A stretch of 41,953 bases of DNA from a virus. The position numbers and the translations under genes were made by a program. The notes beneath the pieces were generated by a model that saw nothing but the letters and a program-made list of their open reading frames with translations, was not told the origin of the DNA and made no database searches. Shown here piece by piece: positions 1 to 41,953 of the stretch. Location of the stretch: IMG/VR virus record IMGVR_UViG_3300049057_000157, positions 1 to 41,953 of that record. One strand, given 5' to 3'. The number at the start of each line of letters is the position of its first letter. The first letter of the stretch is position 1.

Positions 1-2
1 AC

Positions 3-60
3 GGCGACGGCTCCGGCTACGGCTCCGGCGACGGCTCCGGCTACGGCTACGGCTACGGCT
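3..60 (+). repeat. In-frame hexanucleotide tandem repeat, left-end copy
   Basis: Hexamers of the type GGCTAC, GGCGAC and GGCTCC are repeated in frame and encode alternating Gly and Tyr, Asp or Ser. The order differs from the copy at 41802-41889: at positions 6, 13 and 25 the left end has g, c, c where the aligned right end has t, a, a. This is consistent with repeat-unit variation within the phage population or with imperfect assembly of a tandem repeat. Confidence 0.9.
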
Positions 61-404
61 CGAAAGAATATATTGAATACATTCTTGACCAGGCGGCCGG
101 AAAACGCGGGCAAGAGTGCAGAGCACAGGGCGCCGTGCTGGCGTTCTGGCGGTCCAAGAAAGATGGCAGCCCTAGCAACGGTGGACGTGGTGGTGCCCGT
201 AAAGCTGGCGACGTGGAAGAAATTCCAGGACCACTAGCGGTTTGCACTGAAAACGCTTTGCACGCGACTTTCCATCCGCCGAATTGGAAGGGCGAGAAAC
301 TGTGGGTGGTGGCAATGTATCCGCCATTCCAAACAGACGAGGACAAACTTGGCGCGTTGAAGCGGGAGATCATCTGCGAGATCTCCAACTTCTTTGAGTC
401 GTGA
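3..404 (+). CDS. Gly-Tyr repeat protein, 3' part (5' part at 41760-41953)
   Basis: This is the downstream part of a gene that crosses the contig junction. Joined to 41760-41953 through the overlap at the ends, it gives a protein of about 157 residues starting MGIAEAFVNAGDC. The N-terminal part is a run of Gly-Tyr, Gly-Asp and Gly-Ser dipeptides encoded by hexamers (3-60). The C-terminal part is ordinary globular sequence with ALHATF, then WKGEKLWVVAMYP, then LKREIICEI. From memory this resembles a small uncharacterised domain (DUF7666-like) common in phages, often next to DUF6948 genes as here. Function is unknown. Gly-Tyr tracts are typical of flexible or aggregating linkers, but that is inference. 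Confidence 0.75.
   Translation, partial: GDGSGYGSGDGSGYGYGYGSKEYIEYILDQAAGKRGQECRAQGAVLAFWRSKKDGSPSNGGRGGARKAGDVEEIPGPLAVCTENALHATFHPPNWKGEKLWVVAMYPPFQTDEDKLGALKREIICEISNFFES
26..124 (+). repeat. Direct repeat of the window end (circular overlap)
   Basis: These 99 bases are identical to 41855-41953. The match stops upstream inside the hexamer repeat. A gene reading frame continues perfectly through the overlap, so the natural reading is a circular or terminally redundant molecule, not two separate gene copies. Confidence 0.9.
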
Positions 405-445
405 AATTAAATGCATATTATGAGTAACTCACAAAGGAGAAAACC

Positions 446-658
446 ATGTCAGACATACCGAACATAGACCAAGAGCCGATGCTACAGTTTTTCGCTTTCA
501 AGCATTTGCCCGAGCACTTGCAAAATACTTCAGCGGCTTTCTACTCGTTGGCTCAAGAGCTTGTTAGAGAAGTGCCGCGAAATCCAGAGCGGACAGTTGC
601 ACTGCGCAAATTGCTAGAGGCGAAAGATTGCGCAGTAAGGGCAGTCATCTACAAATAG
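446..658 (+). CDS. Acb2/Tad1 hairpin-family protein, candidate anti-CBASS
   Basis: A 70-residue protein with a good ribosome site (AAAGGAG at 433-439). It reads LQFFAFKHLPEHLQNTSAAF near the N-terminus and PRNPERTVALRKLLEAKDC near the C-terminus. I recognise this as the pattern of the small helical-hairpin family that includes Acb2 and Tad1-type phage proteins, which bind cyclic oligonucleotides and so block CBASS (or, for Tad1, Thoeris) signalling. The length fits (family about 60-90 residues). It sits in a block of small accessory genes, as anti-defence genes usually do. The family call is from memory; ligand binding cannot be told from sequence, and many members are uncharacterised. Confidence 0.7.
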   Translation: MSDIPNIDQEPMLQFFAFKHLPEHLQNTSAAFYSLAQELVREVPRNPERTVALRKLLEAKDCAVRAVIYK

Positions 659-665
659 CGACACC

Positions 666-959
666 ATGAAAATCACCGCTTTTGACACACGCAGAAACAG
701 CAGCAAAGGCATCTTTTGGAGGGGCTATGTATATGAAGGCGCTCCGAAAGTTGGACGAAGCCGCGTAATGGTGATTGAAGATTGCGGTGATTACCTCATG
801 GTTTCGGACTATGAAACCGGAGGCTGGAGCAGTCGATGCGTTCCAAAAGGCGAGCCACAACGGGTGAACCGGATAGGACCAGGGCGACCAACAAAAGCCA
901 GAATTGACATGCTCAAAGACGAACTATCTGCCCGTTCTCGATGGGCGCAAATAACATAA
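666..959 (+). CDS. Small hypothetical protein
   Basis: A 97-residue protein that I do not recognise. The first 60 residues are rich in beta-type sequence with Trp and Tyr (GIFWRGYVYEG, then YETGGWSSRCVPKG). The last 30 residues are basic, with GRPTKARIDMLKDEL, which is likely helical. There is no clear ribosome site, but it begins 8 bases after the preceding stop, so coupled translation in an operon is likely. Confidence 0.55.
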   Translation: MKITAFDTRRNSSKGIFWRGYVYEGAPKVGRSRVMVIEDCGDYLMVSDYETGGWSSRCVPKGEPQRVNRIGPGRPTKARIDMLKDELSARSRWAQIT

Positions 960-985
960 TTGGGCAGTATCAGACGGAGGGAAAC

Positions 986-1273
986 ATGGACGAAGAAGCA
1001 GATGCTAACGACACCTGGGCGCAGTTGGAAGCCGTGCTTAATGGTGAGGAAACGTTCTTGACCGAACAAGAGCGCGAGGTAATTAAGCGCCGTTACTTCA
1101 CTGGTGCCGCTCTTGAAGCGTTGCCCGAAGGAACCGGAGTGGTCAAAAACTCTTACAGCTTTAGCGACTTGAAACGCAAAGGACATCCAGAGAACGACGA
1201 GTGGCATACGTGCGGCAAAATGTTCTTGAATCCTTTGGAAGCTATACAAACCATTCTCGACACTGAGACATAA
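986..1273 (+). CDS. Small acidic hypothetical protein
   Basis: The frame is open from 941, but the ATG at 986 has a strong ribosome site (GGAGGG just upstream) and avoids overlap with the preceding gene. The resulting 95-residue protein starts MDEEADANDTWAQLEAVLNG and has an acidic helical N-terminus with LTEQEREVIKRRYFTG. That stretch resembles the helical segment of sigma-region-4-type proteins (ExEREVIxxRY), but no HTH follows. Function unknown. Confidence 0.6.
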   Translation: MDEEADANDTWAQLEAVLNGEETFLTEQEREVIKRRYFTGAALEALPEGTGVVKNSYSFSDLKRKGHPENDEWHTCGKMFLNPLEAIQTILDTET

Positions 1274-1294
1274 GCTACGTTAACGGACACTCAA

Positions 1295-1516
1295 ATGAAC
1301 GATTCAAACTACAACCTATGCATGGATCGCCTGCGTAAATACAAAGCGCAAGCGTTGAAGCAAGCCGCGTCCGAGTTTCCCGATCATCCGGCGCCGGACA
1401 AAGCGGCCTGCATTGCTGCGGTTGAGATTCTTAAAGAGATCATGACCGCCGCCTGGGGTGACATACCACAGTACGCGCTACATGCCATGCGCGCTTTTAT
1501 GCAGGAGCACCAGTAA
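1295..1516 (+). CDS. Small helical hypothetical protein
   Basis: A 73-residue, mostly alpha-helical protein (MDRLRKYKAQALKQAASEFP, then AACIAAVEILKEIMTAAWGD). I do not recognise the family. Its stop codon shares bases with the next start (TAATG), which supports a real, translationally coupled gene. Confidence 0.55.
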   Translation: MNDSNYNLCMDRLRKYKAQALKQAASEFPDHPAPDKAACIAAVEILKEIMTAAWGDIPQYALHAMRAFMQEHQ

Positions 1517-1701
1517 TGTGCCAACACGCACAGAATGCCGATGAGATTTACGAGTGCGACGATTGCAGGCAGCAACTTTGCCGTTGGTGCAAAGTAGACA
1601 TAGAAAGCTTAGAGCTGACTGTGTGTGACGATTGCGCCGATGAGCGAGCACGGGAGAGGTTCTACAACGAACACGCTCCAACAAACGCAGATTACCTTTG
1701 A
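1516..1701 (+). CDS. Cys-rich small protein, probable zinc binder
   Basis: Sixty-one residues with Cys pairs CDDC, CRWC and CDDC, plus a His and Cys near the N-terminus (MCQHAQNADEIYECDDC). The pattern suggests one or two zinc sites of a treble-clef or B-box-like type. The start overlaps the previous stop. Role unknown; such small zinc proteins are common in phage accessory blocks. Confidence 0.6.
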   Translation: MCQHAQNADEIYECDDCRQQLCRWCKVDIESLELTVCDDCADERARERFYNEHAPTNADYL

Positions 1702-1736
1702 AACATAAGAATGCTACTCAGACGCTGGAGGGAACC

Positions 1737-1958
1737 TTGGAAGAACTGAACACGGGCTACATCAAGAGATTAGACGAGCTTGCGTACAAGATCGTTGAGC
1801 AAGAGGCGGTTACAGCGAATCAGCGCAACACGCTTCAGAATACAGATCCAAGCGAACTGCGAGCCTATCTAAGCGGAATCCGAGCCGGATTGAACTTCGC
1901 AAGCAAACTATTGAACGAAGAGCGCGTTGCCGCACAATACGTTGACTACAGCAAATAA
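1737..1958 (+). CDS. Small helical hypothetical protein
   Basis: The frame is open from a TTG at 1698 that overlaps the previous stop. The TTG at 1737 is preceded by GGAGGG (1727-1732) and is the better-supported start, giving 73 residues. The sequence is helical and charged (YIKRLDELAYKIVEQEAVTA, then RAGLNFASKLLNEERVAAQY). I do not recognise it. If the 1698 start is used the protein has 86 residues. Confidence 0.5.
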   Translation: MEELNTGYIKRLDELAYKIVEQEAVTANQRNTLQNTDPSELRAYLSGIRAGLNFASKLLNEERVAAQYVDYSK

Positions 1959-1989
1959 GCATAACAAGGAGTTATCCCCGGAGGTGCTA

Positions 1990-2169
1990 ATGCCCGAAGA
2001 CACGTACATACGCCATTCGGAAAAGGAGCTGGTGGCGAAGGTTTGCGGTTACTGCCTGCGCAAGATCAAGAAGCGCCTGCTAGAACCGCCACGAAAACTG
2101 ATGGCTACCTCGCACCCTTGCGACCACTGCCCCGCGTACTACGCGAAAACTACAGTGAGATACAAATGA
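1990..2169 (+). CDS. Small Cys-pair (zinc-type) protein
   Basis: The ATG at 1990 follows GGAGGT at 1980-1985, so I prefer it to the ATG at 1927, which would overlap the preceding gene. The 59-residue product has CGYC and CDHC pairs separated by a basic linker, a likely single zinc knuckle. The next gene overlaps by ATGA at 2166. Function unknown. Confidence 0.55.
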   Translation: MPEDTYIRHSEKELVAKVCGYCLRKIKKRLLEPPRKLMATSHPCDHCPAYYAKTTVRYK

Positions 2170-2483
2170 CCTATCAAGGCGAAGGACACGAAGATAACGA
2201 TGGGAATTTCTGGCGTGACTGCATCTGCACTTATGACGCTAAGTCTAAGGGTTGCTCAGTCTGCGAAAAAAATCCCATCCTGCCAATCTGCTTCGGCTGC
2301 GCTGAACGGATTTCTCAGACCGAAACGAGAGTTAAGCACGAGCGGAGTTTAAACGTTGCCGGTGTCACCCTGGATCTCAAACTCAGGATGCACATGCAAG
2401 GTAAATGTATTGACGATGCAGCCAGGCGAATCGAAGGAATCGCCAAGCGCATGCGTCAAGAATTGGGAATCCAAGAAACATAA
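2166..2483 (+). CDS. Cys-rich hypothetical protein
   Basis: The ATG at 2166 overlaps the preceding stop in an ATGA arrangement, giving 105 residues; the longer open frame from 2043 would lie inside the previous gene. The N-terminal half holds CIC, CSVC and CFGC clusters, probably zinc-binding. The C-terminal half is helical and basic (DDAARRIEGIAKRMRQELG). Not recognised. Confidence 0.55.
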   Translation: MTYQGEGHEDNDGNFWRDCICTYDAKSKGCSVCEKNPILPICFGCAERISQTETRVKHERSLNVAGVTLDLKLRMHMQGKCIDDAARRIEGIAKRMRQELGIQET

Positions 2484-2499
2484 GGGACAGGATCAGATC

Positions 2500-3021
2500 G
2501 TGGGACTCAAGCTGAAAGACTACTGGCAAACGCCGCAAGCCTTATTTGATGAACTGAACAAGGAGTTCAGGTTCACCCTGGACGTGTGCGCAAACGCGGA
2601 CAACGCCAAGTGCCGTCGCTACTTCGACGAACAAATGGACGGGCTGAAGCAGTCGTGGGCTGGACAAGTTTGCTGGATGAACCCACCCTACAGCCAGGTC
2701 AGCAAATGGCTTGCCAAAGCCCATTACGAAACCGTTGACCACGCTGATACCAAAGTAGTGGCGCTGATTAATGTGGCGACGGACACACAGTACTGGCATA
2801 GTCACGTCATTAACGCGGGATGTGAAGTGCGTTTCCTGAAAGGACGCGTGCGGTTTGTACCGCCAATAGGACTCCAAGAATCCTCACCACGATACGCCAG
2901 CGCAATTGTTATCTACGACCCGCCGAAGTTTCAACGCTACGAAGAAGCCATTCAATACCCGCCAGATCAGCGGCTTGAAATGGTGAAGCTCATGGCGAAG
3001 ATGCTTGGCGTTAACTACTGA
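2500..3021 (+). CDS. Phage-type N6-adenine DNA methyltransferase
   Basis: From the GTG at 2500 the protein has 173 residues and opens with DYWQTPQALFDELNKEF, the hallmark N-terminus of phage Dam-like methyltransferases (Pfam Dam, PF05869). The catalytic NPPYS (motif IV, D/N-PP-Y) is near residue 64, and a FTLDVCA segment fits the cofactor-binding part. Members transfer a methyl group from SAM to adenine N6, which can protect phage DNA from restriction. The open frame extends upstream to 2356 but would overlap the previous gene by about 130 bases, so the short start is chosen. An HNH nuclease gene follows directly. Confidence 0.85.
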   Translation: MGLKLKDYWQTPQALFDELNKEFRFTLDVCANADNAKCRRYFDEQMDGLKQSWAGQVCWMNPPYSQVSKWLAKAHYETVDHADTKVVALINVATDTQYWHSHVINAGCEVRFLKGRVRFVPPIGLQESSPRYASAIVIYDPPKFQRYEEAIQYPPDQRLEMVKLMAKMLGVNY

Positions 3022-3042
3022 AGCATAGGAGGCACGAATCAA

Positions 3043-3492
3043 GTGGATACACCTTGCATTGAGTGGGAAGGAAGCTTGACCCGCAAGGGTTATGGACAAG
3101 TCACCCTTACAATTGATGGGCGACGGAAGCCATGGCGCGTGCATCGCGTGGAATGGATGAAGCATCACGGTCCTATCCCGGATGGACTGCATGTGCTCCA
3201 CAAATGCGATAACAGGAAGTGCTACAACATCGAGCACCTTTTCCTTGGAACGGATCTCGATAATCATCGCGATCGCATCAGCAAAGGGCGCCCTAGCGGC
3301 GCTCGGCAAGGGGAGCTGCATGGCAAAGCCAAGTTGAGCAACGACACCGTACGGTTTATCAAGTTGGCACTACAAGACGGTGCCAGCAAAAGTTACTTAG
3401 CCAGGCAATTCTCGGTTACGCCTGCCGCTATCCGTAATATTGCCATTGGCAAAACTTGGGGATGGATGAATGTCAACACAATGAATCAGTAG
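3043..3492 (+). CDS. HNH endonuclease with C-terminal HTH
   Basis: A 149-residue protein. CIEWEGSLTRKGYGQ, VHRVEWMKHHGPIPDGLHVL and CDNRKCYNIEHLFLGT are the signature of phage HNH_3-type nucleases: H of HVLH, N of CDN, and H of IEHL form the beta-beta-alpha-metal site. The last third (DGASKSYLARQFSVTPAAIR) looks like a helix-turn-helix for DNA recognition. Such free-standing genes often behave as homing endonucleases. Start is GTG at 3043 with AGGAGG upstream. Its position just after a methyltransferase could suggest restriction, but a mobile homing gene is the simpler reading. Confidence 0.85.
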   Translation: MDTPCIEWEGSLTRKGYGQVTLTIDGRRKPWRVHRVEWMKHHGPIPDGLHVLHKCDNRKCYNIEHLFLGTDLDNHRDRISKGRPSGARQGELHGKAKLSNDTVRFIKLALQDGASKSYLARQFSVTPAAIRNIAIGKTWGWMNVNTMNQ

Positions 3493-3507
3493 AGGAATTA
3501 TCAGCAA

Positions 3508-3933
3508 ATGGACCTTATCGACGCATTCCAAGAGAGCTTGGTAGACAAGCTTCAAGCTGTCACAAAACAAAAGGACGCAGCCTATGCGGAACGCAACAAG
3601 CTAGTCCTGTTGATCGCGTCAATCTATGACAGTTGGCTCAGCCGTCATCCTGAAGAAGACAAAGAATGGGAAGACGATTGGCGTTGGATAGTCACCGTAG
3701 ACATCAACGGCGATCAGGCAACCTGGCACATTCACGACTCAGAATATGAGCAGTTCACGAAAGCCGTAGGCGTTCGATGGTGCACCCCTAGCAAAGGCAC
3801 CGCACCACTATGGGACGGACACACGACCGAAGAAAAGTATCAGCGTATCGTTGATGAGTCTGTGAGCAATGGTACAGCTAAAGCGAAAGATTACTGCCCC
3901 GTGTGCGGGGACGACGGATCTCCAAGATACTAA
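3508..3933 (+). CDS. Hypothetical phage protein
   Basis: A 141-residue protein. It begins with a helical coiled segment (DAFQESLVDKLQAVTKQKDA), followed by a mixed region with many Trp residues (EWEDDWRWIVTVDINGDQATWH). It also has WDGHTTEEKYQRI, a phrase I have seen in uncharacterised phage proteins, and a C-terminal CPVCGDD. No function can be assigned. Ribosome site AGAGGA lies upstream. Confidence 0.65.
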   Translation: MDLIDAFQESLVDKLQAVTKQKDAAYAERNKLVLLIASIYDSWLSRHPEEDKEWEDDWRWIVTVDINGDQATWHIHDSEYEQFTKAVGVRWCTPSKGTAPLWDGHTTEEKYQRIVDESVSNGTAKAKDYCPVCGDDGSPRY

Positions 3934-3954
3934 ATTACCGAGGAATTTAAGAAA

Positions 3955-4206
3955 GTGGTTGAATACAATCCAAACCGAGACAGAGACGTGACTGTGAACA
4001 TCTGTCATGACCACGTTGTGAAGATCGACAAGCTGTATGGTCCATGGGCGGTTTGGCCCATTCGTACTAGGCTGGATTATCAAACAGAAGATTGGGTTAT
4101 CGAGCAGTTGCATTGTCGAGAAAAGGACAATGCTGACGAAACCTTTTGGGTAGAAATGGCACGCTTCCCTGCGTGGCCGCCGACCAACACAAGTTGTGCG
4201 GACTAA
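3955..4206 (+). CDS. Small hypothetical protein
   Basis: Eighty-three residues from a GTG at 3955, preceded by GAGGAA about 10 bases upstream. The sequence (VTVNICHDHVVKIDKLYGPW, then DWVIEQLHCREKDNADETFW) looks like a compact beta-rich domain. Not recognised. Confidence 0.5.
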   Translation: MVEYNPNRDRDVTVNICHDHVVKIDKLYGPWAVWPIRTRLDYQTEDWVIEQLHCREKDNADETFWVEMARFPAWPPTNTSCAD

Positions 4207-4230
4207 CTTAAATACGATTATAGGTAACTC

Positions 4231-4524
4231 ATGCTCATCCACTATGACGACTTAGGCGAACTGGAACTCGTTGGAGAGTGCACCGTTAACGGTGGATTCG
4301 GTCCAATCAACCTCTACCGCTGTAAACTCTGCGGCAAACAATACGACGGCACCGACTATGAAGAGATTGGCGAAGACACCCACCCGGAATGGACATTGTT
4401 CCGCGATGGAGAGAACAAAGGTATGTGGCAATGTACTGACTGTTCAGCCCTTCGCTATTACCCGAAACCACACTATTGCGGCGGTACCGATTTTGAAAAA
4501 CACTATCGCTATCCCAAGCGATAA
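4231..4524 (+). CDS. Double zinc-ribbon-like hypothetical protein
   Basis: Ninety-seven residues with CKLCGKQYDG, CTDCSALRYY and a further C in HYCGG, suggesting at least one zinc site. It is the last plus-strand gene before the convergent late block. Function unknown. Confidence 0.6.
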   Translation: MLIHYDDLGELELVGECTVNGGFGPINLYRCKLCGKQYDGTDYEEIGEDTHPEWTLFRDGENKGMWQCTDCSALRYYPKPHYCGGTDFEKHYRYPKR

Positions 4525-4544
4525 AACATAACCATCCTACTCAG

Positions 4545-4626
4545 CCACAGATCGTCTAAAGGTAGGACACCGCAAATGGGTTTGTGTACGCCCGCGGAAA
4601 TGCCGGTTCGACCCCGGCTCTGGGTC
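4545..4626 (+). tRNA. tRNA-like fold with an enlarged anticodon arm (probably degenerate)
   Basis: The 3' half is a clear T-arm: GCCGG-TTCGACC-CCGGC at 4602-4618. The 5' half has a tRNA-like D-arm (GTCTAAAGGTAGGAC, 4554-4568). The acceptor strands 4545-4551 and 4619-4625 pair at five of seven positions, and there is no encoded CCA. The anticodon arm is abnormal: CCGC/GCGG stacks on GGG/CCC with a 5' AAAT bulge, leaving a 10-base loop (TTTGTGTACG), so no anticodon can be assigned with confidence. It lies in the convergent spacer and touches the stop of the gene at 4625. It may be a decayed tRNA, a tRNA mimic or an att-site relic. Confidence 0.45.
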
Positions 4627-4855
4627 ATTTATCTTTCTTCTTCAGGATCAATGTCAGCATCGGAATACCGAGCACCACAAGACCGGCCGTTATCGCTTGT
4701 CCAACTTGATCGACAAATGCTTGCGGCGGATGGTAGATCTGTCCAGCTTTGACCGTGCTGTAGCCTTCGATCAGCAACATGGATGAGTACACAAACAAAA
4801 GGGTGGCAATCACCCAACTGGCGATCGTCAGTAGCTTTGAGACTTCATTTGGCAT
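4625..4855 (-). CDS. Two-TM membrane protein, candidate holin
   Basis: Seventy-six residues with two strong membrane segments (ASWVIATLLFVYSSMLLIEG and AITAGLVVLGIPMLTLIL) and a basic tail LKKKDK. Two TM helices, a short loop and a charged C-terminus fit a class II-like holin. It is the last gene of the late block, downstream of the endolysin, within a cluster of small membrane proteins. The role is inferred from topology and position only. Confidence 0.65.
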   Translation of the reverse strand: MPNEVSKLLTIASWVIATLLFVYSSMLLIEGYSTVKAGQIYHPPQAFVDQVGQAITAGLVVLGIPMLTLILKKKDK

Positions 4856-4997
4856 CTTGCAGGACCTGCCGGACTGCCAGCAGTCCTTGCGCGGTAGAGC
4901 TCTTTAATAGTGCACCAGCGGTAAATGCAATCACAAGTATTGTCAGCAACGCGGCAACTCGATGTGCTGGCGTCTTGGATTCATTCAGAGCAATCAT
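4845..4997 (-). CDS. 50-residue single-TM protein, lysis cluster
   Basis: A 50-residue frame starts at an ATG with GGAGG about 10 bases upstream and overlaps the start of the next gene (4855). It has one hydrophobic helix (VAALLTILVIAFTAGALL), followed by a short polar tail ending RQVLQDAK. Tight packing between 5000 and 4855, plus the ribosome site, supports a real gene. It could be a second lysis protein (antiholin or spanin-like), but no lipobox is present. Confidence 0.6.
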   Translation of the reverse strand: MIALNESKTPAHRVAALLTILVIAFTAGALLKSSTAQGLLAVRQVLQDAK

Positions 4998-4999
4998 CT

Positions 5000-5233
5000 T
5001 CAGTCAGCCTCCATGATGTGTGCGAATAGCTTGACAGTGATCTGAAATGCTTTGATCACATGCGGTTGTACGTCTTTGACAAATGCCACACTCTTGCCCC
5101 AGATAAGCGCATACTCACGCTTTCCGTTCTCGAACTCCGGAAGTCCGTCCTTGTCGAGATCATCATCAGCCGCATCAAGCTTAGCTTGGACGAATTTCAG
5201 TCCTTTAATTCCTGCAATTACAGCTTTGAACAT
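5000..5233 (-). CDS. Small hypothetical protein of the lysis cluster
   Basis: Seventy-seven residues with GGGAGG upstream of the start. An amphipathic N-terminus (MFKAVIAGIKGLKFVQAKLD) is followed by an acidic stretch DAADDDLDKDGLPEFENGK, which has the look of a single EF-hand-like calcium loop (DxDxDG). A hydrophobic C-terminal helix follows (VIKAFQITVKLFAHIM). Function unknown; its position suggests release or lysis. Confidence 0.6.
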   Translation of the reverse strand: MFKAVIAGIKGLKFVQAKLDAADDDLDKDGLPEFENGKREYALIWGKSVAFVKDVQPHVIKAFQITVKLFAHIMEAD

Positions 5234-5244
5234 GCTAAGCCTCC

Positions 5245-6084
5245 CTACGGTGTTGGTCTGACAATCATCCAGTTCACAACCGAATCGTCTTGGGCGTCAT
5301 TGGACGTGATCGTGAACGAGGCACCGTTGCTGATCGTGTATTCCAGCTGCCCCTCTTCGGCTTCAGTGCCGCTCACACGGGTGATGAATATCCGGTCCCC
5401 AGTAGCAACACTGGTATTGTTGACGGTCACGGTGCCACCAGATAGGGTGGCTGTGCCCAGCATGGCGTTACTGCCCTCTTTGATTTGCAGGCCGCCGCCG
5501 GCTGTGTTGTTAGCGATGTTGCCCGTGGCGGTGACTGAACCGGCAACTGTAACTCCATTTTGCGCCGAGATTAAACTAGCAAAGAAGGACTGACCAAACA
5601 CTGCGAAATTGCTTGGCACAAACCCACTCTGGTCGCCATTCCAGCTTGCGCTCATTAAATTCCACGAAGTCCCATCGCAAAAAAGCAGGAACTTGATTGG
5701 ACCGTAGGTCCCCAGAGGCGCACTAAATACCGTGGTGCCACCATTATCAGCATGAAGCTTGAGGGTAAAGGTGCCGGTACAACCGGTTAGTACGCTGCCG
5801 CAAAACAACTTGCCCTTGCTTGTGGCAATGGGCGGCAGTACAACGTCGGGGTTTGCGAGGGCACCGCCAACGGTGAATACGCTCGAGTCATCGTACAAGA
5901 GTTGGTGGTTATCGGCAGTGATCGCAAGCGGAACGCTACCACCAGGCAGGGCACCGTATGCGCTACCGCCGCCACCATTGGCGACGCTGACTGGAACTGG
6001 AACGCCACCAGAGGCATAACCGCTGGCAAGCGAGGGCAGGACGGTCAGAAATGACAAAACGAAGGCTAGAAGGATCCTTACCAT
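5245..6084 (-). CDS. Exported fibre-like protein with signal peptide
   Basis: A 279-residue protein that opens with a Sec signal peptide (RILLAFVLSFLTVLPSLASG, likely cut after SLA). The body is Gly/Thr/Ser-rich and beta-structured. The C-terminus (ATGDRIFITRVSGTEAEEGQ, then FTITSNDAQDDSVVNWMIV) matches a head domain common at the ends of phage tail fibres and spikes. Such a receptor-binding-type domain on a protein with a signal peptide is unexpected, because tail fibres normally assemble in the cytoplasm. It directly follows two related small genes and overlaps the upstream stop by 7 bases. Confidence 0.75.
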   Translation of the reverse strand: MVRILLAFVLSFLTVLPSLASGYASGGVPVPVSVANGGGGSAYGALPGGSVPLAITADNHQLLYDDSSVFTVGGALANPDVVLPPIATSKGKLFCGSVLTGCTGTFTLKLHADNGGTTVFSAPLGTYGPIKFLLFCDGTSWNLMSASWNGDQSGFVPSNFAVFGQSFFASLISAQNGVTVAGSVTATGNIANNTAGGGLQIKEGSNAMLGTATLSGGTVTVNNTSVATGDRIFITRVSGTEAEEGQLEYTISNGASFTITSNDAQDDSVVNWMIVRPTP

Positions 6085-6527
6085 GCCAACACCGAGTACG
6101 TACCTGTTGCGGACGCTCCTAAGATTTTGAACGTGGTGATCGATGGTCCTTCGATAGTGACAGCGCCACCCGGTTCGACCCTGAAGTCTGCACTGGTAGC
6201 GGTACCGTCAGCAAAATCCACATACAGGATTGCTGCAGCGGGATCGGTCTTGACGATCACATGTCGGCTTGCCGCTGCCAGAGTTACGGTCGTACTAGTG
6301 TTTGGAACGCTAGCGGTGGTGTTAGTTATCGATGCCTGGGCAACACTGCCAGGAACAACAAATATGGGGTTTGTGGAGCTGAGAACGGCTCCACCTTGAC
6401 TAATTTGCACAGCACTTGGAGCGGCAGCATTGCTATGCGGTGCGAATGTGCCAGTTCCCGCCGCATAAGAAGGCAATGCAATGGCAAAAGCGGCAAACAG
6501 ACAAAGATATTTTGCAAACTTGTTCAT
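6078..6527 (-). CDS. Exported paralogue of the 6532-6837 protein
   Basis: From the ATG at 6527 the protein has 149 residues and a signal peptide (KYLCLFAAFAIALPSYAAG). The mature part is clearly related to the neighbouring gene product. Both have SI-N, then (I/V)PN-ST, DP-AA, a GP-I--F segment and a C-terminal AW. The open frame extends upstream to 6629, but that extension lies inside the neighbour and reads as shadow sequence. A small beta-domain, perhaps a fibre-tip or decoration unit. One copy keeps and the other lacks the export signal. Confidence 0.7.
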   Translation of the reverse strand: MNKFAKYLCLFAAFAIALPSYAAGTGTFAPHSNAAAPSAVQISQGGAVLSSTNPIFVVPGSVAQASITNTTASVPNTSTTVTLAAASRHVIVKTDPAAAILYVDFADGTATSADFRVEPGGAVTIEGPSITTFKILGASATGTYSVLAW

Positions 6528-6531
6528 TGAT

Positions 6532-6837
6532 TTACCAAGCCATGATGTTGTAAGCGTTTGGGCCGGCAGCTGTGCCGATGACATAGAAGTCCTTAATGGG
6601 GGGACCTGTGTAAGTGAAGCTTGTGCCATTGGGGATCTTGAACATACTCGTGGTCGCAGCAGCGTTGCTCAGGTTGATATGCAAATCTGCAGCTCCTGGA
6701 TCCACACCAATCACAACAGTGTTGCAGGCAATGCCTAATGCAACGGCTGTAGAAGAGTTGGGGATTGTCGCCCGCTGATTAACAATGGACTCCTGGTAAA
6801 CACCAGGATACTTAGATGCATCATCTCTGCCAGCCAT
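6532..6837 (-). CDS. Small beta-rich structural-type protein (no signal peptide)
   Basis: A 101-residue protein beginning MAGRDDASKYPGVYQESIVN. It is homologous over about 80 residues to the downstream gene (shared IPNSSTAV/VPNTSTTV, VDPGAADL/TDPAAAIL, F.+.G...T..GP.I..F, Y..+AW) but lacks the signal peptide. This looks like a tandem duplication in which one copy acquired or lost export. Probably a virion-associated small protein; exact role unknown. Confidence 0.65.
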   Translation of the reverse strand: MAGRDDASKYPGVYQESIVNQRATIPNSSTAVALGIACNTVVIGVDPGAADLHINLSNAAATTSMFKIPNGTSFTYTGPPIKDFYVIGTAAGPNAYNIMAW

Positions 6838-6911
6838 CTACAACCCCTCAATGGACTGCCCCATTGTCTTTGCTCAATCCAAGGGGGGCAATCAGTAGTG
6901 GCAGTGTGGTG

Positions 6912-7394
6912 TTAGGCTCGCGCTGCATGGATGGCAATGCGGATAAGTCTGCGCATCCACCCAAGCCCGAAGACGGAAAATGTCTTGAGGGAGATTTTGA
7001 AAAATGCTTGAGCCACAAGGTATTCAACCAATACTTTGTCGGCTGGCAAATCGTGCACAGCTTTCAATGTGCGCGGGCCAATAACCCCATCGGTCATTGA
7101 AATCTTCACGGCCTTTTGCAGCAACTTCACTGATTTGCTGTTGCCCATGTTTATCGCGCCATCGAAGACAACCAGACCGACCGGATAAGGCAGTTCATCA
7201 CAACGACACACATCCCAATAATTGCGCTTGTATATCTGTCGGGCATCCTCAAGTGTCAAATTCTTGATGTCTAAATCCGGATAGGAGCGCCTGCTAATCC
7301 CAAACTTTGTCTCTCCGCCTGGGTCTTTAGGATTATCGACATAGCCGCCCTCCTCACCCACGACAATTGCAAATGCATTATTGAAATCAGTCAT
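6912..7394 (-). CDS. Endolysin, glycoside hydrolase 108 type
   Basis: From the ATG at 7394 (GGAGG 8 bases upstream) the enzyme has 160 residues. VVGEEGGYVDNPKDPGGETK with FGIS following is the GH108 N-acetylmuramidase signature; the catalytic Glu is in GEEGGY near residue 14-15. The C-terminal half (LLQKAVKISMTDGVIGPRTL) is a peptidoglycan-binding-3 domain. It cleaves peptidoglycan at lysis. There is no signal peptide, so it probably depends on a holin; the candidates lie at 4625-4997. The gene overlaps the end of the preceding gene by 8 bases. Confidence 0.9.
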   Translation of the reverse strand: MTDFNNAFAIVVGEEGGYVDNPKDPGGETKFGISRRSYPDLDIKNLTLEDARQIYKRNYWDVCRCDELPYPVGLVVFDGAINMGNSKSVKLLQKAVKISMTDGVIGPRTLKAVHDLPADKVLVEYLVAQAFFKISLKTFSVFGLGWMRRLIRIAIHAARA

Positions 7395-10323
7395 TACTGA
7401 TGCCTCCATACAATTTGTCAGGGTTCATTTGCTTAGGCGCTTGCTTACGCATATTGCGTAGAGCCTTTTGCTGGAGCTGTTCCATCTTCGCCGTTGAAGA
7501 TGTATCCACCGGCACACGGCGAGTACCCAGCATTGTCTCAAGGACAATTTCTTGCAACGAAGTTGCTTCAAGAGGTTGGCCGCCTGAGTTGAATAACACG
7601 CGCGGCGCAGGATCTCCGCCAATAGTCGTGAACGCTGTAGGCTCCCCACCCGTGGTCACTTTCGCATACAGCCGCTCAGCAAGCCTTGTCGGGGTGGGGA
7701 AAAGTGTGCGGGCCGCAAATTCCAGAAGGTTCGGACGCGGGCGTTGCTCCTTGAACTCTCCACGCATCACATCGGCAGGATCGTATTGTTTGCCGTGATA
7801 ACGTAGCATGTTCGGAGAAGTGAACTCCTTGCCCGTATTCGGATTCACTGCAAAGAAGACAGCGGCAAAGATCGGAAAAATCGGATTCATCTGGCTCAGA
7901 ATCGTGCTGGACTCCTCGCCCTCCAGGGGCTGCCGGAGCTGTTCAATTATTTCTCCTGGAGCGGTGTAAGGGTTCACACTGCCACCACTAACATAATAGG
8001 GAATTCCTTGCGGATTCACCTGATTGCCAATGCGGACGGCTCCCGCCTGCTTCATAGTGTCTGGCAAATCCTGGTCTTGAAAGAGCTCTGATTGCATAGC
8101 GGCAATTCGTTGGCCAATAGCAAGCTTGAACGGATGCTCCATTGGCAACATTGCTGTGTGCTTCGTGATTGCCTCGATCCAGTTCCACCACAGGAAAGTT
8201 GTGCGCAGCAATGCACGCTTCTCAGACTGCAACGCGGAGAAGTCTCCGATTGCCTTCATGATGGATTTGTTCACGTCCTGGACCGCTTCCGGAGAAGCGA
8301 AGACTTTCTGCAAGCGTTCAACCGCTTCCCCGCTAGACAGCATGCCGCGAATCGGGCCGCCTAATTCGGGAAGCTTTTCCGACAACTTCAGTGCATAGTA
8401 ACCAGCTGCCACATAGCGAACTGCCCGATCGTAGATCTCCAGGCGCTTAAAGTTGAAATCAATAGTTTTCTCAATCGCCTTGCCGGCAATGCCTGGCAAC
8501 AATGCATGTCCAGCATCAGCAACAAACTGCTCGCCCAGCAGATTCTCAGGCACAATCGCTTGGACCTTTTTGTCCAGGGCGAGCATGTAAGACATCAATG
8601 ACACGATCGTGTCTCTTGGTCCTCTGAATTGGGTCACTCCTAACATCACAGTAGTCTGAGCAAATTGCCACTCAGGCAGAGTAAAGTTGAAGCCGAGAAC
8701 ATAACGGCGAGCGAAGTTAGCAAAACCAGTCAGGATACGCTCTATTTTGCCCTTTCCAGGGGTGGTTAGGCGCTCAAAGCTCTCAACCATCCAGCCAGGC
8801 AAATGAATCCTGTCTGGAGCGCTCAGGGCTGTTCCTGCGATGGTGCTCAATTCTTCATCGGTGAAAGCCTTCAAGCCGCCACCGATCCGGCCAAGGAATT
8901 CTTTGGGATAAAACTCCACTAACCCCTTAGCGGCAATCTCTGCAGGTGTCATCTTGGCGATGTCCACTTGCGCGTCAAGCATACGCTGCAGCAATACCTT
9001 CGTTGTGTTGTAGAGCTGTAGCAATTGAGCATGGCGAGCCAAGGTCACACCGCGCGAATCGGTAGAAAACTGAGCGCCCCGCTGCAGCTGCGTGCGGGCA
9101 TACTCCATAGATGTCTTTTGTGTGGGCATCTCGCCTGAGATAGCAGCCCGCGCTTTATCCGCTGCCACTCGCAAGGTGTTATCAGGCAATTGGTAAGGAT
9201 GAGCCAAAGTATTTTTCATCTGCGCTTCAGACAAGCGCCCTTGATAGATCGGCTCAACTCCCCGGCGATTGAGGAACCTCTGAGCATCCTTGATCAAAGC
9301 CATCAAGGCTTCTGGATTCTTGGCAATCTCCGCGAGTTCTTCGCTAGTCAAGCCGAAGGCTTTGGCTGCTGAAGCTGCTGCTGACAGCCATCTATCTTTG
9401 AATACTTGCTCCGCTGTGACAGAGCCAAGCTCTTTTAATTTCTGTGTGTCTTGGGCAATGATCGGTCTGAGCGTTTCCATGTAATCTCTGGTAGCTGGAT
9501 GGATGTCCCGCTCAAAGTTGAAGCCCGGTTTGTAGTAGCGCTCAGCTGTTCCCTCCAGGAGCTGCATCAATTCCGCTTTGTCTGCCGCCGGCACAGCTTT
9601 CAATTTGCTATCAAGCAAAGCTCGAGTAGCTTGGTATGCATCTGCTGTGGCCTGAGCAACCTGGTTGCGGATGCCGGATTGCAAAGCCTGCTTGCTCAGA
9701 GGCACAGCCAGTTGCTTCGTGTATTCGTTGGTGCGCAAGAAGTCTGTCGCCTTATCGGCAAACACCTTCGCTCCGTGTCCAAGCTGGGCAGCACCCGGCA
9801 CAGTCTTCAATCCTGCAGCTAACGGCTTGCCTAATTTACTGATTGGTGGAGCCGGAGCCACGTCAAAGACATCTAACGGGTGCTGTACCCAGTGCATGGC
9901 GATGTCTTCAGGATGTCCTGACAATACAGGATTCACGTAATTAGTGACGTAGTGATTGACGATGCCTCCAACAATATTGCTGGCCGTGCCTAGATCTTCT
10001 GGGCGAATAGGCGATTGCCCGTAGAAGGTTTCAAGCGCTCGTGTTTTGGCCAATGAGCCAATGACAGCAAATCCCTGTCCAAGATCCGCTACATCCTTCA
10101 CCAGGTTTACCGGAATATCCCAAATATTGGTGCTCCGTTCGGGATCAATAGGTGGTAGGTATCCACCAACAGGATTATTTGCATCTGCATACAAGCTGTT
10201 GGGATCCACCATAGGACCAGCGGGTGGAGCGCCCGGCAAGCTGGGCAGTTGCGGCTGTCCTGGTTGCTGAACCCCGCCAGCACCAAACGTTTGTCCGGTC
10301 CCTGTGGTGAATGGTCCTGGCAT
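7387..10323 (-). CDS. Large internal virion (ejection) protein candidate
   Basis: A 978-residue protein starting MPGPFTTGTGQTFGAGG. After a Pro/Gly-rich N-terminus it is long, alpha-helical and mixed (LKELGSVTAEQVFKDRWLSA, FNFKRLEIYDRAVRYVAAGY, LLRTTFLWWNWIEAITKHTA). I see no lysozyme or transglycosylase motif. Size, helical content and place between the nozzle/fibre genes and the endolysin fit the large ejection proteins of short-tailed phages that line or extend the ejection channel. That call is inferred from position. Its start overlaps the stop of the previous gene (TAATG). Confidence 0.6.
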   Translation of the reverse strand: MPGPFTTGTGQTFGAGGVQQPGQPQLPSLPGAPPAGPMVDPNSLYADANNPVGGYLPPIDPERSTNIWDIPVNLVKDVADLGQGFAVIGSLAKTRALETFYGQSPIRPEDLGTASNIVGGIVNHYVTNYVNPVLSGHPEDIAMHWVQHPLDVFDVAPAPPISKLGKPLAAGLKTVPGAAQLGHGAKVFADKATDFLRTNEYTKQLAVPLSKQALQSGIRNQVAQATADAYQATRALLDSKLKAVPAADKAELMQLLEGTAERYYKPGFNFERDIHPATRDYMETLRPIIAQDTQKLKELGSVTAEQVFKDRWLSAAASAAKAFGLTSEELAEIAKNPEALMALIKDAQRFLNRRGVEPIYQGRLSEAQMKNTLAHPYQLPDNTLRVAADKARAAISGEMPTQKTSMEYARTQLQRGAQFSTDSRGVTLARHAQLLQLYNTTKVLLQRMLDAQVDIAKMTPAEIAAKGLVEFYPKEFLGRIGGGLKAFTDEELSTIAGTALSAPDRIHLPGWMVESFERLTTPGKGKIERILTGFANFARRYVLGFNFTLPEWQFAQTTVMLGVTQFRGPRDTIVSLMSYMLALDKKVQAIVPENLLGEQFVADAGHALLPGIAGKAIEKTIDFNFKRLEIYDRAVRYVAAGYYALKLSEKLPELGGPIRGMLSSGEAVERLQKVFASPEAVQDVNKSIMKAIGDFSALQSEKRALLRTTFLWWNWIEAITKHTAMLPMEHPFKLAIGQRIAAMQSELFQDQDLPDTMKQAGAVRIGNQVNPQGIPYYVSGGSVNPYTAPGEIIEQLRQPLEGEESSTILSQMNPIFPIFAAVFFAVNPNTGKEFTSPNMLRYHGKQYDPADVMRGEFKEQRPRPNLLEFAARTLFPTPTRLAERLYAKVTTGGEPTAFTTIGGDPAPRVLFNSGGQPLEATSLQEIVLETMLGTRRVPVDTSSTAKMEQLQQKALRNMRKQAPKQMNPDKLYGGISND

Positions 10324-13127
10324 TACTGACCACCACTTAAGCGAGCGAACTCCTCACGGCTCATCTGTCTTCTATGCAAATTCGGATCGTAAGGACCAAA
10401 GTGTGAATCGATCACAGTCACAGGGGGCGCGTTCTTCGCCCAAGCCCGTGGGTCCAACGGGTTGTAGCCCGGCATCTGCTTGGGCGCAGGAGGCGCGTTA
10501 ACAGCTTGCTGCTGCTGCCACTGATACATTGGGTTTTGCTCACGCTGATCCTGTGCGAATTGCGGAAGTAACGGCTGCCTCTGCCCCTTGTTGCTGAACC
10601 CCGCCCAGCCTGCATGGTTGAGCATCTGATTCCAGCGCTTCACTGAACCATCCGCCTTAGAAACAAACTGCATGGCCAGATCGGGATCCGTCAGGGTTGC
10701 GCCCTTCTTCATCCCGCGAGCCACGGGAGTCATAGACATGTCTACTCGAGAAAGATACTTTTGATCCTCTTTCGCCATTGCCTGATTCTTAATTGCATCG
10801 TCCTTGCGCTGGATCTCGTTAAAGACTTGATCCCACTCAGACTTTATCGCCTGACCTCGTGTATCCGGAGGCTCATTCACCGGACCATAAAATTGTTCAT
10901 ACAGCTCTTTATTGAAGCTGTTGGCCCCATTGTTTCTCATCAAAGCATCAGCATCTATGACCTGCGGTCCTTGTTGTGGTGCCCTTATTTCCTGAACCGG
11001 ACCAGGAGAATAATTGGGTTGTTGAGGCATGGGCTGAGCTGGCATCATGCCCGGATATTGCTGCATGCCCGGCTGTCCCATGTAAGGGTTGAAGTTCTGC
11101 GGATATGCGCCCACAGGAACCATGCCACCTGGAGGAGGCGGAGGAACAAGCATGTTGCCTCTCGGTATTGCCGGAGCATACTGCTGCATTTGAGGAGGTG
11201 GCGGTACTTGTTGGTAACCATTCGCGTTGATACCACCCTGCAGAATTTGCTGAGCTTGTTGAGCTGAGCCGGTTTGAATTGATGGTCCGAGATTTCGATA
11301 ATAAGCCTCAATCTGGGCTGCTTGTTGCGGTGTTGCGTTCGGCGGGATAATACCCATCTGTCTGAGCTGTTGCCCGCTTAATGCCGGTTGATTCAATCCC
11401 ATCTCATTGACGGTCGAAGCCTGCTGAATGTCACGGCCTCTCATCTGTTGCTCTTTCTCTGCCTGTGCATATTGAGCGTTGATGCCAGAATTATATGCAT
11501 CATAGCCAGACTTGCGCGCCTCGTTAAACTTCTGATCGACATCAGCAGCAAAGGTAGTTGCATCTCTTTGCGCATCCATTTGAGCGCTCTGAGCTTGTGA
11601 AATCTCCTTGGCGATGTGCGCGTTGACGGTCGCCGCATCGACCTGTGCTTTGGACTGAGCAGCTTGCCGATCGGCAGCAGCCTTCATGATACTGTCAGCC
11701 GCTGTGTAGGCTTCCTGGACATGCTTCAGAATCGCAATACCTTCTTCGGCCGTAGCTTTGCCAAGTTCGGCTGCCGACTTTGCATCTTGAGGGATGTTGA
11801 AATACTTCTCAAGCCACGGGTTCTGAGCCACATCAGCGGCTCTCTCTGGACTGCCTTCCTTCTTCTTCAGGAATTCCTGCAACACCTGGTGCTGTTGGTA
11901 GCTGTTCAGCGATTTGCCCATTTCAGCCTGTTTCAACGCGAAAGACCCCTTCAGGACTTCCTTGAAAATGTCGTTCTCATTGATACCTTGCTGCTTCATC
12001 TGCTCGGCAGCTTCTTTCATTTGCTCGATGGCAATCTCTTTCTGGAGCTGAGCGTTTTGCTTGAATTGCTCAAGCTGCATCTGGGCTTGTCCTTGCTGTT
12101 TGGCAAGCTCCATGTTGTAATACCGCGGGCTTGCTGCCATCGCGGCATTGTTCAAGCCATGACGTAGACGATCCATTGGATGGAACCCGCCGGCAAACTT
12201 CTTCAGCGGATCAAGAAACCCAGGATGGTCCCCAGGGTTGCTGCCTGGTCCGCCCGGCAAAGGTTGTGAGCCATGCGGCTGTTGCTGGTTGCCACCCTGA
12301 GGAGCACCAGCAGGAGCAGGCACCGGTTGTGCTCTGCTTCCGCCAGCATAGCTAGGTGGAGGCATTCCGCGGTCGCGTTCGTAGGATCCAGGACCATGCT
12401 GCTGATCATATTCATACGCCGCATCAAGCGGATCCTTTGGAACAGGCGCGCCACCTTGTTGCGTTCGATTGGCATAATCGCGCATAGCTCTTTCAACCGC
12501 CCCCTCTTCCTTCGGCGGCAATGGCTGTCCATTTCCGTTATAGGGCACAGAGCCATTGGTGCCAGGAGCAATCACGCCATCTACGCCACCATTGCGTCCT
12601 ACTGAATAACCGGGCAGGAAATCGCGAGGTGGTTCAACCGCATACCCCAAGCTTTCTGGACTCGCCATTGGTGCAAAGGGTTGAGGCTGTAAAGGTTGCG
12701 GAGCCTGCGCGATGGGTGGAAGGTTCGGTTGCTGCACAATCTCCATGCCACCAGGAAACCCGGCCAGCGCTCTGAGATCAACAGCCGCCTGCTTGTTTTC
12801 CACGTTGTTGTTGGTGACAGCAGTGTTATTGATGTTGTTGTTTTGGGTGTTGTTGGTTGGATTTGTCACCACAACGGGGGGCGAATATACAGGAGCGGGC
12901 GAGTTGTATGTGATGTTGGTTGGTGAAGGCGCGTACGATGGGGTTGACGGAATGCCTGGATTGTAGACTTGTAATGACGCCCCACCATACAACGGCGCAA
13001 CAGGTGCAGGAGCCGGAGCAGGTGCATACAAGCCTTGCCCGGCCACATAGCCGCCAGTCTGCTGAGGCTTGCCTGGCACGTAAGCCGTGCTAGATACCTT
13101 GCCTGGAATATACGTCTCGCCTGCCAT
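10323..13127 (-). CDS. Pro/Gln-rich internal virion protein candidate
   Basis: A 934-residue protein. The N-terminal ~330 residues and a block around 640-720 are low-complexity Pro/Gln/Gly/Asn (APAPAPAPVAPLYGGASLQV, PPPPQMQQYAPAIPRGN). The middle (about 345-600) is a long coiled coil (QLQKEIAIEQMKEAAEQMKQ). No enzymatic motif is visible. Disordered arms around a coiled coil suggest an internal or ejection protein, or a flexible scaffold. It lies between two other presumed ejection proteins. Confidence 0.6.
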   Translation of the reverse strand: MAGETYIPGKVSSTAYVPGKPQQTGGYVAGQGLYAPAPAPAPVAPLYGGASLQVYNPGIPSTPSYAPSPTNITYNSPAPVYSPPVVVTNPTNNTQNNNINNTAVTNNNVENKQAAVDLRALAGFPGGMEIVQQPNLPPIAQAPQPLQPQPFAPMASPESLGYAVEPPRDFLPGYSVGRNGGVDGVIAPGTNGSVPYNGNGQPLPPKEEGAVERAMRDYANRTQQGGAPVPKDPLDAAYEYDQQHGPGSYERDRGMPPPSYAGGSRAQPVPAPAGAPQGGNQQQPHGSQPLPGGPGSNPGDHPGFLDPLKKFAGGFHPMDRLRHGLNNAAMAASPRYYNMELAKQQGQAQMQLEQFKQNAQLQKEIAIEQMKEAAEQMKQQGINENDIFKEVLKGSFALKQAEMGKSLNSYQQHQVLQEFLKKKEGSPERAADVAQNPWLEKYFNIPQDAKSAAELGKATAEEGIAILKHVQEAYTAADSIMKAAADRQAAQSKAQVDAATVNAHIAKEISQAQSAQMDAQRDATTFAADVDQKFNEARKSGYDAYNSGINAQYAQAEKEQQMRGRDIQQASTVNEMGLNQPALSGQQLRQMGIIPPNATPQQAAQIEAYYRNLGPSIQTGSAQQAQQILQGGINANGYQQVPPPPQMQQYAPAIPRGNMLVPPPPPGGMVPVGAYPQNFNPYMGQPGMQQYPGMMPAQPMPQQPNYSPGPVQEIRAPQQGPQVIDADALMRNNGANSFNKELYEQFYGPVNEPPDTRGQAIKSEWDQVFNEIQRKDDAIKNQAMAKEDQKYLSRVDMSMTPVARGMKKGATLTDPDLAMQFVSKADGSVKRWNQMLNHAGWAGFSNKGQRQPLLPQFAQDQREQNPMYQWQQQQAVNAPPAPKQMPGYNPLDPRAWAKNAPPVTVIDSHFGPYDPNLHRRQMSREEFARLSGGQ

Positions 13128-13130
13128 GTT

Positions 13131-14456
13131 CTAACTCTCCGGATTGTAGCTGCCCATAAATGTAGGACCTGGTGGACTGTAAATGTACTGGGGACCGCGT
13201 TGATAACCGTCTGGATATTGAATGAATCCGTTTGGAAGATACTTCGGCATGTTGTTGCCGTACTGCGGCGGCATCGGTCCACTTGGATCATATTGAGGCA
13301 CAAGCGGCCCACCCATTTCGATCCAACCGGATCCGCCTCCGGCAGGCGCCGGAGCTTGCGGAGTGTATGGAGCCGCTCCGCCTCCGCCGCTTCCAATAAT
13401 ATGTCCTGTTGCAGACATAGTTGGTGGTATTGGTCCAATGAAAGATCCGTTGTAGTTGTTGGCACCACTGGTCCCGACATAACCAGTACCACCTAATGCC
13501 TTCCCGTACTCGGAAGCATTGGGCGCTAGTGGTCCTTGCATTTGCGGCGTGCTGCCATCTGGATCAATCCAAATATATGAAGAGTCATCCTCGTATCCGC
13601 CCGCCCCACCACCTCCAGATGTCGTAAACAAGCCAGCAGTGATGCCGGGTCCATAGTCCTGCCAATAGCGCCCGGAATTCATGCTGTCCAACACCCACTG
13701 CGGCTGATAGATTTGAGGGAAGCCGGAATTGATAACGCCTCCCGGCTTATCGAGCTGATACATTCCTCTAGTTTGATCGGCAATCTGCCCCCAGCGATCA
13801 GACAACAACTTGCCTTGCAGGTAATGGCTGGTGTTCTGATAAGCCACACCCGGAAACGAATTCTTCAGATACTGCTCATTCAGTCTCTGCCTTTGTAGCT
13901 CTGCTCCTTCCATCTGATAGGCAAGTTGCGAGTACATGCTATTACCACCACTCGGACCGGCCCCGCCGCCAGTTCCAGGTTGGCGCAAAGCGCCATACAG
14001 CTGCATACTTGCGCCCATTGCAGGCTGCTGGGGTGCCGGCATGTAGGATTGATTGATATTAAATGTCGGCGCGTCAGGATAACTTACCTTGCCGTCAAAG
14101 TATTGAGCCGGTGCCGCTTGAGCCCAGTTCATAGCTGGAATATTCACGACTGCATTAGAGCCGCCCATGTTTGGCATCTGGGTTGCCTGGTTTGTGGCAC
14201 CCTTTCTGTACTGATCTAAAACACCAGGATTTTGTTGTGCATACTGCAAGTAACCGCGCACCACATTGGCGACATCCGCGGGTAGCTCGGTCGGAATTCC
14301 TGGAATCCCTGTGGGCAGCGTTCCGCCACTAGAGGAGCCGCCACCTGGCACACTCCCGCCACCACTTCCAGACCCAGGCAGATTGCCGCTACCGGAAGAC
14401 TTCGGGAAACACGCCTGCCAAAAATGGCAGAGCCACTTCCAGCAGACCTCCTGCAT
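13131..14456 (-). CDS. Gly/Ser-rich structural protein, probably a frameshift extension of the 14389 gene
   Basis: The open frame runs from 14459 (ATG at 14456), but its first 18 residues (MQEVCWKWLCHFWQACFP) read like out-of-frame sequence. They overlap the tail of the 14389-14982 gene, and I see no ribosome site. From about 14411 the sequence becomes plausible: KSSGSGNLPGSGSGGGSVPG, a Gly/Ser linker, then a Pro/Gly/Tyr-rich body ending GPTFMGSYNPES. The simplest reading is that it is translated as a +1 frameshift product of the upstream gene, or that the two genes are one gene split by an indel. Presumed virion or ejection component. Confidence 0.6.
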   Translation of the reverse strand: MQEVCWKWLCHFWQACFPKSSGSGNLPGSGSGGGSVPGGGSSSGGTLPTGIPGIPTELPADVANVVRGYLQYAQQNPGVLDQYRKGATNQATQMPNMGGSNAVVNIPAMNWAQAAPAQYFDGKVSYPDAPTFNINQSYMPAPQQPAMGASMQLYGALRQPGTGGGAGPSGGNSMYSQLAYQMEGAELQRQRLNEQYLKNSFPGVAYQNTSHYLQGKLLSDRWGQIADQTRGMYQLDKPGGVINSGFPQIYQPQWVLDSMNSGRYWQDYGPGITAGLFTTSGGGGAGGYEDDSSYIWIDPDGSTPQMQGPLAPNASEYGKALGGTGYVGTSGANNYNGSFIGPIPPTMSATGHIIGSGGGGAAPYTPQAPAPAGGGSGWIEMGGPLVPQYDPSGPMPPQYGNNMPKYLPNGFIQYPDGYQRGPQYIYSPPGPTFMGSYNPES

Positions 14457-14982
14457 CAAAGCGTTTAGTGTTCTGACTGAAGTCCGTATTTGTTGCTTGG
14501 TTTGTCAGCGTGTTCGCTGTGCTGGTGGTCGATCCAAGACTAGCTTGATCCTGCGATGTCCCGACTGGACGCATGGCAAATTGCCAAGCCTGATTGAACG
14601 CATTGAGCGCATTGCCCTGCCCCTGCTGAGCGGCCTGAGCCGCTAAGCCAAGATTCATCTCTTGCCGGCGGGCATCTGACACCGCAGAGCCCGGACCAAA
14701 CTTGGCATTGATCCTGGGGAGTTCATACCGGTCGAAGTTGTAATTCGCCCACTCTGCAACCGCAGGATTGGGCTGATTAAACGCTGGAGGAGTATAACCC
14801 TGCAACATGTTCATTGCGAACTGTCCGGCCATACCCTGAAGGGCTTGTTGTTGCGGAGTGAAGATGTCGCTGCGCAATTGATTCTGATTCTGCATCTGTG
14901 TGCCAGCAGCAGTCTGCTGTTGGTTCGCTAGCGTGGTGCTCTGCTGGCTGCCAGTTGTGGTGCTTGTGTCAAAGATGCTCAT
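14389..14982 (-). CDS. Gln-rich virion-associated protein, upstream part of possible frameshift fusion
   Basis: A 197-residue protein: Thr/Gln-rich N-terminus (STTTGSQQSTTLANQQQTAA), then AEWANYNFDRYELPRINAKF and SAVSDARRQEMNLGLAAQ. The latter resembles a segment found in phage internal proteins. It ends LEVALPFLAGVFPEVFR. Near the end the frame reads GTG TTT CCC GAA; slipping +1 at CCC-G would enter the long downstream frame. No function is known; the place after the fibre genes suggests an ejection or internal protein. Confidence 0.6.
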   Translation of the reverse strand: MSIFDTSTTTGSQQSTTLANQQQTAAGTQMQNQNQLRSDIFTPQQQALQGMAGQFAMNMLQGYTPPAFNQPNPAVAEWANYNFDRYELPRINAKFGPGSAVSDARRQEMNLGLAAQAAQQGQGNALNAFNQAWQFAMRPVGTSQDQASLGSTTSTANTLTNQATNTDFSQNTKRFDAGGLLEVALPFLAGVFPEVFR

Positions 14983-15037
14983 GGTTGAACGGTATCCAAA
15001 TGGTGGATAGGGTTCAATCTGTATTGGTGGACTGCCC

Positions 15038-15481
15038 TTAAGGTAGTGTTATGTTGTTGTCGGTAGCGTGTGCTTGGATAGCGGAAACCTGTCCAGCGGT
15101 AAGGGAAGCTTTGAGCTGAGTCCAGATAGCTAAGGCTAGTTGCTTCTCCCCGCGCATATACCAAAGACCCATCACATTGATCGCCAACCTGGAATTTGCA
15201 GGAATGTTAACGTCTGCCGTGCAATCAACAATGAAGGACTTTGGCGCTGGATCAGGCGTATCAAGCCAGTCGAACGCACTCGCCATGGCTTGCGCATCGT
15301 TGCGCTGTTGCGTCGTTGCAGACGGCTTAAAGTCAATACGGCAAGATGGTCCAGAGCCACTCACCCCATCAATTGGAATCCCCGCTTGTCGCAAGGAGGT
15401 ATCAAATCTTTGTAACGCGGTATCCGCTAAAGCCGTTGGGGCTAACAGCAACGCCGCAGTTAATAGAATTACGCGTTTCAT
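15038..15481 (-). CDS. Small exported protein downstream of the tail fibre
   Basis: A 147-residue protein with a signal peptide (KRVILLTAALLLAPTALAD, cut after ALA). The middle contains ATTQQRNDAQAMASAFDWLD, a phrase typical of small phage tail-fibre-adjacent proteins (QRxxAQAxxxAFDW). Two Cys (PSCRIDF and VDCTADV) could form a disulphide after export. Start overlaps the fibre stop by ATGA, so the pair is translationally coupled. Fibre partner or chaperone is a reasonable guess, but the signal peptide argues for action in the periplasm or outside. Confidence 0.7.
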   Translation of the reverse strand: MKRVILLTAALLLAPTALADTALQRFDTSLRQAGIPIDGVSGSGPSCRIDFKPSATTQQRNDAQAMASAFDWLDTPDPAPKSFIVDCTADVNIPANSRLAINVMGLWYMRGEKQLALAIWTQLKASLTAGQVSAIQAHATDNNITLP

Positions 15482-17232
15482 GGATTTATTGTCCCTGTCA
15501 GATAAGTATTTGGTTGCGCCTCACCGTTGTCACCCTCGAAACCGCCATTGGCCGCACCTTTTTCCAATCCCGAAATGAAGTGATATCCAACCGCTGGAGT
15601 GTACACGTTGCTGTTCGTAGCTGAGATTTGATAACTAGCGCCACCAAGAGTAACAGCCTGCCCAATATCTGGTGTAGTGGTTGAATCCATTGCCAATCCA
15701 CTCCAAATCGTAGTTGCAGCGCCATTGCCGAACATCCCGCTTACAAAGGATGCATTAACAGCGCTCCCTGCGTGGCCGATGATGAAATCAACACGGTTGC
15801 CTGTCCCCGGTGTTGATGTGTTATTACTCGCTCTCCAAGTCCCGGTGGTATATGACCATGTGTTTGTTGCATCAGTCCCATACAGCCGCCTGGACACCCG
15901 GTTGTGCATATTCCACACGAGTCTGCGCGCTGCGCTATCTTCGGTCTGCCCAGAAACACCAGTCGTGCGAAAACTGCCGACATACCGGCGTTCCGTCGCG
16001 CCTGTCTTGAAGCAGCAGATGCCGTTAACTGTTGTAAGTGCGGTAGCCCGGGTGGTGTCATTTGTCCAGGCAACTGCCTCGCCCGTCACTCCGGACGAAT
16101 CGAACAAAAAGACATCGTACATCGTGTTGGTGGTGGCGGGAACGTTGATGCTGATTTCAGAGTATGTCTTTAAAGCAAAGCCCGTAGAGCCGTCGTAAAG
16201 TGAAACTAAATTAGAAGTGTAAGGCGTGTACTTAACAGCGGTCGCCCCAGTGACATCGCTGCTGGTGACCGGAGTATTACTCGTGAGCGATAATCTGCCA
16301 CCCATAATCGCAGACATGTCGATCCATGTTGGAGCCCCGGTGCCACCACTGAGCGGAATTTGTCCAGCAACGCCGGCACTTTGGATAGCCATCCCGGCTG
16401 CACCCGAATAAACTAAGCCACCCTGTGCAGCGGTTAAGTTGGCGCCTGTACCACCCGTGCTCAATGCCATTGGTGTCGCCGGCGTTATGACATCACATTT
16501 CAAATTCTTGTAGCTGCTATCTCCAGCATTGCGAACCGCTAGGGTGTTCGCATCCTCCCGCTTGAGCAACATATCGACAGCAGACGCGCCACCGGCGCCA
16601 AACTTAATACCACCGTCAGAAGTTAGGGCAACCCTCGGATTGGCATCGCCGGTTATCCCTGTGTAGATAGTGTTGTTGCCTGTTGCCATCAACGCAGACA
16701 GCACTCCCGTCAGCGCAACAGTTACTCCCGTAAATGTGCCAGTTGATGTGAGGTTTACTCCGGTAAAGGTTCCAGTCGCTGTGATGTCCCCTACAGCTAA
16801 ATGCCGATCAGCATTGTCTGCCGCATTCCGAATACTCAACGTTGTCGAGTTGGAGCGCTTCAGCATGACATCAAGCGCGGAAGCAGACCCTGCACCAAAC
16901 TTGATAAATCCATCGGAAGTTAGTGCGACTCGCGGTACTGTGTCGCCGGTTGTGCCAGCGGTAAAACAGTTCGCCAGCGCGGCTCTGAGAATCGGATACT
17001 CAAGCGTGGTATCAAGTTTGGTCGGCGCAATCGCTGCACCAGTCTTGATGTTCACATTGGATATCGTTGTGAAGCCGTTGTATAACGTTGAGAAGCGGGT
17101 ATTCTGTGTTGCCGCCGTGATTGGCTGCCCCGCAACCCATGTATAGGGATCTGTGACGACATCCGCCATCGCAGTTTGAGTGGCGCACAAAAACGCCATG
17201 ACCCAAGCGAACGCTAATTTCAACTTATTCAC
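15478..17232 (-). CDS. Tail-fibre-like protein with signal peptide and internal repeat
   Basis: A 584-residue protein starting at a GTG that overlaps the nozzle stop by 8 bases, with GAGG upstream. It opens with a signal peptide (LKLAFAWVMAFLCATQTAMA, cut before DVV). The next segment (TDPYTWVAGQPITAATQN) is typical of phage fibre N-termini. Two copies of a ~35-residue repeat follow: PRVALTSDGFIKFGAGSASA and PRVALTSDGGIKFGAGGASA. A triple-helix-like TGTFTGV region lies between them. The C-terminal third is beta-rich. Position after the nozzle fits the receptor-binding fibre; the leader peptide is the surprise. Confidence 0.8.
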   Translation of the reverse strand: MNKLKLAFAWVMAFLCATQTAMADVVTDPYTWVAGQPITAATQNTRFSTLYNGFTTISNVNIKTGAAIAPTKLDTTLEYPILRAALANCFTAGTTGDTVPRVALTSDGFIKFGAGSASALDVMLKRSNSTTLSIRNAADNADRHLAVGDITATGTFTGVNLTSTGTFTGVTVALTGVLSALMATGNNTIYTGITGDANPRVALTSDGGIKFGAGGASAVDMLLKREDANTLAVRNAGDSSYKNLKCDVITPATPMALSTGGTGANLTAAQGGLVYSGAAGMAIQSAGVAGQIPLSGGTGAPTWIDMSAIMGGRLSLTSNTPVTSSDVTGATAVKYTPYTSNLVSLYDGSTGFALKTYSEISINVPATTNTMYDVFLFDSSGVTGEAVAWTNDTTRATALTTVNGICCFKTGATERRYVGSFRTTGVSGQTEDSAARRLVWNMHNRVSRRLYGTDATNTWSYTTGTWRASNNTSTPGTGNRVDFIIGHAGSAVNASFVSGMFGNGAATTIWSGLAMDSTTTPDIGQAVTLGGASYQISATNSNVYTPAVGYHFISGLEKGAANGGFEGDNGEAQPNTYLTGTINP

Positions 17233-18937
17233 AGCGCCTCATCCCCCTCTCCTGGTACTTCAGTGTCAGCCCGTTCAATTTGAAATAACGCTGAGCTACT
17301 GTTTGTTCAATCTTGATCTGAACATTCTTGCCATACAATGCGCCTGTAAAGCCATTAACGCCAGTGCGCTTCACCGTCAACCGCTTACTGTAATTAGGAT
17401 AATTCACAACAAGCGTATCACCATAAACGCCACCACCGTCATACGTGTCCACGTCATAACGCGCTGGCAACCCCGCCGGCAAGGTATTCGTTTTAGTCAC
17501 CACACAAGACTGTCCTTCGCCATTCTTCACTGTCAAAGTGGCCTGAACGGTTCCTGAGTCCGTGGAATAATCCAGCCACAACCAGCGAAACCGCTTAGTC
17601 TTTCTCGGATCACCCTGGTTTGTATATTGATCTCCAGGGGGTCCCTTAATGTACGGCGTAAGCCAATAAGCATCAATGCGTGTACCGTTATCATCTAAGC
17701 CGACATCGACTTGAGCCAGGTGGACATCTCCATCGCTGTTTTGAGTTGTGACACAAAAAAGCAACTTCTGCTTTAGTGCGTCTTCCCCTTCAATTAAAAT
17801 GCCGGATGGCCAACCTTCCATTGGCCACCATGAGCGCAAGTTGTAGTCGAAGCAATACTGCCTATTGCCCGCAACATCCAAAACATACATAAAAGGCTTA
17901 GTATGCCTGGCTGCCGAAAAGCGGGCATTAAGATCCAAAGCTATTTGATCTGTGACCCAATCAGCCAAATCTTTCCTGATATGTTCGGAAATAATTCGCG
18001 CTGTTGTGCCGTTCGTTTCATAAACAGCTTTGTCCGTGCCCAGAAAAACCACCGTACCATAGCTTCCCTGTTCGCCCACTGGACCCGGAAGAAACGCCAT
18101 AGTCCGTCCGTCCAATACGCCGCCGGCAACACCATTAACAATCCGCTCTTCCCACTCGCCCAAAGCGCCCGTCATGGCATAAATACCCATCTTGGTCTTG
18201 CCAATCAGAGTTGTCTGAACCGGAGTCAATGAGTCGGTAGCGATCGACATGGGCTGAATACAATTGATTCGCCCACCAGCTCCCTTGCCCACATTATGGA
18301 TCGACGCACCCAGCCAAATTGAAGGAAAGTCCGGATCGCTCCAGCGCGCCGCATGAGGCTCTTCCGTCCCCGAAACATAGGTGTCACCACCAACAAGGCT
18401 CCCATTAATCAAAGCCAACACATTGCAAGCGGGCGCAGGTATCCTTCCAACTGCCGCTGAATATCCAATCGCCGCATCGGTGTTCGTGGCCGGATTATAT
18501 TCTCTGATGCCCACCTGATTAACACCATACAGGGTTAATCCGTCCGAATAGTAAAGAATCCCATCACGAGCAACCGCTGCCACTCTACGCCCAGCAGCAT
18601 AAACACCAGAAGCAATGAGTGTCCATGGATCGGTATTGCCGCTATACATGTTGCCATTTTGCCAAATGATCTTGTGGCGATCGTCATTCTCATCATCCAT
18701 ATAGATGGCGCCATCGGCATCAACGGAAGACACCGGAGAAGTAGACTCCTCTTGCCAGCCGTCTCGCTGCAAGAGTTCTCCACCTTTCAGTCCTTTAAAA
18801 TTCCTGCACCGCGGACTTGCGTTTAGAGGCAGATCGGCAGGATCTACCTCGGAAATTTGTCCACGCGAAAAATCGCCAATGTGGACATCGATGAAAGTAT
18901 CATCGCCAATATTCTCAATCGCCGCATTGCCACCCAT
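17225..18937 (-). CDS. Tail nozzle / stabilisation protein (beta-propeller)
   Basis: A 570-residue protein. Near the N-terminus it has DFSRGQISEVDPADLPLNAS and CRNFKGLKGGELLQRDGW. This 'results, ordinary points, gene-coordinates' opening is typical of P22 gp10/SU10-type nozzle proteins. Repeated short beta blades follow (VARDGILYYSDGLTLYGVN, GSYGTVVFLGTDKAVYETN, then RQYCFDYNLRSWWPMEGW). It would form the distal tube below the adaptor and carry the fibres. It sits directly after the adaptor gene, as expected. Confidence 0.75.
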   Translation of the reverse strand: MGGNAAIENIGDDTFIDVHIGDFSRGQISEVDPADLPLNASPRCRNFKGLKGGELLQRDGWQEESTSPVSSVDADGAIYMDDENDDRHKIIWQNGNMYSGNTDPWTLIASGVYAAGRRVAAVARDGILYYSDGLTLYGVNQVGIREYNPATNTDAAIGYSAAVGRIPAPACNVLALINGSLVGGDTYVSGTEEPHAARWSDPDFPSIWLGASIHNVGKGAGGRINCIQPMSIATDSLTPVQTTLIGKTKMGIYAMTGALGEWEERIVNGVAGGVLDGRTMAFLPGPVGEQGSYGTVVFLGTDKAVYETNGTTARIISEHIRKDLADWVTDQIALDLNARFSAARHTKPFMYVLDVAGNRQYCFDYNLRSWWPMEGWPSGILIEGEDALKQKLLFCVTTQNSDGDVHLAQVDVGLDDNGTRIDAYWLTPYIKGPPGDQYTNQGDPRKTKRFRWLWLDYSTDSGTVQATLTVKNGEGQSCVVTKTNTLPAGLPARYDVDTYDGGGVYGDTLVVNYPNYSKRLTVKRTGVNGFTGALYGKNVQIKIEQTVAQRYFKLNGLTLKYQERGMRRCE

Positions 18938-19716
18938 TAGTCCAAAACAATCCTGTGCCCGCCATCAATCGGATAGCCTTCCCATTGACTCTCCTTCCGT
19001 GGACGCATCTTCAAATGTCCAACTTCTCCAGCCTGAGCCATGTACTGGTGAAGCTTCGTGCTCATATCATTGAACACCTCATACCAATACTTCGCCTCAC
19101 CCATGAAACGCTCTTTCTCGCTGGCTTTGGCAATCGCATATGCCACCACGCCATCACGAAAATCCTCAGGTACAAGACACTTGTCCCCCGGATTCCTCAT
19201 CCGCGGATGACTCAACATGCATTCAATAGTAATAGTCCGTCCTGCCGTGTCAGGCGCCGGCAATAATCCCAACACCGTCCGATAGTCCTGTTCATCTTCA
19301 GCATTGATCTTGGTCAGTTCCTGAGCGCTCGTCGTAGCGTTCTGGTTCATCAGATAGCTAACATATGGCTTGATGTAATACTGCCGGACAAGATTCGATG
19401 TCTGCACCTTGCCGGTCTGCACACCTGAAAGATCCTGCAACTTCTCCAATGGGTAAGGCAGATTGCCATCAAAATAAGTAACGCTGAAGATGTCCAGCGG
19501 ACTGATCTTCAGCGGATACTCAGATTGATTTGCAATTGTTACTTCTTGGTATGGGTAGCGCAGTACTCCTGCACCACGGCACATCAAGTTGGCACCCTTG
19601 TTGAGCTGCCGAATTAGAAACCGGTCGCTCCACAGATCCTCTTCGTCTTCTTCGAGAAGCTCACGCGTCTCTTCTAAAAGACCCTGGAGGTCATCCAGCA
19701 TCCCTGCATCGGACAC
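18937..19716 (-). CDS. Head-tail adaptor protein (SU10-adaptor-like)
   Basis: A 259-residue protein from a GTG with AAGGAGGT six bases upstream. A helical N-terminus (LLEETRELLEEDEEDLWSDR, then FLIRQLNKGANLMCRGAGVL) and C-terminal helices (DFRDGVVAYAIAKASEKERF, EAKYWYEVFNDMSTKLHQYM) flank a beta segment. This is the layout of portal-attached adaptor proteins of short-tailed phages such as SU10. It lies between the decoration and nozzle genes. Confidence 0.7.
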   Translation of the reverse strand: MSDAGMLDDLQGLLEETRELLEEDEEDLWSDRFLIRQLNKGANLMCRGAGVLRYPYQEVTIANQSEYPLKISPLDIFSVTYFDGNLPYPLEKLQDLSGVQTGKVQTSNLVRQYYIKPYVSYLMNQNATTSAQELTKINAEDEQDYRTVLGLLPAPDTAGRTITIECMLSHPRMRNPGDKCLVPEDFRDGVVAYAIAKASEKERFMGEAKYWYEVFNDMSTKLHQYMAQAGEVGHLKMRPRKESQWEGYPIDGGHRIVLD

Positions 19717-19736
19717 AAGAAGACCTCCTTAATCAT

Positions 19737-20195
19737 TTAGAGCAGAGCAACGATCTTCGCCAAAGTCCCACCAGAGGAGTTGGCTTCAATCGCTTGTGAT
19801 CTCATCGGCGCCACATCAGTGTTGGCCGGTTTAGCCAATGTGCCACTTGCTCCAGCGGCCAACGGATCGTTAGCGGCAACACCATTAGCAACTAGAGTGG
19901 ATGCCTTGCCGTGGCGAGTAATCCAGCCGTAGTCTCCTGAGGCAATCGCTGTTTCAGCCGTCCCGAAAACGTGATCAGTTACAGCCGCAGTCTTCTTCAC
20001 TTTCAAACAAGTGGTGACAGCAGTGTCAATCTGAACCGCTTCATTTACCAAAATTGCGGCGCCCGCTTGCATCAACACATAAGTGTTGTCTTTGTTTCGT
20101 CTAACCATGCCAGCGAAGAGATTGGGCGGCAACGTTGTATAGGTTGCCGTCAATGCCCCGAAGCTGCCGTTAGTTTCGTGTCCTGCAAAAGCCAT
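19737..20195 (-). CDS. Capsid decoration / head-stabilising protein candidate
   Basis: A 152-residue protein made of short beta strands with many Ala, Thr and Gly: YVLMQAGAAILVNEAVQIDT, SGDYGWITRHGKASTLVANG, APMRSQAIEANSSGGTLAKI. The pattern of small beta-barrel loops and an 'AIEANSSGG' end resembles DUF2190-like head decoration proteins. It directly follows the major capsid gene and has a good ribosome site (AAGGAGA). Confidence 0.65.
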   Translation of the reverse strand: MAFAGHETNGSFGALTATYTTLPPNLFAGMVRRNKDNTYVLMQAGAAILVNEAVQIDTAVTTCLKVKKTAAVTDHVFGTAETAIASGDYGWITRHGKASTLVANGVAANDPLAAGASGTLAKPANTDVAPMRSQAIEANSSGGTLAKIVALL

Positions 20196-20213
20196 TTCAA
20201 TGATCTCCTTAAA

Positions 20214-21254
20214 CTAGGCAGCAGTACAGCCGGTGAGCACGCCCTGCATTCTTGGCGAGGAGCAGGTCATGTTGCCATCCCAAAAGATGTACTTGATTGC
20301 AATGCGCTGTCTGCTCGGCACGCGGAGCGGAGTTTGAACGAAATCCGAAGATTTCGACGGACGCCAGAACAGATACTTCGTGTTCAAGAAGTAGATCTTG
20401 CCTGCATCGTCGATGTTCTGATCCGGTACGCATGGCACACCGTTCAACATGATGAAGCGGAAGCCAGCCTTGTAGACATCAGAGTCGCCAGCGGTAATAC
20501 GCTCGTTAGCTTGGAGCAAGCTCCAGAGCTTCGCAAAGATCGAAGGATGCATCACAATCAGGTCAGGCGCTTCATCACCCACACTGCACAAAGTGAACAT
20601 CTGGTTCATCTTGTTGATGTCGATAACGGTTGAAGCGTTGCTGAAGTTGTAAGCACCGGTCCATCTTGTAACCGCGCCGGCATTCACTGCAACAGATTGG
20701 CCATTCCACCAGGCATTGCCCGTAAATGAGGACTTCGGCCCGGTTGAAGAAGATCGGCTGATGTTGCCGTAACTTCCAGGACTCGGGTTGGCATTGTGCG
20801 TGATGATCGCGGACAAGCCATCTAGCGTCTTAGCACCATGAAGCGAGTTGTTGGATCCATCGCCGTAAATCTCTTGTCCCATGGTGTCCTTCAAGGACAT
20901 CAGGGCGTTTTGAGCGACGGTTTCAGCAAGATCCGCAACTTCTTCGGCGCCCATATTCTTGAGCTTGTCGGTTTCTGCGTAAACAATCGGGCACTGGTAG
21001 TAAGCCCAGTTGTGCTCTGCCTTCGTGACAATTTCCGGCTGTCCGGCAGGCAGAGTTGCGAAGCCGCCCTGCCAGGCGCCCGCCTCCGAGTTTCGTGCAT
21101 ACATGATCGGCTGCTGAATCTTGCTGCCGCTTGCGAACTTCTTACGCTTCAGCAGTCTCATCAACAGCGCGGAAGACGTGAAAAATTGATCAATCACATC
21201 GGGAACGATCATTTCCCGTGTGAGAGTTTCTAGCGTTGTATATGGGACTGCCAT
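20214..21254 (-). CDS. Major capsid protein
   Basis: A 346-residue protein placed between scaffold and decoration genes with a strong ribosome site (AGGAGAGAGG). TTLETLTREMIVPDVIDQFF near the N-terminus and VADLAETVAQNALMSLKDTM resemble the N-arm and spine helix of HK97-fold capsid proteins. The C-terminal half (LIVMHPSIFAKLWSLLQANE, GFRFIMLNGVPCVPDQNI, YIFWDGNMTCSSPRMQGVL) matches capsid P-domain and A-domain style. The HK97-fold call rests on this and on synteny. Confidence 0.85.
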   Translation of the reverse strand: MAVPYTTLETLTREMIVPDVIDQFFTSSALLMRLLKRKKFASGSKIQQPIMYARNSEAGAWQGGFATLPAGQPEIVTKAEHNWAYYQCPIVYAETDKLKNMGAEEVADLAETVAQNALMSLKDTMGQEIYGDGSNNSLHGAKTLDGLSAIITHNANPSPGSYGNISRSSSTGPKSSFTGNAWWNGQSVAVNAGAVTRWTGAYNFSNASTVIDINKMNQMFTLCSVGDEAPDLIVMHPSIFAKLWSLLQANERITAGDSDVYKAGFRFIMLNGVPCVPDQNIDDAGKIYFLNTKYLFWRPSKSSDFVQTPLRVPSRQRIAIKYIFWDGNMTCSSPRMQGVLTGCTAA

Positions 21255-21266
21255 TTATCCTCTCTC

Positions 21267-22136
21267 CTAAGCCAAGCCGTGCTCGCGAATGAATTGCGTG
21301 ATCCGGCCGCCCAATCCGCTGAAGCCCCTTTCGCCTGGCTCACGCTTCGGCTTCGGAGGCTCCTGGAATGGGGCGCTTCCGGTTGGAACGCCCTTTACTT
21401 TTGAAAGTTCTTCTTGTTGTTTAGCGATCTGCTGTTGCCGTGTCTCGAAGTCCAACAACTGTTGTCTAAGCTTCGGAGCTTCCAGCAAATTCATCTGAGT
21501 CTCGAAGACATCTACAAAACTGCCGCGAATCTGCTTGCCATCGGCAAGCGCCTGAAGCGCTGCATCCTTGATAGCCTTACGCCATTCAGGCGAAACTACA
21601 GAGTCCGCCTTCTCGCCAAACTTCTGTCTAAAGGCCGCTTCGGAACGATTAAAGTCTTCCTCGAGAAAACGCTGCTCAACAGAGACAAGCCTTTGATTGG
21701 TAGCGCGGTTGAACTGCGCAAGAATGTCTGATGTGACAATCTGCGGATCTTGTTGTTGTTGGCCGTAGATCCCGCTTTGCACATTCGGTTGATACTCATA
21801 TTGAGGTTGGCGCTGTTGCGGTTGCTGATACCGCATCATTTGAATCTCGGCAGCCAACGCCTGCTGATTAGCAGCCATCTGCTTCAGCATTTCCAACATC
21901 GGATCAGAACTGGCAGCCGGCGGCAATGGCTCTGGCTGCGGAATAGGCTCTGGTTCCGGTTGGGGGTGTGGCGCCGGAGTCGGCTCATCACCTACAGCCG
22001 GCTCCACGTCTTCCTTGGAGGAAGCCTCTTCCGACTTGTTTCCGGTCGGGTAAACCTCATCATATATGCCAGATTGTGGCTCTTCTTCCACAAGCTGCAT
22101 AATTCGTTCTCGATCTAATTTGATCTCTGAAACCAT
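21267..22136 (-). CDS. Scaffolding protein
   Basis: A 289-residue, acidic and Gln/Pro-rich protein directly upstream of the major capsid gene. The N-terminal ~80 residues are disordered (PTPAPHPQPEPEPIPQPEPL); coiled-coil segments follow (LEMLKQMAANQQALAAEIQM, LRQQLLDFETRQQQIAKQQE). It ends with a basic, helical patch (PKREPGERGFSGLGGRITQF), as scaffolds use to bind capsid subunits. Start overlaps the preceding stop (TAATG). Confidence 0.75.
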   Translation of the reverse strand: MVSEIKLDRERIMQLVEEEPQSGIYDEVYPTGNKSEEASSKEDVEPAVGDEPTPAPHPQPEPEPIPQPEPLPPAASSDPMLEMLKQMAANQQALAAEIQMMRYQQPQQRQPQYEYQPNVQSGIYGQQQQDPQIVTSDILAQFNRATNQRLVSVEQRFLEEDFNRSEAAFRQKFGEKADSVVSPEWRKAIKDAALQALADGKQIRGSFVDVFETQMNLLEAPKLRQQLLDFETRQQQIAKQQEELSKVKGVPTGSAPFQEPPKPKREPGERGFSGLGGRITQFIREHGLA

Positions 22137-22585
22137 TACATTCTGACTCCCTGTCCAAGTCCCCCCAGAGCTGAGCCGCCCTGATTGCCCGCCATTAGCT
22201 GCATTTGCATTTGCTGCACACGCCCTTGCTTCATGTCTTCAAGTTGTTTGCAAATCTGCAACGGCTTTGGCGGGAGCTGTTGCAATTGCGCGATCATCTG
22301 CATAACGCCGCTTATCTCTTGCTCTCCGCCCACAACACGCAAAAGGTTTTCCAAATCCATCAACGCTTTCACGGAAGCATTGATACCTTCAGACAAATCT
22401 TGTGCAGTCCGGCGAACAGCAGCACATGCAGTATCGAAGCCATAAACAGTAGGATCGTGCGGTCCTTGCAATCCGGCAGGATTGTTGGCACTGGGTGGTT
22501 GACCCATGGCCAAATCTCGCAGATTCACTTGTGCGCCCATTGTGTTCACGTGGCTTATCCCGCACAGATACGCGCTCTTGCGCAT
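22136..22585 (-). CDS. Gln/Met-rich hypothetical protein upstream of scaffold
   Basis: A 149-residue frame. The best start is uncertain: ATG at 22585 has no clear ribosome site, and the in-frame ATG at 22540 (MGAQVNLRDLAMG) is also weak. The middle is helical (AAVRRTAQDLSEGINASVKA, MQMIAQLQQLPPKPLQICKQ), and the end is Gln/Met/Gly-rich (RVQQMQMQLMAGNQGGSALG). Probably a head-assembly accessory protein. Not recognised. Confidence 0.5.
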   Translation of the reverse strand: MRKSAYLCGISHVNTMGAQVNLRDLAMGQPPSANNPAGLQGPHDPTVYGFDTACAAVRRTAQDLSEGINASVKALMDLENLLRVVGGEQEISGVMQMIAQLQQLPPKPLQICKQLEDMKQGRVQQMQMQLMAGNQGGSALGGLGQGVRM

Positions 22586-22665
22586 TTCGAGCGGATACTA
22601 ACACCGGCTAAAAGTGCTAAACAATGAGTGGTGGCTGTGTGCCACCATGTCGCCACGCAAGTGAA

Positions 22666-23124
22666 TTAAGAGCGGCTACCTATTGCCACTACCTTGATTT
22701 GAATGGTGGCACTGCCTGAAGGATTGGTGAAATAGAGAGTGGGCGGAGTCGCCGCGCCGTTGTTCACAATCGCACAGCCGTTGGTTGTCACCGTGAACTT
22801 ATTAGCGTTTGTAGTGTTAGGTCCCCAAAGGAATCCCGAAGCCGCGCTGCTAACATCTTGCACTGCAAAATATCTGCAGCTGTCCAACTTTGTCGATAAA
22901 TCTACAGTGGTACTCGTGCTGGCCGCCAGCTCAATCAATTCCTCATATTGGGCATTGTCGGTTGTAGTACTTGCCTCATCGAAATCCAGAAGCTTTCTGT
23001 CTCTGCCGACAGTCCCGCGCCCAAGATAAAAGCTCGCATTGACTCGCTCCGCTGTTGGCGCTGTGGCATAAACGCCAAGCCCAACAAAGAACAAAAGCAA
23101 TGTGGCTAAAATTCTATTTCTCAT
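22666..23124 (-). CDS. Exported small protein in the capsid gene cluster
   Basis: A 152-residue protein with a signal peptide (NRILATLLLFFVGLGVYATA) between portal and scaffold genes. The mature part is beta-rich (STTVDLSTKLDSCRYFAVQD, KFTVTTNGCAIVNNGAATPP) and contains two Cys, perhaps a disulphide. It overlaps the portal stop by 4 bases (ATGA), so it is co-translated with the portal. Its Ser/Thr/Gly-rich beta style recalls the fibre-like exported proteins of the same phage. No known head protein carries such a leader. Confidence 0.65.
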   Translation of the reverse strand: MRNRILATLLLFFVGLGVYATAPTAERVNASFYLGRGTVGRDRKLLDFDEASTTTDNAQYEELIELAASTSTTVDLSTKLDSCRYFAVQDVSSAASGFLWGPNTTNANKFTVTTNGCAIVNNGAATPPTLYFTNPSGSATIQIKVVAIGSRS

Positions 23125-24932
23125 ACATTCGGCACCTTTGAAGCTGGACCGCGGCTAACGCTGCCATCCTTGATTCCCATCTGCGCAAGCTGCACCAACC
23201 ATTGACGCTTCCGCTGAACCACATCTTCCGGATTCGGCCAACGCAATGTCTTGAGCAATTCAATATCGTCGATCGCCCGCATCTTATATAGTTCGGCCGC
23301 GCGTTGCTGAGTAGACACTTCAGCCCCTGCAGTGTTGCCAGCTTCAACGCCGATATCCCAATCACTCTTGATTAGAGTGTTGTCCCACTTATACTTCTTG
23401 TCCTGTCCAAGCGGATCCTTGATCGTGAATTCAACAGGCACCGTGTAGAACTGTCTGATGTTTTGAATGATCTGATGTCCAAGTTGCTTGGTAGCCTCTT
23501 TGTCTAATTCCTGCTCCAGTAACACGCGTTTCAACGCCGCACCCTGCAAACCTTGCACGGTATCCGCGGCCAACTGCGCGCCCTCTTGCAAATCTCCACG
23601 CGAAACATTGTTGACACCCAGCACCTGATCAAAGATGTTCTTCAGCTTGTCAAACATCATGAACACGCTTTGAGGCAAATCGCTTGGGGGTATCCGCGCC
23701 ACGCGCGAGTTCGGCTTGACCAAGAAGATTTGATCGGGCTCCCAAGACAAATTCTTGTATTGCTCTGGTTTTAGGAACGCGTTCCAATCCACCGCCCACG
23801 GACTATTCATCCAAGCACGACAATTGTCATAAGCTTCTTTTAGAAGCGGCGCCATCCAACGATCAACCAGATCGAGCAGTTCAATTGGACTGTAGGAAAA
23901 TAGTTGGTCGCGCACACCTTTCTGATATGCCACCAACGGAACCGTGCCATGATTGAAGGGATTGGGTCCGTCCTGAAGCATGACGCCATTGCAGGCAACC
24001 ATCAATCTACCCTTCGGATAACGCTCATCCCATCTGGTAACTTCGCTGCCATCAGGATTGAATATTGGATCGCCGTCTTTGTTTGCTGGCACTTGTCTTA
24101 CTCGAGCATCAAACAAATAACATTCCAAAACGATATGCCGATCGCGCCCACCAAGAGCAAGCGATGATCTATTGAAGGGACTCTCTACTCTGCCGCCATT
24201 TACTTGAGCCGCTTCCGGTTGTTCAAGCGCTCTGGCTCCAGCCTTACCGCCGGGCTTAACTTTCCAACCTTTGGTTGGCCATTTCCGAATAATGTCTGAT
24301 CGATCCATTGGCCGCGCAATGATGCAGTACTTCATGCGCTTGAAGTCCCACGAATCTGCATATGCATCCGGCCACACATACCGCGGATCGATTCGGTTGA
24401 TTATGTGCTCCCCGTTGTTGTCGAACATTCCAGCGCGGAACGCATCAACAACAGGATTGAGAAAGCCGATCCCGAATTTCAATTGATCGAGTCCAATCCT
24501 CAGCCTTAAAAGGTTGTACAAGTTGGCATCGAGAATCTGGCTAAGCATTGCGTTGCAAGCTGCAGCCGCTTCATTCAACGCTTGCTGCCGGCTGTTAGCT
24601 GTCGGGCGCAAGGGATCCTGATGTCTAACTGCCAAAAATTCCTCGATGGCCGGCGCCAAAATTGGCAGCCTTCCACGCGAGGAATTCCGGTAATCGATGA
24701 ACTCATCGATCAAGTGTTCCAGCTCTACAAGCTTATCAGCTCGCTTCCAACGATACTTCTTGGGTCCCCATTTCTGAACGGATTCTTCGTAAAGTTCCTC
24801 AACCACGCGCGCATTGTGATCTTCCCAAGCTTGCTCGGTTTGAAATCCGTCCTCGAACCAAGCAGGAACCGCTTGCCTCAATACCTGCGGAACAAGCGTT
24901 AAACTGCTTAGTTCGATCGGATCTACTGCCAT
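23121..24932 (-). CDS. Portal protein
   Basis: A 603-residue protein downstream of the terminase and upstream of scaffold and capsid. It has portal-style features: early helices (ERVVEELYEESVQKWGPK-like region), a wing (IDPRYVWPDAYADSWDFKRM), a clip/stem region, and the helical crown with KLKNIFDQVLGVNNVSRGDL. GLQGAALKRVLLEQELDKEA follows. Twelve copies form the DNA gate at the capsid vertex. Good ribosome site (AGGAGCTA), overlapping the preceding stop. Confidence 0.85.
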   Translation of the reverse strand: MAVDPIELSSLTLVPQVLRQAVPAWFEDGFQTEQAWEDHNARVVEELYEESVQKWGPKKYRWKRADKLVELEHLIDEFIDYRNSSRGRLPILAPAIEEFLAVRHQDPLRPTANSRQQALNEAAAACNAMLSQILDANLYNLLRLRIGLDQLKFGIGFLNPVVDAFRAGMFDNNGEHIINRIDPRYVWPDAYADSWDFKRMKYCIIARPMDRSDIIRKWPTKGWKVKPGGKAGARALEQPEAAQVNGGRVESPFNRSSLALGGRDRHIVLECYLFDARVRQVPANKDGDPIFNPDGSEVTRWDERYPKGRLMVACNGVMLQDGPNPFNHGTVPLVAYQKGVRDQLFSYSPIELLDLVDRWMAPLLKEAYDNCRAWMNSPWAVDWNAFLKPEQYKNLSWEPDQIFLVKPNSRVARIPPSDLPQSVFMMFDKLKNIFDQVLGVNNVSRGDLQEGAQLAADTVQGLQGAALKRVLLEQELDKEATKQLGHQIIQNIRQFYTVPVEFTIKDPLGQDKKYKWDNTLIKSDWDIGVEAGNTAGAEVSTQQRAAELYKMRAIDDIELLKTLRWPNPEDVVQRKRQWLVQLAQMGIKDGSVSRGPASKVPNV

Positions 24933-25240
24933 TAGCTCCTGAAGACCCCGCCATAGAAGTATTGATCCATAGCCGCGCGCATTTCAGCTCCAGCGGAGAT
25001 GTCTTCCATCTGCTCTTCCGTTTCCCGTTCTTCTGGTGTTACCACCTTCTGCAACTTCACGGTGCCGTCAGGCTTCTTCGCCATTCTAAACACGCCACTC
25101 TCAATATTGGGTGGTGGTGCCGCTTCGCGCTTTTCCTGCACCCATCGGTAGATTATGGAGCCGGCTATCAACCAGGTCCAGAAGTTGGCACAAGCCACCA
25201 CTAGATTGATGACACATGCGATAGTCAATGCTTCCATCAT
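24932..25240 (-). CDS. Small membrane-anchored protein between terminase and portal
   Basis: From the ATG at 25240, which overlaps the previous stop (ATGA), the protein has 102 residues. The N-terminal ~30 residues are hydrophobic (LTIACVINLVVACANFWTWL, IAGSIIYRW), a membrane helix followed by a charged cytoplasmic-type tail (QKVVTPEERETEEQMEDIS). Membrane proteins are unusual among packaging and head genes. Function unknown. Confidence 0.6.
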   Translation of the reverse strand: MMEALTIACVINLVVACANFWTWLIAGSIIYRWVQEKREAAPPPNIESGVFRMAKKPDGTVKLQKVVTPEERETEEQMEDISAGAEMRAAMDQYFYGGVFRS

Positions 25241-25650
25241 GACCAAACAATGGTGCCAAGTGGAAACTTCTTCTGATGGATTGGCAGATCTACATCTTTG
25301 ATGAATTCAATACACGTCTCCACCAGCTTTGCAAAAGCTGGCGCGTGCTTCATATCGAACCACTGATAGAAGTAGTACCAGGAATCCTCAACTGACTGAT
25401 CTTTCTTATCGTCATGAACACTGACTGTGAGACAAACAGCATGAACAGCGGGATCCCCTTTGACAGGGAACAGCTCTTTCACGCGGCCAATCTCTATAAT
25501 CAGCGTCTTCTTTAAGTCTGCACAGCGAAGCTGGTTGCCGTTGCGATCAATCACCTGAGCGCCAAGAGTTTCGGCTACGGAATTCCGCAACGCCTCCTTC
25601 TCGGCATCCGTCAAGTAATTCTCACCCAGTTGTGTGTTCACAGTTGCCAT
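25237..25650 (-). CDS. Hypothetical protein of the head cluster
   Basis: A 137-residue product from the ATG at 25650; the longer frame to 25701 overlaps the previous gene more deeply. It has YLTDAEKEALRNSVAETLGA, GRVKELFPVKGDPAVHAVCL and EDSWYYFYQWFDMKHAPAFA. No family recognised. Its neighbours suggest a role in head assembly or packaging. Confidence 0.55.
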   Translation of the reverse strand: MATVNTQLGENYLTDAEKEALRNSVAETLGAQVIDRNGNQLRCADLKKTLIIEIGRVKELFPVKGDPAVHAVCLTVSVHDDKKDQSVEDSWYYFYQWFDMKHAPAFAKLVETCIEFIKDVDLPIHQKKFPLGTIVWS

Positions 25651-26387
25651 CCCTCCAAGCCGTTTTTCACCCCATACACAAAAGCGTTCTGAGCGCTGCA
25701 ATTCGCCCCGCGTCCTTTATCCTGCAGCACATCGAAAACCGAAAACTCCAAAAGCTCGATCAGCCGGCGGTTGTTAATCTCGCCTTCGTTGTCGTGCGCC
25801 GGTTTGCGATCTTCCGGAACGCCGTCGAGCTTGAACCGTCCTTGACGCACCATATGCCAAATCTCCTGGCGAAGCAGGTCAACCACATCCACGCCGCGAC
25901 ACTTCGCCACCTGGAATAACCGCACAATCGCTTCTTCACCCAGAACCGGGTAAAGATAGAACATGGCAATCTTGAGATGATCGCCACGCTTCTTCAAGCG
26001 ATCGCCGGAGTAGATATCATCCGGCTCATCTACTTTCTTGACGCGCATCTTTGGCTCGGGAATAAACGCCTGGACCGCATCACCAAGAGCCCGCTTCAGA
26101 TCGACGGATAGCGTCTGTGCATTTGGAAACACACTCAGCAAATCCGGAATTAACGATTGCTTGTCCGATGGAGCCACCGGATCTTCAGTGTTCATGAACG
26201 CCATCAAGTCGGCATCCACCCCGCTTACCGGAGCCTTCTTCATTCCTAAACTTTCCATCAGTCCCGGAGTAGGCGCTTCATCCTCCTCATCGCCGGCATC
26301 CCCATACTCTGCCGCGATCAAAGCGTTAGCTCGCTCCTCATGCGTCATGTCTTTCAACTCGCTTGCGCTCACTGTTTTCTTGCTCAT
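25638..26387 (-). CDS. Hypothetical protein following the large terminase
   Basis: A 249-residue protein with a strong ribosome site (TTAGGAGG). The first 100 residues are acidic and probably disordered (AAEYGDAGDEEDEAPTPGLM). The C-terminal part is helical (RGDHLKIAMFYLYPVLGEEA, DVVDLLRQEIWHMVRQGRF) and ends FVYGVKNGLEGWQL. No family recognised; possibly a packaging or head-completion partner. Confidence 0.6.
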   Translation of the reverse strand: MSKKTVSASELKDMTHEERANALIAAEYGDAGDEEDEAPTPGLMESLGMKKAPVSGVDADLMAFMNTEDPVAPSDKQSLIPDLLSVFPNAQTLSVDLKRALGDAVQAFIPEPKMRVKKVDEPDDIYSGDRLKKRGDHLKIAMFYLYPVLGEEAIVRLFQVAKCRGVDVVDLLRQEIWHMVRQGRFKLDGVPEDRKPAHDNEGEINNRRLIELLEFSVFDVLQDKGRGANCSAQNAFVYGVKNGLEGWQL

Positions 26388-26396
26388 GATTTCCTC

Positions 26397-28292
26397 CTAA
26401 GCAACGTCATCCCCATACTCGGTGAACTCTTCGCCGTTCATATATCTCTTGAACTCATCCAAGTGAGTTGCATGATCAACGTTTGGGCTTTGTCTCGCCT
26501 CCCGTTCTTCCTTCTCGGACTTTTCATGGCGCTTCTCCACTGGATCGCCCAATCCAATCTCAAGCTCTTGATGGCACACGCCCAACGCGATCAAATGCGC
26601 CATCACTAAATCGTCTTCCGTGCCGGAGGCCGCTTTAAGCTGTAAATGCTGATGAGTGAATGTCAGATACTGAGACAACATGTGCGTGCTCGGCAAAGCC
26701 TGCGCCAAGCGCTTCATGTCGTCTTTGTATGCGGAGATCATCTTGCGGCCAAGTTGCACAATCCATGGTTTGGTTTGGAAATTCGTATCCCAACCCAGAG
26801 TCTGTGTTTCTTCCCATCCAGCCGGCGTCTGCCGGCGCTTCTGGTAGTTGTTTCGGTAAGACTTGTTCATTTCAGAAAGCACAGCCACACCTGTGTTCTG
26901 TTTCTCAACTGCAACAAGTGCAACGTTGTAGAGCTCGCCCAACTTCTGCAAATAATCCGCCAGTGCTTCAGGCGCGATCTTGCCGTGCAAGACTGCGCAC
27001 ACGTCCATGGTTTCCAAATCAAGAATTACAGCCGCTGTTGGATTACCCTTCTCCGTGCCTTCGGCAGAGTCGGCGCCGATTACATAACGACGGTTCGGCT
27101 TGGGCTCTCGCCACACCTCGAGGTAAACATCAACACCCCGGCGTAGATCCTCGTTCGGAACCAAATCATCCCACTGTACAGTTGCCTCAATTGGTGGCTC
27201 ATAAAGCTTGCCGGGGTTCACATGTCCCAGCACCATGTTGAGAACTTCCAGATCAAACACCGGAGATCCGGAGGCAATAAACGCTTCTTTTGGATCACAC
27301 GGGAACGCCTCCTGCATCTTCAACAGTTGGCCTTTGAACTTCTTGTTCAATGTAAGCCAGTACCAATGCAGCTGTTCAGGCGTGAGCTTATACCGCCGCA
27401 TTCGCTCTTTAAGCTTGTCATCAGCGAATGTCTTCATGAATTCTGCGCGCAGTCGCTTGCAAGTGCTGCACGCGTCGCGAATTGCCCGGAGCTTGCCCCA
27501 CTCTAGTTCGTAACGCTGGCAAGCCTCATCTTCATCATGCTTGTGAAACCCGCGCTCATAATAAGGATCCTCGTACCACTTAAGAAAGAACCCGGCCCAG
27601 CCATCCAGACCCTTCTCTGACATCAGCCAATACTTGTGGGATTCATCAGCCGTGCCGTTGGCTGTTGTCTCCAGCACCAACATGATGTCCCAGAAGTTCT
27701 CCGGCAATGCTGGCAAGCCCGCCTCTAAAACCGCATCAAGAGAGCCGCCATTCTTGGCAATGTAGGCAGCTTCGGTAAATATCCATGTGTGGAGAGTATC
27801 GCCCCGTGGACCTTCTCCATCTCCCGCAGATGCACAACTGATACCGCTGTTGATATCAGGAAACCACAGTTCGTGCTTGTTCATGGTGTCTACTTCAGGA
27901 CGGTAGACGACCGGGACCTGATAATAGAACTGCTTCTGAAATCTGAACGTCTTGGCCGCGCGGTCCTTTCTGTGCGCGGACAAGTGGGCAACATGGTTCT
28001 CTCTGGAAACCGTCCGTGTGAACGCTTTCGCCGAAAAATATGTAGTGCTGCCGGCTTGTCTGTACTTCAGAATGAACCAAAAAATCTGCAGCATCAGGCG
28101 CTGAGCTTCGTTGTATGCCCATTCAAGCTTCCACTGCGGGGGATTCAGCTTGAAGCCCGTCATGCGGGAATCCTTGGTCTTAATCTTCAGAACCTTTTCC
28201 TGGAAGACCACTTCATGCGCGCGCACATCAGCCCAGAACTGTTGCCACTCCTGTCTTTTTGTACGGCCCATGTCAGGTTCTGGAAGAAACAT
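26397..28292 (-). CDS. terL: Terminase large subunit (ATPase and nuclease)
   Basis: A 631-residue motor protein. The ATPase has the variant Walker A of large terminases, KYRQAGSTTYFS (about 76-87), a Walker B-type segment HTWIFTEAAYI, and the coupling motif LETTANG. The RNase H-fold nuclease follows: VIGADSAEGT (Asp near 408), VEKQN (462-466) and TEDD (about 558-561). It pumps DNA into the prohead and cuts it. The ATG at 28292 overlaps the upstream stop (TGATG), so I choose it over the adjacent GTG at 28295. Confidence 0.9.
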   Translation of the reverse strand: MFLPEPDMGRTKRQEWQQFWADVRAHEVVFQEKVLKIKTKDSRMTGFKLNPPQWKLEWAYNEAQRLMLQIFWFILKYRQAGSTTYFSAKAFTRTVSRENHVAHLSAHRKDRAAKTFRFQKQFYYQVPVVYRPEVDTMNKHELWFPDINSGISCASAGDGEGPRGDTLHTWIFTEAAYIAKNGGSLDAVLEAGLPALPENFWDIMLVLETTANGTADESHKYWLMSEKGLDGWAGFFLKWYEDPYYERGFHKHDEDEACQRYELEWGKLRAIRDACSTCKRLRAEFMKTFADDKLKERMRRYKLTPEQLHWYWLTLNKKFKGQLLKMQEAFPCDPKEAFIASGSPVFDLEVLNMVLGHVNPGKLYEPPIEATVQWDDLVPNEDLRRGVDVYLEVWREPKPNRRYVIGADSAEGTEKGNPTAAVILDLETMDVCAVLHGKIAPEALADYLQKLGELYNVALVAVEKQNTGVAVLSEMNKSYRNNYQKRRQTPAGWEETQTLGWDTNFQTKPWIVQLGRKMISAYKDDMKRLAQALPSTHMLSQYLTFTHQHLQLKAASGTEDDLVMAHLIALGVCHQELEIGLGDPVEKRHEKSEKEEREARQSPNVDHATHLDEFKRYMNGEEFTEYGDDVA

Positions 28293-28654
28293 CACTTACC
28301 AAAGAGAGACTCGCGCAACTTCTGCATCTCTTTGACTTCGGCAGATGTGCCGGCCCGCTCTGAAGCAGACTTGCCAAAAGTGCCCGATTGCAATTTCTCA
28401 AGCAAGAACTTCGCCATGGCGGAATTCTCTTTCTCGATGGCTTGTTGAAATGCGGTTGTCTCGATCTGCAGTAACTGCACTTCCCGGCTGCTCTGCAAGA
28501 GCGCACGGAAAGAAGTATTCGCCTGGTCATTCGTCTTGAACAGTGCAAATATCTCGATCAAGAGATTCTTCTTGGACAGGTTGTCACCGCCGATAACATC
28601 GGCAAGCGCATTGACATCACAGCCGCAAGCCTTGATGTCCGCTAGGACCTGCAT
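28292..28654 (-). CDS. Candidate terminase small subunit
   Basis: From the ATG at 28654 (GGAG just upstream) the protein has 120 residues; the longer frame to 28813 reads as shadow. Helical throughout: IKACGCDVNALADVIGGDNL, then QQAIEKENSAMAKFLLEKLQ, which recalls the C-terminal 'ENxAMAxFLLE' part of small terminase or HTH DNA-binding proteins. Direct overlap with the large terminase supports the role. The call is by position and style only. Confidence 0.5.
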   Translation of the reverse strand: MQVLADIKACGCDVNALADVIGGDNLSKKNLLIEIFALFKTNDQANTSFRALLQSSREVQLLQIETTAFQQAIEKENSAMAKFLLEKLQSGTFGKSASERAGTSAEVKEMQKLRESLFGK

Positions 28655-28884
28655 GACTCCGGGAAGTTGCCATGCACAAGTGTCATTCCCGGGAGAGTTT
28701 GGAGGTAGGTAGCGTTCTTCAAAGTTTCGATCATGACGGAGTTCTTGAGCCAACTCAGGCTGTCCGCTAGATCCAGCAGATTGTGCGTGAACTCCCGTTT
28801 TGCCTGACACCATGTCTCCACCGCTCCCATAAATTTCAGCCTCGCGGCTCTAGACCGCTCAAGCAATTCTTCATTCCTGGTCAT
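28642..28884 (-). CDS. Small hypothetical protein upstream of the packaging genes
   Basis: About 80 residues from the ATG at 28884 (GGA..AAG upstream); it overlaps both neighbours by 13-14 bases. Helical: RNEELLERSRAARLKFMGAV, then KREFTHNLLDLADSLSWLKN. It could be a second DNA-packaging accessory protein. No recognised family. Confidence 0.5.
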   Translation of the reverse strand: MTRNEELLERSRAARLKFMGAVETWCQAKREFTHNLLDLADSLSWLKNSVMIETLKNATYLQTLPGMTLVHGNFPESCRS

Positions 28885-29512
28885 CTTCATCTTCCAAATG
28901 TTTGAAGCGCTCAATTCGTTCCTCTGATCCGAAGATCGAACCGGTCACACCCTTGGCTCTCTGGCTCTTGATGTAGTCGATGATTCGACTCTCAACCAGT
29001 TTGTGCTCACTTTGCTTCTGGTCGTCCCACCATCTATCCGGTAGGAGCAACGTCTTCCGGCTTGGGAAAAACACTTCCTTGGCGCACGGTTCGCACATGT
29101 AATGCATGATCGTGGCGTTCTCTTCGATCTTTAATTCCGGGTGTGCATCCCGAAATATGAACATCCCGCGCGCCTTCCCCGTTGTTGCTGGCACATCATT
29201 ACCCTTCTCGGGTGGACAATATGGGCAAAATTCCGGAGGCAGTTCCTTGGCCAGATTCTTTGGCTTCTCGGAATGAACCTTCTTAAGCTCCGCTTCCGAC
29301 GGGGCAAAGCCCACATCTTTGGGACTTGGCGGCAATGGCTTTTTTGTCAGCCGGTCAACTTCACTCTGCCAATGAGAGTAAGGATTCTTCTTGTCCGGAT
29401 CGTTGAAAAGCAACAAGTTGTGTTTTTGTTTAGGCTGTTCAAGAACCCGTGACACCGCACCCGGCGTTACATTCACCGTTGCTGTGCTGTTACGAGCTCG
29501 CTTCTTAGCCAC
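28871..29512 (-). CDS. Hypothetical protein with CxxC pairs
   Basis: A 213-residue protein from a GTG at 29512. Two Cys pairs (FCPYCPPEKG and MCEPCAKEV) about 45 residues apart could form one zinc site around a segment with MFIFRDAHPELKIEENATIM. A basic N-terminus and an acidic tail (EDEDDQE) flank it. Not recognised. It overlaps the previous gene by 8 bases. Confidence 0.6.
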   Translation of the reverse strand: MAKKRARNSTATVNVTPGAVSRVLEQPKQKHNLLLFNDPDKKNPYSHWQSEVDRLTKKPLPPSPKDVGFAPSEAELKKVHSEKPKNLAKELPPEFCPYCPPEKGNDVPATTGKARGMFIFRDAHPELKIEENATIMHYMCEPCAKEVFFPSRKTLLLPDRWWDDQKQSEHKLVESRIIDYIKSQRAKGVTGSIFGSEERIERFKHLEDEDDQE

Positions 29513-29732
29513 CGATTACGCGACCCCGCGCTTTGAAGAATTCAATCAGCGCTTCCCTGACAATCTCGCTCTCGTTGCCGATCACCCCGCGCAATTCGTC
29601 ACGCTTCTGGCTCTCCTCGCTCAGCATTTGCTTCAACTCCAAGCTGACAATCGCTGTCACTCGGACTCTTGCCTGCCGCCTGGGCCGCTGTTTCGCAGGC
29701 GCTTTGCGCATCTCTCCATCCACAGCATTCAA
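29505..29732 (-). CDS. Small RHH-type candidate DNA-binding protein
   Basis: The frame is open from 29777. I choose the TTG at 29732 because GGAGGG lies eight bases upstream; an ATG at 29711 would give 68 residues. The N-terminus is basic (KAPAKQRPRRQARVRVTAIV), followed by SLELKQMLSEESQKRDELRG and ESEIVREALIEFFKARG. A basic strand followed by two helices, the second ending in REALIEFFKA, fits a ribbon-helix-helix repressor. A short Cys-containing frame (29599-29823) covers the same DNA. Confidence 0.55.
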   Translation of the reverse strand: MNAVDGEMRKAPAKQRPRRQARVRVTAIVSLELKQMLSEESQKRDELRGVIGNESEIVREALIEFFKARGRVIGG

Positions 29733-29913
29733 TGCAATATCCCTCCAAGTACCCCTTGTAGTTCCCGATGTATACAAGCCTGTGCTTAATCATCATCAAC
29801 ACACTACTACCTAACCTTTTCACCCGTCAAAACTACATACAACAATGCCACCACCTGCAATGCAGAGTGATGGCACGTGTGTGGTCACCGGGTCCCGCAA
29901 CCCTACACAAAAA

Positions 29914-30240
29914 CTAGGCCGGAATCGCCCCCAGGATATCTCTCTCGGTCAACACCCAATATGTCTTCTCTTTCAACTTGAGCTCAATGCCAGAATATTT
30001 GGCCACGTGCACAATTTCATCCAGCTCCAAATCTATCGGATGGCGAACTCCGCTGTTGTCCAATTTGCCAGGACCAATCGCTAGCACCCGTCCTTTTTGA
30101 GGCTTTTCCTTGGCGATGTCCGGAAGTATGATCCCGCCGGCCGTCACCTCATCCTCATCCACCCATTCAACAACCACCCGATCCGAAAACGGTCGGTAGT
30201 TGATCCTTGTCCTTACCTCAGTCCTTTCAGCTACTGTCAC
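29914..30240 (-). CDS. groES: GroES-type co-chaperonin (Cpn10)
   Basis: From the GTG at 30240 (AGGAGGAAAG just upstream) the protein has 108 residues. YRPFSDRVVVEWVDEDEVTA, GGIILPDIAKEKPQKGRVLA and IGPGKLDNSG are the beta-barrel and mobile loop of GroES, and EKTYWVLTERDILGAI is the usual C-terminus. It would cap host GroEL, which phages often need for capsid folding (as T4 gp31 does). No GroEL gene is present in the window, so it must act with the host's. Confidence 0.9.
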   Translation of the reverse strand: MTVAERTEVRTRINYRPFSDRVVVEWVDEDEVTAGGIILPDIAKEKPQKGRVLAIGPGKLDNSGVRHPIDLELDEIVHVAKYSGIELKLKEKTYWVLTERDILGAIPA

Positions 30241-30248
30241 CTTTCCTC

Positions 30249-30695
30249 CTAGCGCAGATTCATCTTCTGCCGCATCTCCCCCTCGAGCTTCTGAATTTCC
30301 TTGATGCAATCAATCAACACCTTCGACTGCACAACATCAAAGCCCTTCCCACTCTTCTCCTCCAGATTGTTCGCCACGTTGCGAATCGATCGCCAACAAC
30401 TCTGCAAGATCTCAAACCTATCTGTCATCCCCAGCTTGTGAGCCAGCACCTCAACACCCTTGAGATACTCTGCCTCTCGCTGGATGTGCCATTGCTCTTG
30501 TCTCTCCCATGCCTGGAGATCCGAAATCTCAACCTTGTACCGCCTTGCCAACACAGGAAGATTCACTATAGGCATCCGCAGATATTCTTCAAATACCTGC
30601 GCCTTTAATTCATCCGCAAACAACGGCGGCTTCTCTGGAGCCTTGGTCTTTACCGCGTTCTGATATCTGCTGTCTGCGTGGTTCGGTACACTCAT
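30249..30695 (-). CDS. HTH-like helical protein, possible terminase-type DNA binder
   Basis: A 148-residue protein with ribosome site AGGTGA. ADELKAQVFEEYLRMPIVNL and LPVLARRYKVEISDLQAWER look like a helix-turn-helix of the kind found in phage small terminases and gpP-like proteins. The C-terminal half is a long helix (IQKLEGEMRQKM). It could be the true small terminase, although it lies about 2.4 kb from the large subunit. Confidence 0.55.
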   Translation of the reverse strand: MSVPNHADSRYQNAVKTKAPEKPPLFADELKAQVFEEYLRMPIVNLPVLARRYKVEISDLQAWERQEQWHIQREAEYLKGVEVLAHKLGMTDRFEILQSCWRSIRNVANNLEEKSGKGFDVVQSKVLIDCIKEIQKLEGEMRQKMNLR

Positions 30696-30826
30696 TGTGG
30701 TATCACCTGTGGTTTCCGTAGATTTAACTTAACACAAAACTGGCTCAGGTACTAGAATGTGTTCAGTACAGTTCGTGAGCCTTCGGCTTGGCGCTGTCGT
30801 ACCTGATGGGACTTGAAGCACTACAA

Positions 30827-30902
30827 GAAATTGGAAGGGCCGGACGGACAGGTAACAGGTTCATAACCTAAACAAGTGGGTTCGACTCCCACAACCAATT
30901 TC
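30827..30902 (+). tRNA. tRNA-Met-like fold (CAT), probably degenerate
   Basis: In the gap between two minus-strand genes, a 76-nt plus-strand segment has GAAATTGG/CCAATTTC as outer stem (30827-30834 with 30895-30902). It also has a perfect T-arm GTGGG-TTCGACT-CCCAC (30876-30892) and an anticodon-like hairpin AGG-TTCATAA-CCT, in which CAT would be the anticodon of tRNA-Met. The D-arm is poor (GGCC/GGTA), there are extra AA bases beside the T-stem, and only three base pairs close the anticodon loop. It could be a decayed tRNA or a mimic. Opposite strand to the surrounding genes. Confidence 0.42.
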
Positions 30903-30922
30903 AGGAAACACGGAATCTCGAA

Positions 30923-31363
30923 TCACTCCTCAGAAATGGGGAGTGTTTCACTTTCTGGAGGCTCCACCTCCGGCTCAACACCATCGATCACATCATGCAG
31001 ATGCATTATCTGTGACTCCAACATCCTGATCTTGTCCTGTGCCCTTACCAGCTTGTCACTAACCCTACGCCACTCGCGCTGCCACACCTCCACCTGTGTC
31101 ACCATCTTCGGCTTTGCAATCTCCGGCCAACACAACACCGGTGTACTGGCAATCACAAGATACTGAAAGCCTTCTTCGGTTATGTGATCCGGTGCAACAA
31201 TCGTGCGCCTCAAGCGATCATAAACCTCGGTAGGACAAACCAAATAATCCTTCTCCGGTGCCGGCATCCACTGCTGCACCATCTTTAGTGCAGCCTGGTA
31301 ATCAAAAGGCTTCTCCTCCATGGGCGCCCCCGTTAGCTCCCTCACCAAATCCTCAAAGCTCAT
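30923..31363 (-). CDS. Hypothetical protein with C-terminal coiled coil
   Basis: A 146-residue protein. It begins MSFEDLVRELTGAPMEEKPF, has a compact middle with YDRLRRTIVAPDHITEEGF, and ends with a coiled coil (WRRVSDKLVRAQDKIRMLES) and an acidic tail rich in Glu and Pro. No family recognised. It begins 3 bases after the stop of the 30-residue membrane gene. Confidence 0.6.
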   Translation of the reverse strand: MSFEDLVRELTGAPMEEKPFDYQAALKMVQQWMPAPEKDYLVCPTEVYDRLRRTIVAPDHITEEGFQYLVIASTPVLCWPEIAKPKMVTQVEVWQREWRRVSDKLVRAQDKIRMLESQIMHLHDVIDGVEPEVEPPESETLPISEE

Positions 31364-31366
31364 CTC

Positions 31367-31459
31367 TCATTCCTTCGGAAACAATATGTCAATGATGTAC
31401 ACCCAGGCTCCCAACGCCATCAATCCAATAACGAAAGCCAAGATAAATCCGTTTGTCAT
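31367..31459 (-). CDS. 30-residue single-TM protein
   Basis: A very short frame (MTNGFILAFVIGLMALGAWV, then YIIDILFPKE) whose ATG overlaps the previous stop (ATGA) and whose stop lies 3 bases before the next start. A single strongly hydrophobic helix with a short polar end. The perfect packing in the operon is the main evidence that it is real. Confidence 0.6.
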   Translation of the reverse strand: MTNGFILAFVIGLMALGAWVYIIDILFPKE

Positions 31460-31947
31460 ACAACCTCCGGAGGCTCCTCGCCTTTCTGTGCTCCTCGCTG
31501 CGGAATTATCGAGCCCGGATGATCCGGCCACTTCATAGTCTGTTCAATTTCCTCAGCCGTGATCACCTTCTGCTTATACAACTCCTCAAAGTCAGACTTC
31601 TCAACCCACTGCTCCGCCTCCACGTATCCAGGCGGTGCCGGCGGCCTTGCCTCTGAATTGCCATCCCACACCAACTCACTTCGCTCCACCATCTTCTCCC
31701 GCAAACACGATCCGAGAAATATCTGATCAACGTCTACCTTCTGAAGATTCGGATCCGACTGCTGCGCAGGTATCATCCCTGGGAAAATCTGCAATGGCTT
31801 CTGCCACAAGTCATTGTGTGCCGCCAAACAAATCTGTGCAGCATGACTCTTGTCTATCCCTTCCTCATCAAGCTCCTTAACCCAGCGCTTGATCGTCCTC
31901 AACCGCTGCTCACTCTCAAAGCTCAAAGGAATATTCTCTTCTTCCAC
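31456..31947 (-). CDS. Hypothetical protein, early late-block gene
   Basis: The frame extends to 32070, but its upstream part is Arg-rich shadow sequence inside the previous gene. The GTG at 31947 follows GGGGGAG at good spacing and gives 163 residues. Helical start (EQRLRTIKRWVKELDEEGID), then AAQICLAAHNDLWQKPLQIF, then RPPAPPGYVEAEQWVEKSDF and VITAEEIEQTMKWPDHPG. No known family. Confidence 0.6.
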   Translation of the reverse strand: MEEENIPLSFESEQRLRTIKRWVKELDEEGIDKSHAAQICLAAHNDLWQKPLQIFPGMIPAQQSDPNLQKVDVDQIFLGSCLREKMVERSELVWDGNSEARPPAPPGYVEAEQWVEKSDFEELYKQKVITAEEIEQTMKWPDHPGSIIPQRGAQKGEEPPEVV

Positions 31948-31993
31948 TACAATTACTCCCCCAAGAAAGCCCCCACGGCGCCATCCCCTGCGC

Positions 31994-32296
31994 CTAAATC
32001 GCCCTGAACTGCCCCACAGCCTCTCCAGCCTCAATACTGGTCTTGAACTCAAAGCCCCGCTCCGATCCAATTACCAGCAAATTCACAACCTTCTCGCTGT
32101 GCACTTTCGTCACGATGGCCGCTCTCAACTCCGGCTCAGCATCCTCTAATACCGGTGCGCCATCTTCATCAACAAGAAACCTCAACTCATCAGGTGCGCC
32201 ATCCTCACCCTTCACAACTTCAGTTTTCTGTCTCTGTATACGCTCTAGATATTGAACACATTGCGCAACCTTCACGCCCGCTGCTTCCTTCGCCAT
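31994..32296 (-). CDS. First gene of the late block, hypothetical
   Basis: A 100-residue acidic protein with ribosome site AAGGAGAA. AGVKVAQCVQYLERIQRQKT is helical; PELRAAIVTKVHSEKVVNLL and VIGSERGFEFKTSIEAGEAV are beta-type. As the first gene after the ~1 kb divergent spacer it may be a regulatory or virion protein. Function unknown. Confidence 0.6.
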   Translation of the reverse strand: MAKEAAGVKVAQCVQYLERIQRQKTEVVKGEDGAPDELRFLVDEDGAPVLEDAEPELRAAIVTKVHSEKVVNLLVIGSERGFEFKTSIEAGEAVGQFRAI

Positions 32297-32513
32297 GTCA
32301 CTGCTTCTCCTTGCAAGAAAAAAAGACAGGCTATGGTATCCGAAATTTCTCCTTTAACAAGCCCCTAAAGTCGTGCGCTTGTACTTCTCCATGCCCCTCT
32401 GTTTACTCCGGTCCAAAGGGCAGACAGCAGCCTCTGCTTGGACAGCCTGGGGAGTCCCCGGCATTGAGAAAATTTTGGAGAGAAAAAATTTGTACGGGTA
32501 TCAAGTGTTGATT

Positions 32514-32537
32514 TTGGTGGGGTGGGCACCTGAACCT
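32514..32537 (+). repeat. Left arm of 24-bp inverted repeat flanking the serine recombinase
   Basis: The arm begins TTGGTGGGGTGGGC and ends ACCTGAACCT. It matches the reverse complement of 34660-34683 at 23 of 24 bases; the one difference is an A here and a G there. The arms face each other across about 2.1 kb containing the serine recombinase gene. Confidence 0.75.
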
Positions 32538-32653
32538 CGGAGCATTTCCAAGTGGCGGGAAGCCACAGCCAGTGCGTCACATGCCCACGTTCTTGAAAGC
32601 CTTGAACACCACAGATGGTGCGTCTTAAGGCTTGCATATATCTGGTGCTAGGT

Positions 32654-32673
32654 ACAGAACCTACAGGTTCTGT
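32654..32673. repeat. Perfect palindrome, 9-bp arms
   Basis: ACAGAACCT, a 2-base centre, then AGGTTCTGT. It can fold as a hairpin with an eight-base-pair stem and a four-base loop, or serve as an operator. No T-run follows, so it is not a terminator. Confidence 0.7.
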
Positions 32674-32904
32674 GTCCAAGTGTCTGGTATTCGTGTCGGT
32701 CGTATTGTCGAATGTACACAAGGGGAAGGGCGGCGGGGGATGACTACCTTCAGTACCAAGTCGTCCGGCTCGGGCGGGCCACAAATGCTCTTCTCTCAGC
32801 GTCGTTCGCTTCGCTCACTCCATGGTCAGGAGCGCAGAATATGTCCGAGCTCAGAGGTTGCTAATTGTCCTACTTATCAGATTGCACAATTGGCTAGCAG
32901 CCCA

Positions 32905-32988
32905 GATTAGATAGAGGAGGGGCTGAAGAAAAACCCTGCCCCCAGAGGCAAGGGTTTTTTCTTCAAGCCCAACTCCAATCTATCTAAA
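32905..32988. terminator. Bidirectional Rho-independent terminator
   Basis: A long imperfect hairpin. Its core GAAGAAAAACCCTGCC pairs with GGCAAGGGTTTTTTCTTC, and outer arms TTAGATAGA and TCTATCTAA also pair. A-runs on the left and T-runs on the right make it a terminator in both directions. Its presence in a spacer of diverging blocks implies transcripts entering it from inside the spacer or read-through protection between the blocks. Confidence 0.8.
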
Positions 32989-33067
32989 ACATGGCTGCAT
33001 AGCCGTATTGTGCGTATGTGATAAAATCAGAACCATCCTTTATAAATCTAAAAGCGTGTCAATGCCG

Positions 33068-33151
33068 CCCTTCGGAGAAAGGGGCTCAAGAACCAAAGCA
33101 AACCAATTGCCTTTGGGGGCATTGGTTGCTTTGTTCGCCCCTCTCCGAGGG
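33068..33151. other. Nested 84-nt inverted-repeat structure
   Basis: The outer stem CCCTTCGGAGAAAGGGGC pairs with GCCCCTCTCCGAGGG through small bulges. The inner stem CAAAGCAAACCAAT pairs with ATTGGTTGCTTTG with one bulge. Near the tip TGCC and GGCA can pair around TTTGGG. There is no T-tract after it. It could be a structured RNA, a recombinase site or a replication origin hairpin. Which of these holds is unknown. Confidence 0.65.
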
Positions 33152-33164
33152 CACCTTGACCGCT

Positions 33165-33189
33165 TTGATGTTGTTGATGTCTTTGATGT
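33165..33189 (+). repeat. Three 9-bp iterons, TTGATGT
   Basis: TTGATGT begins at 33165, 33174 and 33183, so three copies are phased at nine bases. Such short phased iterons usually bind a DNA-binding protein cooperatively. Confidence 0.65.
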
Positions 33190-33198
33190 CTTCTAATG

Positions 33199-33236
33199 TG
33201 TCAACATTGACAGCTTTACAATATTGTCAATATTGT
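33199..33236 (+). promoter_or_regulatory. Candidate promoter overlapped by palindromes, upstream of the serine recombinase
   Basis: TTGACA at 33207-33212 is a perfect -35; TATTGT 18 bases further matches -10 at four of six. The -35 is the right half of the palindrome TGTCAA-CA-TTGACA (33199-33212). The -10 lies in ACAATATTGTCAATATTGT (33218-33236), which holds two AATATT centres. This is the usual layout of a promoter blocked by a repressor. A second inverted repeat (TGTAC-ATGG-GTACA, 33305-33318) lies nearer the gene. Confidence 0.5.
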
Positions 33237-33358
33237 CTTGTAGCATTGCTCAAGCTATTGAAAACCCGAATTGGTCGTTTTGTGGGCTTTTATTGCTAGT
33301 TGTGTGTACATGGGTACATTAGATGGTATGATGGTGTCATCTTGTTGAGGTGACGGTC

Positions 33359-34381
33359 ATGTCTAAGAAACTTGTTGTGTACAAGCGAGTGTCTTCCGAA
33401 GGTCAAGAGGAGAACACATCCCTGGCTGATCAGGAGCGCAAGTGCATCAACTATGTTGAAAACATGGATTGGGAAGTGGTGGCTTGTCTGCAGGATGTTT
33501 CCACCGGTGCCACCATGTGTAGAAAGGGACTGTTTGTCGCTTTGCGCAAGCTTGTCTGCATGAACTGTCCACCCTTGTGGCCGCCGAAGTCTGTTGTTGA
33601 TAAAGTCAGGTTTGCTCAGTTTCCGGAGCCTAATATTGAAGACCTGACCGCACCTTGCGGGTGTGATAATCCTGTCGGCGCTGATGGAATTGTGGTGTGG
33701 AAGCTGGACCGCTTATCTCGTGATATGCGCGATATGGTCATGCTGGCTCATGATGTCATTGCTAAACAAGGCAAAGTGTTGATTGAAGCTGGTGGCATGG
33801 GCATGCTTGATAGCGAGTCAGCTACTGGTCGTCTGATCACTGGCATGTTTGCCCTGTTCGCAGAGTTCGATCGTGAATCGTTAAAAGAGAAACTTCATGC
33901 CGGCTGGAAGGCGAAGAAATCTGATGGTGGCTATGCCGGCGGAGGTGCACCTTATGGCTGGTATGCCATGAACCGTGAGCTCGTGCCCCATCCATATGAG
34001 CAATCCGTCGTTTTGTATATCCACAAACTACACAACCAGGGCTTCACTACCCGTGTCATTGCAGATTGCTTGAACGAACAAAAGATCCGCACTAAACGAG
34101 GTGGTGACGACAAGAAAGCTACTGCCTGGAACCACACCCAGGTTGCTCGAGTACTCAAAGGTCCAACCTCTCAAGTCATGATCGCTGCTGCCGTTGATGA
34201 AATCCGCAAGATATCAGCTGAGATGGAAGAATGGCGCATGCAACAGGGCTTGCCACCTGCCTTCTTTAATGAGAAAGAGTTCGCGCCCCTGGTCAAACGC
34301 ATTGGCCGTGTCCAGCGCCAAACTCGCCGTATGGAACAAGTCCAAATGAAAGAATCAGAATATGTTGAAGTGGAGTCCTAG
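33359..34381 (+). CDS. Serine recombinase with an internal Cys-containing insertion
   Basis: Start at the ATG 33359 (GAGGTGA upstream); 340 residues. VVYKRVSSEGQEENTSLADQ holds the catalytic Ser (12 or 13); KLDRLSRDMRDM, GMLDSESATGRLITGMF and ALFAEFDRESLKEKL are the rest of the resolvase catalytic core. A DNA-binding Recombinase domain follows (GGGAPYGWYAMN, then VIADCLNEQKIRTKRG). Unusually, about 45 residues (62-108) are inserted before DGIVVWKLDRLS, with CMNC and CGC. The C-terminal zinc ribbon of large serine integrases is missing. It may act in integration or inversion. Confidence 0.85.
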   Translation: MSKKLVVYKRVSSEGQEENTSLADQERKCINYVENMDWEVVACLQDVSTGATMCRKGLFVALRKLVCMNCPPLWPPKSVVDKVRFAQFPEPNIEDLTAPCGCDNPVGADGIVVWKLDRLSRDMRDMVMLAHDVIAKQGKVLIEAGGMGMLDSESATGRLITGMFALFAEFDRESLKEKLHAGWKAKKSDGGYAGGGAPYGWYAMNRELVPHPYEQSVVLYIHKLHNQGFTTRVIADCLNEQKIRTKRGGDDKKATAWNHTQVARVLKGPTSQVMIAAAVDEIRKISAEMEEWRMQQGLPPAFFNEKEFAPLVKRIGRVQRQTRRMEQVQMKESEYVEVES

Positions 34382-34608
34382 AGCCTCGCTTCAGCCTGTC
34401 CAAAGTCGGCCGGCAGATAAGTCAAAATTGCGCGCGCATTAGCGGCAAAGACAAAAGCGAACAAAACAAGCCCGAAGAAGATAAATCCTTTCTTTGAGTC
34501 GCGGTCGCCTTCACATGTGCATTCCGCGCCTCTCTGCATCAAATCGGAAATCCAGCCTGTTATACCGAGAAAGAACAGGACGACAAACCAAATAAAGACA
34601 CTTTTCAT
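34378..34608 (-). CDS. Small two-TM membrane protein
   Basis: From the ATG at 34608 the product has 76 residues with two hydrophobic helices (SVFIWFVVLFFLGITGW and GFIFFGLVLFAFVFAANARA) separated by a polar loop with two Cys (ECTCEGD). The frame extends upstream to 34785, but that part contains the inverted repeat arm and seems non-coding. It is convergent to the recombinase, overlapping its stop by 4 bases. A superinfection-exclusion-type role is possible but unsupported. Confidence 0.5.
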   Translation of the reverse strand: MKSVFIWFVVLFFLGITGWISDLMQRGAECTCEGDRDSKKGFIFFGLVLFAFVFAANARAILTYLPADFGQAEARL

Positions 34609-34659
34609 AAGGTGCTTTCTGTGCGGGGAGTACGCCAAGCATTCTACATGGCTGCTAAA

Positions 34660-34683
34660 AGGTTCAGGCGCCCACCCCACCAA
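34660..34683 (-). repeat. Right arm of 24-bp inverted repeat
   Basis: Reverse complement of 32514-32537 with one mismatch. The shorter core TGGGGTGGGCG appears again in plus orientation around 35836-35846, just before the HTH gene. Confidence 0.75.
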
Positions 34684-34842
34684 TGCGAAAGTTGCATCCC
34701 ATATTGGTCTAAACACTTCTGTGTACTCAAATTTAGGGATTGCTGGTATTAGTGACATGTGGGATATCTCATATACATCCCTCATTTTTATAAAAGCTGC
34801 CTCATGTGTATGGCAGGCGGATGTATGGTGCCCCTTGTGTTT

Positions 34843-34880
34843 ATAGTTGATATGCGTAGTATTTGACGCATATCAACTAT
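34843..34880. promoter_or_regulatory. Perfect 15-bp inverted repeat upstream of the integrase
   Basis: ATAGTTGATATGCGT and ACGCATATCAACTAT flank an 8-base centre AGTATTTG. It lies 36 bases before the integrase start. Its inner part, TGCGT-N8-ACGCA, occurs again at 36154-36171. It could be an operator for the integrase promoter or part of the attachment region. Confidence 0.7.
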
Positions 34881-34915
34881 CCGCTACATATCATTGGTTT
34901 GCCCGGAGGTGTCCT

Positions 34916-35788
34916 ATGCCCGTGCTCGCTACCGTATTGGAAATGTTTCTTGCAGAGCGCAAGCATTTCAAACATGCCACTTTGAAAACATATAAGGAGA
35001 CAGCCCGCTACTTCCTTCCGGAGTTTGGTTCACGCAGGGTTGCAGACATCACCGCTCACGAAATTGCCATCTTTCGCAGTGAGCTAGCTTGCCGCTACTC
35101 CCCACGTACGGTTAACCGCATTATTGGATTACTGCGCACGGTCACGCGCTTTGCTCATGAACGTGGATTCATCGAGCACAACAAGCTTGCAGCAATCCGC
35201 TCCTTGCGTGAAGAGATTCCCGATATCGATCCTTTGACCCTTCCGGAATTCCACTGCGTGATCCAGCGGTTGCGGCCACTACACAAACAATTTTTCGAGT
35301 TGATGTTTTGGACTGGGTGCCGCCCATGCGAGTTGATGGCATTACGCTGGAAAGATATCGATTTCACCGCGTGCGAACTTCGCATCACTCGAGCCCGAGT
35401 CAGAGGTGTGGAAGATACGCCCAAAACACGCTCAAGTAAGCGCGTGATACCGCTTTTGGCTCCCGCCCTACTTGCTTTGGAGAGACAGAAGATCTACTCA
35501 TATTCAGACATTCACAATTATGTGTTTGTCACGCGTGCAGGCGGACCGGTTTCTAAACACATGGATGGAATGTGGAAACGGGCATGCAAACGCGCTGGTG
35601 TTCGGCACCGCCCCTTATATCAACTAAGGCATACCTTTGCCAGCATGGCATTAGCTGTTGGCGAAACGCCCGCGTATGTCGCACGGCTACTAGGACATAC
35701 TACAACTGAGACTTTGTATCGTCATTACGCGCGTTGGATTCCAAACAAGTCAACAGACGGAAAACGGCTTGCTGAGCTAGCTTTATAG
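34916..35788 (+). CDS. int: Tyrosine recombinase / integrase
   Basis: The ATG at 34916 with GGAGGT five bases upstream gives 290 residues. The N-terminal SAM-like domain (FLAERKHFKHATLKTYKETA, SPRTVNRIIGLLRTVTRFAH) precedes the catalytic domain. Catalytic residues: R136 in TGCRPCELMALRW, K170 or K175 in TPKTRSSKRVIPL, R238 in YQLRHTFAS, H261 in LLGHTTTE and Y271 in YRHYARW. The usual first His of HxLR is Tyr, a common variant. It catalyses site-specific integration or resolution. With the neighbouring HTH gene it suggests a temperate phage. Confidence 0.9.
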   Translation: MPVLATVLEMFLAERKHFKHATLKTYKETARYFLPEFGSRRVADITAHEIAIFRSELACRYSPRTVNRIIGLLRTVTRFAHERGFIEHNKLAAIRSLREEIPDIDPLTLPEFHCVIQRLRPLHKQFFELMFWTGCRPCELMALRWKDIDFTACELRITRARVRGVEDTPKTRSSKRVIPLLAPALLALERQKIYSYSDIHNYVFVTRAGGPVSKHMDGMWKRACKRAGVRHRPLYQLRHTFASMALAVGETPAYVARLLGHTTTETLYRHYARWIPNKSTDGKRLAELAL

Positions 35789-35844
35789 CTTGGTCCCCTC
35801 ATCTGCCCTTCTTAGACTTTCTGAACGCCGATTAATGGGGTGGG

Positions 35845-35872
35845 CGACACATAAATCCTGAAAGAAGTGTCG
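35845..35872. promoter_or_regulatory. Inverted repeat before the HTH gene
   Basis: CGACAC and GTGTCG are separated by 16 bases, 18 bases before the annotated start of the HTH gene. Just upstream is the core TGGGGTGGGCG shared with the recombinase-flanking repeats. A possible operator or weak hairpin. Confidence 0.4.
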
Positions 35873-35890
35873 AGCAATTAGAATGAGGGG

Positions 35891-36136
35891 ATGCATATCG
35901 TGGAAGGCTCACTAGCTAAGCAAGCATCAATATCTCCGTGGATATATAAGCGGATGGGGGAATGTGGAATTTCCAGTCTCCGACAGTTGGCCTTTAAGGC
36001 TGGACTGCATGAAGCGACAATGAGACATGGCTTAAGTGGGCGCTCCTCTTTGAGCATTAAATCCGTGTCCAAACTGGCCATTGCTCTCGATGTAAAAATT
36101 GACGTGCTGGCAACTGAGGCCAACTTAATCGACTAA
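35891..36136 (+). CDS. Small XRE-type HTH protein, candidate repressor
   Basis: An 81-residue protein. ISSLRQLAFKAGLHEATMRH and SLSIKSVSKLAIALDVKIDV form a Cro/CI-type helix-turn-helix with the usual recognition and following helices. There is no protease or dimerisation domain, so it is like a Cro or a short repressor. Start may instead be the GTG at 35900. Inverted repeats lie on both sides (35845-35872 and 36154-36204), consistent with autoregulation. It is next to the integrase, where phage switch genes usually are. Confidence 0.75.
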   Translation: MHIVEGSLAKQASISPWIYKRMGECGISSLRQLAFKAGLHEATMRHGLSGRSSLSIKSVSKLAIALDVKIDVLATEANLID

Positions 36137-36153
36137 TCGGTAGTCATAGGGGT

Positions 36154-36204
36154 TGCGTCATATCTTACGCACTGTTACACTAACTTCCTGTTGTGAGGTT
36201 AGTG
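36154..36204. promoter_or_regulatory. Double operator-like region after the HTH gene
   Basis: TGCGT-N8-ACGCA (36154-36171) is the same half-site arrangement as in the integrase palindrome. CACTAAC (36178-36184) and GTTAGTG (36198-36204) form a second inverted repeat. Downstream there is no gene until 36328, so this likely controls the small-gene and replication operon. The rest of 36205-36327 shows nothing I can identify. Confidence 0.6.
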
Positions 36205-36327
36205 ACACTTCATATGGTGCAAATCACAATACCAACTAAGTGTTAGCTGTGGAAAGCGCACGGTATCGGATTTAGTACCACCTCAGAACAAAAGGCGCGG
36301 GCAACATACAACTGGAGAAGCAGAGAG

Positions 36328-36537
36328 ATGGCAGCAGATGCTGATGCTCCTGCCGTTTCCGCATGGCATAACAGCATCAAGCAGTTGCTTGAACAGGTTC
36401 GTTATGTTCATTCGGATGTGCGCAGTTTGGAATCTAAGAGTCCGACAGCGAAGCAGGCAACAAAACGCTTGCAAGCTATAGAAGTATCACTTGAAACATT
36501 GGAACAGCAGACGGGTGCAGCGGCACTGGTCGGCTGA
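36328..36537 (+). CDS. Small coiled-coil hypothetical protein
   Basis: Sixty-nine residues starting MAADADAPAVSAWHNSIKQL, then a helical coil (RSLESKSPTAKQATKRLQAI, EVSLETLEQQTG). GGAG lies upstream. Start of the early replication operon after the regulatory region. Not recognised. Confidence 0.6.
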   Translation: MAADADAPAVSAWHNSIKQLLEQVRYVHSDVRSLESKSPTAKQATKRLQAIEVSLETLEQQTGAAALVG

Positions 36538-36872
36538 TGTGGTGGGTTAATCATGGCGAATGGCTTGACCGATACGAACACGAAAGCGACTTACAAGCGC
36601 TTGCACGCCCGGACTTGGAGCAGAAGGAGCAGGACTTGTCTTGGCTCTTTCCGCCTCCAGATCGGCAATGGCAGGAGCTATATGCAAATGCTGATCACTA
36701 CACTTGCTGTGATTGCGGTGCTGTTGTTTGGTGGGGCGATTGGTTTGCTGTGCATAACGGCACTGCCGGTTGCTGTTGGGGAAACCTGGCTGCGTGGTGT
36801 TCTTTAAAAGATGGAAAGCAAACCTGTTGCGAAACTGGAGCACCTGATCAATGTCCTAAGCGAACGGGCTGA
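36537..36872 (+). CDS. Trp/Cys-rich hypothetical protein, overlaps two other frames
   Basis: A 111-residue frame whose ATG overlaps the previous stop (TGATG). The first half looks genuine (WWVNHGEWLDRYEHESDLQA, SWLFPPPDRQWQELYANADH). The second half has CCDCGAVVWWGDW and many Cys and Trp, and overlaps both a small membrane frame (36682-36807) and the next gene (36811). It may be a zinc protein, or its C-terminal part may be chance reading. Confidence 0.5.
   Translation: MWWVNHGEWLDRYEHESDLQALARPDLEQKEQDLSWLFPPPDRQWQELYANADHYTCCDCGAVVWWGDWFAVHNGTAGCCWGNLAAWCSLKDGKQTCCETGAPDQCPKRTG
36682..36807 (+). CDS. Nested 41-residue membrane protein (alternative frame)
   Basis: Within the previous gene, in another frame, an ATG preceded by AGGAG opens a 41-residue protein with one strong membrane helix (ITTLAVIAVLLFGGAIGLLC). 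It ends 3 bases before the next start (36811), which fits operon spacing. Either this small frame or the overlapping one may be chance. Confidence 0.45.
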   Translation: MQMLITTLAVIAVLLFGGAIGLLCITALPVAVGETWLRGVL

Positions 36873-37017
36873 GGAGCGCGTTTGTGTGGGAGCTGTCCAA
36901 CTTTACGATAAGTTTGACCACAACCACTGTATTGCACATGTGGAGATTGAGCGTGTGTCGATAGCTGAATTGCGCAAGTTGTTGGCGGCAGCCAAACAGG
37001 TCGTGCATGACGCTTGA
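36811..37017 (+). CDS. Small hypothetical protein
   Basis: Sixty-eight residues: ESKPVAKLEHLINVLSERAE, ERVCVGAVQLYDKFDHNHC, then IAELRKLLAAAKQVVHDA. Helical ends around a short beta part. Its stop overlaps the next gene start (37007) by 11 bases. Not recognised. Confidence 0.55.
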   Translation: MESKPVAKLEHLINVLSERAEERVCVGAVQLYDKFDHNHCIAHVEIERVSIAELRKLLAAAKQVVHDA

Positions 37018-37249
37018 GGAGATAGGAAGGTTGCTGTGTCAACTGCCTGTGGGCTATTACGTCCAACATGGAACAGATGGAACGTGGGTGATTGGCACCA
37101 TTTATGACTGGCCGCACCATGCGGCCAAGACAACACAAGAAGTAATGGAGAAGTTCGCCGATGAGCTCGCTTCCATGCCTCCGCGTGTTGCAAATCCGGA
37201 AGACTGGCTAAATCAAAAGGGAGAACAAGAGAATGGGAACGCGCTTTAA
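37007..37249 (+). CDS. Small hypothetical protein
   Basis: Eighty residues: EEIGRLLCQLPVGYYVQHGT, GTWVIGTIYDWPHHAAKTTQ, EVMEKFADELASMPPRV. Probably a small alpha/beta domain. It is in the early operon between other short genes, overlapping both. Not recognised. Confidence 0.55.
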   Translation: MTLEEIGRLLCQLPVGYYVQHGTDGTWVIGTIYDWPHHAAKTTQEVMEKFADELASMPPRVANPEDWLNQKGEQENGNAL

Positions 37250-37571
37250 ACCGGTGGGTGTGGGAGACAGAACATATCTCAAGCCGGGCTCGTACGAAGT
37301 TATTGAGGGGACTTGGATCAAAGAGGAAAGCTCCGAGTTTGGTCCCAACTATCACATCTCCACGACAGACAAGGGTGTTGTGATCCTCAACTCTACTCGC
37401 CAGATGGTTTACCTATTCAGTCAAATCAATATTGGTGATTACATCCGACTTACCTACAAAGGTAAGAAGCGCATGGAGAAAGGTCCGAACAAGGGTAAAG
37501 ATGCTCACCAATTTGAATTGGAAGTGTCTGAAGATACTCAAGAAGGCGACTTTGAGGCTTTTGTTGACTAA
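37233..37571 (+). CDS. Possible OB-fold (single-strand DNA binding) protein
   Basis: A 112-residue protein from an ATG after GGGAG. Five or six beta strands are visible (YLKPGSYEVIEGTWIKEESS, YHISTTDKGVVILNSTRQMV, INIGDYIRLTYKGKKRMEKG). Aromatic/basic residues are followed by an acidic C-terminus (EDTQEGDFEAFVD). Together with the downstream RuvC-like and DnaB genes, an OB-fold SSB-like role is plausible, but no family is recognised. Confidence 0.55.
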   Translation: MGTRFKPVGVGDRTYLKPGSYEVIEGTWIKEESSEFGPNYHISTTDKGVVILNSTRQMVYLFSQINIGDYIRLTYKGKKRMEKGPNKGKDAHQFELEVSEDTQEGDFEAFVD

Positions 37572-37927
37572 TGCCTGACCAGATTCAAGACGCAAAGGTT
37601 GATCATGTTGCTATTGCAACTTGTGTGTGGATGATCACCATCCATCCTCAATACCTGCAGTCCTACAAGCGTAAGCTGAACAATGGCTCAATCACTTCAA
37701 TGGAGGTGTGGGAGGCATTGCAGCGCGACCTTGATGACAAGGACAAACGCAGGTTAGCCCGCGAAGCCACTGAATGTGGTGAGCAGGATGTTTGGTACAA
37801 CCGCAAGCTGATGGTGTTCTACAACTGGCCAAAGTCCACACAGGACTCATTTGCCAGGGCGGTACATCACTTCATGCAAGGCACGCCGCCGGTAGATCCC
37901 AAGCTAATTATTGAGGCGAAGAAATGA
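37571..37927 (+). CDS. Hypothetical protein of the replication operon
   Basis: A 118-residue protein, helical (VAIATCVWMITIHPQYLQSY, SMEVWEALQRDLDDKDKRRL, SFARAVHHFMQGTPPVDP). Start shares bases with the previous stop, and the next gene overlaps by 4 bases. Position between an OB-fold-like gene and RuvC suggests DNA metabolism. Not recognised. Confidence 0.55.
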   Translation: MPDQIQDAKVDHVAIATCVWMITIHPQYLQSYKRKLNNGSITSMEVWEALQRDLDDKDKRRLAREATECGEQDVWYNRKLMVFYNWPKSTQDSFARAVHHFMQGTPPVDPKLIIEAKK

Positions 37928-38442
37928 TCTATGTAGGTATTGACCCCGGCAAAGATGGCGCCATTGCTTTGTATGGCGAAACAAGCCGGGTGGAATTTGT
38001 GGATATGCCGCTTGTCGTGATTGGCAAAACCAAGAAGGGCAGCAAGCGTACCCGTGTTGATTGGGTACAGGTTGTTAAAGCCATTGAGGATATTGCTGGG
38101 GTTTGCAGTGATGTGCACTTCATCATTGAAGATCTGAAGGGCATAGGCAAGGCGCTTCACACAGGTACTGGGCAATTCAACTTTGCTCGCGATTATGGTG
38201 TGATACTAGGTGTGGTGTCAGCACTTAAGTTGCGCTACACTCTGGTTAGCCCAGAGAAGTGGCAGAAGGCTGTAGGGGCGGGCAAGTTGGAGAGTAGCAG
38301 TAGTTATGTTCTGCGAGCTCAGCAACTTTTCCCGCATGCAGAATTGATCCCTCCGGGCTGCAAAAAACCCAGGGATGGCAGAGCGGCAGCCTTGATGATG
38401 GCGTACTTTGGATATCTCCAACACAATATTTCCAACACATGA
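37924..38442 (+). CDS. RuvC-like Holliday-junction resolvase
   Basis: A 172-residue RNase H-fold nuclease. IYVGIDPGKDGAIALYGE holds the first catalytic Asp (7); HFIIEDLKG the Glu (69); KPRDGRAAALMMAYFGYL the C-terminal Asp (151). Phage RuvC-like proteins resolve branched DNA before packaging. It is followed by the helicase with a 4-base ATGA overlap. Confidence 0.85.
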   Translation: MIYVGIDPGKDGAIALYGETSRVEFVDMPLVVIGKTKKGSKRTRVDWVQVVKAIEDIAGVCSDVHFIIEDLKGIGKALHTGTGQFNFARDYGVILGVVSALKLRYTLVSPEKWQKAVGAGKLESSSSYVLRAQQLFPHAELIPPGCKKPRDGRAAALMMAYFGYLQHNISNT

Positions 38443-39860
38443 ATACCGCTGAAGAACTACCACTAGAGCCGCCGCCATCCAACACTCAGGCTGAGCAGCA
38501 TGTTATAGGCACCTTGATTGCCGATGGTGCCGCTGTGGTGCGGGTGATAGAAGATCTTTCTCCTGAAGACTTCCACCACCCACACTACAGTCAGATTTAC
38601 GCTGCCATGCTTGCGCTGTTCCATGGTGGAATGCACATTGATTTTGTGACTGTGTGCGCTGAGCTGCGCAAGCGCGGACAGTACGACTCTCTTAGTGGTG
38701 CCATTGCGGAGTTGATAAGTGTGGGCTATTTGCCTACTGGGCTTGAGTATCATGCGCAAATGGTGCGTGATGCCTCAGTAATGCGCAAGCTTGTTGTAAT
38801 CGGACAGCAGTTCTCTCAAATTGGACAACAATATAAGGATGTCGGTTCAGCTTTGGAAGCTTGCCAATCCTTATTCTCCGATCTTTCTGTCTATCGACAG
38901 AAGAAGGTCAAGCAGGACATTGGCGCGATCGCCCTGGATGTCTTTGAGGAGATTTGCACACGTTATGAGCAGAAGGGCAAACTGCCTGGCACGCCTAGCG
39001 GGTATCTGGATCTGGACAAGATAACCCAAGGGTTTAAGCCTGGACAGATGGTTGTGTTGGCCGGCCGTCCAAGTATGGGTAAGTCCGCCCTGGCTCTTTG
39101 TATCGCCTACAACGCGGTAATGCGTGACAAGACACCTGTTGTTTTCTTCTCGATTGAGATGACCAAAGAGCAGTTGGTTGAACGTTGGTTGAGCCGTCAA
39201 ACCGGTATACCTGGTGATGATCTGGCATCAGGGAATCTGACAAGCGAGCAATACACCAAATTGTCCGCGGCCTTAGGAGAACTCCAGGGCTTGCCGATGT
39301 ACATCATTGATGATGTGGCGGATTTGTCCGCCATGGAGGCGAAGTGTAAGCGGCTGCAGATGGAAGGTGTTGAGCTTGGGCTAGGCATTTTGGATTACAT
39401 GCAGCTGGTCAAGATCGAAAGGCGCGAGCAGAGACAGAATGAAGTGGATGACATTTCTAAAGGCGTGAAGGCGTTGGCGCGTCGGCTCAAGCTGCCCATG
39501 ATTGCGCTGTCTCAAGTTAATCGCGCTTGTGAAGCCAGACAGAATAAACGTCCGTTGCCATCGGATCTAAGCCAATCCGGCACCATTGAGCAGGACGCTG
39601 ATGTTGTGATGTTTGTCTATCGAGACGAGTATTACAACAGCGAATCTGAAGCGCGTGGAGAAGCAGAAGTTATTGTTGCGAAGAACCGCACAGGGCGCAC
39701 AGGTACGGCGCATTTGCTGTATCAGTCTAGCTTGTGCAGTTTTTATGATCGGGATCCCAATGCACCTGTGCCAATACAGGATGCCAAAGTGCCTCAGTAC
39801 AGAAAGCGGAAAGCGGTTGGCACGCACGCAAGTATGTCCGCTGATCAAGATGAGGAATGA
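38439..39860 (+). CDS. dnaB: Replicative DNA helicase, DnaB family
   Basis: A 473-residue helicase. The N-terminal helical domain (TQAEQHVIGTLIADGAAVVR, HPHYSQIYAAMLALFHGG) precedes the RecA-like motor. Walker A is GRPSMGKS at 209-216; IEMTKEQLVERWLSRQTGI follows, Walker B is GLGILDYMQL with Asp 319, and later SQVNRACE and SQSGTIEQDADVVMFVYRDE. It unwinds DNA at the fork. No primase or polymerase gene was recognised in the window, so host enzymes probably do those steps. Confidence 0.92.
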   Translation: MNTAEELPLEPPPSNTQAEQHVIGTLIADGAAVVRVIEDLSPEDFHHPHYSQIYAAMLALFHGGMHIDFVTVCAELRKRGQYDSLSGAIAELISVGYLPTGLEYHAQMVRDASVMRKLVVIGQQFSQIGQQYKDVGSALEACQSLFSDLSVYRQKKVKQDIGAIALDVFEEICTRYEQKGKLPGTPSGYLDLDKITQGFKPGQMVVLAGRPSMGKSALALCIAYNAVMRDKTPVVFFSIEMTKEQLVERWLSRQTGIPGDDLASGNLTSEQYTKLSAALGELQGLPMYIIDDVADLSAMEAKCKRLQMEGVELGLGILDYMQLVKIERREQRQNEVDDISKGVKALARRLKLPMIALSQVNRACEARQNKRPLPSDLSQSGTIEQDADVVMFVYRDEYYNSESEARGEAEVIVAKNRTGRTGTAHLLYQSSLCSFYDRDPNAPVPIQDAKVPQYRKRKAVGTHASMSADQDEE

Positions 39861-40219
39861 GGAAAATGCCGAAGAAGGTTTTAATAGCTTTGCCGCCGGC
39901 AATGCTTGAGCAAGTCGATTACATCGCCCAGTGCGAACATCGCACACGATCCGACATGATTCGCGAAGCGCTGCGCAGATATTTGGACAACTTCAGGCGC
40001 ACACAAGGAACTCACTTCAGCGTTAGCACTGCTGAAGTACCGCATCCGCCTGCATTGCCGGCGATTCCTGTGAAGCCTGAGCCGCCAACCCAGCAAGTTG
40101 CACAGCCGGCACCGGCTCCGGTGTCACCTCCAGCAACACTTAGTGTTTTCGCTCAAGGTCCAGTGAAGCCGAAGATGCTCAAAGAGCATGATAACTGGAT
40201 GGACAGACCATTAGGGTAG
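39857..40219 (+). CDS. RHH (CopG-like) DNA-binding protein with Pro-rich tail
   Basis: A 120-residue protein. KKVLIALPPAMLEQVDYIAQ and EHRTRSDMIREALRRYLDNF are a typical ribbon-helix-helix. The rest is a Pro/Ala-rich disordered tail (PAPAPVSPPATLSVFAQGP). An alternative ATG is at 39866. It overlaps the helicase by 4 bases and may regulate the operon or attach to DNA. Confidence 0.7.
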   Translation: MRKMPKKVLIALPPAMLEQVDYIAQCEHRTRSDMIREALRRYLDNFRRTQGTHFSVSTAEVPHPPALPAIPVKPEPPTQQVAQPAPAPVSPPATLSVFAQGPVKPKMLKEHDNWMDRPLG

Positions 40220-40228
40220 GAGGTTTGC

Positions 40229-40549
40229 ATGCGCTGGCTATTTTTATTGATGGTGCTGTTTGCTCAGCCTGCATTTGCAGATGATGGGCTTACCGCTGGT
40301 TGGGCGGAGACAGATCCACATAACGAAGTCAAATTCACTGTGCCTGTTGAAGGAGTGAAGTGGGTGGCTGTGCCAACTACGACATTCAGGGACAAGCATC
40401 CGCTGATCTTCCACGCGGCTTGGCCAGTTCGCAAGGTTTGGAATGGCTGTGTGTGGATTGGTCAAAAGACTGAGCCCATTCATCCTTTCTTGAACCTTTG
40501 TTCTGCTGCTGGCAGCATTGCCACACCATTTGCCGCGAGGTTCAAATAA
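40229..40549 (+). CDS. Exported small protein (signal peptide)
   Basis: A 106-residue protein with GGAGG upstream. A signal peptide (MRWLFLLMVLFAQPAFAD, cut after AFA) leads to a mature part with VKFTVPVEGVKWVAVPTTTF and a Cys pair (WNGCVWIG, NLCSAAG). It is the only exported protein in the plus-strand block, so likely early. It may act in the periplasm, for example in exclusion of other phages; that is inference. Confidence 0.65.
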   Translation: MRWLFLLMVLFAQPAFADDGLTAGWAETDPHNEVKFTVPVEGVKWVAVPTTTFRDKHPLIFHAAWPVRKVWNGCVWIGQKTEPIHPFLNLCSAAGSIATPFAARFK

Positions 40550-40786
40550 ATGATCATGGTTGTTTGCTTACATTGTGGCGTCCCCCAGGGGCTCGATGAG
40601 TACCGCATGCGCGCCAATGGACACATGACGTGGCGCGACAATGTTTGCAAAGTTTGTAGAGGCGAGGAGGTGAAGATCAGGAAAAGAAAACGGCAAGTAG
40701 AACGGCGAGTAGTGCCGCTGTTCAAGAATGTCTATCAGGAAGGCAATTACAAAGTAATGGTATTGCCACCATCAGCGGGGTTTTAA
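40550..40786 (+). CDS. Small zinc-ribbon-like protein
   Basis: Seventy-eight residues. CLHCGVPQGLDEYRMRANGH and CKVCRGEEVKIRKRKRQVER form a CxxC-CxxC zinc site followed by a very basic stretch. Such proteins often bind nucleic acid. ATG follows the previous stop without a gap. Not recognised further. Confidence 0.6.
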   Translation: MIMVVCLHCGVPQGLDEYRMRANGHMTWRDNVCKVCRGEEVKIRKRKRQVERRVVPLFKNVYQEGNYKVMVLPPSAGF

Positions 40787-40789
40787 ACG

Positions 40790-40867
40790 ATGCTCAAACT
40801 TTGGCGCAAAGCGCTTTTCTACATTGAGAAGGTGACTGGTTATGACACATCCAGAATGGCTTGCTGA
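40790..40867 (+). CDS. Possible 25-residue peptide
   Basis: A short frame (MLKLWRKALFYIEKVTGYDT, then SRMAC) lies between two accepted genes and overlaps the next start. It begins 3 bases after the previous stop. There is no independent support, so it may be chance. Confidence 0.3.
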   Translation: MLKLWRKALFYIEKVTGYDTSRMAC

Positions 40868-41072
40868 AGAACAAGCCAAAGAACTGCATGGCGACTGCAC
40901 TTGTAATTACAAGTCATTTGACTGCGCCTATCACCTTGAATATTACGAGCGTTTGGAAAGACTGAAGCAAGCAAGAAAGGCTTACGAAAATGATCAATCT
41001 ACAACTCGACGAAAAGACTCTAGAACCCGTGGTTCGCAAAGCTCTAAAGAACATCCTGAGGGAATTGCTTGA
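40842..41072 (+). CDS. Small hypothetical protein
   Basis: Seventy-six residues from an ATG with AAGGTGA upstream. The first 50 residues look genuine (THPEWLAEEQAKELHGDCTC, YERLERLKQARKAYEN) with three Cys. The last 27 overlap the next gene in another frame and are basic. Not recognised. Confidence 0.5.
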   Translation: MTHPEWLAEEQAKELHGDCTCNYKSFDCAYHLEYYERLERLKQARKAYENDQSTTRRKDSRTRGSQSSKEHPEGIA

Positions 41073-41223
41073 CGAGAAAGAAGAGCCGGTTAAAGAGAAG
41101 AAGGCTGCCACCCAACCCTTGGACAAACCAGCTGCAGACATTGCAAAGATCCTGGAGAAGTGGGGGCAGTACCACGATACGTTGATAGAGCAGTACGGCA
41201 GCTTGTCGAGACGCAACAGATGA
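40990..41223 (+). CDS. Small acidic/basic helical protein
   Basis: Seventy-seven residues: EKTLEPVVRKALKNILRELL, DEKEEPVKEKKAATQPLDKP, ADIAKILEKWGQYHDTLIEQ. Helix, Lys/Glu-rich linker, helix. It overlaps the previous gene by 83 bases, a long overlap for this genome. Not recognised. Confidence 0.55.
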   Translation: MINLQLDEKTLEPVVRKALKNILRELLDEKEEPVKEKKAATQPLDKPAADIAKILEKWGQYHDTLIEQYGSLSRRNR

Positions 41224-41241
41224 AACATAAGGCTGACGACG

Positions 41242-41421
41242 ATGAATGACGATGAGAGGCGCCAAATCGAAATCGGCAAACTAATTGAAAGTATCACTGT
41301 CGGTGAGATCATCTCGATTAAGTGCGCTGACAAGAACGGCTTTACGTGCTGGGTTATTTGCAGTTGCGTGCGCTTGGAAGATAGTGATGTCGTTCTGCTT
41401 AAAACGACGCGCAGCAATTAA
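41242..41421 (+). CDS. 59-residue hypothetical protein
   Basis: A short frame (MNDDERRQIEIGKLIESITV, GEIISIKCADKNGFTCWVIC, SCVRLEDSDVVLLKTTRSN) fills the gap between two accepted genes. Its sequence looks like a small beta-barrel, and three Cys lie near the middle. There is no strong ribosome site. Good codon-like composition and perfect packing support it. Confidence 0.5.
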   Translation: MNDDERRQIEIGKLIESITVGEIISIKCADKNGFTCWVICSCVRLEDSDVVLLKTTRSN

Positions 41422-41463
41422 ATGGCTCTTATAAGACACTCAAAACAAAGGAGAAATAACATC

Positions 41464-41769
41464 GTGGCTACAAAAACAACAACTAAATTGGTACCAATTG
41501 TGGTGACAACGAGTCACCGTGGCGTGTTCTTCGGCTATGGCGAAGCACCCAAAGGAGCTATCCCCGACACGTTGCGTTTAGAGAAAGCCCGCATGTGCGT
41601 GTCATGGTCAAGCGACATTCGTGGCGTCACCGGATTGGCCGCAGTTGGACCAAGCAAGAATTGCAAGGTCGGAATTGAAGTACCGGCAATCTCGGTAAAT
41701 TCAATCACTGCAATCTTTGAATGTTCTGAAGAGGCAGCCGCGAAATGGGAGCAAGGTCCATGGGCATAG
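41464..41769 (+). CDS. DUF6948-like protein
   Basis: From the GTG at 41464 (AAAGGAG at 41447-41453) the protein has 101 residues; the frame is open from 41422. TTSHRGVFFGYGEAPKG, ARMCVSWSSDIRGVTGLAAV, GPSKNCKVGIEVPAISVNSI and FECSEEAAAKWEQGPW follow the conserved pattern of DUF6948, a small domain common in phages (from memory). Function unknown. It overlaps the hexamer-repeat gene that follows. Confidence 0.65.
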   Translation: MATKTTTKLVPIVVTTSHRGVFFGYGEAPKGAIPDTLRLEKARMCVSWSSDIRGVTGLAAVGPSKNCKVGIEVPAISVNSITAIFECSEEAAAKWEQGPWA

Positions 41770-41953
41770 CAGAAGCGTTTGTAAACGCTGGGGATTGTAT
41801 CGGCTACGGCGACGGCTCCGGCTACGGCTACGGCTACGGCTACGGCTACGGCTACGGCGACGGCTCCGGCTACGGCTACGGCTACGGCTCGAAAGAATAT
41901 ATTGAATACATTCTTGACCAGGCGGCCGGAAAACGCGGGCAAGAGTGCAGAGC
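41760..41953 (+). CDS. Gly-Tyr repeat protein, 5' part (continues at base 125)
   Basis: The ATG at 41760 overlaps the stop of the previous gene. The frame reads MGIAEAFVNAGDCIGYGDGS and then the Gly-Tyr repeat, then SKEYIEYILDQAAGKRGQEC, and is open at the window end. It continues in frame at bases 125-404 of the window after the overlap, giving about 157 residues. See the entry at 3-404 for the C-terminal domain. Confidence 0.75.
   Translation, partial: MGIAEAFVNAGDCIGYGDGSGYGYGYGYGYGYGDGSGYGYGYGSKEYIEYILDQAAGKRGQECR
41802..41889 (+). repeat. In-frame hexanucleotide tandem repeat, right-end copy
   Basis: About 14 hexamers of GGCTAC with interspersed GGCGAC and GGCTCC encode a (Gly-Tyr/Asp/Ser) run. 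It has six uninterrupted GGCTAC units where the left-end copy has a different order. This kind of tandem repeat can change length by slippage. Confidence 0.9.
41855..41953 (+). repeat. Right copy of the 99-bp end overlap
   Basis: Identical to 26-124. The gene frame passes through it without interruption, which supports a circular or redundant molecule. Confidence 0.9.

Follow-up and report, generated by a model that had tools for sequence, protein, structure and literature searches.

Five genes of the late block and one of the early block in the virus record IMGVR_UViG_3300049057_000157, analysed over all of its 41,953 bases (the window), begin with Sec-type leaders, and the leadered set includes both recognisable fibres or spikes of the phage. 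The leaders are judged from the sequence to be a real and unusual feature and not an artefact of prediction, and it is highly probable that they work and that the proteins are exported. The same leadered-fibre architecture recurs in a small number of unrelated phages, among them the cultured Myxococcus phages Mx8 and Mx9, a recurrence which suggests that some tailed phages may send host-binding proteins across the inner membrane before use. The late block would thus encode a Sec-exported receptor-binding module, with fibres that fold in the periplasm and dock on virions at lysis, a reading that is favoured here but held at somewhat less than even confidence.

The folding and assembly of tail fibres are assumed to be cytoplasmic. 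The known Sec-exported phage proteins, among them Lom and Bor of lambda, spanins, SAR endolysins and Llp of T5, use the host Sec system like the leadered fibres described here; they are envelope or lysis proteins and not receptor-binding fibres. In a literature search of partial coverage, no description of Sec leaders on tailed-phage fibres came up. Phage receptor-binding proteins are a known kind of protein, which here carry export signals, and their function is something that we infer. Should some phage fibres use Sec, the consequence would be either a second, periplasmic route to virion completion or a soluble host-binding set that is released, and either outcome would matter for adsorption, host range, exclusion and depolymerase production. 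The trait is directly testable, since it is found in Mx8 and Mx9, cultured phages whose host is a laboratory bacterium.

Sec leaders and their genome setting

Leaders were sought with a home-made signal-peptide scorer that evaluates a basic n-region, an uncharged h-region and small residues at -3 and -1. The leaders of OmpA, MalE, LamB and Bla were recognised as controls and that of PhoA was missed. With a cut-off of a score of at least 9.9 and a net charge of at least 1, exactly six of the 65 plausible genes of the window passed: 15038 (score 11.56), 22666 (11.16), 6078 (10.82), 40229 (10.74), 15478 (10.57) and 5245 (9.99). These are the same five late genes and one early gene for which the first-pass annotation had claimed Sec leaders, and the signal-peptide prediction that it proposed as a check, made here with the home-made scorer on the 65 genes, bears the claim out. 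The cut-off was passed by 16 of 19,500 shuffled N-termini (0.08%) and by no member of the two other control sets, 8,428 internal segments and 155 shadow ORFs; the chance expectation for 65 genes is approximately 0.05 leaders versus the six observed. All six window leaders have a site of the Sec/signal-peptidase-I type, with cleavage predicted at SLA|SG or SG|YAS in 5245, SYA|AGTG in 6078, ALA|DTAL in 15038, AMA|DVVT in 15478, VYA|TAPT in 22666 and AFA|DDGL in 40229. The leader length of approximately 17-23 residues would fit a Gram-negative host. Lipoproteins were ruled out by inspection, the lipobox being absent.

The late block lies on the minus strand and runs in the order terminase (26397), portal (23121), capsid (20214), tail hub slot (17225), likely internal virion proteins (14389 to 7387) and endolysin (6912). 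The starts of 22666, 15478, 15038 and 5245 overlap the stop of the preceding gene by 4-8 nt, and the corrected start of 6078 is 4 nt past the stop of the preceding gene 6532, indicating that the five late leadered genes belong to the chain of virion genes. Host morons or misplaced host genes were ruled out, since phage domains are present in these genes, which also overlap genes for virion proteins.

The terminase, portal and capsid matched PHROG families. The major capsid protein (20214..21254, minus strand) matched PHROG 9953 with an E value of 1.8e-48 and the Mx9 capsid with 31% identity (E 8e-35), which places the phage near Mx8 and Mx9; its nearest relatives are the capsids of Mx9, Bradyrhizobium phage ppBjS10J-1, BUCT555 and Mx8, at 28-31% identity. 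The order of late genes, compared with Mx8, Mx9 and BUCT555, is that of Mx8. The 570-aa protein directly upstream of spike 15478 (17225..18937, minus strand) gave no match with its own sequence and is assigned to the tail hub or head-closure slot by position, which equals that of the corresponding gene in Mx8, Pam5 and contig L088. In the comparison of tail hub and internal virion proteins with the Mx8-like podophages, 17225, 18937, 7387 and 10323 gave no clear match. Megablast of window bases 1-25000 against phages gave no match, searches of IMG/VR with the single capsid, 15038, 15478 and terminase proteins gave no close relatives, and tblastn in phages with 22666, 15038, 6078 and 17225 gave no match. 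The window phage is accordingly placed, by its gene order and capsid, as an isolated member of the Mx8-like podophages, which are short-tailed. No tRNA genes were found in the 41,953 bases. A gene for a GroES-like co-chaperonin (29914-30309; NCBIfam E 7.5e-31) lies upstream of the terminase gene and has the orientation of the late genes. Inspection by eye also revealed a serine recombinase-like and a tyrosine recombinase-like gene near each other (33350-34381 and 34847-35788), with a membrane protein gene on the opposite strand between the two.

The leadered proteins of the window

The 584-aa tail spike or receptor-binding protein 15478 (15478..17232, minus strand) has its leader at 17164-17232. 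Residues 305-558 are 35% identical over 254 aa to gp18, annotated as 'tail spike', of Pseudanabaena phage Pam5 (E 2e-25), identifying a C-terminal region of receptor-binding type at 15559..16320 (minus strand). This stretch also resembles small stand-alone proteins of Rhizobium phages; of the three such phages examined, two encode them beside genes annotated as acetylesterases. A motif search for relatives of the N-terminus of 15478 found none. The 279-aa fibre or spike protein 5245 (5245..6084, minus strand; leader at about 6019-6084) ends in a K1-lyase_C domain (5260..5469, minus strand; Pfam E 7.5e-20, 71.6 bits against a gathering score of 27), a module located at the ends of tailspikes; the C-terminus of 5245 also has matches among the tailspike and minor tail proteins of Streptomyces phages. 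Both 15478 and 5245 are clear phage receptor-binding proteins by these domain matches. No leaderless protein with a recognisable spike or fibre domain was found in the window genome.

The ORF called at 6078-6629 extends too far at its 5' end; the correct first codon of the leader is the ATG at 6527, directly after the stop of 6532, giving a protein of 149 aa (6078..6527, minus strand) with the leader at 6462-6527. It is a paralogue of the adjacent leaderless 101-aa small beta-sandwich protein 6532 (6532..6837, minus strand), with 39% identity and a phmmer E value of 8e-16. The Pfam family Enas matched 6532 just under the cut-off (E 5e-4, 20.5 bits against a gathering score of 22). The AF2 model of 6078 is a beta-sandwich over residues 66-149 (pLDDT about 65-83) that matched Ena appendage proteins at VIA Z 7.9-9.4 among other cupin and jelly-roll folds, and the fold is also near that of many phage proteins of 90-130 aa. 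The likeness to Ena proteins is thus a distant one of a common fold, and these are pili of Gram-positive endospores, unlike 6078 and 6532.

The 152-aa leadered protein 22666 (22666..23124, minus strand; leader at about 23065-23124) follows the portal gene, and its mature part is predicted to be all-beta with two cysteines. A low-confidence AF2 model (pLDDT 52) matched several BFVD phage proteins also matched by the 6078 model; hhalign of 22666 with 6078 and 6532 was negative, so that the link consists of common fold matches only. The first-pass annotation described several of the leadered proteins as fibre-like. That description holds for 15478 and 5245; it is plausible for 6078 and 22666, which model as similar small beta-sandwiches, and is not established for the 147-aa protein 15038 (15038..15481, minus strand; leader at 15425-15481). 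The last contains two cysteines, overlaps the end of spike gene 15478, and yielded no family or relative in family, phage and IMG/VR searches or in a motif search.

The early leadered protein 40229 (106 aa; 40229..40549, plus strand) is unrelated to the fibres and also contains two cysteines; no family or relatives were found. It could be a candidate exclusion protein. The PADLOC models, a library made for defence systems and not for phage exclusion proteins, gave no match.

Leadered fibres in other phages

The p64 protein of the Myxococcus phage Mx8 is a canonical tail fibre in which a 28-residue leader replaces the first residues, and the leader of Mx9_p14 is identical. Both proteins begin ...TPASA|TRNSVGTYTLPGGNPVVSGTTISSTWANSTL, and at this cleavage point 111 of 114 members of the fibre family start with MPRN, MSRN or similar. 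BUCT555 and many IMG/VR phages have leaderless fibres with the same N-terminal domain as p64. Further leadered genes follow the fibre (within p64-p67 in Mx8 and p14-p15 in Mx9), including a GDSL esterase; Mx9_p15 is a leadered beta-sandwich/GDSL protein, and the GDSL/SGNH hydrolase is leadered in Mx8 p67, Mx9_p15 and contig L260. Mx8 and Mx9 therefore resemble the window in their related capsid, late-gene order and a Sec-leadered fibre succeeded by more leadered proteins, but they differ in the fibre family, in the presence of a GDSL esterase, none of which was found in the window, and in a leadered cassette that stands apart from the structural block. The leaders go unmentioned in the annotation of these phages and in the papers found. 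An unannotated leadered ORF homologous to Mx9_p15 is present on the plus strand in the p64-p66 interval of Mx8 (L005:33848-34159), where a frame change interrupts it in comparison with Mx9; p65, annotated on the other strand, is probably spurious.

In the Pseudanabaena podophage Pam5, the spike has a C-terminal domain homologous to that of 15478 and no leader, in contrast to 15478, whereas the next two genes, encoding the small proteins gp19 and gp20, are leadered.

The first-pass annotation had proposed a survey of homologues for conservation of the leaders. Among 114 distinct N-termini of the Mx8 p64 (MPRN) family about three are leadered, namely Mx8, L221/L260 and the atypical L235. In the K1-lyase_C family, which shares with 5245 a domain above the cut-off, a script flagged two of 75 members, and a third that was cut in the first locus proved leadered on the full contig, giving about 3/75. 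The background in the same setting was 4 flagged among 523 long viral ORFs. Most members of the two families thus have no leader (approximately 3-4% do); the best homologue of 5245 is nevertheless leadered. The excess of leaders in fibre families is modest in number, but the individual cases are clear.

In contig L260 the gene for an internal virion protein is followed by a leadered fibre gene overlapping its stop, a leadered protein of 133 aa and a leadered 810-aa GDSL esterase protein, the third leader scoring only 8.9. Comparison of the 133-aa protein with 6078 and 6532 by hhalign was negative. In contig L378/G001 a capsid-like gene (by eye) is followed by genes for a leadered K1-lyase_C spike, a second leadered spike and a leadered protein of 159 aa. 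The leadered spike is the best 5245 homologue beyond the K1-lyase_C domain, with 48% identity over residues 89-279, most of the identity in the local alignment falling in the last 92 residues. L340 contains a leaderless protein that matches more closely, but over the C-terminus only. The leaderless fibre of L014 comes after a leadered beta protein.

Possible fates of the exported proteins

The first-pass annotation offered three functions for an exported fibre-like set: a secreted adhesin or decoy system, display on the host surface, or virion parts held in the membrane by the leader during assembly. The set is real and recurs in other phages, and the three functions are unequally supported. 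In the favoured sequence of events, the five late leadered proteins would be exported through Sec during late infection and then cut. They would fold in the periplasm as trimers, some with disulfides, and the mature fibres would dock on the virion tail when lysis mixes particles and periplasm. The small beta-sandwich proteins would travel along as accessory binding or decoration proteins.

Docking is considered the most likely fate of the mature fibres because the cut nearly restores an ordinary fibre N-terminus and the anchor domain is kept in the relatives. Over the first 80 residues from the cleavage point, leadered and leaderless fibres are 50-59% identical (median) and leaderless pairs among themselves 54%, absolute values that are inflated by the gathering of the set through N-terminal similarity, although both kinds were compared alike; the last 120 residues are about 15% identical. 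The leadered fibres thus keep the ordinary fibre N-terminal domain, which is read as continued docking on the tail. The 17 leadered proteins contain 1.56 cysteines per 100 aa versus 0.34 in 71 leaderless fibres, a comparison that mixes protein types and a difference that is modest within the window; the higher content would fit oxidative periplasmic folding. The exported module is supported by the leader statistics, the fibre identity of 5245 and 15478 and the finding of no leaderless protein with a recognisable spike or fibre domain in the genome, and the leadered fibre of Mx8 and Mx9, the L260 and L378/G001 cassettes and the cysteine content were also counted for it. Several considerations speak against docking. 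The cytoplasm is where tailed virions are assembled, and they would meet exported fibres only at lysis, and the conserved N-terminal domain might serve folding instead. Mx8 p54 also scores as a fibre-like virion protein, so that p64 need not be the virion fibre and was dropped as the sole fibre of Mx8. Finally, the leaderless and leadered paralogues 6532 and 6078 suit a separate exported role.

Such a separate role is the next possibility, less probable than docking. The leadered fibres, the beta-sandwich proteins and the GDSL esterase of the relatives would act as free proteins, either within the envelope or beyond the dying cell. By masking or altering the host's surface receptor they would keep progeny from being trapped on debris, or they would exclude superinfecting phage. 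Periplasmic proteins would be released outside by lysis, and the adjoining 6078 and 6532, the leadered hydrolases of Mx8, Mx9 and L260, the leadered beta protein ahead of a leaderless fibre in L014 and the leaderless spike of Pam5 with its two leadered neighbours are all consistent with free proteins. However, the ordinary N-terminal domain is fully kept in leadered fibres, the window yielded no leaderless counterpart of 15478 or 5245, and the PADLOC defence families gave no match. Docking is favoured over free receptor masking because the N-terminal anchor domain is as well preserved in leadered fibres as in leaderless ones. The secreted adhesin or decoy of the first-pass annotation has the 6078/6532 pair in its favour, while the kept domain favours its other proposal, virion parts. 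Docking may also be one instance of a wider two-compartment assembly in some tailed phages, in which particles made in the cytoplasm and fibres made in the periplasm via Sec are joined at lysis; that fibres of different families acquired this trait on several occasions, and that it can extend to the entire recognisable receptor-binding module of a phage, is proposed only tentatively.

It is unlikely that the leader stays uncut as an N-terminal anchor, whether it is used while particles assemble on the inner membrane or lies buried within the virion. The MPRN-family fibre of L235 (L235:2324-3421), in which a membrane segment and then a linker of approximately 35 residues precede the fibre domain, is possibly an anchored version, but small -3/-1 residues directly follow the hydrophobic stretch in the six window leaders and in those of Mx8, Mx9, L260 and the L378 spikes. 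Of the earlier proposal, the virion part is favoured by the kept domain, and the signal-peptidase-I type sites speak against the permanent anchor.

Less likely still is incidental export of translated leaders or the use of active leaderless forms from internal starts: the ATG at codon 22 of 15478 would yield almost exactly the mature protein, but no Shine-Dalgarno-like stretch precedes it and no equivalent methionine is near the cleavage sites of 5245, 15038 and 22666.

Lipoprotein-like ORFs of approximately 450 aa were observed downstream of the capsid gene in two alphaproteobacterial contigs (L145:3974-6490 and L155:12232-13644), two of them in tandem in L145.
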